Assembly (NCBI GenBank): GCA_037576195.1
Contig: CM075103.1
Coordinates: forward strand, 28,294,723-28,358,722
Reading direction: 5' to 3'
Length of the DNA stretch: 64,000 bases
Origin: Phytoseiulus persimilis
Lineage: Eukaryota > Arthropoda > Arachnida > Mesostigmata > Phytoseiidae
Position numbers and translations under genes: made by a program. Positions 1 through 64,000 of this stretch are shown here, in pieces (the first letter of the stretch is position 1; each line of letters opens with the position of its first letter). The notes under the pieces were generated by a model, which was not told where the DNA came from, searched no databases, and saw only the letters and a list, made by a program, of their open reading frames with translations.

Positions 1-300
1 CAAGGATACGAGGGGGTCACAGCTGTTGAATAGGAGAAACTAAGGAGCGTTGCTCTGAACTCGATATCTGCCCGGAGGAATATCGCGCTCAGTCCCAGAG
101 CCCGATGGTCCATTAGGCTAATCATCGGAAAAATTATCAGCCTCTCACTTAGCGGTCGCAGATGAGGGCGTTGTTCGCGCATGGGAGAATCACAGGGAGC
201 CGCATGGCATACCATCAGCCATTTGAAACGAAGTTTCCATGTCGAGTTCGTCCAGAGTGGTCCTCATTCTCCGTGATGAGGATATTACCCCGTTACATTC
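1..300. repeat. Diverged dispersed repeat, copy 1 (cut by window edge)
   Basis: This segment aligns by eye with 1,956-2,260 in the same orientation, at roughly 80% identity with small gaps. Shared landmarks are CCCAGAGCCCGATGGTCCAT and a stretch around GCGCATGGGAGAATCACA. The left end lies outside the window, so full length is unknown. Neither copy encodes a protein I recognise. The 1.95-kb spacing could reflect a direct terminal repeat pair, a tandem duplication or two insertions of one interspersed repeat; the sequence does not decide. Confidence 0.6.
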
Positions 301-1955
301 GTTCACTCTGAACGGCGGACTCCAGGGGCCTGAGGTGGCCAAAGCATTCATGGGATGATACCGAGCTTCTTCCATCTCCCGCAATGATATTTGACAGAAT
401 TCGTCATTTGTTTTTGTTGCTGTCCTGACGAATTCCAATCCTCTGTGGCTGGGAGGTCGACCGGAATGCGGCGACATCCAGCTCTACTGATATTATTTCT
501 CGAACGAACACTTGTTTTTTGAGGTCGGAGCTGCCGAGCTGAATCGGGATGACAGGACGACTCAACCAGTCGACGGCCAAAGGCCAACCTGGCGTGGTGT
601 TCTGTGACCTCGCCGCGAACGGCGCTTCTTCGACGTGTACCAAGCCTCGCTCCAGGGAGGATAGCTCACAGGAGCAGTCACGTTCATAACTGACGATGAA
701 ACTTTTTTTCTACGCCGCTTTATTCTTCGAACTAATGATATAATCTGTGATCTCACCGTTCTGCTTCTCACCGTACTGCCTTCGGGTCGACGATTGGCAT
801 TGAACTCCAAAACGCTCTCGAGAGCATCTGGAGCATCTTTGCCGTGCTAGTAATATTTTGTTGCAACAGTTTCCATCACCAAAAATTTGCCCTTCCAACA
901 CTGTGAGGAACACAATTCTACTTATTTCGTTACTTGAAGATTTCTTCGTCGCCTCAGGATACGCTCCGAAGGGGTCCTGGAAGACGAGACAGAGTGTTCT
1001 CACACAACATTCCTTGAACGTTATGCTTCCACTCGGATGGCTCTCCTCCGTTTCTTGTTCAGATTGCTGGGTGGCTCCCTGAAACACGAAGAGGATCGTA
1101 CTCATGAGAACGAACAATGCAGCCCATAACGAACGGCTCCGTGCACGTTCGAGAGTTCGGAATTCATCGCAGAACTGGACTTGAGCCCTCGTTACTCACC
1201 TGGAAGATGGCCCCGGTTGATTGATATCCGTGATCTCGACATCCGGAGTGCTCTCCCTTCGCTTCCGGCTGGGTCTGTCAGTTCTATCGAGACCACACCT
1301 ATCTTCAGCGGTGAAAGACATGACGATGTGGAGCTCCTTTTCCTGATTGTCTAGCACAACACACGTTTGAAGTACTATCTGACCTGGAGATCACATCTTA
1401 ATGTAGAGCCGTCGAGCTCCCCCTCGCCTCTCGCAGAATGGTATTCGAGGGGATCCAAACTCAAATTCGAGGCATAACTCTCAAACTCATGCGAGGATAC
1501 CGCTTGAGCGAATGCCACCGCGGTGGCGGGCTCCATCGATCGAATGTTATTGAACCGGATCGCACCAAAGTCTTCCGCCTCGAAACTAGCGCGTCGAACG
1601 TCGAAGAACTTGTGAGGACAATCTCCGTGTTCCGCCGGAGCATTCTGGACAATGTGGGGGAACGTTCGCTCCTAGTTGATCGATGCGTCCAGTCGCCGAA
1701 CATTTCTGCATGCGGAGAAGCCCAGATTTGGGATCAAAAACCAAAAATAGAAACTTGCACCAAGTTTTCGACGAAGAAAACTGCAAAACTCGCGTTCGCA
1801 TTTGACGGAACGCCCTCCGCCTGCTTCGCCTGATGGAAGCTGGCGCAAAGGGCTCCGAAAGGGAGCCGATCTACCGCGGAGCATTTTTTTTTCTGAATCT
1901 GCACATGACAGTACAGCTCATACTGAAGACGCGACCGAACATAGCGACGGATGAA
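300..1955. other. Unassigned DNA
   Basis: I see no recognisable gene, transposon domain or RNA. Short open frames on both strands show no family motif. The stretch separates the two copies of the diverged repeat and may be the interior of the same unidentified element. Confidence 0.4.
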
Positions 1956-2260
1956 CAAGGAACCGAGGGGGTTCCAGCTGATGAATAGGAGAAACTGTAG
2001 AACGAAGCTCTGAACTCGAGGTCTGCCCGGAGAAATATCAGCCCCAGAGCCCGATGGTCCATTAGGCTAATCATCAGAGAAATCATCAGCCTTCCTTTCA
2101 GCGGTCGCCGTTGAGAGGAAGGAGTTCGCGCATGGGAGAATCACAAACAGCAGCACGCCATACCACCAGCGATTCCAATTGCAGTTTCGATGTTGGGTAC
2201 ACAACAAGTAGTTCTGATTTTGTATAATACGGATATGACCCCGTAATATTTGATGAGTTT
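1956..2260. repeat. Diverged dispersed repeat, copy 2
   Basis: Direct-orientation partner of the segment at 1-300. Similarity is clear to about 2,180 and fades towards 2,260. A 141-residue minus-strand open frame (2,098-2,523) crosses the repeat but has no motif I recognise and is not preserved in copy 1. Confidence 0.6.
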
Positions 2261-4240
2261 GTGAAGCAGACTTCAGTGTGTTCTCCGCACTTTCCGTTCA
2301 ACGGAGAATCAGGTCTGGTCGAAGGACTTTCATCAAGTCGCGGGATAGCGCCGACACCGTACTCCTGATCTGCCTGATTTGCTGCTAAACATCGGATGTC
2401 GGGTGAGTCCTTGAGCCTTCTCGGAACGAATTCCGCTTGGTTTGGTTCTCCTTTGCGGGAGACTTCTCTGCGTCCAGCTTCACCGATGTTAGCAGCATCG
2501 TTGTCCCAACGATCCGAGATCACTGTTCTCCACCACCTCTGTATCGGCGTCGGAGCTAGAAGTTGAAGCTTCCGGAGACATCTGCGTTCCCCTGTATTGA
2601 AACAGGCTCCTCAATAGCATCTAGGAATTTTTAGAGACTCAAAACCTCAGGCCTTCTTTGGCGAACGAAAGCGTCGATCCTTAGCAGAGACGCATTTGAA
2701 GGAATGTTCGGGTCGTTATTACATGGTGTTCGCAGTGGGGCTCATCCTGAGAACTGTTGTTATAGACTACGGTATCCCCTCTGCCACATCTCCTCGAGTG
2801 CCGATGATCCCATAACGGCAGCTGTAAACGTGGGCGGGCCAGGGAGAGCTCTGTTGAATGCATTTCGTGAACCTGGGCATCACAACGGCCCAAGATCAGG
2901 AACTGCAACGAGGCGATCATGGTTCGAGTCATGGAATCCGGACAGGAGTTATATCGGGTGCCACGAGGTTCGCCTTTGGTCCCTGTCAGATTCCGTCGCC
3001 AATGACACAAACCCGAGCTTCGAAAGGTAAAATCGTGATCCAGAGAACTGAGCCCAAGCATGGCGCCAGCTGCGTGAGAACCAGGGGTGCGCGCATGACT
3101 GCGCTGCAGAGGAGATACGGGAATCGATGCCGGCGGTTCTCAGAATCAGCCCAACTGCAAACTCCATGTGATAGCAACCTTAAATCTCGAATCCGTACCC
3201 ATAACATCACTGTGAACGCGCCCCGTCTGAGGATCTGCGGTCGGTCGCTCGCCGGAGGCTCGAGGTTTCGAAGCCTCTCAAAATATATAGATGCTGATGG
3301 GGAGCGCGTTCCAATCCAAAAAACACTGATGTCCCCAGGATTTCCAGTCTCATCCTAGATCGTTCTCACACACTGTGGGGTCCACGGAGATGATTCCGAG
3401 ATCGGTTCGAGCATAATTGATCACGTCCATGGACCCAAGAGATATGATCAGATCGTTCTCGGAATCACCGCCGTGGACCCCTAGAAGTTTGTTCGGATCG
3501 ACCCCGATATCACCTCAATAGATCCCCAGAAGTTGGATCTGAGACATGAGATCTTGATGTGCAGCGCGAATAGCGAGTCGCATTCATTCGACCTGTGCCG
3601 CGATATGGAATGGTTGCAACGGCTTGACTGTCTTCGGCCGATATTTTCGGACACTCAACGAGTTGTTTACAGCCCCCAGCGTCAACATGTAACTATTCTC
3701 TCCGCGGCGGAGAAAATTGGTACAATATAGCAGAAACTTCAGCACTGGGCATAATTGTCTTATCGTTACTGCGAGTTCTCCTCAATGGGAAGAAATTGGA
3801 GCTCGGCGCGGACGTCAAAGAAATGATCATCAAACACTGCATCAAGCTTCGTTGAAATATGGAAGCCCACTACCCAGTTGAGTGAATGGTGGATCGACTT
3901 GCTCACGGTCGGGTCGAGAACCCCAGAGTTTGAGCCTGCTCTCACCGTGTTTCGAAATCAGCAGCGGGTTGAACTATAGCACAGATCTGGCAGCACCGGC
4001 TGCCGGGCGTCCTTTGGTTTTGAAGACAACCTTATCAGCCGTTGCTCTTCTGGTCATTCGGACGAAGCACTAAGTAGACATCAGGTCGAGCCATGTTTCC
4101 GGTTTGGTCTGCGGGCTCCGATCTCGGAACGACAATGATTAGGCGATGCGGGGACTTAGCGACTGAGACGCATCCAACCGCGTTCGGATTTAGCACGTGA
4201 TCGCTCCGCACTTTGTTTCGACCCTCGTCCGCCTTGGACA
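2260..4240. other. Unassigned DNA left of palindrome arm A
   Basis: No coding family is recognisable. The stretch holds an imperfect inverted repeat at 3,376-3,482 and, just after it, a degenerate copy of the short repeat seen in block D. If the palindrome continues beyond the right window edge, this DNA should have a reverse-complement partner there. Confidence 0.4.
3376..3482. repeat. Imperfect inverted repeat (hairpin)
   Basis: The left arm GGGGTCCACGG..ATTCCGAGA (3,377-3,402) pairs with the right arm TCTCGGAATCACCGCCGTGG plus CCCC (3,457-3,481), with a spacer of about 55 bases. The following bases (3,480-3,540) contain GACCCCTAGAAGTTTG and CCCCAGAAGTTGGATC, which resemble the GACCCC-AGAAGTATGGTC units of block D. 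Confidence 0.6.
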
Positions 4241-4544
4241 GAAAGAGCGACTCGATTTGGTTCGGTGCTCTGCGCAGCGCCTGGCTAACGTAAGACTCGT
4301 TGAACTTACGCCGAGTCTGTGATTTCGCAATGAATTTGAACTGAATATTGTGAAAAGCCGCTAGTTGTGGGACTTCGTTCGTGGGATCACGTTCTTCAGC
4401 GGATTCGAGGCTAGGCCTGCGCATCGCAGCGCTCTGTGCGCTCCTAGAGGATTCTTTTTGGATATGTTGTGCTGGTCCCTTACGTGCTTCCACATCGTAC
4501 TGGTCGAGCCACCTTTTGATGTGGGATTGGTTTCGACCGTACAT
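4035..4544 (-). CDS. Hypothetical 169-residue open frame crossing the arm A boundary
   Basis: The frame is open for 169 codons on the minus strand. Its first ~100 residues are repeated, nearly unchanged, in arm A' at 63,314-63,628, where the frame is cut by the 3' end of a beta LINE. The predicted protein is basic and lacks signal peptide, membrane segment or any motif I can name. The C-terminal part contains KSPHRLIIVVPRSEPADQ followed by ARPDVYLVLRPNDQ, which looks protein-like, but I cannot assign a family. It could be an exon or transposon fragment; coding status is unproven. Confidence 0.3.
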   Translation of the reverse strand: MYGRNQSHIKRWLDQYDVEARKGPAQHIQKESSRSAQSAAMRRPSLESAEERDPTNEVPQLAAFHNIQFKFIAKSQTRRKFNESYVSQALRRAPNQIESLFLSKADEGRNKVRSDHVLNPNAVGCVSVAKSPHRLIIVVPRSEPADQTGNMARPDVYLVLRPNDQKSNG

Positions 4545-4885
4545 TTATTTGTTCATATGTTCCCTTCCTTTTTAAGGCTGAGTTGTTCTGCGTTCACGAA
4601 TCATTGCACTAGATTATAGCGGGGAAATGTTTGCACCTTGCGGAGTAGCAATCGCGTGGCATTCGCCCGAAACAACGACCAGAGGGAGCTCTGACCACTC
4701 ATGATGGACGCGTGTATTGTCGCTGATTCAGCGACCGACGCCAGCTGACGATGCCGACCATCGGCATGCCCAGCCCGCTTGCCGTCTCCCATGCCCTCGC
4801 CGCCACATATTTCACGTGCTCCCCTACCATGAGAGCGCATAACCCCTCCCAAGATACTTTACATCTTCCACCAACTAGATACCTA

Positions 4886-4903
4886 CCCCCCCCCCCCCCC
4901 CCC
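4886..4903. repeat. Poly-C run of 18
   Basis: An uninterrupted run of 18 C inside arm A. The mirrored position in A' (62,967-62,984) is 12 G, one C, then 5 G. Homopolymer length and the single difference may be sequencing or assembly noise. Confidence 0.9.
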
Positions 4904-5339
4904 TACCGTTCTCGCCGTCAAAATCGCTGCCTGGTTGTCAACGAACGCTCACAGTTCAGCTCACCTCGGAAGCCACCATCGTACGCAAGATTCAATTGAG
5001 TCTAGCAATCTCTCTGGAATTGAGATACTTGTAGATGACAGGCCGAACTCAACGGTAGTCACGGGACCGTACGAGCCGAACCTCCTTTCGCAAGAAACCC
5101 AACCCAACGGGTACGCGAGCTATCCTGGGTCCCCAATTAGGAAACGTCAATCAGGATTCCGAATCCGCGACGGCCATTAAAAGCTGGACGGAGCAGGAGG
5201 CGGAACAGTTCCATGTGGTCTAGCTCCGATTTTAACGGTCGAATCATGCTTCGAACCTATCGCCAACCGACCGATCGGGGCAAACGATGTCTACATCCTT
5301 CACTCACCGGACTCGTCGAGATCCATCTGATCGTTCTGC

Positions 5340-5600
5340 GTGGCAGAGAGTATCTACGGCGGGGATGGAAGCGACAGTGAGCAACGTACGCGATGGATCC
5401 CGACAGCGCAGGTTCAGCGTTTCAAAAGACAGATCCAATCATTATCACGGGGTGCCACGCCGACGCTCAAGGAGGAGGATGCCGCAAGCGATGCCGTTGA
5501 TCTGAAATTTTTGAGGGGGGTGTATCGAGGGAATAAGGGTCTTCTTTCTCGGGCTATCGGTCCTTCTACTTTGAGAGCATCAAGAGATCACTTGAAGTGA
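5340..5600 (+). CDS. Hypothetical 86-residue open frame conserved in both arms
   Basis: This small frame, beginning MAESIYGGDGSDSEQ, is identical at protein level to the frame at 62,270-62,530 on the minus strand. Since the arms are about 99% identical at DNA level here, identity alone does not show selection. No domain is recognised. Upstream (4,935-5,180) a Ser/Pro-rich frame is also preserved in both arms with two or three changes. Reported because an exon of an unknown host gene cannot be excluded. Confidence 0.2.
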   Translation: MAESIYGGDGSDSEQRTRWIPTAQVQRFKRQIQSLSRGATPTLKEEDAASDAVDLKFLRGVYRGNKGLLSRAIGPSTLRASRDHLK

Positions 5601-6313
5601 CTGCTGTGTAGAGGAAGGTGCAAGTTATCCACGACGAAAAGATGATGGCACAGCTTTGCTGTCGCTCTTCCCACGAAGAAGTCATGGATTTCGCTCTTTG
5701 TCCATGATAACCGGAAGGGTGACAAATCGATCCCGAGATATCGCGCTCCAATGTTTACCACCGTTGAACCGATGATTCCAATAGTCTAGTCGTTTGGACA
5801 TTATCCCGAACCACCGGAGCAAGCTAGAGACTTATTTTTTTCGTTCAAATATAGCCGAAGAAGTTCTTTCTCGGCTGAAGCAGGGGTGTTGAAATCGGAG
5901 TTGCAGAAACGTTTCAGAATTCGGGTTCAACAGAGCCAGAAACTGTTTCAACTTGGACTTACGTTATTTCGCGCGGAGTTCGGAGTTGTTATTCACGGAT
6001 GACAGTGCAGCGGGAGTCAGCTCGCCCATCAAGCTATCAGCTAGAGCGTGCGGGAGTTCACCGCCTGAAATTCCGGATGACGGCTAAGACTTAGCACGAA
6101 AAGCTTAGGTCTAAAAGTTGATCGTCGGTTCGCATCTGAGGAACAAGCTAAATCATTGACACACGTCGAACTTCACCGCCAGAGGAGCCGCGATCCCTAG
6201 AACTAAATCGTCTGCTACGACTTTCCCTGGCCTCTCCGGCATAGCCTTCCACCATAGACATCACAGACCCACGATGCCTCAGATTTCGCCAGCGATTACA
6301 CTCAATGAACGGC

Positions 6314-6778
6314 TTACAATAAGATGTCTCTGTGTTTTGTAAAATCACTTCGGAAGGATAAAATGTGGTTCATGATGACAGAAGTAGCTGAATGGAACTT
6401 CGGAACCAGACATTGTCTCTCAAAAAGCTCGGGAATATTTTTTCTCGAAGTGAGAGAATCGGACTGCTCCACTCCCCCTTCGCATTCGATTCTCAATATG
6501 CTGCTCTTAGCTGTCCAACTTCGCTTCCCGTCGATTCTTGAAACTTTTCGCCTCTGATAACTCAGTGGCAATTCGGGCTTGACTGGTGTCAGCTCTTGGC
6601 CTCTGTACTCACCAAGAAGTCGACTGATAAATACCCATCGCCTGCCCTCACTCAGCAATTTACGATGAGACCAGTTCCGAATCCTTCTCTCGGGTGCTAC
6701 ATGCTCTGGCCCAAACGAGCCTGCAAGCATTAATTTCGTGCAGCAGCTACTCGGAGAAGCATACCTCAGTACTAACAC
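6314..6778 (-). CDS. Hypothetical 154-residue open frame conserved in both arms
   Basis: The longest open frame in the outer part of arm A. The copy in A' (61,083-61,556) is 157 residues and differs at only a couple of positions. The product is basic, with many Arg, Lys and Ser and no obvious signal peptide, membrane helix or metal-binding motif. I recognise no family. No tail or inverted-repeat end is visible nearby to tie it to a transposon. Confidence 0.25.
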   Translation of the reverse strand: MLVLRYASPSSCCTKLMLAGSFGPEHVAPERRIRNWSHRKLLSEGRRWVFISRLLGEYRGQELTPVKPELPLSYQRRKVSRIDGKRSWTAKSSILRIECEGGVEQSDSLTSRKNIPELFERQCLVPKFHSATSVIMNHILSFRSDFTKHRDILL

Positions 6779-7924
6779 GACCCTTATCGGTACGCACTTC
6801 GAATAACTCCCTGCAGGAGTTTAGTCGTGGGAAGAGAAAGGAGCTGCAGCGATTGACAGTACGGCAACGTTAGGGAGCCGCTCCTCAGAGCTCAATGAGG
6901 CACCCGGACGACACAGGAATTGGATCCGCCAAAATTGTTACTCGATCGGCAGTCGCCGTGTCGATCACAATCAACTGAAGGCGATTGCGGAGTTGCCCCG
7001 CGGCGAGTAGTTCCGGCTATACAGCCAAAGGCTCCAGTCCTCCTTAACTGACTGCCTTCAAGTGCGCACCTATAACCTCAATGAATTCAGGAAGGATTGC
7101 TCCGATGCTGGTGTACATATTAGGTTATCGACGGAAAACTTCACTTCTGAAAACCTCAAAATGGCCCTGGTAGCCTGTTGTAACAAATAGAACTTCTCCT
7201 ATTGCCTGCTGAATGTTTCCCAGAGGCTTCTGCATCGTATAAAAGAAACATAAATATTATTATTAGTCAAGACAAACTTCACATCTTCAATTCTTCGAAG
7301 CATAATTCGTTTGTTGTGTTCATGGTCATTTATTGATCCTCCAATGCGCTATTTACGTTTCTCCCATATTAGTTTCACCGAGTTCCCGGACCGAGTGAAT
7401 TCAGCGCATCTCTGGGGCTACTTTCTTTCCATTTTCAAGAGTCATCCTCGTTCCACTACATGTCTTCTGACCGCACTCCTCGGTCAAACCCAATCTTCCA
7501 GCAAGCTCTTCCGTCCCGTGTTGATGAGTGACGCATTTCATGATAGTGTCGCGAATGGCTTCCGTCCGCATCTTGTTCATTGTGGGTCGATTTCCTGGTT
7601 TCTTGAAAGGTGCCCTCTACTCGGGATCAACGAGATCGGACAGATATCCTTTGCCCGGATATGGTAAACGAGAAAGTATCCACGAAACCCTGAAAACCAC
7701 ACTCCGTCCGCTGCTCTGCTGCTGAGAACTCGGAAGCAACTTCCGTTAGGTATCACTTCCAGCGAGCGGAGAGTTCTGCGTAGCCCGTGGTTCACAACAT
7801 TTTACCTCCCGTGGACCCCCAAGGAAGTTGAAATCAGATCGCGCCCCGCTCCAAAGGATTTCAGGAGAAAAACCTGATCTGCAAAGATGCGAGAATGGAC
7901 CCGCAATTTTTGGTTTCAGTGGAT

Positions 7925-7997
7925 GTACAGTACAACCTAGATTATTTCACCTTGATATACAGTACAGCCCCGATAAAATCGAGGTTGTACTGCATGA
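7925..7997. repeat. Short inverted repeat CAGTACAACCT / AGGTTGTACTG
   Basis: Two 11-base arms lie about 50 bases apart with a third partial copy, ACAGTACAGCC, between them. The mirrored copy in A' lies at about 59,877-59,945. The arrangement resembles a small foldback; no function is implied. Confidence 0.55.
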
Positions 7998-8099
7998 AGA
8001 AATCAACTTTGCAAGATCTTCCGCAACAGAAAGATTCTCAGAAAGATCATCATAACACTGTGGTCACCGACGGCTTGTCAACTGAATCGGGGATCACAG

Positions 8100-8470
8100 T
8101 GAGACTTCAGTTATGAGGTCAAGAGCGTCGTCGGAGCTATGTTGGGTTGGAGCTTCCAGCTCTTCCAATCTTGTTCCTGCTGGCATAGGTAGTTCGGTTC
8201 GTTGCTCATTTTCATTCCAAGATATTTGTAGTGGCCCTGGAATCTGATCGCATTGCCTCGCACCGTCAGTTCCCCTAGCTTCCCGATCTCTCCATGTGCC
8301 GATCATCTGCATTCAGTAGTTTCGGTATCCTTGCCGTCCGCTTGGATTGTCAGATCGGAAGCAAACCTAGCTCATGGAAGTCGATTCTCCAGTTCTGCTA
8401 TATATGACGCGAACAGGATGGGCGACAATGGCCTGCACTGTCTCAGTGTCCGCGGTGTCGACGAGGAGCG
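8100..8470 (-). mobile_element. LINE reverse-transcriptase fragment in arm A
   Basis: Read on the minus strand the DNA gives a CRPLSPILFASYIAELENRL segment, matching the (Q)GCPLSPxLF motif of I-like LINE reverse transcriptases, and further on IRFQGHYKYLGMKMS, matching the YKYLGI motif after the RT core. The piece between, including the catalytic YADD/FADD, is absent. Mirrored in A' at about 59,400-59,780. Confidence 0.7.
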
Positions 8471-8499
8471 GTATCCACGCTTGACCACGACACAATTGT

Positions 8500-8950
8500 C
8501 TGTGTGTATTGGATTGAATTTATTTCGAACCTAAATATACACATAGGTTCCCTTTCATTCCAGGGATGAATTGTTCTGAATTCACAGACCATTCTTGGTT
8601 TTCGATTCCCCATCTCCTAAGGATATCCTTCGTTCTTCTCAGGTCCTTCGATGTGGTGTCGGAATGAAATCCGAGTTGGACGGCGAATTTCTACTGGGAG
8701 TATTCTCCTTCCTCGCATCCCAGAACCACTAGCTGGTGGGTTTCGGCGGCATCGCATCGGGCGCATATCGAGTCGATGCGTGTATCGCGGCTGTGTTTTC
8801 CAGTCCTGGTCTGTAGCGTTGTCTGAAATCCCCCCTCCCCTCCTCCGCTTGGAAACTTCGCTCCTGTCGGTTCTGGCAGGAACTTCAGGGTGGGTTCCCG
8901 GTAACTACGGGCGGTCAAATGGACACGGGGGTTCTGGGCCAGCCGCACCA
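8500..8950 (-). mobile_element. 3' end of a beta-like LINE in arm A
   Basis: The minus strand encodes a C-terminal Cys/His motif (ICARCDAAETHQLVVLGCEE) like the beta LINE's C-x2-C..ETDTH..C motif. The 3' untranslated region aligns with the beta 3' end at 51,484 and 63,629 (ATTTATTTCGA..TGGTTCC/GGTCCC..TTCATTCCAGGG). It is clearly diverged from beta, so it is an older or sister subfamily. Mirrored at about 58,930-59,380. Confidence 0.75.
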
Positions 8951-8959
8951 GAGGGAAAC

Positions 8960-10340
8960 GAGAGAGAAATGACCCCTACCGGCCTAACAGCTGGGGGAAA
9001 CCCAGCATAGCGAGCTCGAGCAAAGTCCCGGAGGACGATGTGAGGGACCCGCCTCCGGGGGATGGCTCCTCTATGGGAGGCCACAGGAGGAAGATCGACG
9101 ATCGGAAAAAGGGGGAGCTAGGAGGCAAGGAGACATCATTAACGACGAAGACACCTTAGACGCCGCTCGAGAAACGCAGAAGTAGGAGTTCCGAGACGAT
9201 CGATGGGAATTTTCCAAACGCAACACAGCTGGTAGCTACGATACGACACGGACTCGCCCGAGCCCTTGCAGAAGGTAGCAAAAAATCCGAGATAGCAGGA
9301 AGAGAGGACATCGAAGCCAGCTCAGCTCCGGGAAACGACCCGAATGGACTTCCAGCACCCAGGGACCTTAAACAGGAAATCCTAGAAGAAAAGCTCAGAC
9401 AAATCAAAGCAACCCAGGAGCAGCCGAAAGGCTCGTCCACATCGGAGCACCTGGAGGACACCATCGAGACGCTAGACGATGACATCGACACCATCTCGGA
9501 GAGCTCGATCTCTGGAATCCTCGGGCAAAAGAAGCCAACGTTGCCTGCGGCCGAAAAAGCCCAGGACAAGAGATCGGAGATAGATATAGGGGGGAGCATT
9601 GAGGAGGCTTCCGGGGAGTACACCGGCTCTCGGTGAACGATCAGAAGGCCACTCGATACGGAATCGAGTTCGTCGGTAGCTCCGTGATGACAACTACAGC
9701 TCGAGAGGGAAAACCTGCCACGGAGTTTCGCTACTTCAATGACAACGGGAAGCACGTCCCGTCAGATCACGGCGGAACTATTGGGCCCCTGATCGAGTAG
9801 CTCCAGGAGCAGTGCCTGATCAGAAACACTGCGACGGAGATCCAAAGGATCTCGAGGGATGTTAGGGCAGCCGTCAACCAGGCTCGAACCGGGATTATGA
9901 CACCAGTCAGATCCCACACCCGACACGTCACGGGAAGAGCTCAAGACAGGAAGGAGATCGGAAGCGCGGCGAAGAAACTCGATGAGACAGAAGCCGGAAT
10001 CGAAGAACTCGGAGCGAAAATTAGATCCCAAGGAGCAAGAAGAGGAAAACCAGGAAGAGAAGACAGAATGAAACAGGAGGAAGAAAATGCCAGTGATATC
10101 AAGGACAGGATCATGAAAGTAACATGCCTCGATAAACGCGGATACAACGAAGTCAAGGAAAATCATCGGAGCAACCTTGAAGCTCGCGGGATAGAATACC
10201 CGATCGATATCTCCATCAAGCTATGAATGATCTCAGAGATATCTAGAGGAGGGCAGAAAAGACTCGCAAACTCCATCAACGAGCAACTCGAGATGGAAAC
10301 TACGGTCAGAGGACCACCGCTATCTGCAGACGTCATGATC
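8960..10340 (+). mobile_element. R1-like LINE (gamma) ORF1 remnant
   Basis: Plus-strand frames over this stretch encode a charged, coiled-coil-rich protein. A late segment, DRIMKVTCLDKRGYNEVKE (around 10,110-10,170), parallels LSRVTCLDEVVEL in ORF1 of the R1-clade copy at about 19,990, which places this as ORF1 of a related element. The frame is broken by stops and shifts. The left copy keeps ORF1 to about 10,230 but has no endonuclease or RT after it. In the right arm ORF1 sequence up to the equivalent of about 9,745 is joined directly to pre-RT sequence at 58,147, so the two arms carry differently deleted versions. Confidence 0.65.
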
Positions 10341-10348
10341 AGGCGAAG

Positions 10349-11795
10349 CTTTCGAATTGAAAAAATTGAATTGAATTGAACCGACTTCCGAAAACGTCAA
10401 TATGCGCTTCTCTGGGGAACGCAAGAAGCGGACTTGCGACGATTCCAAATGGTGCCCACACGAAACCGACAGGATGGAAGAGCGGCAGGGTCTCACTTCT
10501 TGAGAAATCAAACTCAAAGGAAGGAAACTTGGCCACCTACAGACTCATTACTATATCGGACGTACTGTATAGAGTATTCACCGAGATATCGGGTGAACGG
10601 CACTTGTATGTTAGACCTCCCCTTCGATTTCCTCTCCCCCGGTGCCGCCAGTTGACGGGCTGGGAACGCGCCATTGAGGCTGTTTTTCGCTCCACTTTTC
10701 AAAGACGGCACCTAACACACAATTACCGGACAATTAAGGGATGTCCCGAGCTATTCCAGAAACTCTCAATACAGGGTATCATGGCAGCGCACAACGGCCC
10801 GATTCAAAAGGATGTTCGTGGAGGATGAATTCGGGCATAAATGCAGTGTTTGCGACCGCCTTCGGTTCCGTAGAGATTCAAAATCGGCCGATTTGGAGGC
10901 GGTGAATTTTCTAACTGAAGTTTTTCCCAGTGAAGACACTGCCCAGTTCGAATCATGTAGCAATTGTTCCAAAGTTTGCGGGAGGAAAGAAAATCGTACT
11001 ATGAGCAGGTCCATTTCCGACACATACGCAGAGGGGCTCTCATTCCCATCCATATATTTCGGAGCCCCTCGCGGAATAGTATCGAACGGCAGAGGAAATG
11101 TGCTTTCTACTACCTACACCGTGAGTATGTCGGGGATCCGGAGGAGTGATCGTCGCGGAGTGACACCTCAACATATCCTCTGCATGGCAATGAAGAATAT
11201 TCGATTCAGGGACCTGTACGCGACACAAAACATGTATGGATCCCTACGCTCAACGGGAATAAAACTCGCGAAATGATTGAAGATCGCGACCTCGTGGAAC
11301 CACTAATCGACACCGATCAAGAATTTTTGAGAACAATTCCATACTCTGTTCAATACTGGTCCACTCGGAAGAAATATCTTTTCGCCATGATCCGTCAACT
11401 TGGGAAGCCGACTGCGTTCCTGACCATGAGCGCGAGCGAGATGAATTGGCCGAATTTACTTCGTATTCTGCACAGGCTGTCTGACGAGTACAAATCTAGA
11501 GACTTCGAAGAGCTTGGTCGGTACGAACATTCTTCCTTGGTGGCAGAGGACCCAGTCGCGTGTTCCATCTATTACCACAACTAGATACTACAAAACGCAT
11601 CTACTGCAGAACCTTAAATGTGTGATCATGGACGAAATAAGTAGGTGCATGTTCGGTCAACTCACGATTACAAGGAAGGAAAGGTGAATACAAAAACAAC
11701 TTTGGTGATTTAGATTTGCTCGCATGTGGCGACCTTAAACAATTACCAACAGTACAGCGCTCCCGTGTACAGCGCTGTACAGAGATCTCAAGGTG
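10349..11795 (+). repeat. Palindrome block B (left copy)
   Basis: Reverse complement at 47,732-49,174; paired coordinates add to about 59,522 with almost no indels. A 160-base sample in the Helitron part shows about five differences, so about 97% identity. The outer edge is an AATTG-rich stretch (GAATTGAATTGAA). On the left the Helitron helicase continues past the block to about 12,320; on the right the block abuts gypsy block C' instead. Confidence 0.9.
10430..10600 (+). mobile_element. I-like LINE reverse-transcriptase snippet
   Basis: The translation contains SGRVSLLEKSNSKEGNLATY followed by RLITISDVLYRVFTEI, which matches the RT motif-1 region of beta (RIGRVSLLEKPNSTKGNLTT..). Only about 50 codons are recognisable. 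It lies between the AATTG-rich edge and the Helitron, and is mirrored at about 48,920-49,095. Confidence 0.8.
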
Positions 11796-12320
11796 GTAGA
11801 GCTGTTCTATGGCGATTGTTGGATCATTTCCCGCTAGTGAGAGTGATGCGACAAAACGATATTATCTTCTCTGCGGTGCTCACAAAAATCAGTTGCGGCG
11901 GGAAATTAGATGCGCAGGAAACGACTATGATCCAATCCCGATTCCGACCGCGTGGTTGATGTGTCGAGAACTTACACAGTGACGTAGTCCTCCTCTTCGT
12001 CAACAACAGAGATGTTAGAGCCTACAACAGAAACGCGGTTCCTACCACACCAACCACAGAGATCAGCATTGTGTCGGATTCTTACACTGGGTACAGCTCG
12101 GAAATCGAAAGATTAGAGGCGATCGGAATAGTAGATCGCATGGAGTGTCAAGGCACAGGCAATGTGCCCCACAGTATCACATTCGCTGAAGGCTATCCAT
12201 ACATGCTAACAATGAACATAGATGTGGAAGATGGATTGGTAAACAGAGTCAAAGGCAAGTTACGTCACGTTGAACATTGCCCGAGTTCGTGTGACGACAA
12301 CAGGTCGAAACGTGTATGAC
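10790..12320 (+). mobile_element. Helitron remnant (Rep/helicase protein)
   Basis: Three recognisable pieces lie in order. First comes a Cys-rich N-terminal region with CSVCDRLRF (from 10,812). Then a Helitron N-terminal domain at about 11,390-11,580, with MIRQLGKPTAFLTMSASEMN and DPVACSIY. Then Pif1-type helicase pieces: a Walker B-like MDEIS at about 11,630, a GDLKQLPTV motif at about 11,730-11,755, and a C-terminal MNIDVEDGLVN with GKLRHVE at about 12,210-12,270. The HUH nuclease region normally between the N-terminal domain and helicase is absent, as are the Walker A motif and much of the helicase. Several stops and frame changes are present, so the element is inactive. The first two thirds is mirrored in B'. 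Confidence 0.88.
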
Positions 12321-12579
12321 TAGAATTCGACACTATAAAGGACGTCTTACACGGTTGATATACATACCACATATCCGTTCCTAATCAGAAGTTCTCAAAG
12401 AGCGGGGGGTACCAATCGAATTACGATCAGTAAGTATGAAAGTACGAGAAAGCAATCGAGGCCTCTAAACAACGAGTCGACAGATCGACTAGCCGGACGG
12501 CCGGCCGATCGGTCGGGAAAACAGGAAAGGAAAACCAGTGAGCCCACGAAGAGTCCAGACCCCGTAATTGATGTACATG
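12320..12579 (+). other. Probable 5' region of the R1-clade LINE, left of the gypsy insertion
   Basis: This stretch lies between the helicase end and the 5' LTR. Because the gypsy fossil is flanked by the duplicated CATG, the DNA left of 12,580 and right of 19,354 were once adjacent; the right flank runs straight into LINE ORF1 sequence. The segment is therefore likely LINE 5' leader, but there is no second full-length copy in the window to confirm it. Confidence 0.4.
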
Positions 12580-12819
12580 TGTCGCATTCCAAGAGAAGCG
12601 TCTTGAGAGACGACCCAGCGGCGACCAGTTGGAGAGGGGGGTCAGTAGAGAGAAAGAGGAGAATCCCGCGAGAATATGAGAGATGAATGAATAGAGTGTG
12701 ACTGATTGTATGAATTAGGATACTGCGACGAGAGTAAAGAGGAGACGGAGTAAACCCGTACTAACCTAGTATACACACCGAATACCGTGTAGTCAATCCG
12801 TGAGCAGTAGAGTCTCACA
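12580..12819 (+). repeat. 5' LTR of Ty3/gypsy fossil 1
   Basis: A 240-base repeat starting TGTCGCATTC and ending AGTCTCACA, matching 19,111-19,354. The ends are TG..CA. The two LTRs differ at about 14 positions plus two small indels by hand alignment, near 6%, which implies an insertion of moderate age. Confidence 0.95.
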
Positions 12820-12896
12820 TTAGCAGCGGTGGTAAAAGAACCAGTTCCGAAGAGAATACGAGAAGTGCCAAGAAGATCAGGGAGGGACAAGCGAAG

Positions 12897-14015
12897 ATGG
12901 CGGAGGCAAGCTTGGCAGCGGTACTGGCGCAGTTAACAAAGACACTGGCGAGTATGGAAAAGAGGATTGAGGGCCAGACGCAACACATACAAGAGGTGAA
13001 GAACAAGGAGGCCAACGAACCGAAACTGGAGGCAAGAGTAAAGCCATACGACACGGCAACGCCCTTAAGGACGTTCTCAGGTGGGACCGTAGCTAGTGCA
13101 GAAAGCTGGTTGCAGGATGTAGTACAGGCAAAAACAGTAGGGAAAAGGACGGAGGACTATACGAAAAGTGTGTTGCATGCTAAATTGGTTGGCCCGGCGA
13201 AATATTGGCAAAGGGATCATGGCAGTAAGTGCGAGAAATTCGAGGACTGGGAAGCGTTATTCATGGAAACGTACGCGCCGAAGAGAAAAAGGAGGGAATT
13301 GATGGAGTATTTCCTACAAAACGGTCAGAAACGAGGGGAGGGGTTGGAAATATATGTGAGAAGGGAAGAACACTTCGCTCTAAAGTTAGAACTGGAACTC
13401 AAAGAGATCAAAGAGCAGGTACTCGAGGGACTGCTACCGGAATACACGTTTCTGATACATATAATGAGGGGGGAAGAGCATAAAAATACGACAGAATTAG
13501 TGCAGGACATCGAGGAAACGATGGAGGTAGACCGAAGGAGAATAAGTCGAGTAAGATCATCACCAATCGGAACAGGAAAAAGATTCGAGGCGAGACCAAC
13601 GTGCTTCATCTGCAACAAGGAGGGTCACAAGCAAGCCTGGTGTCCGGAAAAATCAAGAGACCAAGGGCGATACAGAGGACCCATAGACTACCGAGAATCC
13701 GGAACATATGCCACGAGATATTTAGGAGGAACTTCAGGAGAACGTCAGAGAACGACCGGAGACTGGCGCCAACAGCAACCTGACAGTGGAAGGGACCAAA
13801 TGGGTCACACAAGACCGCCAATGAGGGAATCGACATGGAGAGACGCAACGACGAGCAGAGACCGAGCACCGCGAGACCGTCAAGGAACCTGGGGACCACC
13901 GACAAGAGAACCGACTGCAAATTATCAACCAAGAGTGACAACGCCAGCGGAAGGAGGGAGTTATGGAGGAAGAAATAACGGAAGTCATGAAAGAGGGCAA
14001 AGGAATGTCAGATAA
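12897..14015 (+). CDS. gag: Gag-like protein of gypsy fossil 1
   Basis: About 370 residues. An N-terminal helical stretch is followed by a retrotransposon capsid-like region (residues about 50-190, with SAESWLQDVV and FEDWEALFMETYAP) and one CCHC knuckle, CFICNKEGHKQAWC, near residue 236. The C-terminal 130 residues are rich in Arg, Gly, Thr and Gln and look disordered. In this family the product forms the particle and binds RNA. It sits directly after the 5' LTR leader. Confidence 0.9.
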   Translation: MAEASLAAVLAQLTKTLASMEKRIEGQTQHIQEVKNKEANEPKLEARVKPYDTATPLRTFSGGTVASAESWLQDVVQAKTVGKRTEDYTKSVLHAKLVGPAKYWQRDHGSKCEKFEDWEALFMETYAPKRKRRELMEYFLQNGQKRGEGLEIYVRREEHFALKLELELKEIKEQVLEGLLPEYTFLIHIMRGEEHKNTTELVQDIEETMEVDRRRISRVRSSPIGTGKRFEARPTCFICNKEGHKQAWCPEKSRDQGRYRGPIDYRESGTYATRYLGGTSGERQRTTGDWRQQQPDSGRDQMGHTRPPMRESTWRDATTSRDRAPRDRQGTWGPPTREPTANYQPRVTTPAEGGSYGGRNNGSHERGQRNVR

Positions 14016-17000
14016 GTCGAGAGGGAGTGGAGTTTCGAGCAGATCGAACCAGTGGATTCGGAACGGCAGAGAGGATTGAAGAGAGTAACGGTCAAAGGTA
14101 AAGAATGGTCAGCCAGGGTAGACACGGAAGCAGAAGTCAGCATCATTTCAGAGAAGTCAGCGGAAGAACTAGGATTGGTACGAAGTCCAAGTGCAGAAAA
14201 GAGTATCCGCGGGATAGGAGGGGGCTCATGCGACCCAGTGGGACAATCAAAAATTCTGTCAGAAGCGGATGGATTGCAGCTGGAAGAGGTAACACTCACA
14301 ATCCTACCGACGGGGGCAATGGGTGAAAGAGAAATATTGCTAGGAAAGGATCTGTTGGATAGAGGGCTCGTAACGGTGTACTGCGAAGGGCGATCATGGA
14401 TTTTGAAGGGAGAAGCGTTCGAAGAAATCGCGAGGATCTCACCGAAGGAGGACGTGAAGGTCCAACTGAAGCTAAAAGCCATGGTAACGTTGGAACCACA
14501 ATCAGTCTCAATGGTCACGACGATTCCGATAGAGAAAAATGAAGGAACGCTCATGATCGATCAGGAACCCGGATGGGGAGCATTATGTGAAGTGAGAGAG
14601 GGAGAATTAGTAGTTCCACTCGCAAATGTGGGGGATACAAAGATCATCCTGAACGAGGGCACAGTGGTCGCGCGAGGAAAAATCATTGGGGATGAAAAGT
14701 TTTTCAAACTGAATAGGACCAAAGAGGACAGCAAGATGGCACAAGTGAAAAGAGTCGAGACGAGTGAAGGAGATAGCATACGGGAAGAAGACATCGACGT
14801 GGAACCCAGTGTACCGCAAACCTACAGGACCCAGTTGCTTAGAATACTGAACGAGAATCGAGAAGCCATCGCAACTTCGCGAGGGACCTAGGGAGAACGG
14901 ACCTCACAGAATTCGACATAGACGAAGTGAAGGATAGCAAACCGGTCAGGTGTAAACCGTATAGATTGTGGGAAGCTGAGAATAAAGCCCTGAGCGGAAT
15001 AATAGCGCAACTGAAAGACGCGGGTATGATAGAGAGGTCGAAGTCAGAGTATGCGAGTCCAGTGCTGCTGGTGAGGAAAGCGGATGGCGACTGGAGGATG
15101 GTCATAGACTACAGGAAACTGAATGCGCAAACAGTGAAGCTCAGTTGCCCACTACCGATCATCGACGACATATTGGAAGGAGTTGGAGGCAAACGACTGT
15201 ACTCAAAATTCGACTTGGCGTGGGGATATTTCCAAATACCGATGACAACGAGGGCTTCAGAGAAAGCAGCATTCGTCACGAAGGAAGGGCACTATGAGCC
15301 GAAGGTCCTCATGATGGGGCTGTGTAACGCGCCTTCGAAATTTCAAGAACTGATGGTACAAGTCAGAGACATGGTCGGAAAGCAACAAGCGTTTCCATTC
15401 CTGGACGACTTAATCACAGCGTCGGACGACTACTTGGAGCATCTGGAACATATCGAGAAAATAATGAAAGCACTGAGAAATGCAGGACTGACGATTCGGT
15501 TGGGAAAATGCAAATTCTTCATAGGAGTCGTCCAATTCTTGGGATTCAAACTTTCAAAGAGGGGAGTACAACCAGGAGGAGTGAAGTTGGAGACAATTGA
15601 GCGATTTGCAGCACCGACGGACGTCAATGGAGTAAGGAGGTTCTTAGGACTAACGTCGTTTTTCCGAAGATTCGTATGGAACTATGCAACCATAGCAAAC
15701 CCACTGACGGAGCTGTTGAAGAAAGAAGCGAAGTGCGTGTGGTCACCGACGTGCGAAGAAGCATTCAGACAACTGAAAACCATGTTACTGAGGGATCCAG
15801 TGTTGGAAAGATTCGTACCAGGAAGAAAAACAGAATTACACACCGATGCAAGTTGCGTAGGACAAGCTGGGATGCTTATGCAGGAGGTGAACGGAACATG
15901 GAAAATGTGTTACGCGATCAGTAGGAAGCTGTCGGAATCGGAAAAGAACTACCATTCCACGAAACTAGAACAACTTGCGGTAGTGTGGAGCATGGAGCGA
16001 TTGCGACATTATCTATACGGTCAAGAATTCGTAGTGGTGTCAGATTGTGTAGCGGTCACATCAGTGAAGACGCAAGGAGGGTCCGCGCAGATGTGCCGAT
16101 GGTGGGATAGAATAGCAGAGTTCAACTTCACGGTTCGTCACCGACCAGGAACAGCGATGGCCCACGTGGACGCACTTAGTAGGGATCCAGTCGAAGAAGC
16201 ACAATAGGCGGAAGAGCAAGAATATCCGACGGACTCGAAACAGAAAACAGTGTTCGCAGCGCCAGCGACGCACGATGAATTCCATATGATACAAACAGCG
16301 GATGAGTTCATCAGGGAAAGACTCGAAGCACTGAGGAAGACCAAGGCGGAACGAACGAGAAGGGAAGAAAATTTGGTTCAGGGGTTCTGTGAACGACAAG
16401 GAGTACTGGTCAAGGAGAAGGACGGGAGGAGATTATTCGTGGTACCAAAGGCGATGAGGAAGTATGTTTTGGTTATCGCACACGACAAAGGCGGACACTT
16501 CGGAATGGATAAAACATTGGAGCTAATGAGGACAACGTATTGGTTTCCGAAAATGAGAGAATATACGAAGTTCCACCTGCAAGCATGCATGGAGTGCATA
16601 TTCAACAAAGACTTATCCGGCAAGAAGGAGGGGATGTGTAACGTGATTCGACCAGAGAGAAGACCGTTCCAGAAGGTGTTCATCGATCACTTGGGACCAC
16701 TACCGAAATCACACGGAAAGGAGCACGTCATAGTACTGGTGGACGGACTGACGAAATTTGTGATACTCGAAGCAGTCGCAACAACTTCAGCGGATGGAGT
16801 AATCAAGTTCTTGACGAAGGTTTTCATGACGTACGGGAAGCCCGAGAAAATCGTGTCCGACAGAGGGACTGCGTACACCTCTAAGAAAACGGAGGAGTTC
16901 TTGCTGAAAGAAGGCGTTGGACACATTCTAATTTCATGTCAGAAACCATCATCGAACGGCCAAGTTGAAAGAATCAATAAAGAGGTGGCCAGATTGTTGA

Positions 17001-18110
17001 GATCACTATGCGTACCGGCGGATCACCGGGATTGGGCAAAGTTCTTACCGATGGCACAGATGTACTTGAACAGGGTGGTATCGAGAAGTACGGGGAAATC
17101 ACCATTCGAGGTCTTGCATGGGTATCTACCGAGAATCAATAATCACGCGCAGTTGATAGAGGGCGAACAGGATAGGGTATGGGTACCGGCGGAAGAGGTG
17201 CAGGCAGAAGTTCGGGAACAACTGATGCAAAGCCAGGACAAATACGCGTACTATTACGATGGGGAAAGGAGGCCACATTACATCAGATATTCGAAAGGGG
17301 ATATAGTGGTAGTTAGACGCTTGCCAATCCACACGGGTCAACCGACGAAGTTGCAACCAAAGTTTCGTGGTCCAATGGTCATTTCTGAAGTATTGCCGAA
17401 AGATACCTATCGACTGGTCCAATTGGGTCGAAGGAATTACACTTGTACTGCTCATTGTTCACAACTGAAATGGTACCGACTACACGATGAGAACGAGGAG
17501 GAAATAGAAGCCGACGACGGAACAGACTACGACGAAGAGGAGCTAGAAGAAGCAGGAATCGGAGCCGTGGAGAGACCAGAAGAAGTCATCGAATCCACAA
17601 GAATCAAGGAGCCGGCGGGGATCGAACAGTCGGAAGAAGAGAGGGCAGGAACAGCGGAGAAACCGATCGAGATAGAAACATCGGAATCATCAGAGGAAGT
17701 GCAGATCAATGTAGACCCAAGAATAGTGGGAAATCAGCCACAACAGAGGGCTCGTAGGGATTTGAACACAGCACGATTAGAACCGGCACGTAGAGATAAA
17801 GCAGAAATAATAGATAGAAGAGCACAACCAGGTAGACAGTCGAAATTCGCGGGAAGATACTCGAAGTAGAAAGTCGAGGACAACTTTGGGTAGCGTGGTT
17901 CGAGACGGCTAGAGAAGCGGAGAGAGATACGAAGAATCAACAGAACAAGTGCACGTATGAGATAGAGAGATCTGAGCTAGAGGGAAAGCACAAAGACGAA
18001 GGAGAGGGGAGAGTATCGAGAGCGAACGCGCACCGAAATCGGATCTTTTCCGTCGAACCTCGTGGCAAGAAGACATCATGAACTCTACTAACGAATGACC
18101 GAGCGGGACC

Positions 18111-18791
18111 ATGGGACCCCCCATACTCTTCTACAAAGAGGGCCAAGGGCCGAAGGACGAAAAACCCAGAAGCCGGGCGGTCAACCTCGAAGACGAAAGA
18201 GGATTGGCGTTCGAAGTGAACGTAACGCGGGCGGTTGCCGCGGAACAAGTAGCGAAGCCGATAAGGAGGTGCACGAGGTGTGGCGACGACAGGCACGTGG
18301 AGATCGCCCCATACTGTAAGGCCAGGTGGGTTACGTGTAACCTGCGGAAGGAAGTTGGGCACTTCAGTCGCTGCTGCCCGAAACATAAAGAGAGGGTCTG
18401 CCACAAATGTAAGGGCGTAGGCCACATGGCACGAGACTCCAAGGAGGTGGTCTATGAGAAGACAGCCGACGGAGGCTACGTCGCAAGGAGGGATGGGAAG
18501 GAAGTGGCCAAGTACGTCAGGAAATGCGGCTTCGACCCGGTGGAGTACCAGCTGGAACTAATCCGGAGGCAACTCGAACGGACGGGGTTGAAGGTAACAG
18601 GAGGCTACGAAAGACCACGACGGAAAGAGGGCCAGCCGGTATTTCCGAAGACGACCAACCCAGCGACGGCAGCCACACGAGGCGAAGCAGTTCGACCGCG
18701 GCGCCCCGAACCGGCAGATTACCGCGCAGTGCCACCCCCCGCCGCGTACTCTATTCGTTACGCTCCACCTTCCCCATACGCCGACATGTAA
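18111..18791 (+). CDS. Extra zinc-knuckle protein downstream of integrase in gypsy fossil 1
   Basis: A 226-residue frame between integrase and the 3' LTR. It carries three Cys/His clusters within about 60 residues: CTRCGDDRHVEIAPYC, then a CNLRKEVGHFSRCC cluster, then CHKCKGVGHMARDS. The last is a canonical CCHC spacing. The remainder is basic and Pro/Arg-rich. Gag of this element has its own knuckle, so this is an additional nucleic-acid-binding product or an acquired gag-like segment. Position after integrase is where errantiviruses carry env, but I see no signal peptide, membrane segment or furin site. Short repeats containing TTGTAAGAACAACTGTA follow it at about 18,810-18,900. Confidence 0.65.
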   Translation: MGPPILFYKEGQGPKDEKPRSRAVNLEDERGLAFEVNVTRAVAAEQVAKPIRRCTRCGDDRHVEIAPYCKARWVTCNLRKEVGHFSRCCPKHKERVCHKCKGVGHMARDSKEVVYEKTADGGYVARRDGKEVAKYVRKCGFDPVEYQLELIRRQLERTGLKVTGGYERPRRKEGQPVFPKTTNPATAATRGEAVRPRRPEPADYRAVPPPAAYSIRYAPPSPYADM

Positions 18792-18809
18792 CATATTCAT
18801 CGATATTTG

Positions 18810-18900
18810 TAATGAGGGCTAGTTGTAAGAACAACTGTAAGGTTTGTAAGGAGGGTTAGTTGTAAGAACAACTGTAGGAATTGTACGGAGGGTTAGCTCG
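18810..18900. repeat. Short tandem repeat near the 3' end of gypsy fossil 1
   Basis: Two copies of GTTAGTTGTAAGAACAACTG (or a one-base variant), spaced about 40 bases apart, followed by a partial third, in the noncoding stretch between the zinc-knuckle frame and the 3' LTR. TTGTAAGAACAA is itself nearly palindromic. Confidence 0.7.
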
Positions 18901-19110
18901 TTGAATAATTTACCACGGTTCGGAAGGTTGCTGAAGTAATCAGCATTACGACGTAAGGAGGGCTAGCGGAAAGAAAAGAGAGATACTATAAGTCTCACGA
19001 CGAAGGTGTGCTCATTCAGGTATGTGCTCGTTTAGGCAGATCAGATATCAGAGTGGAGTGTGCCGAATAGAAGTGCTGGCCAGGAGACCAGTATGGTAGC
19101 GGTGGTCGAG

Positions 19111-19354
19111 TGTCGCATTCTAAGAGAAGCGTCTGGAGAGCGACCCAGCGGCGACCAGTTGTACTGGAGAGGGGAGTCGGTAGAGAGAAAGAGCAGAATC
19201 CCGCGAGAAAATGAGAGATGAATGAATAGAGTTTGACTGAGTGTGGGAACTAGGATACTGCGACGAGAGTAAAGAGGAGACGGAGTAAACCCGTACTAAC
19301 CTAGTATCCACACCGAATACCATGTAGTCATTCCGTGAGCAGTAGAGTCTCACA
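19111..19354 (+). repeat. 3' LTR of Ty3/gypsy fossil 1
   Basis: A 244-base partner of 12,580-12,819, with the same TGTCGCATTC start and CTCACA end. The duplicated CATG follows immediately. The segment just before it contains AGCGGTGGT, which also occurs just after the 5' LTR. Confidence 0.95.
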
Positions 19355-20171
19355 CATGGCATGAAGGCTGCATCTCAACACCTGCAGCGCGATAATATTG
19401 TCTCGGATACGAAAACGCATGATACACATGAGGAAGACGAGGAGGAGGACCGAATGATCATGGATTTACCATCGTCGGGGGCGACGGGACGGAAGACCGA
19501 TTTTAAGTGCGGCGTCTAATTCGACACCCACACTCCTTGGGAGCATCCTCTTCCCCAAAGGGAGCAATCGAAAATGTGGAGAGATTCCCGAAGAAGGACA
19601 TGCCCGGGGAGGACCAAGCCAAAATCCTTAAACGAAGGGAAGCGTCACCGCCACCGCCCGGGAAGAAAGAGAATCAAGACAATACGTACAAGCTGGACTC
19701 TCTTCGAAGAGAGATCTCGGAAATCATCGACAGATTCGCCCGGATATACGCCAAGAAGATTCAAGCAGTTGAGGTAAAAAACACGGCCAAGGAGGTGAAA
19801 GGAGCCACCGCGAAGCTGCAGCGAGGCCTTGAAAACCTGAACGAAGACAAAAACTTGAGGAAGCCAGGATAAGGATCGCCGCTCTGGAAGCAGAAGAAAC
19901 TGAACGAAAGGAGAAACTCGAAAAGAAGACGATGAACCCGTTGAAAGAATAGGAGGAGGCCATGGCGCGCAAAATCCAAGAGGACCTATCGCGAGTCACC
20001 TGTCTGGACGAAGTGGTGGAGCTGGCAAAGATAGAGTGGCCAAAGCAGACCTTTGAGAAAATCTTCCTCTCGGAAGCGTGGATTGTTGGCACCCGGAAAT
20101 GCAGAGTGCTCATTCACTCGGAAGAATATTAAAGACAGCGCACAACACAAACTATTCTACAGCTGTCGAAG

Positions 20172-20930
20172 ATGTTCCCAGCGATCAAGGATCTCGACAA
20201 ACTGGAAGCGAGAAGCGTAGCAACGACGACGGCGATTCTTTCACCGACCCTGATAACGACCGACACAGTTGAGATCGAAGAAACTGAAAGAAGAACGCTT
20301 GTAGTGGCCAAACTCAAGATAGGGGCGGATGAAACTGATATTGCGGAGATTCTCCACTTGGTGGCGGAAAAGATAAAAACAGGCATCGCCGATCCCAAAG
20401 AAAAAGTCCTGATTGAGATCCCGAACGGTGCGCAGATTAACACGTACAAGAGACTATCGGAAGCGCTATGGAGAATCCTCAAGATCGATACCGGTGCGGA
20501 GATCTCACTCAAAGCGAGTAACACGCCGAAGGAGGGGAAGAAAAAATCTCATCTAGTTTCTAGTCAAGGGATGATGGAGATCGGAATGGGTGACGCCACC
20601 TCTGCGGATATACTTCGTAACCTCAAAGACAAGGTTGACACCGAGGCTCTCGGCGTTAACATATGCGGAGTGCGCCAAAGCGAGAAATCTATCAGACTGC
20701 TGATTAGAGAGAACAAAGCTGGAGGCAGGACTCGACTTGCGGCCTTCATATCGGACGAGCTAAACCTTGGAACGAAGAATCGTGGTCCTCGCCTCACGGA
20801 AGCAGTCATGATCTCGAGACTGAATGAGGTTGTCACCGAAGAAGAGGTCGCCAGGGTGGTCTGCCGGATCATTGGCCACGGGGATTCAGAGACCATCGGA
20901 TCGCGAGCTGCTATATTACCCCGAATTATG
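20172..20930 (+). pseudogene. R1-clade LINE ORF1 protein, C-terminal part
   Basis: About 250 residues of an R1-type Gag. The segment with IGMGDATSADILRNLKDKVD and the later RLTEAVMISRLNEVVTEEEV is the conserved helical/RRM-like region that precedes the CCHC knuckles in R1 elements. Here the knuckles are missing and the frame runs directly into endonuclease sequence (NSMWVVAGDFNA), so an internal deletion has fused ORF1 with ORF2. The N-terminal coiled-coil part lies upstream at 19,500-20,050 in other frames. Confidence 0.75.
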
Positions 20931-22159
20931 GTGGCTTCACACGTCAACGCCAGACGAAGCAACTCCATGTGGGTGGTGGCAGGTGATTTCAATGCGGCGT
21001 CATTTCCGCCTGGGGCAGCCGAACCACAACGAGAAGGGGAAGAGAGCTCGAGGACACCCTAGCGGGATGTGAACTCACCCACTCAACGATGGCAGAAACC
21101 CAACGTTCAGAATGAATAACCGAATGTCTCATATTGACATCACAGCAAGCACGCACCCGACCGGAATCGAAGATTGGAGAGTCAACGAGGCGGATGAGTC
21201 TCTTAGCGACCACCAATATATAGAGTACGACATAGTGCTACAGGTTGCTGCAGAACCGAGGAAAACAGGCCCAGGCTGGAGATGGAACCATGAGAATCGA
21301 GGCATTCCAAACCATCATAGACCGGGAATTTAGAGGAGCAGGAGATAGGCACGCGGAAATCGACCACAAACTGGTGGCGGATATTTTCGTAAAAGCATGC
21401 ACCACCGGAGCGCAAACGACCAACCCTCGATGGAAGAACCTCAAACCAGTTTATTGGTGGACGGAGACGATCTCAAGACTCCGGAAAGATTGCGTCAAGG
21501 CCAGAAGACTGTACATCAGGAGTAGTAACCGTATCCGCCGGGACCCGAGACGGGCAGCGGAAGCCCTCTCTGACTACACTAGGAAATAGAGGGAATACGA
21601 ATCTGAGATCTCGGCCAGCAAGCGAAACAAGTGGAGAGAGCTCTGCGAGTCTGTCCGAGAAGACGTCTGGGGTCTTCCGTATAAGATAGTCAGCGAAAAC
21701 CTCGGACAAAAGCGAGTCAGACTTCCGGAGCAAACACTATGCAGAGCCATCGGAGAACTCTTTCCGAATGGAATGGAAGCTGAGCGCGAGCAGCTCCAGA
21801 TTGCCGAAACTGATGTCCCTAAGGTAATGCCCAGAAAAGCTCCAGGACCTGACGGCATTCGAGAAGAGGCAATAAAAGCGTTCCTGGAGCGATGGCCCAG
21901 TGTCTTTGCACGGAGATCCACTTTGTCGGCGATAGAAAGAGTCCTCGAAACCGTGAGGAAAGAAAGAGAGAAGCCAAGTCACAGAAGAAAGCGGTGCATA
22001 ATCATTCTGTTGGATATTAAAAATGCTTCCAACTCTGTTGAATGGGGACTAGTACTCTCGAGCCTCGCCAAGAGGGAGGTCTCCTCATACCTGCGTGAAA
22101 TCATAGCATCATATCTGTCAAAGCGATGAATCACTGATGAGGGTGGATGCAGGCACAGC

Positions 22160-23083
22160 ATGATCACAGGAGTCCCCCAGGGCTCTGTTCTGGGGCCAAC
22201 CCTGTGGAACACGGCGTACGACGACATTCTCCGGGTAAAGATGCCCAATGGAGCGCAGACAATCGCCTACGCGGACGATTTGGCGCTCGTAGTAATGGCG
22301 AATAACACGGAAGAGCTAGAGGAGATAGCGAACACTGCTCTGCGGAAGATCTCAAGATGGTGCCAGGAGCCCTACTTACACATGGCTCCAGAGAAAACGG
22401 AAGCGTTGGTGCTTCTTGGCAGGAGAAACGATGGCCCACTATCAATTCGAATAGAAGGACACTTGGTGGAGTTCACGAAATCAGCAAGATATTTGGGAGT
22501 TTACCCCCAGGCAAACCTTAAAGGCTCGATACGTGTGGCGATGACAACGACAAAAGCAGCGAAAGCCGCGAAGGACATGGCAAAAATCCTCCCTCGCACA
22601 TATGGGGCATCGGAAGCACAAAGAAGATTGCTCGCGACGGCAGCCGAATCGATTGCGTTGTATGCAGCGCCAACGTGGGCTCCAAACGCGCTGAAACTCG
22701 CATACAACCGACAGTTGCTTGAAAGAACGCAGAGGACGATGGCCATTAGAATCACACGGTGCTACCGCACTCTGTCCACTGCAGCGGTGCTAGTTCTGGC
22801 CGAAACCACCCCGTGGGCGATCTTGGCGGAAGGAAGAACTGAAATCTGTCAGGAGAATGAACGGCGAAACGCTCCATATTACCTTGGAGAAGGGGACTTC
22901 TCTGGGTCTACTGATGAGGAGATCAAGGCGAAAACGCTTGAAAAGTGGCAGTTTAGATGGGACAATGACCCAAGAGGACGATGGACGTACAGATGCGTTC
23001 CTGACCTGAAAAAAATGGTGCGAAAGGAGGTTCGGCACAGTCAGCTATCACCTATCTCAGGTGCTTTCGGCACACGGCAATAG
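22160..23083 (+). pseudogene. R1-clade LINE RT core and C-terminal region (copy 1)
   Basis: A 307-residue open stretch starting at ITGVPQGSVLGP (RT motif 4) and including YADD at about residue 39 and the thumb region with ARYLGVYPQ. It follows a TGA after IASYLSKR that is present at the same place in copy 2. Enzymatically this would be the palm half of reverse transcriptase; without the fingers region it cannot act alone. Confidence 0.85.
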
Positions 23084-23527
23084 CGTCTGCTGCGAATGTG
23101 CCCAGCCTGATGCAGGAAATGTTGCAGACCGAGGACGAATGGAGGCGGATATGCAGAACAATTAGCAGAATTCTCAGCAGGAAGACTAAGCTGGAAAAAG
23201 TTAAACGAAACCGTTTAGACGCATCACAGGCAGGCAACTCAACGCCTGCACAGCCAACGTAACCAAGATGCCCATCGAGATGAATATGCTGCTTTGAGCC
23301 AGATATTACGCAGCTAGTCGAAGGGCTCCCAGTGTGACGGACGCTATCCCAAACGAGCTACAAAACTCGAGCTCCCGTCCCCTGGGTGGCGACAGGGGGG
23401 GGGCTTTAGAGGCCTTACCTCACTACCCGGGTAAAGACCCCAATTCTACCCGTGGTGTCCGAAGGGAATTTCCCCCCCCCCCCCTGTCATGATGGGAAAA
23501 AAATAGTGATCTAGTGATCCACAGGAG

Positions 23528-24700
23528 CCACTCATGCGTTGGGTGGATGCGAGAGTTTTTCGCCCTCAATTTCAATCACTCTTCGCCTCGCTCCCAAGAA
23601 GCGCAGGAGAATTACAACACGGACGACATTCGCGGAATCTGGTCAGCTTTCAGATCCAATCAGGCGCGACATGATCCGAGCGGGAAAATAGTGATTTCTA
23701 GATTCCGGCGGAACCAAGATTGGAACCCCCTGTTTCCTGTTCAGGACTATGGAGTCCATCGAGAAACAGGCAGTTATAACGAAGAAACAAGCAGTTAAAT
23801 TTTGCTACTCGAGCTATACTTCCAAGTTGCGATTCAAAATTAGAAGAGTCAGTTCCGCCCATTGAGCCCTCCCATGGGTAGCATTGGCGTCATGTCCTCT
23901 AGAAACTGCGAGAGAAGTTTTTCAAGGCTTGAAACCCAGTTCTGAGCAACCATTGAATCGATGAGAAGTGGAGGCATGTGGCTTAGATTCGGTAACGATG
24001 TGCGATTCCTGTCTTCGAGCCAATGGCGTGCCAGAGCATCTAGGGAACATAAAGTTCAGGTGTTATTGTGATCCTCCCTAAATTCTTGCATAACGATGGG
24101 AAGCCAAGAGTCCCCTCAACCAGGCACCGGTCTCATTCGAAATATCGTCTAAACTCATGCCGGAAGTGACCCTCGATTTCTGTGCGAAGATGCTTCTGGT
24201 GGTCACTTATTCCAGAGTTTGTCGGAGCAGCAGGTCTCGACGACGTTTATCGTCACCTCCCCCTCCTGTCCTGCGAGGAACAGTCCAGCCCCTTCAGAAC
24301 TCAAAGCAGCGTTGGACACTGGAGTCTCGTTAGTTACTAGTCCCTTCACGAATCAAGGAGGTAAACGATCTCACCTATCCTGTGTCTTGAGCCCCGGCCA
24401 GACAGTTTGCTCCCCACTTGTGAATGCCGCTTTTCATCCTCCCCGACCGGCACCAGTGTATCCGTCCTTCCGAAACATCACATTGCCCCTCGCTGACATT
24501 TGGGAGTAGAGAGGGATTCATTTCGATCTTACATACTGAAGCGCGATGCTAGCGCCACCGGCTGATAAGTTGAGCTTCGTCGAGTAATGAACGATCTTCT
24601 ATGCTTCCATCTTCGTGGTAACAATTTGGTTGCAGTGGCATGGACGGTGATTATCAGGTCGTAGGGCACCTAGCCCGACTGATTGAGAATCTGATACCCG
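23528..24700. other. Unassigned DNA between R1 copy 1 and gypsy fossil 2
   Basis: No domain or structural repeat is recognised. A 96-residue plus-strand open frame at 24,219-24,509 is Pro/Ser-rich without motifs. Part of this stretch could be leader or LTR of gypsy fossil 2, but no second LTR is visible to test it. Confidence 0.4.
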
Positions 24701-26934
24701 TCAGGGTTCGCCGAAGTTCGATCCAAACGAACCGAGAAAATGGGTGAAGCGCTGTGAGATGGACGCCAAGATCAAAGGTTGGCCAGAACAAAAAGTCCTT
24801 CGGACCGCTTATCGTACAATGGATGACGACACCAAGGCATGGTTCGTACGAGCTGGGACCAGTTCATGCTTCAGTTCTTTGCTCGATTCCCCGAGGGAAA
24901 AAGGAAATCTCCGAGTACCTACTACCACCACAATCGTCACTCAGACGAAGACTTCACCACACTCATCAGAAAAAAACAGTCAATACTTCGCGAGCTGAGC
25001 ATACCCTTCAACTTTGACGACTTCTTCGAGGAAATCCAGAATTCCTGCAACTCAATGGACTCCGCGAATTTCGTTGTTGCCCCCAACTCTGAGGAACTCG
25101 AGTCCCTCATGGAGATTGCAGACGAATACAGAGGAGTTCAGCGGCCGAGTTCGCCGTTTTCCACGTTTGTCCCTCAAAAGGAACCTCGCGTCAACAGCAA
25201 CACTCAACTGGGTGGAACAAGTTCGAGTACACGGCGCACCGGTCGAGTTTGCTTCAAATGTGGAGAGAGCGGACATTCCGAGGCAACCCGCACCAAACGA
25301 ACTCGAAGTCTGAAGGTTTAGTACATCGGTTCTAATCTGAGGGATTTGAACCCCTTCGAGATGCAAGTCATCATCCTCGGACAACGCACGGTAGCGACAC
25401 TCGATTCCGGGGTCGACGTCAACGCCATGTCTCATTCGATCGTTGACTCAGCTGGCCGAGACCAAACTATCATATCGCGAGATCGAACTACCCCCGTTAC
25501 AGATGTTCAGGAACAGACCATGGATGTAATCGGTGCCACTGCGCTGGGGTTATCGAACCATCATCCAGTCCATGGGCTGCGACCAGTTGTATTGGTTTAA
25601 AAGGAGGATGGTAGCGTCCGGTTCTGTGTAGATAAAAGGAAGCCAACGCGATAATTGAACGCGACGTTTATCCGATTCCGCATATAAGCGATGCTCTCCC
25701 ACGTAACGGCTACTTCAGCACACTTGACCTGTTGAGCGGATACTCGCAGACCCAACTACCGAAAGGCAGAAAAAAGCCTTACTGCGTATACTTGGGTCAA
25801 CAAACTATCATATCTGTGAAAATTCATACCAGGCCACTCAGAGATAGCAGCAGCGCTACGAGAACTACTCAAAGACAACGCTGAGTTCACATGGTTGGAC
25901 CAACACCAGAGATCATTCGACGAATTTAAGACATATCTGTCAAAAGCCCCGTCACTCGCGTACTTCGACACAAAAACTTCCGATTCTTATCCGAACCGAT
26001 GCAAGCCGGAGCGGAATCGGCGCGGTTCCGCTGCAAGAAGGTCGCCCGGTGGATTTCTGTAGCGCAGCACTGGAGGCGGGCGAACTGAACTTTGCTGTTA
26101 TCGAGAAAGAACTACCGGGAACTTTGGTAGCGTGCGAGAAATTCCAACATAAGATCTTCGCGCATCTGAACGTGACAGTCGAAGCGGACCACCAATCGCC
26201 AATCAGTATTTTCAAGAACCCACTACACACCGCCCGAAGCGACTCCAAAGAATGCTACTTTATATACAAAAATACAACTTCGAACTAAGATAAATGAAAG
26301 GAAAGAGAAACTGCATAGCAGATTGGCTAAGTCGGGATAAGTACAGCAAGTCACACGATACATCCGACGAAGACAGTATAGTTTTCAGAACAGAGATAAT
26401 GAACGTCGACGCTATTCAGCTAACCCCGATCAGAAACACGACATTGGAGAAGATAGCAGAGGTGTCAGCAACCGACTTGGAGTCTCAACAAATTCGGAAA
26501 ATACTGATCGAGGAATGGCCAGCAAGCAATCGATCATGTCCTGGGGATCTGGTTCCGTACTGGAAACACTGAGCAGATCTAACAAGCAAAGATAACCTGA
26601 TCTTGAAGAGGGAAGCAGTTTTCATTTTAAAAAAACTCAGAAGAGGAATGCTATTGTTAGAACACTACAGTCGTTACAGCTTTCCATCCTCATGGAAACG
26701 AGTCAAACACTGCATATACTGGCCGTCGGTGGAAGCTGAGCTCAGAGATTTCTGTGCAACGTGCAACACATGTCTTTCGCACCTGTCGGGACAACCAAAC
26801 GAACCGATCGTGCTGATCCCGTTGGCATCATACCCCTTCCAAACAGTCTGCCAGGACATTTTTGCGTGGAAACGCAACGCTTACGCAACAAAGAAACACG
26901 GCGGGGTTCCGAAGACTGGATATGATGCAGGAAG
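24700..26934 (+). mobile_element. Ty3/gypsy fossil 2 (includes palindrome block C)
   Basis: A broken internal region of a gypsy element without visible LTRs. Parts in order: gag about 24,720-25,320 with a zinc-knuckle-like CFKCGESGH; protease about 25,340-25,580; reverse transcriptase remains from about 25,590; RNase H about 25,960-26,290; and the zinc-binding start of integrase about 26,640-26,870. It carries many breaks and is old. From 25,661 on it is mirrored in the right arm. Confidence 0.85.
25661..26934 (+). repeat. Palindrome block C (left copy)
   Basis: Reverse complement at 46,452-47,722, paired coordinates adding to about 73,385. Protein-level comparison shows only scattered changes, so about 98% identity. 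The content is gypsy fossil 2 pol sequence. Confidence 0.88.
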
Positions 26935-27370
26935 TGACCCGAGGTCATACAAGAGTTTTCACGGACGCCACATTTTGAAGGTATTGTGACAGCGAAACTT
27001 GATTGGTCTCCGATTCCTCCGCGAAGTTCATGAGTTTCTGATTGATTCTCTATCATCGAAAATTCAAGGTGGTCCTCCGAAATGCGGCCCGCGGGCCGCG
27101 CCAAGGTGCCCGGCCCTGGTGTAAGTTATTGTGATATTGAGCAAATCTGAAATTATTCATCCCGGATTGGGGGCTCGCGGGACACGCGACTGTATTCCTC
27201 CATGCAAATCCATCACATTGCGCAGGGGAATCCCTCAACATGACTCGCTCCCCTTGGAGTCCGCTCACTCGGACTCCGCGGTCCACATAGAAGCCTTATA
27301 GACTCGGAGGGTCTCAGAATCAGGAGAGGGTTTCTAGTCGGGGAAACGGTCTCGGGGAAACGGGAGGACA
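26935..27370. other. Unassigned DNA between blocks C and D (left arm)
   Basis: No recognisable gene. It contains a GC-rich near-palindrome, GCGGCCCGCGGGCCGCGCC, around 27,082-27,100. In the right arm the equivalent interval is replaced by GMP reductase fragments, a minisatellite and extra gypsy integrase sequence (41,350-46,450). Confidence 0.5.
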
Positions 27371-27490
27371 TCCGGGGTGGATTTGACCATACTTCTCGGA
27401 GTCTACGGAAGTGGATCCAGGATTCATAGAGGTGATTCCCGGTATCGATTTGACCATACTTTTTGGGGTCTACAGGGGTGGACGGCACTA
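27371..27490. repeat. Short tandem repeat, about 55-60 bp unit
   Basis: Two units sharing GATTTGACCATACTT-CT(T/C)-GG-GTCTACGG/CAGG, each followed by sequence ending GTGGATCC or GTGGACGG. The mirrored units lie at about 41,240-41,350. A degenerate relative occurs at 3,480-3,540. Confidence 0.6.
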
Positions 27491-28216
27491 CATGAACTTC
27501 AACGAAGTCGCTCAGGGGGTCGACAGTCGACGGATTGCCTCATCTCGCCCATTGCCACTTTTCGCTTCCAACTAAAGATAACAGTGGACAGAGTTCAAGG
27601 ACGAACTAGGAATTCAGGTAGACTCTGGTGCCACGGTTGATGTCCTACCCCTGAACATACACCAAGCACTGCGTGAAACGAACGAAGTACCAAAACTGGA
27701 AGGATCGAGCACGAGACTGCGAATGTACAGCGGAGATCTGACGAAGTCGGGCGGCCGATTCACAGTCCATGCAGCTAACGGCGACAAGAAAATCCGAGTG
27801 ACGTTCGAAGTTGTAAAGTTAAGGAAACAGCCACTATCTAGTGCGGGGACATCGATTGAACTGCAGTTCGTCAAACTCGGGGACAACGTTGAACCCGTTA
27901 ACCAAATACAAGAATCACCAGAACACAACAATGAGCTAAAGACTCTTCAAGGGCACATGCCTTCTACCAGGTGAAGTCCGAATTGATTCGAAGGAAGATG
28001 CTGTACCCAATCAATGCCCACCCCGCAAAACACCTGTTGCACACAGAGAACAAATAACACAAATAATCCAGCAACTGCAAGCGCAAGTAGCGATAACAGC
28101 AGTCAACATATTGATTCCTCCGGAATGTGTGCCGGAGGAATCTTCGACCCATCTCACAATATTCTGGACTCCCCTGGGTCGATGCCGATATCTCAGAATA
28201 CCACTAGGGCTGAGTA
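27371..28216 (+). repeat. Palindrome block D (left copy): gypsy fossil 3
   Basis: Reverse complement at about 40,517-41,349. Contents: the short repeat above, a retropepsin region with VDSGATVDVL (about 27,615-27,930), and the start of a gypsy reverse transcriptase (about 27,970-28,216). It belongs to a different gypsy lineage from fossils 1 and 2 and carries several breaks. The right copy continues further into reverse transcriptase, whereas the left is bounded by the 3' end of LINE alpha. About 98% identity between arms. Confidence 0.85.
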
Positions 28217-30559
28217 CACAGGAAAACAGGACACATCATCGTATGGGTATGGGTATGGGTTTATTGATCTTGACTCGGATTGAGATATGTACAGGTTTAC
28301 ATTCTGTTCGAGTCAGCCTTTAATTTCAGGTGCTTCCGCAGATCGTTTGGTCTCCTTTTCCCACTTTTCGAGGGCAAGCTTTGTCTTGTACACTAGTGAT
28401 GAGTCTTGCATTTCCTCTGGGAGGCCTAGTGCTTTGAGGAAATCATCGTCTGTGTAGTACGCGTCGTTGCATTCGAAGATTATGTGTTGTACAGTCTCTT
28501 CGTATGTGCCGCATCTCGGGCAGGTGCTGTTGCCCTGTTGTTCGGAAAGTCCTCTAGTTGGCAGCATTCCTGCTCTTGCTAGGGCTAGTAGAGCATCTCC
28601 TCTCCGATTGCCGTAGAGGTAAGACCTTGTACCGGGGGAGGTTTTTCCCTTACGGTACAGGCTCAGGCTGTTTTTTAGAAGCATGTCTCGCCTCCAGCCG
28701 TGCTCCTGCATTTCTTTAACTCTCTTTTTTATCAGTGAGTTATATGCGTTTAGGGCTGGTGTTCCTTGACTCTATGTTGGTGGCTCGATCCGGTCACAGC
28801 CGTATTGGTGACTTAATGTCTGCGTTCGGGTGCAGAGTTCAGTCTGTATTCCGAGTATCTCCATCGTGTTCAGGAGAGATTTTGGCCATCTCTCATCTGG
28901 CATGTGTTGGATGCGTTTCATGTATCTGAGTTTTCTTTGTGCTTCCCTGGCTTCGAATAGGAACCATCCAAGCTCTCCCAGTATGAATTCCTTGGCCACT
29001 TTGTAGCCTGATATGCCAAGCGCCCAGCGGCCTGCATCATGTTGAGTTTTTTCCAGTAGGTCCTGTAGTCTCTTCGACGTGACTGTTACCGAGTTACTGT
29101 ATGTGAGTTTGGCGACTGCGGTCGCTTTCCATTGGGCTTTTGAGATTTCGAATCTGTTGAAGCTCCACATGGATGTGGAGTGTGCATTCTGTGAAGGGCA
29201 GTTGTAGCTTGTTGTTGCCAGATACCTTCTTGTTTGTCGAGGTATCTTCTGCTATCAGACAGCGTGATCCCAAGGTACTTATACTGGTGTACGACTGGGA
29301 GGGGCTGTCCTTGTATTCCTAGGTTGCTGTGTTCGCCATCGTTCGATTTCGAGAATGTAACTATGGCGCTTTTTGCGGGGTTGAAGGTAAGCTTTCTTTC
29401 GGTACCGAATTCGCCCGTTATCGACAGTAGCTTCCTCAGTTCGCCCGCGGATTTTGCCATCAGGACTATGTCGTCGGCAAACAGGAGACCTGGGATGTTG
29501 AAGGAACCTTTTTCCCTCAGATACCATCTCCATTCTTTTGTTCGGACTTCGAAGCCTGCTCCACTTTGCGTGAGCCTGGTTTCGAGTTCCGATATGTAGA
29601 GGATAAACAGGGTGCTGGAGAGGGGGCAGCCCTGTTTTAGGCCGAAGCTGGTTTCCACCCACTCTGATGTATGTTCCCCTTCTATGATTTTTGTTTTATT
29701 CGAGGAGTATAGATCTTGCAGCATCTTTATCCAGTTATTATTCATTCCCATTTCGGAGAGAATGTTCCATAGCAGGTTTCTGTCGATTCGGTCGAATGCT
29801 TTGGTCGCGTCTAGGAAGGCGCAGATTAGTCCGGTGTGCGTTTTCCTGGACATCTCGATGGCTGTGGTTAGGACGAATAGGTTGTCATCGCCTCTGCGAT
29901 TCACTCGGAATCCATTTTGCATTTCTCCGAGCAGCCTATTGTCTTCAGCCCATTGTGAGATTCTATTTGCTAGAATTCTCGCGAAGATTCGGTATAGGAC
30001 CGGCGATATCGTAATCGGTCGATATGTGTGGGGTTGTCTTTTTTTTGAGTTCGATTTTTCGATCATCGAGACTCTATTTGTTCTCCAGTCGTTCGGAACC
30101 TCGTGTTTTCCGGCAAATATGTCCTTGAAGAGCTGTTCGATGTAGGCTATGCCATGGTCGTCCAGCTCTCTTAGTATTTTGGCCGGAATGACATCCAACC
30201 CACAGCTTGAGGTTGGTTTCAGTTTGCTGAGAATCTTCGAGATTTCTCCTGCGCTGGTGGTGATTCCTGTGGGGTTGGGTATCATCTTGCAGATAGTGGT
30301 TGGCTGTGTGATAGGAGTTGCCTCTAGTAGGTCGATGGCAATCTGGGTTAGGTGCGACGGGATTAGTTCGGTTGGTACTACTGTCCCGCTGTTATCGATG
30401 ATCTTTGGTGGTCCGCTCGTTCTCGGTTTGTTTCCGTTTACGAACCGCCAGAACATCCTGGCCCTCTCGTTTCTCGGGGCGGAGAGAATTTCATTCAGCG
30501 TTTTGGAGTCCCGCTTGTGTATTTCTCTCTCGACCTCCTCTCTCACGTCTTGCTGTGCT

Positions 30560-30568
30560 GTTCGGTAG
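30560..30568. repeat. Target-site duplication, left
   Basis: GTTCGGTAG, matching 32,488-32,496. The next base is G in both places, so the duplication may be 9 or 10 bases. It lies inside LINE alpha ORF2 (codons for the LAYRT region). Confidence 0.9.
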
Positions 30569-32487
30569 GGTCCGTATCACAGTCCCGGCGATCAGCTAAT
30601 GAATGCATTCCTGCAGACGGAAACTGAGCGCGCTGAATCCGAATTTCGGAGGGTTCTGTGAGACACCCACTCATTCGCCGAGTGTCGCCATGATATTCAT
30701 ACCGGGAGTCAAATTACGAGGACGAAATTCATCCGCGGGCCACGAATGGAAATTGGATGCCTCCGTCCTATGTTTCGGAGACTTTCTACACCGCTAAATC
30801 CCTTGGAGACCCGAATCTGACGAAATACTGAGGAACTTGGGAGTTTGGGCCCCGTTTCAGACACTCGATTTGCCCCGCCTGCGAATTTGCTGCATCTCGG
30901 TTGCATTCGAGTGTGAAAGCCGTGACGTCGGGAGAAAGGCGCGCCGAGAGCTGCCTCATCCTTGTAGGCGAGGAATACAAGCAAGCTCCCCTCAATGAGA
31001 ACCGGCCGCTCGCCGCCAAGCGTCCATCAGCCTGGACTGTGAGTCTGGCCCACGCGGACTTTTTGTCGAATGGGATTCATGGAATATCTGGAGTAAAGAG
31101 TACAGGAGTCCTTTCGAACGTGAAAATTCCGTCAGCGAGCGCCAAGACAACTCGAAGACCTGGATCGTTCCTTGGAGAGTGACCTCACTCGTTGGACGCC
31201 GGAGTCGAGCGTGTTGTGAACGGAAAGCTGGGAACAGCATTTGTACTTCGAAAGTTGGCGAAGTCTAACAATTTTCATCGATTTCGCTCTATCCTGAATA
31301 GAATAGGAAGAGAAACATTTCTACTCGGACTTCCAGATTGTGGTAGCGACATGCTTGACGGAAACTGCAGGTAGAGAGTGATCTTCCTGTTTCATGGCAG
31401 CTCGAATTATAACCCAGTCCGCCGGATGGAAATGATCTATATCGCGGTCACTGGAAGGCATTTCTATCAGGGGCAGAAGCTTTCTTTCTCCATGCTCAGT
31501 TCGGATTTCAGATCATACGGAAAAAGAAGCCTCCAGAGCGCCTCGAATTTCTCTGCTCAGGACAGATGGCTGCAACCTACTGCTGATATGGCTCAGCTAG
31601 GTGTAAGAACATCTTCTTCATCATTGCTCGAAATGAGTTTCTCGTGGCGCTTCCCTCTTGAGTATTGCATTTTGACTTGATAGAGAATTAGAGATTAGAG
31701 TAAAGATAAAGACAGTTGAAGACATAGAATCAGGACATGCAGAAGAGTGGACCCAAGCGGAACAAACGGACCGCGGAGGAAAGCATTGGATTCGAGTCTG
31801 TAGAGTGGAACTTCCTTGCTTGCCGCCTAGAGAATACCTCTCTGAGCTATCCGTTCACCAGGGCCTGGCAAGCGTCATGCCTCCCGCCTAGGAACTATAT
31901 GTCTGAACTTTCGGCTAACTTAGGCCCAGCAAGCGCCTGGCTTGCCGCTCAGAAACTGCTTATCCAGGATGAAGAAGAGGAAAAGCTCCGGAGAACGAAG
32001 AAGCTCTAATGACCAGGAAGATCCCCAGAAAGACCAGGGATAGGACTGAAGAGTAGGGAAAATAAGCAATGAAGCTCAACTCATGAAATGTCGCAAGGGA
32101 CTCACTAGAAACGCTGCTCTCGGAGATCGCACACAAGAGAAACTGTCTCAAAGCGCGCGTAAAGGAACCGTTAGCCACGGTGGCTGCCCTTCTCCTTCAA
32201 GTTAGCGTTGCACTTCGATCGGTGAATTCCCATTTACTCGCGGGAAAAGGCGACCGAATCTCATTGCGAAAAAGGCTGCGCTGATGCTCGATGTAACGAG
32301 ACATTTGTGTGTCTGTTTGCAAGTACTTCGACGGGCCCGTAGGCGCTTAGCCGAAGTACTCTGCCTGCCCCGAAGGTGCCTGGCCGGTCCGTACTACAGA
32401 ACCGTCGGAATTCATAGCTGGCGCGCTCTCTCTCCCTCCCAAAAGAATGCGTCCATCAGCCTTGCTCCGGGACTGTGATCGTCACCC
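30569..32487. mobile_element. Non-autonomous Mutator-like (MULE-like) element
   Basis: A 1.92-kb insertion inside LINE alpha, flanked by a 9- or 10-bp duplication. The ends are inverted: GGTCCGTATCACAGTCCCGG on the left and, read inward from the right, GGGTGACGATCACAGTCCCGG. Weaker similarity extends about 75 bases in, including GCATTC and GAGCGCGC blocks. A third copy of the end sequence, in the right-end orientation, lies internally at about 31,015-31,060. A 9-10-bp duplication with long inverted ends points to the Mutator superfamily, though hAT or P-like elements (8 bp) are not fully excluded. No transposase is recognisable. The interior includes degenerate repeats of CCTGGCAAGCG / CGCCTGGCTTGCC type at about 31,800-31,950. 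Confidence 0.8.
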
Positions 32488-32496
32488 GTTCGGTAG
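32488..32496. repeat. Target-site duplication, right
   Basis: GTTCGGTAG, partner of 30,560-30,568. After it LINE alpha ORF2 resumes. Confidence 0.9.
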
Positions 32497-33559
32497 GCTA
32501 GCTCGGCGTTGATTCTGTCGGGCTCGGATTGAGAAGCGCGGGCTGTTCTCCATTGTTTGTTTTTTATTTTTCGGGTTTTTACAAGTTCGGAGATGCGCTC
32601 AGAGTACACCATTGGTCGGTCTCTGAGTTTTATTTTGCGGCTTGTGCGTTGTATGCTGTCGTGCATGGTTTCACGCAGCTGTTCGTACGTGGTTTCTGCT
32701 TGCTCCCGTTTTTGCTGGAGTTCTTCGCAGATCCGTGCGCTTGCTCTTTTGGGATCAATCAGCGTCACTTTGCGGGGCTGAGTTGAGGGAGCTGCTTGGT
32801 TGATATCGATCTGTACTCTGAGTAGGTTATGGTCACTTATTGTTGTGATTTCTCTACGTTCATTGATATGCATCCAGTTGACTTTCTCAAGCGCTTTAGC
32901 GTTTACTATGATCATGTCAATTGCGGACTTGCCCCTTGTTAGACGTCCCTCGCACTTTTGAGTTGTGTTGAGGATGGTGTATCCAACTTCGATGGTGAAG
33001 TCCTCTAGGAGTTTGCCTCTGTGGTTGTTGACGCCTCCAAGTTGTTGGAGGTGCGCATTTGCATCTCCGCCGAGAAGCACACAGTCGGTGTCCGTGCATC
33101 TCTGTTTAATAAAGTCTTTTAGTGAGTCAAAGAATTTTTTTCCATGATCTCTGCTTTGGTGGGCTATGTAGTATGAGATAATTATCCATTTTTTTGATCC
33201 CACTTGTGTTGCTTGTGCCACCCAGTCATCTCCTTTTACGACCCATAGTTGACATAGGTTGCTGGATGTCAGGATACCGACCCCCCCGTGCGGGTAGCTT
33301 CGATGGCTGCCTTTGCGGTTGCTGTAGTTGTACTGGTATCCCTGTATGGGTGGGCATGATTCGTCGTTCATTAGGCGTGTTTCGGATAGAAGCATTATGC
33401 TGATGCCTCCACCCTTTAATACGTCTCTCTCTAGTGAGGCCCATGTGGCTCTATTGAATTTAGTACCATTAATGTTAAGTATACCAAATGTACATACTTT
33501 ATTCTTGAATTCGGATCTAGATTTAGTAGGTACATTGTTAGAGTTTGTGGGCCTGGCTC

Positions 33560-35308
33560 CCCGTCATCGTGCTGTCTTCGGTCTCACCGCTTTGTGTGCG
33601 GGATCCGCTCCGCCTCGATGCTCGTCACCCGGGGGCTTGGGTCCTTGGTTCCCGTGCCTGCCCGTGGGTCGGGGGGGTTGTCGCTGCTGCTGACGTTGTT
33701 GGCCGCCGGAGGAACCCGTTCGGTGGGTTCCGGCTCTGTCGTCGTCTTCCTCGCGCTTCGGCCGGTAGTTTTGCCACTGATCTGGCGAGCGCGGTCGTGA
33801 GGTGTTTCGCTGCCTCTCAGCGGCGTTTTCACCCGACCGTCTCGGTAGTCGGAGTGTGCCTCTTTGCTTCGGAGGAGTGATCTGGGCGTGTCTGTCCCAG
33901 GTTCGGTCCGGGGCAGACGACGGTCCCGGTTGATCTCTCAGTCCCTTTGCGGGACTGGGATCCTTGTTCTTGTTGTTGCACCGTGGGCACTTGGCTTGGC
34001 CAACTTTAGCAATGGCTTCTTCGAGAGCCCTCTTGCTTCTGATTGGCGAGCTCAAGTGCCTTCTTACGGTCTTCAGATTTGTTCTGAAAACTCGTGATAT
34101 ACTCTCGGCGCTTTGTACAGAGCAGTTCTCGGTCCGCATCTGTAATGCAAAGCGCCTCCTCAACGAATCGTTTCATTCGGTTGAAACAGATTCCGAGACC
34201 GATCATGTTGTATCGGATCTCGGTGGGGTCGTCGGGCACGCGGATGTTGGCGTTACGCAGATCGCCCGATATTAGTCTCAGGTCAATCGGCGTAACGTTC
34301 GTGTCCCTGACGGCTGATGATGCCAGGATCTGTGAGTTAACAGCAGCGACATTCGGAGTCGTGCTGTGCTCTAGCATGGTGCACCACGCCACGGAAAGCA
34401 CCCCTGGCAGGGTCCTGAGTGTTGCCAGTGGCGTGATGATGCTACTGGCTACCTATTCGATACTTAGTCCGCTCTTTGCGAGCTCGACCAGATCGTTGAC
34501 ACCCACATGACACACAATGTGGACTTGTCTGTTGGGGTTTCTCGAGAGGTATTTGCGAGCTTCGGCGTTCGCTCGCGAGACATTCATGTCGCTCGTGCAG
34601 ACGAATTGGCCGAACATTGATCGACCTGCGAACTCTGCGAACAGGTCGACGTCGGGGTGTCCGAACTTGAGCTTCCGGAAACCCTTATCGCTGTATAGAA
34701 GCATACAGGGATTGCTGGTCTCCACGGCCTGCTCTTGTTCTTCTCCGCCGACGTCCATGCGGCAGAGTGCATTTGCAGCATCCTCCGCCGCCCTGTCAAC
34801 TTCGTTGCTACTGTGAGATATTTGGGCTTCTCGTAGCTGAGTTCGCAGCGATTCTAGCTCGAGTCGTTGCGCTTCCCCCTGTTCGGTTAGGGTTAGCACC
34901 ATCTGTTCGCTTTTAGCAAGAGCCTCGTAGGCGTGCTCGAGCTCAATTTGGGAGTCCAAGGCAGCTTGCTCGGAGGTCCCTCGGGCTTCGACTAGTTTGT
35001 CCAGTCTCGCCCTCAGTTTCCCGATGGCGCAGCAACCGTTTTCCGCCGCCATCGAAGCGGCGAATTCGGCGCAGGCCGCGCACGTGCTGGTATCAGTCAT
35101 ATCGGAGATCTGATTTACCTTGGACGAAGTCTTCCTTGGAAAACTTCAGACGATACACTTCCTTGGATCGTCCACACACTTCGCTGAGGAGTCTCGGCGC
35201 GGGGGGGGTTGGCTTTGAGAGCCTCTTTTTCGCTTTTTTCAAGCGAGCTAGGGGAACACGTGTGTTGATGTTCACGTAGCAGACGACTATCGTAACGGGA
35301 GACTCCAT
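33560..35308 (-). pseudogene. LINE alpha ORF1 with SGNH-like domain
   Basis: Likely start at MESPVTIVV (35,308), with a frame shift near 35,095 into the longer frame (35,100-34,453). Order: an N-terminal CxxC..CC cluster (CAACAEF..NGCC), a coiled coil (residues about 30-110), then an esterase-like region with MLLYSDKGFRKL (block I-like) and VHIVCHVGVNDLVE, whose GVND matches the GxND block of SGNH/GDSL hydrolases. A stop follows LSIE. Further on come YNMIGLGICFNRM, a basic coiled stretch, and a CPRCNNK zinc motif followed by a Pro/Arg/Gln-rich tail. Esterase-type ORF1 proteins are known in CR1-like LINEs. The true catalytic state is uncertain because the first Ser sits in SDKG instead of GDS. 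Confidence 0.65.
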
Positions 35309-35389
35309 CGCACACTCGACTTCATGGGGAAACGCTTACATTTGCCGGCGAGGTCAGGAGCTCGTAAACTCACACGCACCCGCAGGCCC

Positions 35390-36290
35390 ATACATATGAA
35401 ACGAAGGGAACACCCCAACATCCCTCAAGAGGAACCGATTCTCCATCTTGGACCTTTCCTCGAGACCATATGAGATCCGGAAGTGGATGGTCAATGACGA
35501 AGAGGAATCGAATGGCAACCACCAGTATATCCGGTCCGATGGAACCGTGGAGGCTCACAGAGACGCTCCTGCCTCTCCATATCGAGAATATGGATGGAAG
35601 ATGCAAGAGGCTCATTGAGAAAGGCACCGAACCCAACCACCGAGAGCTCTCGAGAATCCTGGAGGAGTCATGCTCGGCAGTCGCTCCATGACTCAAGCTG
35701 GGCAGAGTACCTAGGAGGCCGGTGTACTGGTGGACTCAGAGGTAGCTGAGCTCAATCCAGAAGAGATAGGAACATCGCTCCAAACCAAGCGCACGCGATA
35801 TCATTGGCAAACACAGAGGCCGAAAAGATGGCAAAAAAGGAATGATCACAGCCAAGAGAAACCAATGCAGAGAACTCATCGGAAACATCAGAGACGACCC
35901 CTGGGGACTCCCGTACAAGATAGCTAGAGAAGAACTTAGCCAAAAGAGACTCATGCTCACTCCGGAGGCAGGAACCGCAGCGGTCGGGAAACTCTTCCCA
36001 CGAGGGAAAGTCTCCCTCGCCCGGAAATTAACCCGTAGAGCATTCCGAAGGTAACGAGCGGAGCGAACCGCATATCACCGAAGAAGGCTCGGACGGGATC
36101 CCCGCAAGATCAACCCACCATTGATGTGGTGGTGTCCTCCCAAGGGAGAAAAAGCCACATCCACTCTGGAACTTTATGATACAAGGGCTACAGATTCCAG
36201 TGAAAGAATCATACAAGTATGTTGGAATCGAGTCATCTGCCGATAATTACCACTTGACACTTGACAGATTCGCTGCCATGTAGTCCGCCG
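35390..36290 (+). mobile_element. R1-like LINE (gamma) fragment
   Basis: The endonuclease C-terminus is visible as IRKWMVNDEEESNGNHQYIR (35,470-35,530), matching the W-V..S-DH-YI pattern of R1 endonucleases. A pre-RT region with RDDPWGLPYKIAREEL (35,890-35,945) and MLTPEAGTAAVGKLFPRGK follows, then an early RT remnant at about 36,070-36,110. Last comes a thumb-region snippet VKESYKYVGIESSADNY (36,200-36,260). The RT core is missing. The pre-RT stretch is a close relative of 57,869-58,087 on the other strand. Confidence 0.75.
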
Positions 36291-36620
36291 GCGTGGTTCG
36301 CTTCTCCGGCGGCCGGGAGGACGCCGGCGCCCTCCAGAGTTACTTGTAGTTCTAGGCCTCGTGGAGACACGGAGTGCGTTGAGGCTTTGATGGGACGATG
36401 TCATTAGCCTCTCTAGACTTGACTCCATTTCAGATTGCGATGGCCTTGGACGGGCCCTCATGACAATGAAGTATCTCGTTGTCTTCTAGTAATAGCTCTT
36501 TTGGCCCTGTGGATGGCGGTTTGTCTTCCTTGGTCGACTCCCACTGCTTATTACATCGATTTATTACTCGACGGCTGAAGTGTTTACGCTGAGAGGAGAG
36601 AGGTCCGTCCTTCTCTTTTC
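36290..36620. other. Unassigned DNA
   Basis: About 330 bases between the gamma fragment and the piggyBac fragment. GC-rich at the start (GCCGCCGGAGAAGCG-type sequence on the minus strand), otherwise featureless. The left end of the piggyBac element may lie here, but I see no TTAA-flanked inverted end. Confidence 0.4.
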
Positions 36621-37425
36621 GCAGTGCCGGTCCAGACCGTTAAAATTGTGGCAGAATCTTACGATGAAACTCGTGCGATGGCAGAAATCATGTACAGCAC
36701 TGACTGCTGCCTTCGATATTCGGCGGAAGGAAAGATGACTTCTGATCGAGGTGAAGACATGTTCGACTCCCAAAATTACGCCAGCGAGAGTGATTTTGAG
36801 TCAATTTTCTCGTGGAGAGGCGAGACTCGAGTGCAGTGATTCTGATTCCGCTACCTCGATCGTATCCCTAGAAGAACATGCGTCGCCGAGCACGAGTACT
36901 TCGTTTGTTCCGAATGGAGTAGAAGAAGATTTCCTCCCCAGAATCACTCGCTCTGCAGGAGAAACTGTCAGGAGTCATCCATCCTATCCTTTCGACCTCT
37001 ATCAGTTGCGACCATAAGAGGTGTATTAAACTTTCCTCGACAGAAGAATGTTCGAGTTCATTGTTACTGGAATCAATCGGAACGCAATAGATTACCACAG
37101 CGCTGCAGCCTTTGAGAGATACAAACCCTGAAAAGTTGAGAAAATTTTTCGGCGTCATACTATACATTGGCCTTGTAACACATCCTAGTATTGAGCTCTA
37201 TTGGGACACGAGCTGTTTCTATGAGAGTGAAGTAGTATCTTGAAGCATGAGTCGGAACGGGTTCCAATTACTGCTTCGGTTCGTTCACTTTTCGAGTGAT
37301 GACGAGGGAGGAAAGGTCGACAGGTCTAGCAATTCCATCAAGATTCAGAACCTGCTACAGGATAAATTTTGCGACGTTTTCAAGTCTGGCGGAAAACTCA
37401 CGGTCGATGGCATATTATCCCATTA
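36620..37425 (+). pseudogene. piggyBac transposase, N-terminal fragment
   Basis: Scattered frames translate to a piggyBac (DDE_Tnp_1_7) N-terminus. An acidic leader is followed by THPSIELYWDTSCFYESEVV (37,165-37,245), the 'YW' region of the family, then MSRNGFQLLLRFVHFSSDDE (37,247-37,306) and a segment ending GGKLTVDGI. In complete family members the catalytic Asp residues lie at and beyond this point, and here the sequence stops because the 5'-truncated end of R1 copy 2 begins at about 37,426. Several frame changes are present. No inverted ends are visible. Confidence 0.8.
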
Positions 37426-39514
37426 CGCCCTCTCTGACTACACCAGGAAAAAGAGGGAATACGAATTTGAGAACTCGGCCAGCAAGCGGAACAAGTAGAG
37501 AGAGCTCTGCGAGTCTGTCCGAGAAGACGTCTGGGGTCTTCCGTATAAGATAGTCAGCGAAAAACTCAGACAAAAGCGAGTCAGACTTCCAAAGGAAACA
37601 ATATGCAGACCCATCGGAGAACTCTTTCCGAATGGAATGGAAGCTGAGCGCGAGCAGCTCCAGATTGCCGAAACTGATGTCCCTAAGGTAACTGCGCAGG
37701 AAGTTGCAGCAGTGGCAGACCGCATGCCAAGAAAAGCTCCGGGACCCGACGGCATTCGAGAAGAGGCAATAAAAGCGTTCCTGAAGCGATGGCCCAGTGT
37801 CTTTGCACGGAGATCCACTTTTTCGGCGATAGAAAGAGCCCTCGAAACCGTGAGGAAAGAAAGAGAGAAGCCAAGTCACAGAAGAAAGCGGTGCATAATC
37901 ATTCTGTTGGATATTAAAAATGCTTCCAACTCTGTTGAATGGGGACTAGTACTCTCGAGCCTCGCCAAGAGGGAGGTCTCCTCATACCTGCGTGAAATCA
38001 TAGCATCATATCTGTCAAAGCGATGAATCACTGATGAGGGTGGACGCAGGCACAGCATGACCACAGGAGTCCCGCAGGGCTCTGTTCTGGGGCCAACACT
38101 GTGGAACACGGCGTACGACGACATTCTCCGGGTAGAGATGCCCAATGGAGCACTGACAATCGCCTACGCGGACGATTTGGCGCTCGTAGTTATGGCGAAT
38201 AACACGGAAGATCTCAAGATGGTGCCAGGAGCCCTACTCACACATGGCTCCAGAGAAAACGGAAGCGGTGGTGCTTCTTGGTAGGAGAAACGATGGCCCA
38301 CTATCAATTCGAATAGAAGTACACTTGGTGGAGTTCACGAAATCAGCAAGATATCTAGGAGTTTGCCTCCAAGCAAACCTTAAAGGCTCGATGCATGTGG
38401 CAATGGCAACGACAAAAGCAGCGAAAGCCGCGAAGGACATGGCAAAAATCCTCCCTCGCACATATGGGGCATCGGAAGCACAAAGAAGATTGCTCTCGAT
38501 GGTGGCTGAATCCATCGCGTTGTATGCAGCGCCAACGTGGGCTCCAAACGCGCTGAAACTCGCATACAACCGACAGTTGCTTGAAGGAACGCAGAGGACG
38601 ATGGCCATCAGAATCACACGGTGCTACCGCACTCCGTCGACTGCAGCGGTGCTAGTTCTGGCCGAAACCATCCCTAGGGCGCTCTTGGCGGAAAGAAGAA
38701 CTGAAATCTGTCAGGAAAATAAACGGCGGGACGCTCCATATTACCTTGAAGAAGGGGACTTCTCTGGGTCTACTGATGAGGAGATCAAGGCGAAAACGCT
38801 TGAAAAGTGGCAGTTCAGATGGGACAATGACCCAAGAGGACGATGGACGTACAAATGCGTTCCTGACCTAAAAAATGGTGCGAAAGGAGGTTCGGCACAG
38901 TCAGCTATCACCTATCTCAGGTGCTTTCGGGACACGGCAATTTCCACACGCATCCGAGTCGATTCAACCTGTCGCCGACGCCCATGTTCGTTCACTGTAA
39001 CTCTAGGGAGGGAAACACAGTCGAACACACCGTCCTTCACTGTCCGGCTTCAGCAGTACAGAGAACAGCAATAGCGTCTGCTGCGAATGTGCCCAGCCTG
39101 ATGCAGGAAATGTTGCAGAGCGAGGACGAATGGAGGCGGATATGCAGAACAATTAGCAAAATTCTCAGCAGGAAGACTGAGCTGGAAAAAGTTAGACGAA
39201 ACCGTTTGGACGCATCACAGGCAGGCAACTCAACGCCTGCACAGCCAACGTAACCAAGATGCCTATCGAGATGAATACGCAGCTTTGAACCAGTGATTAC
39301 GCAGCTAGTCGAAGGGCTGCCGGTGTGACGGACGCTATCCCAAACGAGCTACAAAACTCGAGCTCCCGTCCCCTGGGTGGCGACAGGGGGGCTTCAGAGG
39401 CCATACCTCACTACCCGGCCAGAGACCCCGATTCTACCCGTGGTGTCCGAAGGGAATTTCCCCCCCCCCCCTGTCATGATGGGAGAAAAATGGTGATCTA
39501 GTGATCCACAGGAG
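37426..39514 (+). mobile_element. R1-clade LINE, copy 2 (5'-truncated)
   Basis: Starts abruptly in pre-RT sequence (from about YALSDYTRKKREYE) and ends in the same 3' sequence as copy 1 (GTGATCTAGTGATCCACAGG), so it looks like a typical 5'-truncated LINE insertion. It keeps two segments that copy 1 has lost: 33 bases encoding TAQEVAAVADR and the C-terminal region with CNSREGNTVEHTVLHC (about 39,000-39,050). It lacks about 30 bases after YADD that copy 1 keeps. It shares with copy 1 the missing RT motifs 1-2 and the stop after IASYLSKR. YADD lies at about 38,160-38,185. Identity with copy 1 is about 95-97% by eye. Confidence 0.9.
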
Positions 39515-39640
39515 TGATCCACCGTCAAGTTGTTGGTGAGTTCCGGTTTTCGACTCGAGACAAGTCGTACGGCAAAGTAGTTGACAAACCGTCATTCCAG
39601 ATGCCTTCGAGGTCGTTCGCATCACACCGCCGGAAGCATC

Positions 39641-40290
39641 ATGCCTCATATTGACAACGATGTCAAGTTGGACTTCCAAGATGTACTCATCCGACCGAAA
39701 CGAAGCGAACTCAGTTCGCGATCCCAGGTCGACGTAACGCGTACATTCAACTTCCGGAACTCGAAAAGGGAGCTGACCGGAATCCCCATCATTGCTGCTA
39801 ACATGGACACAGTGAGAACATTCGAAATGGCCGTTGAGCTGTCCGAGCACACGCTGTTCACAGCCGTACACAAGCATTACAGTCTCGAAGAATGGATGCA
39901 GTTCGCCAAGAGTTATCCACAGACTGTGAAACATGTTGCAGTATCGACGGGGTCGAGCGACGCGGGTTTCGAAAGACTCCGGGACATTCTCAACACGATG
40001 CCTGAAATCGGAATGATCTGTATCGATATCGCCAACGGATATTGCGGACCCTTTGCTCGTTTCGTTCGCCGAGTTCGAGAAGACTTCCCGGCTCACGTGA
40101 TTCTAGCCGGCGACGTGGTTACGGGAGAGATGGTCGACGAGCTGATTCGCTGCGGGGCCGACATCGTCAAGGCCGGCATCGGACCAGGCTCTGTTTGCAC
40201 GACACGTAAGAAGACCGGAGTTGGCTATCCCCAACTGAGCGCGGTGCTCGAGTGCGTCTTTCGGGGTCTGGACGCAGTCCGTCAGTTATG
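39641..40290 (+). pseudogene. GMPR: GMP reductase, N-terminal two thirds (copy 1)
   Basis: From [20 protein letters not shown] to [13 protein letters not shown] the translation is uninterrupted and closely resembles animal GMP reductase, the NADPH-dependent enzyme that converts GMP to IMP in purine salvage. The substrate loop with the catalytic cysteine is present ([20 protein letters not shown]), as is IIAANMDTV. The start at 39,641 is chosen because MPHIDND is the family N-terminus; an upstream in-frame ATG at 39,581 lies in leader sequence. After about residue 205 of an expected ~345 the similarity stops ([10 protein letters not shown]) and gypsy block D' begins at about 40,290. Without the C-terminal half it cannot be functional as it stands, unless an intron begins here. 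Confidence 0.9.
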
Positions 40291-41400
40291 GGTCAGTATA
40301 CGTCCGATGTATTTCACCTGCGTTGCACACAAGCGTAGTTTGTTTTGATCGAGTTTGAGGTGCTTAACTCGACATCGTTGAAAGAACTGTATCAGGTGTC
40401 GTGAATGTTCTTCTTGCGTGGTACGATGTATCAGGATATCGTCGGCTATGGCTTCCACGCCTTAGAGGTTCTCCAATGCTTCCACTTGTTTGGCTTGATA
40501 TATCTCCGGGGATATACTCAGCCCTAGTGGTATTCTGAGATATCGGCATCGCCCCAGGGGAGTCCAGAATGTTGTGAGATCGGTCGAAGATTCCTCCGGC
40601 ACACATTCCGGAGGAATCAATATGTTGACTGCTGTTATCACTACTTGCGCTTGCAGTTGCTGGATTATTTGTGTTATTTGTTCCCTGTGTGCAACAGGTC
40701 TTTTGCGGGGTGGGCATTGATTGGGTACAGCATCCTCCTTCGAATCGATTCGGACTTCACCTGGTAGAAGGCCTGTGCCCTTGAACAGTCTTTAGCTCAT
40801 TGTTGTGTTCTGGTGATTCTTGTATTTGGTTAACGGGTTCAACGTTGTCCCCGAGTTTGACGAACTGCAGTTCGATCGATGTCCCCGCACTAGATAGTGG
40901 CTGTTTCCTTAACTCTACAACTTCGAACGTCACTCGGATTTTCTTGTCGCCGTTAGCTGCATGGACTGTGAATCGGCCGCCCGACTTTGTCAGATCTCCG
41001 CTGTACATTCGCAGTCTCGTGCTCGATCCTTTCAGTTTTGGTACTTCGTTCGTGTATGTTCAGGGGTAGGACATCAACCGTGGCACCAGAGTCTACCTGA
41101 ATTCCTAGTTCTTCCTTGAACTCTGTCCACTGTTTTCTTCAGTTGGAAGCGAAAAGTGGCAATGGGCGAGATGGGGCAATCCGTCGACTGTCGTCCCCCC
41201 GAGCGACTTCGTTGAAGTTCATGTAGTGCCGTCCACCCCTGTAGACCCCGAAAAGTATGGTCAAATCGATACCGGGAATCACCTCTATGAATAGGATCCT
41301 GGATCCACTTCCGTAGACTCCAAGAAGTATGGTCAAATCCACCCCGGCATCACCTATACGGAGATCGGCCGTAGACCCCCGGGGGTCGACCGTCGACAAC
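40290..41400 (-). mobile_element. Gypsy fossil 3, right copy (contains palindrome block D')
   Basis: Broken internal region of a gypsy element on the minus strand: protease about 40,760-41,090, reverse transcriptase about 40,290-40,740, and the short tandem repeat at about 41,240-41,350. Mirrors 27,371-28,216 and extends further into reverse transcriptase. No LTR is visible. It has several breaks and abuts GMP reductase copy 1 on the left. Confidence 0.85.
40517..41349 (-). repeat. Palindrome block D' (right copy)
   Basis: Reverse complement of 27,371-28,216, paired coordinates adding to about 68,720-68,735. About 98% identity. Confidence 0.85.
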
Positions 41401-41674
41401 TTTGAAAACCACTGATCTTGAGTATCGATCACTTTTGTCACCAGTTTGTATTGTCTTTCTACGATACGTAAGTTCACAAGATCTGGCTCAGCTGGAGGTC
41501 AAGATGACACTGTTTCTCGTTGTATCGATAGATGGCGCTTTGGTCAGGATAGCGCAAGTATTCAAATCGGCATGCGAACACGTGTATGAGTCTCAGAAAC
41601 GACCGACCAGGAACACTGCAAGCCAGTCGTTCCGCTTAGAGTCAGCGACCGTGATCTGTGTTTTCCCTGTCATC

Positions 41675-42310
41675 GTCAAATTGTTGCTGAGTTTCGGTTT
41701 CCGACTTGAGACACAAGTCGCACGGCAAACTCGTAAACAAGCCGACATTCCAGATACCTTCGGGGTCGTTCGCATCACACCCCCGGATGCATTGTGGCTC
41801 ATTTCGACAACGATGTCAAGTTGAATTTTGAAGATGCACTCATCCGACGGGAACGAAGCGAACTCAGTTCACGATCCCAGGTCGACGACGAGTTGAAAAC
41901 CACGCCCGTCCGGGCTCTTCATTGTTTCTTCTTTTTTTCGATTTCATTCCCGGAAACAATAAGTTTCTCAGAGTATTCGCGTCGGATGCACGTGTCCCGG
42001 CGATGTCGCCAAAGCTTCCGGAGCCGGGGCCAACTTTTTTGAACTCGGAGGAATGCTCACCGGCTTTGAAGAAAACGCCGGAGGGGTCATCCAAAAGAAC
42101 GGGAAAACGTTCATACTTTTTCACGGCATGTCGTCGGCGACCGTCATGGCGAAGTACCATGGGGGGCGTTTCAGAGTATCGCGTCTCGGACGGCAAAACC
42201 GTCAAGATGCCGTACAAAGGTAGAGCCCAGCATACGCTTCGCGACGTTGACGGAGGCGTTGTCTGTTCGGGTAAGAGCTTCCCAGACGCACAACCTTTAT
42301 GCGGGTGACC
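41675..42310 (+). pseudogene. GMPR: GMP reductase copy 2 (rearranged: start joined to C-terminal exon)
   Basis: Leader sequence parallel to that of copy 1 runs from 41,675. The coding start at 41,794 gives MAHFDNDVKLNFEDALIRRE and SSRSQVD, family residues 1-33. The middle of the gene is missing. From about 41,975 another frame gives [20 protein letters not shown], then LGGMLTGF and [17 protein letters not shown] one-step frame change near 42,165 leads into [20 protein letters not shown] and HTLRDVDGG, after which similarity ends. A TTTCTCAG acceptor-like sequence lies just before the C-terminal block (about 41,960-41,970), so that block may start as an exon. Nonfunctional. Confidence 0.85.
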
Positions 42311-42394
42311 CGTCAACTGAATGAAGTCCCTGCTCTTGGTTCCTTAACATCGATGTAAGAAAGAGGTGTACGGCCCTTGCGCAAGAGGAAATAA

Positions 42395-42585
42395 ACGTTG
42401 AGTTTCGGTTTTCGACTCGAGGGACAAGTCGAACGGCAAACCCGTGAACAAACCGTCATTCCAGATTTCTCAGAGGTCGGAAGCATCACAGGCCCCGAAG
42501 CATTACGCCTCATTCTCACAGCGATGTAAAGTTGGATGGCCAAGATGTACTCATCCCAACGAAACGAAGTCCTACGAGTAACACA
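42395..42585 (+). pseudogene. GMPR: GMP reductase fragment, copy 3 (leader plus first residues)
   Basis: The leader block (GTTTCGGTTTTCGACTCGAG..CCGTCATTCCAGAT) recurs a third time. It is followed by a short stretch translating as HSDVKLDGQDVLIPTKRS (about 42,518-42,570), recognisable as the family start ([18 protein letters not shown]) with the initiator region degraded. Nothing beyond is recognisable. Confidence 0.75.
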
Positions 42586-42880
42586 GCGGTACCGCAGCGA
42601 GAAGTCGCATCCAAAATCGAGTGCGAAGAAAAGAACTCTTTTTTGGAGTTTTCAGCGGTTAAACAGTATCTTTTAGCGGTGAAAACACTTCTGTGGTGTG
42701 TGTTGAAGTGATTCGGCCAGAAGAATCGACAACACAACGGTATGGTAGAAGATATGAGCGGAAGTAGATTCGAAGCTGCCCGCGCCACGTGCGCTCCACG
42801 TGTGTAGGTCCTTGCGACCGAAGCCGGGCAGTGCTGCGCTCTCGGCGGCCTAGAATCGAAACTGCTCAGTCTCGATTCCC
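42585..42880. other. Unassigned DNA
   Basis: About 300 bases between GMP reductase copy 3 and the coiled-coil frame. No family recognised; contains the near-palindrome CCACGTGCGCTCCACGTG. Confidence 0.4.
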
Positions 42881-42885
42881 GCTAC

Positions 42886-43240
42886 AGATTGGCTTTTCGA
42901 AGCGCAAACCAAAATTGGTCAGAGGTCGCTCAACTGGCTAGACGAAGCACTGTCAACAGCCGAACAGCTCAAGTTGAAGGTTCAAGCCCTCGAAGAACAA
43001 GTCAAAGCCCAACAGACGGAGCTCGAGGCCAGCGAAAAGGAATCTGCTGAGCTCTCTGTTGATGCTACAGCCCAAGGGGTTACAACAGAAATCACAGAAA
43101 TGAATCTCGATCCTTCCCTCAGTGAACAACAGGCTCGTCTCTCATCGCCTCGGCTGACGCAGCGAGCTGAATCATTCATTGGTGAACAAGACCAAGCAAC
43201 TTCTCGAAGAATGGGAACGCAACAGGAAAGGATCCGCTGA
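42886..43240 (+). pseudogene. Coiled-coil protein fragment of unknown origin
   Basis: From about 42,900 the frame reads RSLNWLDEALSTAEQLKLKV and then QALEEQVKAQQTELEASEKE, followed by a Ser/Glu/Gln-rich stretch to a stop at 43,240. The heptad pattern and the W-L-x-E-A element resemble a spectrin-type or other long coiled coil, but the piece is too short to assign. It is probably a fragment of a host gene carried in with the GMP reductase fragments. Confidence 0.35.
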
Positions 43241-43294
43241 GCATGCTCGCGTCTGAATCGAAAGGTTGTTTTATGAATAAAAAAATCAGATCCC

Positions 43295-43376
43295 ATGAAC
43301 CATGACGAAGCGATCACAGATCGCGATCCCAGGTCGACGTGAGGCGAACATTCATGTTTCGCAACCAGAGCTGTGT
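43295..43376 (+). pseudogene. GMPR: GMP reductase fragment, copy 4
   Basis: A short stretch translating as RSRSQVDVRRTFMFRNQS, matching [18 protein letters not shown] of copy 1. It starts exactly in the region where copy 2 breaks off. No start codon and no continuation. Confidence 0.7.
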
Positions 43377-43734
43377 GCCGTGGAGATTTTGACGGAGGCG
43401 CCGTTGGCCGGCGGGTCTGCGGTGCGGTGCACAGGTCTGTCCTCAATAGGCTCCTCCGGTATTGATCGGATCTACTTGGAACAAACTGCATAATGTAGGG
43501 CGACTCACCGGGAAGGACATAGGCCACCCACCCCTCCCCCCTCCCCCTCCCCTCCTTCCCCCCTCGCGATTTACCCCAACTTTGACCCCCTCCATACTGT
43601 CACCCGCATCCAAATTCTGACGATAAGGTGCACCGCCCCGTTATGACGCCAGCCAGATTCATCCCATCGTCATCGGATATCCTTCCCCACCTCCTCTCCT
43701 ATACATCTATCATAAAAATTCCTGGAGGGGTGAT
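43376..43734. other. Noncoding DNA with a C-rich tract
   Basis: No gene recognised. Positions 43,529-43,563 are almost entirely C and T (CCCTCCCCCCTCCCCCTCCC), so the minus strand carries several G-runs that could form a G-quadruplex. AT-rich just before the minisatellite. Confidence 0.55.
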
Positions 43735-45165
43735 TTAGAGACCAATAAGGCCATTACTTCCCAACTCTGGAGGGGTGATTCCGAGACCAATCTGGCCATT
43801 AGTTTCCAACTCTGGAGGGGTGATTACGAGACCAATCTGGCCTTTAGTTTCTAACTCTGGAGGGCTGATTGCGAGACCAATCTGGACATTACTTTCCAAC
43901 TTTGGAGGGGTGATTCCGAGACCAATCTGGCCATTACTTTCCAACTCTGGAGGGGTGATTCCGGGACCAATCAGGCCATTACTTTCCAACTCTGGAGGGA
44001 TGATTCCGGTGCCAATTCGACCATTAGTTTTCAACTCTGGAGGGGTGATTCCGGTATCAATCTGGCCATTACTTTCCAACTCTGGAGGGGTGATTCCGGT
44101 GCCAATTTGACCATTAGTTCTCAACTCTGGAGGGGTGATTCCGGTATCAATCTGGCCATTACTTTCCAACTCTGGAGGGGTGATTCCGGTGCCAATTTGA
44201 CCATTAGTTTTCAACTCTGGAGGGGTGATTCCGAGACCAATCTGGCCATTACTTTCCAACTCTGGAGGGGTGATTCCGGGGCCAATCTGAGCATTACTTC
44301 CCAACTCTGGAGGGGTGATTCCGAGACCAATCTGGCCATTACTTTCCAACTCTGGAGGGGTGATTCCGGTGCCAATTTGACCATTAGTTTTCAACTCTGG
44401 AGGGGTGATTCCGAGACCAATCTGACATTACTTCCCAACTCTGGAGGGGTGATTCCGAGACCAATCTGAGCATTACTTCCCAAATCTGGAGGGGTGATTC
44501 CGAGACCAATCTGAGCATTACTTCCCAACTCTAGAGGGGTGATTCCGGGGCAATTCTGAGCATTACTTCCCAACTCTGGAGGAGTGATTCCGAGACCGAT
44601 CTGAGCATTACTTCCCAACTCTGGAGGGGTGATTCCGAGACCAATCTGAGCATTACTTCCCAACTCTGGAGGAGTGATTCCGAGACCGATCTGAGCATCA
44701 CTTCCCAACTCTGGAGGGGTGATTCCGAGACCGATCTGAGCATTACTTTTCAACTCTGGAGGGGTGATTCCGAGACTAATCTGAGCATTACTCCCCAACT
44801 CTGGAGGGGTGATTCCGAGACCGATCTGAGCATTACTTTTCAACTCTGGAGGGGTGATTCCGGGGCCAATCTGAGCATTACTTCCAAACTCTGGAGGAGT
44901 GATTCCGAGACCGATCTGAGCATTACTTTTCAACTCTGGAGGGGTGATTCCGAGACCAATCTGAGCATTACTCCCCAACTCTGGAGGGGTGATTCCGAGA
45001 CCGATCTGAGCATTACTTTTCAACTCTGGAGGGGTGATTCCGGGGCCAATCTGAGCATCACTTCCCAACTCTGGAGGGGTGATTCCGAGACCAATCTGAG
45101 CATTACTTCCCAACTCTGGAGGGGTGATTCCGGGACCGATCTGAGCATTACTTCTCGAAACCTTA
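43735..45165 (-). repeat. 45-bp minisatellite, about 32 units
   Basis: Unit on the plus strand: TTCCAACTCTGGAGGGGTGA then TTCCGAGACCAATCTGGCCATTACT with variants. Two subarrays are visible: left (to about 44,420) with GGCCATTA and frequent TTAGTTTTCAACT variants, some alternating in 90-bp pairs; right with GAGCATTACTTCCCAACT. The unit length is 15 codons, so frames stay open on both strands: on the minus strand the repeat reads GITPPELxSNxQIG, in runs of 219 and 289 residues. One unit near 44,420 is a base short, which separates the two runs. I take it as a satellite, not a gene: both strands are equally open and no host coding context is visible. Confidence 0.95.
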
Positions 45166-46077
45166 ATGCTGACCCAGTGAAGAGAAGGAAAAGTGCCTCG
45201 ATCCCAGGTCAGAATCCTATCGAGAATCGGTGGCCACCCCCGAAGGTGTCCCGATGACACCGCATGTTAGGCAAGGTGTGTCTGTCAGCAGTAGACTCCC
45301 AAAGCAAGGGACGGGCCAGCCAGCGTAGTCGGCCGAAGGCCGGCTAGTGTAAAATAAAAATCTCGATGCTCTATAATGCTGAATTAGTTCTCAATCCGCA
45401 GGGAGAGGGGGGGGGGGGGGAGCGGAACAAAAGTAAGTGGGAATATTTGATAAGAGAGGCGATTTCGAACATACCAGAAGAAGAGGGACCGATGTACTCC
45501 GGAATAATTCTTCTTAAGGGAAAGATTACACAGCGGTAGAAATCGGAATAGCTTTGACTCAATGCTTGCTTTTCTCAATATACGTATCCCACGAGAGGGG
45601 AAAGGAGAACGCTCAGCCATTCGGAAGCATAGCAAACACAATCTATGCAGCGAGCGGAGACCGAACGCACGTAGTCATAGGGACGACATGAATGCCCACA
45701 TTAGACTCTCTCCGAACAAGGTAACAGCAGAGGGCGCCTGCTAAAGAACTTCGCGAGCCAGATTCTGAGAGGACTTTGAAGGCGGAGCAGGGCGTTAGTG
45801 ATGTATTAACTAGCGACTTGCTCGACGGACGGAGGAGGCTGGAGAGACAGACGACTCCGGATCAGTTCCTCACTATCGGGGAGACACCGAAGCTATATCC
45901 AGATGAAGATGAAATGGAACAGCCATGATATTCCTGGAGCAAGATGCAGATGTGATCAGCTCGTTACATCATTGGAAGATTCCCTAAAATATATATTCGA
46001 TCATAATCAGCTTCGAGTTTCCACTCCGTATCCATAAACCGCACATGTTAAAAAGCTCTCGCTCAACGCGGTTTGGC
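45166..46077. other. Unassigned DNA with a G-run
   Basis: No domain recognised. A purine run (GGGAGAGGGGGGGGGGGGGG) lies at about 45,402-45,421. Short open frames show no family motif. Confidence 0.45.
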
Positions 46078-47722
46078 TCAGCGCTCTTCCTCCAAGAACG
46101 TATCCACAGTGTTTAGCGGGGTTGAAGTGTTCCGGTAGTTTTCTTGGCTCATCGTGCACTTTCTCAGCAGTCTCTTCGCTATTCTGACAGCGGCATCCGC
46201 TGTCCTGCCCCAGTCTTGCAGGAATTCGATGAAGCTGGTCGATGTGAATTGAGATCCATAATCGCTATGGAGTTCAACGGGGGCTACATAACGAGCAGAA
46301 TGTTTTTCACTTGCGGTGATTGAGATGGCTGTTCCGCCTGGAGGAACTGTACAACCTGTATTTTTGTCATTCTCAATGGAACTTTCTTTGACCAACATTT
46401 TTACGCCACGTTACTTCTGCGAGTTCAGGGTCTCCCCAGCCCGCAAACCTTCCTGCATCATATCCAGTCTTCGGAACCCCGCCGTGTTTCTTTGTTGCGT
46501 AAGCGTTGCGTTTCCACGCGAAAATGTCCTGGCAGACTGTTTGGAAGGGGTATGATGCCAACGGGATCAGCACGATCGGTTCGTTTGGTTGTCCCGACAG
46601 GTGCGAAAGACATGTGTTGCACGTTGCACAGAAATCTCTGAGCTCAGCTTTCACCGACGGCCAGTATATGCAGTGTTTGACTCGTTTCCATGAGGATGGA
46701 AAGCTGTAACGACTGTAGTGTTCTAACGATAGCATTCCTCTTCTGAGTTTTTTTAGAATGAAAACTGCTTCCCTCTTCGGGATCAGGTTATCTTTGCTTG
46801 TTAGATCTGCTTAGTGTTTCCAGTACGGAACCAGATCCCCAGGACATGATCGATTGCTTGCTGGCCATTCCTCGATCAGCATTTTCCGAAGTTGTTGAGA
46901 CTCCAAGTCGGTTGCTGACACCTCTGCTATCTTCTCCAATGTCGTGTTTCTGATCGGGGTTAGCTGAATAGCGTCGAGGTTCATTATCTCTGTTCTGAAA
47001 ACTATACTGTCTTCGTCGGATGTATCGTGTGACTTGCTGTACTTATCCCGACTTAGCCAATCTGCTATGCAGTTTCTCTTTCCTTTCACGTATCTTAGTT
47101 CGAAGTTGTATTTTTGTATATAAAGTAGCATTCTTTGGAGTCGCTTCGGGCGGTGTGTAGTGGGTTCTTGAAAATACTGATTGGCGGTTGGTGGTCCGCT
47201 TCGACTGTGACGTTCAGATGCGCGAAGATCTTATATTGGAATTTCTTGCACGCTACCAAAGTTCCCGGTAGTTCTTTCTCGATAACAGCAAAGTTCAGTT
47301 CGCCCGCCTCCAGTGCTGCGCTACAGAAATCCACCGGGCGACCTTCTTGCAGCGGAACCGCGCCGATTCCGCTCCGGCTCGCATCGGTTCGGATAAGAAT
47401 CGGAAGTTTTTGTGTCGAAGTACGCGAGTACCGGGGCTTTTGACAGACATTTCTTCAATTCGTCGAATGATCTCTTGTGTTGGTCCAACCATGTGAACTC
47501 AGCGTTGTCTTTGAGTAGTTCTCGTAGCGCTGCTGCTATCTCTGAGTAGCCTGGTATGAATTTTCACAGATATGATAGTTTGTTGACCCAAGTATACGCA
47601 GTAAGGCTTTTTTTTGTCTTTCAGTAGTTGGGTTTGCGAGTATCCGCTCAACAGGTCAAGTGTGCTGAAGTAGCCGTTACGTGGGAGAGCATCGCTCATA
47701 TGTGGAAGCGGATAAACGTCGC
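46078..47722 (-). mobile_element. Ty3/gypsy fossil 2, right copy (contains palindrome block C')
   Basis: Broken gypsy internal region on the minus strand: end of reverse transcriptase about 47,500-47,722, RNase H about 47,090-47,480, integrase zinc region about 46,540-46,740, and integrase core about 46,080-46,400. It extends further into integrase than the left copy but starts later. No LTRs visible; many breaks; old. Confidence 0.85.
46452..47722 (-). repeat. Palindrome block C' (right copy)
   Basis: Reverse complement of 25,661-26,934. It directly abuts block B' at about 47,722-47,732, whereas on the left B and C are 13.9 kb apart. Confidence 0.88.
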
Positions 47723-47731
47723 TGTACCTCC

Positions 47732-49174
47732 TTGAGATCTCTGTACAGCGCTGTACACGGGAGCACTGTACTGTTGGTAATTGTTTAAGGTCGCCACATG
47801 CGAGCAAATCTAAATCACCAAAGTTGTTTTTGTATTCGCCTTTCCTTCCTTGTAATCGTGAGTTGACCGAACATGCACATACTTATTTCGTCCATGATCT
47901 TACATTTAAGGTTCTGCAGTAGATGCGTTTTGTAGTATCTAGTTGTGGAAATAGATGGAACACGCGACTGGGTCCTCTGCCACCAAGAAAGAATGTTCGT
48001 ACCGACCAAGCTCTTCGAAGTCTCTAGATTTGTACTCGTCAGACAGCCTGTGCAGAATACGAAGTAAATTCGGCCAATTCATCTCGCTCGCGCTCATGGT
48101 CAGGAACGCAGTCGGCTTCCCAAGTTGACGGATCATGGCGAAAAGATATTTCTTCCGAGTGGACCAGTATTGAACAGAGTATGGAATTGTTTTCTAAAAT
48201 GCTTGATTGGTGTCGATTAGTCGTTCCACGAAGTCGCGATCTTCAATCATTTCGCGAGTTTTATTCCCGTTGAGCGTAGGTATCTATACATGTTTTGTGT
48301 CGCGTCTCGGATCCTGATTCGAATATTCTTCATTGCCATGCAGAGGATATGTTGAGGTGTCACTCCGCGGCGATCACTCCTCCGAATCCCCGACATACTC
48401 ATGGTGTAGGTAGTAGAAAGCACATTTTCTCTGCCGTTCGATACTATTCCGCGAGGAGCTCCGAAATATATGGATGGGAATGAGAGCTCCTCCGCGTATG
48501 TGTCGGAAATGGACCTGCTCATAGTACGATTTTCTTTCCTCCCGCAAACTTTGGAACAATTGCTACATAATTCGAACTGGGCAGTGTCGTCACTGGGAAA
48601 AACTTCAGTTAGAAAGTTCACCGCCTCCAAATCGGCCGATTTTGAATCTCTACGGAACCGAAGGCGGTCGCAAACGTTGCATTTATGCCCGAATTCATCC
48701 TCCACGAACATCCTTTTGAATCGGGCCGTTGCGCGCTGCCATGATACCCTGTATTGAGAGCTTCTGGAATAGCTCGGGACATCCCTTAATTTTCCGGTGA
48801 TTGTGTGTTAGATGCCGTCTTTGAAAAGTGGGGCGAAAAACAGCCTCAATGGCGCGTTCCAAGCCCGTCAACTGGCGGCACCGGGGGAGAGGAAATCGAA
48901 GCGGAGGTCTAACATACAAGTACCGTTCACCCGATATCTCGGTGAATACTCTATACAGTACGTCCGATATAGTAATGAGTCTGTAGGTGGCCAAGTTTCC
49001 CTCCTCTGAGTTTGATTTCTCAAGAAGTGAGACCCTGCCCCTCTCCCATCCTGTCGGTTTCGTGTGGGCACCATATGGAATCGTCGCAAGTCCGCTTCTT
49101 GCGTTCCCCAGAGAAGCGCATATTGACGTTTTCGGGAATCGGTTCAATTCAATTCAATTTTTTCAATTCGAAAG
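47732..49174 (-). repeat. Palindrome block B' (right copy): Helitron remnant and LINE snippet
   Basis: Reverse complement of 10,349-11,795. On the minus strand it carries the LINE snippet (about 49,095-48,920), the Helitron Cys-rich region (48,711-48,247), the Helitron N-terminal domain with MIRQLGKPTAFLTMSASEMN (from 48,136), the MDEIS motif and GDLKQLPTV (about 47,790). It lacks the HUH nuclease at the same point as the left copy. The last third of the helicase seen on the left is absent because C' begins here. Confidence 0.9.
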
Positions 49175-51483
49175 CTCCTTTATTCAAAGGGGAGGGGGTC
49201 ATAAAGGTGGGAGAGTTCTCTTGGTATACGGTTTTCGGGGACCGCTATGCTTACTTGCCAAGACCAGGTGTATTTTACAGTGTGTCTGCGGGGGAGAGCC
49301 TTGGGCCGGACCATAAGGCGGCTGCGGCGGTTATTTGCCGTTACGACGAAGAAGTTATCACAAAGTCCGAGCTCAAGTATACGGCAGAGCATTCCCCTGT
49401 CTGGTTTCTCGAGGAGGGGGATGATGGGTGGTAGCGTGGTAGCATTGCGGTGTCAGAGTCCTTATGAAGAGAGCATCGCCATCTCAATCGCCGAAGGAAC
49501 AGTTTTCCGACAGATTCAATGGACTTGCGCAAGTGGGAATGGTGGGGGAACCACACTGAAGCACAATACAACAACTTGGGTACAATGAGAGATCTATAGA
49601 GCCGTAGGTAAGGTTCCGGTGACTTGATCATGAAACATCTGAAGATACAGTTGACTAGGGTTTTTTCTGAGCTCACAACATTCAAAACATGCTCGCTGAA
49701 GTCGAGATCAACGGAAACAATGACTCCCAGGTCTGACCGATTGAACAACAGGTGGTGGGTCGTCCGCGATTTTGAGGATTCCAGTCGCAGCGTCGGAGGC
49801 GGCCTTTGAGAGTACAACATATTTCGAGGTAGAGAGTTGCATTTGGTTATCGGCGCACCATCGAACGACGCCATCAATGCCGGATCGGAGATATTGACGA
49901 ACTCCCGAAAAGTTTCAAATCATCAGCATATAAAAGATATCGTACGTCATTTGGTATGTAGGAACCGATAACCAGTACAAATATCACGTAGAGGAGGGGT
50001 GAGAGAGTTCCCCCTTGGGGGACCCCCGGGGTAGCTTGCTTCGGAGTTGAAACGATGTCTCCAACCTTGACACGAAATGTGTGCTCATTGAGATACCTGC
50101 GACACCAGCCCACCGTTCTTGAGTTCAGTCCGATTCCCAACATCTTCTCGATGAGCAATGCATTAGGCACTTTGTCGAAAGCAGTTTCAAGGTCGAAGTG
50201 AACTGAGCTGTAGAGCACACCGTCATTGATGAATTCAGCATAGTCCTGAGTCATGCAGAGGAGCTGAGTGCATGTCGACTTCCGGGGGAAGAAGCCATGC
50301 TGGTGAGTGTCCATCAGGTCATTCAGTCTCAAGTGTCCGTGAATGTGAGCTGCGGGGAGTTTTTCGAAGACAAGACACGGGGTGACACATTGAGAGACAG
50401 GGCGGTAGTTCGACGCAGTATCCCGGGGGCCCTTCTTGTGTACAGGCGTTACGGTGCTCTGGCGGAAGAGTTCGGGCACTTCCCCATCTTGATAGGACCG
50501 TTCGAATATGAGAGACAGTGGCTCACATAAGAAAAGGCTGAAGGTCTTGAATAATACGGGCGGCTGGTTGTCCAGTGAGCGAGAGGTCTTCGAAGACAGA
50601 GATGCTAGGTGAGAGTACACGATCGCCTCCGATAGATTGACCATCCGATCTGGTTGACGCAGGCGGGTGGTCAATCCAGCACGTCCTGGCTGAGTTTTCA
50701 CGGAGCTGTAGTTGTTGTAGACCGACGCGAAATGGGATGCTAAATGGTTGGCTTTCTCTCCAGGTTCGGAGTGAGTGATGGGGCCGCAGTGTAGCGTGGG
50801 AATTTGCTCATGCCCCTTGAGACGGGAGTTTGAGTATCGGAAGAACGCTCTGGATTCACGGAAATCAAGCCTATGTTCATCCAGGAAGCGCTGGCGCAGT
50901 ACGGCTTTTCTCAAGCGTTTCGACAGGAGGTTCGCCGTGTTGACATCGAGACCCGACTGAGACATAGAACGTTCGGTCTTGGCGATGGAGTTCTCAATTT
51001 CAGAGCCGCGGAGAGTCGCGGAGCAGGTCGGGGTGAAGCTCTCGATCAGGAATCTACAGCAGGCGACAAATTCAGTATACATTTCATTGACGTCATTGTG
51101 GTTTGAAAAGAATTCCCGCCAGTTGATGAGGTCGAGATGCTCTGCTATTGCGATTCGGTTCATGTGACGGAAATCAAGTCTGGCCTGCGGAGGCGGCGAG
51201 ACCCCTGGGGAGATCAGGTCATCGAACCTGATACCGCAATGGTCAGACTGGATGGGACTGGGACATTGAGAGACGTCGCGGATCAGTTCGGGATTTTTGG
51301 TGAGAATCAGATCGAGGACATTGCCGGATGAGTGTGGAGGGAAGTCCACGAGTTAGGTCAGGCTGTTTGAAGCGCAGCAGTCCCGGAATATACCCTCTTT
51401 GGAGCCCGTGAGTGAGCAGTTGTGTGAAGACCACGAGATCCGGGGAGAATTGAAATCTCCGATCACGAGAACTGGGAAATCAA
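49175..51483 (-). mobile_element. CR1/Jockey-type LINE, 5'-truncated
   Basis: Minus strand. The endonuclease C-terminal half begins with FPVLVIGDFNSPRISWSS (about 51,485-51,430) and has SDHCGIRF. The linker follows, then RT with TPVHKKGPRDTASNYRPVSQ, HFDLETAFDKV, GVPQGGTLSPLLYVIF and YLLYADDLKLFG (about 49,915-49,945). A frame change just after YADD moves the thumb region into 49,341-49,877, with SDLGVIVSVDLDFSEHV and LLYCASVWFP. The endonuclease N-terminus and ORF1 are absent, and at 51,484 the 3' tail of LINE beta begins. The HKKG..NYRP and DLGV..D..F..H motifs place it in the CR1/Jockey group. Confidence 0.88.
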
Positions 51484-51573
51484 CCATTGATTGATTGATT
51501 GATTTTATTTCGATCTTCCATATGCACATATGGTCCCTTTCGTTTCAGGGGTGAAGTGTTTTGCATTCACAGA

Positions 51574-54500
51574 TCATTTTTCTCGGTTCTCCCAGCATCG
51601 TAAGATTTCCTTCGTCCTTCTAATGTCCTTCGGTGTTGAGTCGGGCTGAAGTCCAATTCGGAACGGGAATTCTCGTTGGGGATACCTTCCTTCTTCGCAT
51701 TCCATCACGACGTGTGTGTCGGTTTCGGGTCTTCCGCATATATTGCAGTTCAAGTCGATAGAAGGACCGCGGTTATGTCGTTGGGTTCTGGTGTTGAGCA
51801 TTCCTGCTCTTGTTAACGCCAGAAGCCGACTGCCCCGCGAGTTATCGTACATATCCAGTTGGAGACCTCTTGTCTCTTTGAATTGTCGATAAATGCACAG
51901 TGTGGACTTGGATTCCATGTTCTGTTTCCATGTATTGTCCAGTTTATTCTGCACCCTCATTTTGAGTTCTTTGCGGAATAGAGTCCACATTGCTGTGCCC
52001 GATGTATTTCTGGTCAGCCCGAGGTTTTCCAGGTCGAATTGCAATCTCAATTTCTTGAGTCTCTCTGTTGCAGTGACCGAGGTGTTTGTTATCTCGGTCG
52101 CCATGAGGACAAGCTTGGGCCATCTCGTTGGGTCCATAGATCTTATCCTTTCGAAGTACATCGTTTTGCTCGTGGTTTCCCGGGCGTCGAAGGAGCTCCA
52201 GCCTAGTTCTCCCTCGATGAACTCCTTTGATATGGTGGAGTGGGGTATCCCGAGAGCCCATCTCCCCGCATCTCTTTGCCTGACTTCGATGAGGTTTCTC
52301 AGTCTTTTGGGCATTGTAATTGCCGCGTTGCAATATGCGAGTTGCGGGACAGCGGTGGCTTTTCAGAGAATTTTGGATACTTCGAAACGGTTGAAGCTCC
52401 AGAGTGTTCTCGCGTTGGGTCTTTGGATCGCCTTATTCGCCGTTTCGGTCAACTTTACCCAATGTTGGGCCAAGTAGTCTTTTTCGGCTGATAATTCGAT
52501 TCCGAGATACGTATATGATGCTACCTCTGGTATTTGCATCCCTTGTATACTCAGGTTTCGATTTTGGATATGTGTCTTTGGTGGTCGAGAGAAAACCAAT
52601 GTGCCGCTCTTTTGAGGATTGAATTTGATGGACCGGGCGTCTCCAAATTCTGTTGTTACCTTCAAAAGCGTTTCCATATCCTTCCATTCGTGTGCCATCA
52701 GAACGATGTCGTCGGCAAACATCAGGCCAGGGATCGTGAAATATTTTCTCTCTTTCACGTCCCAGAAATTGCCTTTTTTCGCAAATTTAAAGCCAATCTC
52801 TTTTGAGAGTAGTTGCCGCTCGAGATCTGCGATATACAGGCTGAAGAGGATCGGAGATAGAGGACATCCCTGACGAAGTCCGGTGGGTATGGACATTTCG
52901 TTCGAGGTGTGGTCACCGTATTGAATGAAGATGTAGGTGTCTTCATACAGGTGTTTAATGAGCTCAATCAGTGTTGGGTTCATTCCTCTTTCCTCAAGGG
53001 TTTGCCACAGCTTCAGTCGATCGATGCGATCGAAGGCTTTCGTAGCATCCAAGAACACGCAAATCAGACCCGTTTGTTGGGCTCTGGCGGTCTCAATTGC
53101 CGTTGTTAGAACAAAAATGTTGTCCTCGCCCCGGCGGTCTATCCTGAACCCATTTTGCATCTCCGATAGTTGTTCTGTCTCCTCTGTCCATTTTTGTTTG
53201 TGTTTCCCCAGTATTTTGGTGAGTACTCGATACATGACATCGGATACAGTGATGGGTCTGTAAGTGGTAAGGTTTCCCTTCGTTGAGTTTGGTTTTTCAA
53301 GAAGGGAGACCCTGCCTATCCTCCATTCCATCGGCAGCTCGTGAGTGCCTTCCAGAATCTCATTGAATACATCGGAGACTTATTCGTAGCCGATATCGTT
53401 CAATGCTTTGAGGATTTTCGTCGGTATCTTGTCGGGTCCAGTGGCTGAATTCTCGGAGATTCCCGCCAGGGTGATTTTCACCTCCGAACCTGTTGTGACA
53501 AGATCGACTCGTGGCCTCGAGAGGAAGCATCGATCCTTATGGTTAGGATTGTCTTCGGCTTCCAGCAGGTGATTTGCTACTCTAGTAAGGTAAGCTGTCA
53601 TATCCAGCGGTTGGACATCGTTACCAGCTTCATTTACTATTCGTATCCTGTCTGGTGCCTTTCTCTCGTTCTTCTTGATGTACTCCCAGAATGCTTTGGT
53701 TTTTGCTTGTCTGGGGGCTCTCATTATTTGGTCGTACATTTTACGATCCCTGATATGGAGTTGGTTCGCGATTTCGGTTCGGACAGCGTCTTGTGCTATT
53801 CGATACTGCCTTTTCGCTTCTTCCACGCCAATTCCAGTGTGTCTGGCTTTCCTCCATGCACGATTCTGTTCCCTTCTGTATCTCGAAAGTTGTGATATTT
53901 CGGGGGTGAGTATTCTCTTTCTCGTGTCCACATTGATGAGTTTAGTACTTTTGGTCATTGCATTTTGGAGGGTAGTCACCAGATCCCTGTAGTTGGCCGA
54001 TCTTGGTGATCTGACCAAAGTTCCCAGTTCACTTGTGGCTGTTTCCGCTGCTTTTTGTAACCGTAATACTTTCACTCGTGCCTTCTGGAGTTTGCCGTTT
54101 CTCTTGCCCTTAGCGAGGTGTAGGGTAATGAGGTTATGGTCGCTCCAGTTAACGACTTCTTTGTTCTCGTCTATGTGCATGGACATAACCTCTCGGTATG
54201 CTGCAGCGTTGCAGAGTACATAGTCGATTGAGGACGAATGACCACCCTGTGTTCGGGTGATCCTTCCTTCGCATTTTTCGGACAGATTCAGAATTCTGAG
54301 GTCGTGTTGGTCGGCTAGCTCAATGATGAGCCGGCCCCGACCATCTAGTCTCCCGTCAAGCTGTTGGATATGGGCGTTCATGTCGCCCGCAATCCCTAGC
54401 TTGGTGTCCTTCTCAACTCTAGCTCGGATAACATCTCCTATATGTCGGAATTGTTCCTTAGTCGAGTTTTGATCGGCGATGGCGGCGTAGACTGAGATGA

Positions 54501-54830
54501 AGACCCATTGTCGGTTTCCTATCTCAGCGCCTATTGCAATTAAATCAGCCCCTTTTTCGGTCCAGCGTATCTCGTCCATGGTAGATCGGATAAGTATCCC
54601 TGTTCCACCGGATGATTTACTGCCAGAGGGTCCGTTTCGATTGTTCCCGTAAAATGTGAACCCTTCGATCCGAGGTGGATTTTCTAGGTTCATCAGGTGG
54701 GTTCCTGAGAGGAGGAGGATATCATAGTGATCTGATAGTCTCCTAGTTTCAATTTTGAGAAGGTCTTGATAGAGACTTTCCCACTTGGCTGGGTTTTTCC
54801 CCCCTTGCATGTTGAGAACACCAATCTTAA
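51574..54830 (-). pseudogene. LINE beta ORF2 (endonuclease / reverse transcriptase)
   Basis: One reading frame spans 54,810 to 51,574 with only two stops: one after LKALNDIGYE (about 53,380) and one after RFEVSKIL (about 52,360). The endonuclease has GVLNMQGGKNPAKW, GDMNAHIQQLDG and WSDHNLITLH. RT has RVSLLEKPNSTKGNLTTYRP, FLDATKAFDRIDR, RQGCPLSPILF and MFADDIVLMAH (about 52,710). The C-terminal Cys/His motif is CNICGRPETDTHVVMEC (about 51,740). Length, about 1,080 codons, matches a complete APE-type ORF2. A retained 3' end and nearly open frame indicate recent activity of the family. Confidence 0.92.
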
Positions 54831-54888
54831 TGCGAAAATGTATTTTTATTTTTTCATCGTAGATGGTGCCTCCGGGGGGAGCGGACCG

Positions 54889-56331
54889 CTAGGATGATGG
54901 TTTTTTGGGGGCTTCTTGTAGGATTCTGGAAAGCTCGATTGTTTCCTCCTCCTTGGTCACCTCTCGCTGAGGAGTCGAAGTTTGCGGGTGAGATTTTTCC
55001 TCTCTCCGCTCCTCAGGTTCTGGGTGGTGACTCCGGCCCTGTCTCCGGTTATCGTGGCTTTGACGGGCTACGTGGGGTCGCCCCTTCTTTTGCTCACTGG
55101 TCCCCAACTCGAGTGAGGTATCTCCCACACTTCTTTTTTTTCCCCGCGCCTCTTGGTGGCTGCGGCTTATTGAAGTGTGGTCGATCCAAGTCGGGGGCTC
55201 GACCAGAGGTCTGATCTGTGTGGCTCGGAGGCCTGGGGTGGCCTCCGAAATTGCTCGGACGGGTCGGAGCGTTACGAGCACCAGAGGTGGAGGGTTTCTC
55301 CTTGGTCTCGGTTGTCTCGACCTTGGGTTCCGGCTGCGCACACAGATTTTCTGCGCCGTCGGACAGCAGCTGATCGATCTCGGCCGAGGGTATATGCGGG
55401 CCTTCGCCTATTCGGCGACTAATCCTGATCATTGCCTCGACGTGACCAGCTTTATTCCAGCCCTGGTTTGAGTTAAACGCAGGGCGTTCTGAAATATACC
55501 TGAGATCTATTGTCTCAGTGCTGCCCTTCAGCTGAGTCAGCAGGCTGTCTATGTGCGCAGAGTGGCCATAGTTCTTGTTGTCTACACGGAAGGTTGTGTA
55601 GACTGCCCTGTTGACTTTCTCGTGTCTCCCGAGCTCCTCGAGTGCTTGCTGCGCTTCCGCGACAGCCTCGCTCCTCTGGTAAGAGGCCTCTTGGAAGACA
55701 CTTTGATCTCCCCACACGAGGACTGTGGCAAAGCAGGTGTAGTCTGCCTTCTCCAGCTCAGCTGCTGCCCTTGGCAGAGCTGCGCCGTGGAGAGAGGCCC
55801 GAACGTCCTGACTCTCAGTCCTCTGTGTTTGTTGAGGAGCGCAAATATGGTGTTCGACGGGAACAGATCGGCACAGTGCCGGTCCATGCATAACATCACT
55901 ATAGGTCCACGGTAGACCTGTTTAGGTGGTGCCGTCTTAAACTGCATGGGACTTTGGCTGATTGCTTCCCTCAGTTGGTTTTCGAGTTCGGCACATCTTG
56001 CCTCTGTTGCAGCAACGGTTGCTGCGAGGCTAGCCAATTTGAAGTCCCTAGCCTTCACTTCTTGGTTCTGCCACTCAATATAGTTTAGAGCGGCAGCCCG
56101 CTCAGTCATCAGAGCAAGTCGCTCTGACCCTGCACAGGTGTGACACTGTAAGATTACAGAGTCGTTGGGGTTCATGTCCGTCCCCATCAGCTTCTCCTCA
56201 CACTGACTGCAGATGTCGAATGTGGGATTAGCTCTGAGGGTTTCCGGATTGAATTCCATTTTGAGGGGTCTTCGGAAAAGGTATTTTATTTCCACCCACT
56301 CACTCCTCTCCCTATTTTTCGGAGCTTCCAA
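54889..56331 (-). pseudogene. LINE beta ORF1 with SGNH-like domain
   Basis: N-terminal zinc motif with CSQCEEKL and CHTCAGSE, then a coiled coil, then an esterase-like block: GPIVMLCMDRHCADLF (block I-like). After a frame change between about 55,890 and 55,750 come VLVWGDQSVFQE (GxND-like position) and SNQGWNKAGHVEAMIRISRR (block V-like, with a His). The tail is Pro/Arg-rich with short basic clusters. Layout and several segments parallel alpha ORF1, though sequence identity is low. SGNH catalytic residues are not fully canonical, so the domain may be structural. Confidence 0.6.
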
Positions 56332-56559
56332 CGGTTGGACAGCTCCTACTTCCGATGTTTATCGGTAACGTAAACACTGCCTCTCGATGGTTCACGGTGA
56401 ACCTTCGATGGATTCTCAGCTGTTTTAGAGATTCCAGACAGTGATACGTTGTCTAGCGCGTGTCGATATTCAAGTCGCTAGGCGTACCTCGAGGCGGTAT
56501 GCCTTTTTGCGATTTTCCGAGCTTGGGAGTTTTTTTGTTCGACGAACCTGGTCTGTGGA

Positions 56560-56900
56560 GGTGCACGGGCCTGGGGGGTGGTTCTTGGGTTCGGATCCGG
56601 TGTGTTTTTCCACCTTCACCCGACTTCGAAGAATGTGGAGTGACGACGTTTTGAATCTGGGCTCTTTGATTCTTCAAGCATGTCTGCTGCTATCTCGTCT
56701 GGTCCCCTTGGCTGAGCTTCGTGATATGTTCGTCAAGATTGTCTTGACCTCCATACCCGATACGATTTGGCCCACCGGTTGCCTTGGGGAGACCGAGTGG
56801 TCCACCGGCTCGGGACTGCTCGTTGCAGCTGATGAAGTATTTGCGATTGTTGTCAGATGAGCGGCCATATTTGCGTCTGGGACATCCACTCCGTTTCCAT
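56560..56900 (-). mobile_element. Fragment of another I-like LINE (pre-RT)
   Basis: Minus-strand translation includes PVGQIVSGMEVKTILTNISR followed by SSAKG and, one frame over, PDEIAADMLEE. This parallels TTGSEVKITLAGISENSATG and PDKIPTKIL of beta just before RT motif 1. Only about 60 codons are recognisable, and the rest to 56,450 is not assignable. Confidence 0.6.
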
Positions 56901-56976
56901 CTAATACTCGTAGGCTTTCTGATTTTCTATAGAAATTCTTTCAGCTCGCCGTAGACCTCCAACCCCCGATCAGTAT

Positions 56977-57298
56977 GTGCCTCAATCAACGAAATCCAGG
57001 ATGTACGAGGATTCGATTGAAGGTCCCTTTATTGAGCGTGATTCCGATCCGTTGTTACCTCTTTTGAATGAGATGGATGTACTTGACGTGAAAAAACCAA
57101 AGCCTCAACCACGAATCCAAACCACCATGAAACCACATCCTCCTCCACGAATCCAAACCGCTGCGTTAAGCGATGGCAATCTTGTTCCTAGTCTTGGTAA
57201 TAATATTTACAAATGCACTGAAGCCTCTCTCTGCCAAATATAAGGATGGAAAAGCGATGAAACACCTTGTCGCGATCGCCGATGGTGATGAATATGTA
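56977..57298 (+). pseudogene. Hypothetical protein with Pro-rich repeats
   Basis: An 88-residue frame with an acidic N-terminus (MYEDSIEGPFIERDSDPL), then two copies of a P-P-RIQT motif (KPQPRIQTT and HPPPRIQTA). Around 57,205 the coding-like signal moves to another frame, giving NALKPLSAKYKDGKAMKHLV and AIADGDEYVRDQCM, ending at a stop near 57,316. It looks like part of a real protein gene broken by one frame change. I do not recognise the family. Confidence 0.35.
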
Positions 57299-57303
57299 CG
57301 TGA

Positions 57304-58147
57304 TCAATGTATGTGACGGACCGTTACGGAATGCAGTGATTGATCTTCTGAGAATAGGGTGATATATGGCGGTCTCTCAGCTTGCGGAGGATGTTTTCTC
57401 ATTCCAATTAGCTGAAGGCGTTCTCTGTATCCAGTAAGGCCATTGCGCCAATTCTTCCACGTCTCCATGGTACGGCTCGCTCCTCTCGGGCTTCTCTCAT
57501 TGCATAATCCAGCGCTCTGAGGGTGGATCTTCCTGTGCGGAATCCGTGTTGTGCCTGGGAAAGCCGATCGTCTTCTTCCAGCTCGGCTTAGAGTCTGGCG
57601 GTGATGAAAGTTCCTACTCCTGGCCACGGTATTCAGCGGACAGATTGGTCTGTGGGTGTCTCTCTTTCCGGGCTCCACGATTGGGATTAGTTTTGCCGTC
57701 TTCAATTCATATGGAGAGGCGCTTCCCTTCAGGATGCCGTTGACCATTTTCGAGGAGGGGAAGGGCCATCCTTGCACGAGCGTCTTAGTCGCTCTCGCGG
57801 GGATCCCGTCCGGGCCGAGGGCCTTCTTCGGCGATTTGCGGTTCGCTTGGCTTTGACTTCTTGGCTTGTTACCTTCGGAATGTCCTGAGGGTTGATGTCC
57901 GGGAGCTCGCGAAGAAGACTTTCCCTCGTGGGAAGATTTTTCCGACCGCCGCGGTTCCCGCCTCCGGAGTAAGCATGAGTCTCTTTTGAGTAAGTTTTTC
58001 TCTAGCTATCTTGTACGGAAGTCCCCAGGGATCTTCTCTGATGCTTCCGATGAGTTCTCTACATTCGTTCCTCCTGGCTGTGATCATTACTTATTTGCCA
58101 TCTTTTCGGCCTCTGTGTTTGCCAATGATATCGCGTTGTCATTGAAG
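57304..58147 (-). mobile_element. R1-like LINE (gamma) pre-RT/RT remnant
   Basis: Minus strand: RREDPWGLPYKIAREKL-type pre-RT (58,087-57,869; the exact residues are IREDPWGLPYKIAREKL), MLTPEAGTAAVGKIFPRGK, then PKKALGPDGIPARATKTL (about 57,840-57,790), GILKGSASPYELKTAKLIPI and KPGK-like VEPGKRDTHRPI, the RT motif-1 region. The remainder decays by 57,304. Upstream it joins, after an internal deletion, the ORF1 sequence that belongs to arm A'. It is the complement of the left-arm gamma remnant in what it retains. Confidence 0.75.
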
Positions 58148-61082
58148 TAGCGAAACTCCGTAGCAGGTTTCCCTCTCGAGCTGTAGTTGTCATCACGGAG
58201 CTACCGACGAACTCGATTCCGTATCGAGTGGCCTTCTGATCGTTCGCCGAGAGCCGGTGTACTCCCCGGGAGCGTCCTCAATGCTCCCCCCTATATCTAT
58301 CTTCGATCTCTTGTCCTGGGCTTTTTCGGCCGCAGGCAACGTTGGCTTCTTTTGCCCGAGGATTCCAGAGATCGAGCTCTCCGAGATGGTGTCGATGTCA
58401 TCGTCTAGCGTCTCGATGGTGTCCTCCAGGTGCTTCGATGTGGACGAGCCTGTCGGCTGCTCCTGGGTTGCTCTGATTGGTCTGAGCGTTTCTTCTAGGA
58501 TTTCCTGTTTAAGGTCTATGTGCGCCGCTGGAAGTTCATTCGGGTCGTTCCCCGGAGCTGAGCTGGCTTCGATGTCCTCTCTTCCTGCTATCTCGGATTT
58601 CTGCAAGGGCTCGGGCGAGTCCGTGTCGCACCGTAGCTACCAGCTGTGTTGCGTTTGGAAAATTCCCATCGATCGCTTTGGAACTCCTAATTCTGCGTTT
58701 CTCGGAGGGCGTCTATGGTGTCTTCGCCGTTAATGATGTCTCCTTGCCTCCCAGCTCCCCCTTTTTCCGATCGTCGATCTCCCTCCTGTGGCCTCCCATA
58801 GAGGGGCCATCCCCCGTTGGCGGGTCCCTCACATCGTCCTCCGGGACTTTGCTCGAGCTCGCTATGCTGGGTTTCCCCCAGCTGTTAGGCCGGTGGGGGT
58901 CATTTCTCCCTCGTTTCCCTCTGGTGCGGCTGGCCCAGAACCCCCGTGTCCATCTGACCACCCGTAGTTACCGGGAACCCACCCTGAAGTTCCTGCCGAA
59001 ACCGACAGGAGCGAAGTTTCCAAGGGTAGGAAGAGGGGGAGGGGGATTCAGACAACGCTACAGACCAGGACTGGAAAACACAACCGCGATACACACATCG
59101 ACTCGAAATGCGCCCGATGCGATGCCGCCGAAAACCACCAGCTAGTGGTTCTGGGTTGCGAGGAAGGAGAATACTCCCCGTAAAAACTCGCCGTCCAACT
59201 CGGATCTCATTCCGACACCACACCGAAGGACCTGAGAAGAACGAAGGATATCCTTAGGCGATGGGGAATCGAGAACCAAGAATGGTCTGTGAATTCAGAA
59301 TTATTCATCCCTGGAATGAGAGGGAACCTATGTGTATATTTAGGTTCGAAATAAATTCAATCCAATACACACAGACAATTGTGTCGTGGTCAAGCGTGGA
59401 TACCGCTCCTCGTCGACACCGCGGACACAGAGACAGTGCAGGCCATTGTCGCCCATCCTGTTCGCGTCATATATAGCAGAACTGGAGAATCGACTTCCAT
59501 GAGCTAGGTTTGCTTCCGATCTGACAATCCAAGCGGACGGCAAGGATACCGAAACTACTGAATGCAGATGATCGGCACATGGAGGGATCGGGGAAGCTAA
59601 GAGAACTGACGGTGCGAGGCAAGACGATCAGATTCCAGGGCCACTACAAATATCTTGGAATGAAAATGAGCAACGAACCGAACTACCTATGCCAGCAGGA
59701 ACAAGATTGGAAGAGCTGGAAGCTCAAACCCAACATAGCTCCGACGACGCTCTTGACCTCATAACTGAAGTCTCACTGAGATCCCCGATTCAGTTGACAA
59801 GCCGTCGGTGACCACAGTGTGATGATGATATAGAATCTTCCTGTTGCGGAAGATCTTGCGAAGTTGATTTTTTCATACAGTACAACCTCGAACTTATCGG
59901 GACTGCGCTGTATATCAAGGTGAAACAATCGAGGCTGTACTGTACATCCACTGAAACCAAACATTGCGGGTCCATTCTTGCACCTTGGCAGATCAGGTTT
60001 TTCTCCTGGAATCCTTTGGAGCGGGGCGCGATCTGATTTCAACTTCCTTGGGGGTCCACGGGAGGTAAAATGTTGTGAACCACGGGCTACGCAGAACTCT
60101 CCGCTCGCTGGAAGTGATACCTAACGGAAGTTGCTTCCGAGTTCTCAGCAGCAGAGCAGCGGACGGAGTGTGGTTTTCAGGGTTTCGTGGATACTTCCTC
60201 GTTTACCATATCCGGGCAAAGGACACCTGTCCGATCTCGTTAATCCCGAGTAGAGGGCACCTTTCAAGAAACCAGGAGATCGACCCACAATGGACAAGAT
60301 GCGGACGGAAGCCATTCCCGACATTATTTTGAAATGCGTCACTCATCAACACGGGACGGAAGAGCTTGCTGGAAGATTGGGTTTGACCGAGGAGTGCGGT
60401 CAGGAGACATGTAGTGGAACGAGGATGACTCATGAAAATGGAAAGAAAGTAGCCCCAGAGATGCGCTGAATTCACTCGGTCCGGGAACTCGGTGGAACTA
60501 ATATGGGAGAAACGTAAATAGCGCATTGGAGGATCAATAAATGACCATGAACACAACAAACGAATTATGCTTCGAAGAATTGAAGATGTGAAGTTTGTCT
60601 TGACTAATAATAATATTTATGTTTCTTCTATACGATGCAGAAGCCTCTGGGAAACATTCAGCAGGCAATAGGAGAAGTTCTATTTGTTACAACAGGCTAC
60701 CAGGGCCATTTTGAGGTTTTCAGAAGTGAAGTTTTCCGTCGATAACCTAATATGTACACCAGCATCGGAGCAATCCTTCCTGAATTCATTGAGGTTATAG
60801 GTGCGCACTTGAAGGCAGTCAGTTAAGGAGGACTGGAGCCTTTGGCTGTATAGCCGGAACTACTCGCCGCGGGGCAACTCCGCAATCGCCTCCAGTTGAT
60901 TGTGATCGACACGGCGACTGCAGATCGAGTAACAATTTTGGCGGATTCAATTCCTGTGTCGTCCGGGTGCCTCATTGAGCTCTGAGGAGCGGCTCCCGAA
61001 CGTTGCCGTACTGTCAATCGCTGCAGCTCCTTTCTCTTCCCACGATTAAACTCCTGCGGGGAGTTATTCGAAGTGCGTACCG

Positions 61083-61556
61083 ATGAAGGTCGTGTTAGTA
61101 CTGAGGTATGCTTCTCCGAGTAGCAGCTGCACGAAATTAATGCTTGCAGGCTCGTTTGGGCCAGAGCACGTAGCACCCGGGAGAAGGATTCGGAACTGGT
61201 CTCATCGTAAATTGCTGAGTGAGGGCAGGCGATGGGTATTTATCAGTCGACTTCTTGGTGAGTACAGAGGCCAAGAGCTTACACCAGTCAAGCCCGAATT
61301 GCCACTGAGTTATCAGAGGCGAAAAGTTTCAAGAATCGACGGGAAGCGAAGTTGGACAGCTAAGAGCAGCATATTGAGAATCGAATGCGAAGGGGGAGTG
61401 GAGCAGTCCGATTCTCTCACTTCGAGAAAAAATATTCCCGAGCTTTTTGAGAGACAATGTCTGGTTCCGAAGTTCCATTCAGCTACTTCTGTCATCATGA
61501 ACCACATTTTATCCTTCCGAAGTGATTTTACGAAACACAGAGACATCTTATTGTAA
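61083..61556 (+). CDS. Hypothetical 157-residue open frame, arm A' copy
   Basis: Mirror of the frame at 6,314-6,778. Three extra N-terminal codons are available because an upstream ATG is present here. No family recognised. Confidence 0.25.
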   Translation: MKVVLVLRYASPSSSCTKLMLAGSFGPEHVAPGRRIRNWSHRKLLSEGRRWVFISRLLGEYRGQELTPVKPELPLSYQRRKVSRIDGKRSWTAKSSILRIECEGGVEQSDSLTSRKNIPELFERQCLVPKFHSATSVIMNHILSFRSDFTKHRDILL

Positions 61557-62966
61557 GCCGTTCATTGAGTGTAATCGCTGGCGAAATCTGAGGCATCGTG
61601 GGTCTGTGATGTCTATGGTGGAAGGCTATGCCGGAGAGGCCGGGGAAAGTCGTAGCAGACGATTTAGTTCTAGGGATCGCGGCTCCTCTGGCGGTGAAGT
61701 TCGACGTGTGTCAATGATTTAGCTTGTTCCTCAGAAGCGAACCGACGATCAACTTTTAGACCTAAGCTTGTCGTGCTAAGTCTTAGCCGTCATCCGGAAT
61801 TTCAGGCGGTGAACTCCCGCACGCTCTAGCTGATAGCTTGATGGGCGAGCTGACTTCCGCTGCACTGTCATCCGTGAATAACAACTCCGAACTCCGCGCG
61901 AAATAACGTGAGTCCAAGTTGAAACAGTTTCTGGCTCTGTTGAACCCGAATTCTGAAACGTTTCTGCAACTCCGATTTCAACACCCCTGCTTCAGCCGAG
62001 AAAGAACTTCTTCGGCTATATTTGAACGAAAAAAATAAGTCTCTAGCTTGCTCCGGTGGTTCGGGATAATGTCCAAACGACTAGACTATTGGAATCATCG
62101 GTTCAACGGTGGTAAACATTGGAGCGCGATATCTCGGGATCGATTTGTCACCCTTTCGGTTATCATGGACAAAGAGCGAAATCCATGAGTTCTTCGTGGG
62201 AAGAGCGACAGCGAAGCTGTGCCATCATCTTTTCGTCGTGGATAACTTGCACCTTCCTCCACACAGCAGTCACTTCAAGTGATCTCTTGATGCTCTCAAA
62301 GTAGAAGGACCGATAGCCCGAGAAAGAAGACCCTTATTCCCTCGATACACCCCCCTCAAAAATTTCAGATCAACGGCATCGCTTGCGGCATCCTCCTCCT
62401 TGAGCGTCGGCGTGGCACCCCGTGATAATGATTGGATCTGTCTTTTGAAACGCTGAACCTGCGCTGTCGGGATCCATCGCGTACGTTGCTCACTGTCGCT
62501 TCCATCCCCGCCGTAGATACTCTCTGCCACGCAGAACGATCAGATGGATCTCGACGAGTCCGGTGAGTTAAGGATGTAGACATCGTTTGCCCCGATCGGT
62601 CGGTTGGCGATAGGTTCGAAGCATGATTCGACCGTTAAAATCGGAGCTGGACCACATGGAACTGTTCCGCCTCCTGCTCCGTCCAGCTTTTAATGGCCGT
62701 CGCGGATTCGGAATCCTGATTGACTTTTCCTAATTGGGGACCCAGGATAGCTCGCGTACCCGTTGGGTTGGGTTTCTTGCGAAAGGAGGTTCGGCTCGTA
62801 CGGTCCCGTGACTACCGTTGAGTTCGGCTTTTGATCTACAAGTATCTCAATTCCAGAGAGATTGCTTGACTCAATTGAATCTTGCGTACGATGGTGGCTT
62901 CCGAGGTTCGCTGAACTGTGAGCGTTCGTTGACAACCAGGCACTGATCGTGACGGCGAGAACGGTA

Positions 62967-62984
62967 GGGGGGGGGGGGCGGGGG
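62967..62984. repeat. Poly-G run in arm A'
   Basis: Twelve G, one C and five G, the mirror of the 18-C run at 4,886-4,903. Confidence 0.9.
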
Positions 62985-63313
62985 TAGGTATCTAGTTGGT
63001 GGAAGATGTAAAGTATCTTGGGAGGGGTTATGCGCTCTCATGGTAGGGGAGCACGTGAAATATGTGGCGGCGAGGGCATGGGAGACGGCAAGCGGGCTGG
63101 GCATGCCGATGGTCGGCATCGTCAGCTGGCGTCGGTCGCTGAATCAGCGACAATACACGCGTCCATCATGAGTGGTCAGAGCTCCCTCTGGTCGTTGTTT
63201 CGGGCGAATGCCACGCGATTGCTACTCCGCAAGGTGCAAACATTTCCCCGCTATAATCTAGTGCAATGATTCGTGAACGCAGAACAACTCAGCCTTAAAA
63301 AGGAAGGGAACAT

Positions 63314-63637
63314 ATGAACAAATATATGTACGGTCGAAACCAATCCCACATCAAAAGGTGGCTCGACCAGTACGATGTGGAAGCACGTAAGGGACCAGCA
63401 CAACATATCCAAAAAGAATCCTCTAGGAGCGCACAGAGCGCTGCGATGCGCAGGCCTAGCCTCGAATCCGCTGGAGAACGTGATCCCACGAACGATGTCC
63501 CACAACTAGCGGCTTTTCACAATATTCAGTTCGAATTCATTGCGAAATCACAGACTCGGCGGGAGTTCGACGAGTCTTACGTTAGCCGGGCGCTGCGCAG
63601 AGCACCGAACCAAATCGAGTCGCTCTTGATTGATTGA
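63314..63637 (+). pseudogene. Hypothetical open frame cut by a LINE insertion
   Basis: The first ~100 residues match the frame at 4,035-4,544, with an extra MNK start. The match stops at NQIESL, where the beta LINE tail (TTGATTGATTGA) begins, so the last residues here are LINE tail. This identifies the insertion as later than the arm duplication. Confidence 0.45.
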
Positions 63638-64000
63638 TTGATTTTATTTCGATCTTCCATATGCACATATGGTCCCTTTCGTTTCAGGGGTGAAGTGTTT
63701 TGCATTCACAGATCATTTTCCTCGGTTCTCCCAGCATCGTAAGATTTCCTTCGTCCTTCTAATGTCCTTCGGTGTTGAGTCGGGGTGAAGTCCAATTCGG
63801 AACGGGAATTCTCGTTGGGGATACCTTCCTTCTTCGCATTCCATCACGACGTGTGTGTCGGTTTCGGGTCTTCCGCATATGTTGAAGTTCAAGTCGATAG
63901 AAGGATCGCGGTTATGTCGTTGGGTTCTGGTGTTGAGCATTCCTGCTCTTGTTAACGCCAGAAGCCGACTGCCCCGCGAGTTATCGTACATATCCAGTTG
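63629..64000 (-). mobile_element. LINE beta, copy 2, 3' end (continues beyond window)
   Basis: Starts with the same (TCAA)n tail, 3' untranslated region and C-terminal ORF2 as the copy at 51,484, with about five base differences in 370. The C-terminal Cys/His motif here reads FNICGRPETDTH, with the first Cys changed to Phe. The rest lies outside the window. Confidence 0.95.

Follow-up and report, generated by a model that had tools for sequence, protein, structure and literature searches.

The ampliconic palindromes of mammalian sex chromosomes combine large inverted arms with a spacer, can undergo gene conversion, and have an arm identity above 99%. Long inverted repeats are also found in Galileo. 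Galileo is described as a transposon (PMC4168063) and Tetris as a foldback transposon (PMC4079207); human large inverted duplications are described with a fold-back or break repair origin (PMC3907307, PMC10766186). A chromosomal inversion breakpoint of Drosophila subobscura carries inverted duplicates of 59 and about 540 bp, and an Attacin gene pair also arose there by inverted duplication (PMC7584159). Dust mites have three transposon-catalogue siRNA loci, spanning 62 kb (PMC5805368).

We analysed a window of 64,000 nucleotides from the mite Phytoseiulus persimilis, with its flanks, that holds a large mirrored locus. As in the human cases, it has mirror-image duplicated segments to which repair or replication models of origin apply, but older inverted paralogs enclose its outer edge, and its arms are old and heavily rearranged. 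The likeness to D. subobscura is in inverted duplicates at fragile, rearranged sites and in models of break and template switch; the fly duplicates are much shorter and sit at an inversion breakpoint, whereas the mite locus was analysed as a duplication. Large inverted arms and a spacer are shared with ampliconic palindromes, but the mite arms are about 97% identical and the inner ones showed no recognisable intact gene. Long inverted repeats are common to this locus, foldback transposons and Galileo; unlike foldback transposons, the locus has each arm once and no repeated mobile unit among the best candidates scored, and a mobile foldback unit was rejected on this ground. The outer-end junctions, inspected by eye, have no visible target duplication. 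This duplication belongs to a known kind, although with an outer edge that falls within an older mirrored pair of repeats. The copying of a stretch of roughly 27 kb, mostly old transposons, once beside itself in mirror orientation looks real from the assembled sequence. We consider it probable that transposon-rich DNA here underwent a genuine inverted segmental duplication, seeded by the older paralogs and extending over left 1142-28216, or somewhat more, and right about 40259-68009.

Self-BLAST of the window gave four blocks in the order A-B-C-D on the left and D'-C'-B'-A' on the right, all inverted and with 95–98% identity, as the sequence-only reading had proposed. Order and orientation thus stood, but the blocks are not four separate ones throughout, since B' and C' are contiguous on the right. 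The comparison of window and flanks, which that reading had suggested as a check, confirmed the mirror and added three paired blocks; the limits given for it (4241..63628) do enclose the four blocks, but the mirror extends past both ends, to about -1.3 kb on the left and about +69.9 kb on the right, with order and orientation kept over all seven blocks:

-1292..299 / 68455-69949, left on the plus strand: block A4 (1..299 inside the window), older outer stratum, 81.6% BLAST identity, 168/1476 substitutions
693-3621 / 65499-68446, left on the plus strand: block A3, from the flank alignment
3613-4244 / 64582-65242 (right of the window), left on the plus strand: block A2, 43/630 differences
4243-9750 / 58131-63627, plus / minus: blocks A and A', 97.0% identity (self-BLAST)
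10347-11802 / 47721-49176, plus / minus: blocks B and B', 96.5% identity (self-BLAST)
25661-26934 / 46449-47722, plus / minus: blocks C and C', 97.6% identity (self-BLAST)
27372-28216 / 40515-41347, plus / minus: blocks D and D', 94.8% identity with gaps, 97.3% of aligned bases
28217..40514, no strand: spacer, holding a GMP reductase gene fragment as well as LINE remnants in both orientations

Another 20 kb per side contained zero extra arm blocks and only tandem or repeat-array matches, in a listing that omitted matches falling inside four named array intervals. A 1.8-kb tandem unit compared with the genome returned short dispersed matches and missed its own array, and is uninformative on the unit's frequency. 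The Pfam IMPDH match in the spacer was first read as IMP dehydrogenase, but the named matches among those listed are mostly GMP reductases. Rfam scans of the window and of sequences L041-L044, and a tRNA scan of the window, found nothing.

Among the best candidates scored, the blocks have their near-identical full-length partners at this locus only. Among the best 40 of 352 candidates scored in 181 Mb, the whole of A (5.5 kb) occurs in these two places, and its other matches are pieces of 70-81% identity and at most about 450 bp; about 1.4 kb of its length has such dispersed relatives and the remainder pairs only with its partner, which roughly bears out the earlier statement that A contains about 4 kb unlike any known element. 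Full-length B+C is confined to this locus among the best 40 of 167 candidates, with B represented elsewhere by pieces no longer than about 600 bp and at most 92% identical, and so is full-length D among the best 40 of 280, with only 70-86% pieces and very short ones elsewhere. No allelic copy of the arms was found across 127 contigs among the best candidates scored for A, B+C and D. The locus thus has collinear arms in opposite orientation at one place only, among the candidates scored, and the shared breakpoints and private changes of the arms point to one ancestral segment. This fits the initial proposal of a single inverted duplication, each arm longer than 20 kb, into which different elements later inserted.

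To that proposal our analysis adds private deletions in each arm and two divergence strata. Block B opens with the final 15-34 bases of a LINE 3' end and continues as a Helitron helicase remnant (Helitron_like_N 2.6e-10), block C is a Ty3/gypsy RNase H and integrase remnant (the domain search detected RNase H and weak H2C2 domains on C'), and block D is a gypsy fragment. On the left, 13.9 kb separates B from C, whereas B' and C' are fused into one block on the right. The features private to one arm are:

9751..10346, plus: 596 bp separating A from B in the left arm only
11803..25660, plus: left-only stretch of 13,858 bp, absent on the right, opening with the continuing Helitron and closing with a continuing Ty3/gypsy-like reading frame
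12579..19354, plus: Ty3/gypsy-type LTR element within this left-only stretch, its LTRs at 12579-12819 and 19110-19354 and a CATG repeat seen by eye on its flanks
43435..45348, minus: right-arm element carrying arrayed 45-bp units (43722-45153) and present in near-identical copies on each of the four large contigs
47721..47722, minus: point at which a deletion fused Helitron to gypsy, with a 2-bp (GC) overlap
49177..58130, minus: stretch separating B' from A' in the right arm only, made up largely of LINE remnants, with RVT and endonuclease domains and matches to dispersed LINE copies
63628..64000, continuing to 64581, minus: right-arm LINE insertion, AATC-repeat tail, 2-bp AA overlap

The direction of the change between B and C is set by a dispersed Helitron (L063, the sole relative of B fetched), which matches left 11598-12445 unbroken across the break, but in the right arm reaches only 47721, exactly at the fusion. 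The right arm has thus lost 13,858 bp, and the same match led us to reject B and C as a single element. Nine Helitron matches reach the fusion end (best 40 of 167), seven of which, L063 included, stop exactly at query position 1456 and two at 1452. Pfam gave zero matches on the short fusion frame and on the left and right gypsy frames, so the evidence for the fusion consists of DNA matches. The LTRs of the left-only gypsy element are identical at 226/240 aligned bases, and the divergence test of this element predating the duplication gave no significant result (14/240 vs 51/1456, Fisher p=0.10). No other copy of the 596-bp left-only piece was found in the genome, its three matches being itself and the two flanking block ends. 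The LINE insertion at 63628-64581 has its empty site on the left at 4243/4244 and matches 51487-52450 at 949/964 bases.

Polarity is opposite at the inner end, where the left arm ends short (28216) and the right continues. The gypsy match of D' runs beyond right 40515 to about 40259 at three of four dispersed gypsy places, while none of the four matches the left beyond 28216, and neither the left arm nor the spacer yielded a counterpart of right 40514-40259. The fourth place has an unrelated insert at the very same TA as the D boundary. Because of this insert and of an obscured inner junction, the left end of D may be simply an insertion site; the polarity still stands, because the other three places set it.

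Divergence between the arms is about 3% inside left 1142 and 6.5–17% per bin outside it. The best change point over A3-A2-A lies at this position (likelihood ratio 100.5), and it replaced a step at the LINE site 4243 (50.0). The stretches on its two sides are:

693..1141, plus: outer stratum inside a repeat-family copy, left and right being old paralogs, 67/436 differences
1142..3621, plus: start of the recent inner stratum, 89/2470 differences, sharp edge, right equivalent 68009 (outside the window)

The step is sharp and falls within a repeat-family copy that was already present as an older inverted pair. Left and right have zero differences from 1142 to 1399, and at 1000-1142 the right copy is nearer the copy at 34.03 Mb on C3 (7/143) than the left (19/142). 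Divergence is 2.4-3.6% in the inner blocks and 6.8% in A2, above its inner neighbours; all seven blocks are heterogeneous (p=2e-50). The two strata suggest that the older inverted pair preceded the main duplication. The process may have involved 1) a break near one older inverted paralog, repaired by invasion of the other, by break-induced replication or an equivalent; 2) copying of the inner sequence in mirror orientation during this repair; 3) an end of copying through non-homologous joining near the present spacer; and 4) decay of each arm on its own thereafter, in which the right arm would have undergone the 13.9-kb deletion and received LINE insertions and the repeat-array element, and the left arm would have lost nearly a whole LINE and had D truncated.

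The same strata would arise if the whole 30-kb mirror were an old palindrome, about 11-15% diverged like the outer stratum, whose inner 27 kb, inside 1142, were later homogenised by gene conversion between the arms. We regard this as possible, if clearly the lesser candidate. Outside 1142, at -100..300, left and right are still mutually closest (12.9% vs 23-26% to the two other copies compared). Identity is uneven beyond chance in A3, A4, A and B (in A3 partly from the step itself), which hints at conversion; these blocks have an excess of long identical runs, up to 258 bp in A3 and 345 bp in A, and A2, C and D have none. But conversion requires a very long tract, or many tracts ending at one place, and blocks A-D are homogeneous in divergence (p=0.29). 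Arm identity is 97.2% in A-D and 92.7% in A2-A4 (aligned bases), against the 99-100% or nearly so of a gene-converting palindrome. An assembly artefact, the main alternative in the sequence-only reading, would set two haplotypes or a misjoined contig head to head, and is easier to imagine in such a repetitive region, with tandem arrays on its flanks. Such an artefact is unlikely, however, because divergence between the arms ranges between about 2.4% and about 15% and changes in one sharp step, because many insertions and deletions are specific to one arm, and because the contigs yielded no allelic copy among the best candidates scored; similarity also stops on both sides.

B, C and D are transposon remnants in a transposon-rich locus, and dispersed transposons inserted independently could in principle have produced the arrangement. 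This is scarcely credible: each block has its only near-identical full-length partner here among the best candidates scored, which indicates local inverted duplication, and B' and C' are distinct elements joined by a deletion, the two ends of which the left arm still has in order. The genome searches with A, B+C and D rule out a chance origin of the mirror. As to function, the arms catalogue LINE, Ty3/gypsy and Helitron remnants, and by analogy with the dust-mite siRNA loci a transcribed mirror could yield double-stranded RNA that silences transposons. Such a small-RNA master locus is quite improbable here: the section of PMC5805368 on the dust-mite loci does not mention inverted arms, and the abstract reports piRNAs in other Acari. 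A locus without function is the default reading.

Returning to the inverted segmental duplication seeded by older paralogs, the repeat family at its outer edge carries a 208-codon open frame. One genome search placed copies on both strands in three clusters: 7 minus copies, then 3 plus, at 33.76-34.36 Mb on C3; 7 plus, then 6 minus, at 5.14-5.39 Mb on C2, where an outlying copy on each strand lies at 5.52-5.54 Mb; and, at the present locus, a single plus copy followed by 2 minus. A guess that the outer-arm open frame encodes a chemoreceptor was unsupported, as no Pfam domain reached or approached its cut-off; a protein search gave nothing at E<=1e-3 among 176 candidates. From the arrangement of its copies, we tentatively suggest that the family might repeatedly seed mirror-image duplications, with candidate mirrored clusters on C3 and C2, although we hold this doubtful.

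Our study indicates that one assembly can suffice to argue for a decayed inverted duplication, by means of private deletions and of dispersed relatives from which the direction of change is read. It also reveals a readable boundary at which older inverted paralogs seem to have seeded a larger and more recent inverted duplication. If the family does act repeatedly in this way, the window would capture the seeding process with the seed boundary still readable, and if the same family seeded all three places, the origin of mirrored clusters would become testable by comparing related mites.

That four blocks, A, B, C and D, recur inverted and in mirrored order, as the sequence-only reading had claimed, was borne out by self-BLAST. 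Genome searches returned a single near-identical full-length partner, located in the window, for A (among the best 40 of 352 candidates), for B and C together (best 40 of 167) and for D (best 40 of 280); fragments of B of up to ~600 bp are present elsewhere in the genome, at up to 92% identity (best 40 of 167). Comparison of 40 kb of flank per side revealed three additional inverted blocks (A2, A3, A4) directly beyond the four, and no more arm blocks farther out in either 40-kb flank. The breakpoints and private changes set out further on indicate that the two arms derive from one ancestral segment.

Divergence between inverted partners (substitutions per aligned base)
Block A: 146/5491
Block B: 51/1456
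Block C: 31/1274
Block D: 22/828
Block A2: 43/630
Block A3: 156/2906
Block A4: 168/1476

Divergence is homogeneous across A-D (p=0.29) and heterogeneous across all seven blocks (p=2e-50). Across blocks A3, A2 and A, the best-supported change point falls at left 1142 (right 68009), with 67/436 differences just outside, 89/2470 inside, and 0 between 1142 and 1399. Position 1142 falls within a copy of a repeat family with a 208-codon frame, and the closest relative switches there: just outside, the right copy differs from a copy at 34.03 Mb on contig C3 at 7/143 positions and from the left copy at 19/142; just inside, the two arms share an identical 158 bp, and each differs from the C3 copy at 12/158. 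This switch indicates that the recent event ended within an older inverted paralog pair. A genome search with this family placed all 39 rows (47 of 47 candidates scored) in three clusters:

Contig C3, 33.76-34.36 Mb: 11 rows, 10 copies
Contig C2, 5.14-5.54 Mb: 19 rows, about 15 copies
The mirrored locus of the window: 9 rows, 3 copies

Each cluster has copies on both strands and, sorted by position, one strand switch, two outlying C2 copies being the exception. Most copies contain at least one stop. With the 208-codon frame, Pfam gave nothing close to its cut-offs, and a protein search gave no match at E<=1e-3 among 176 candidates. The clusters on C3 (33.76-34.39 Mb in the wider set of searches) and C2 (5.14-5.53 Mb) are related to the outer arms at the window locus.

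Both arms have undergone changes of their own. B' and C' adjoin at right 47721/47722, with a 2-bp overlap, and their left counterparts are separated by 13,858 bp. A dispersed Helitron on contig C1 (L063, the sole copy fetched for this comparison) matches left 11598-12445 unbroken, straight through the left edge of the gap, and its match to the right arm ends at 47721, the fusion point. The B and C search has nine Helitron rows at the fusion end, of which seven, including the place of L063, end at the fusion itself (query 1456) and the other two at query 1452 (best 40 of 167). Upstream of 25661, a reading frame that by eye looks gypsy-like goes on in the left arm. Because both elements continue into the left gap and the Helitron match halts at the right fusion, it is the right arm that lost 13.9 kb. 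The left-only stretch contains an LTR element (12579-19354) with LTRs of ~240 bp and, as judged by eye, a CATG repeat at its flanks; protease, reverse transcriptase and integrase each have an open frame of their own.

At the inner end of D the polarity is opposite, the right arm keeping more. Seven fetched loci, representing four dispersed gypsy places, were compared. At three of the four, the match passes through right 40515 and reaches ~40259; at the fourth (contig C2, 2.745 Mb; ~584-1232 of the fetched stretch L026), a ~650-bp insert interrupts the match exactly at the 40515 equivalent, a TA, beyond which the gypsy similarity goes on to ~40257. In the left arm the match ends at 28215/28216 for three places and earlier, at 27947, for the remaining one; no counterpart of right 40514-40259 turned up in the left arm or the spacer. 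The L026 insert, which includes sequence resembling the 45-bp units of the right-arm element described below, sits at exactly the gypsy base where left block D ends, either by coincidence or because the site is favoured for insertion.

Of a LINE whose body lies in the right arm, the left arm retains only the terminal 15-34 bases, between A and B, as judged from many dispersed copies of it ending at query 1039-1058 and B beginning at query 1025. The right arm carries a 954-bp LINE piece, with an empty site visible in the left arm, and a 1.9-kb element (43435-45348, right arm only) made up largely of tandem 45-bp units. This array recurs at 97-100% identity across contigs C1-C4, at full length in at least 12 other places and over 1343 bp in one more (best 27 of 1627 candidates). 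Three copies of the element were fetched: one end is sharp in the window and in two or all of these, and in all three the opposite end passes into a GTTT repeat, so that the element resembles a retroposon containing a tandem array. Arrays of 45-bp units also lie in the right flank, between 83.3 and 93.9 kb.

How did the mirror arise? Its outer edge lies in homology and its inner edge is without any homology found, which is the anatomy to be expected if a break was repaired by invading an inverted paralog, and we infer such an origin. An older palindrome with arm-to-arm gene conversion would leave a nearly identical trace; A3, A4, A and B are patchy in their identity, which speaks for conversion to some degree, and we hold this history to be the less probable of the two. 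The artefactual join of two haplotypes in the assembly is unlikely, since there are two strata, private events on both arms, and no third copy among the best 40 of 352, 167 and 280 candidates in the genome searches.

The window, C3:28294723-28358722, belongs to a 181-Mb assembly of 127 contigs, of which C1-C4 measure 54.7, 52.0, 38.9 and 28.1 Mb; four large chromosomes would suit the Phytoseiidae. To the left of the arms, a tandem array of a ~1.8-kb unit (-39.5 to -13.5 kb; fetched stretches L045, L046, L041 and part of L042) comprises roughly 14-15 copies, mostly 92-97% alike, and Ty1/copia-type polymerase frames occur at L042 2569-4536 (RVT_2, 3.1e-43). Truncated GMP reductase copies occupy 39581-40259, and further pieces lie at 41671-41887 and 42399-42569. 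Among the best 120 of 8000 matches, the top named one for the spacer fragment is from Galendromus occidentalis (72%), a predatory phytoseiid mite, one other record being closer (86%). Elsewhere, apparently intronless GMP reductase frames of 383-388 codons occur at 15.79 and 20.82 Mb on C2 and 10.68 Mb on C1. LINE, Ty3/gypsy and Helitron remnants are abundant across the window. Dust mites are reported to have three siRNA master loci spanning 62 kb (PMC5805368), and the mirrored transposon catalogue of the window is like those loci in its content.
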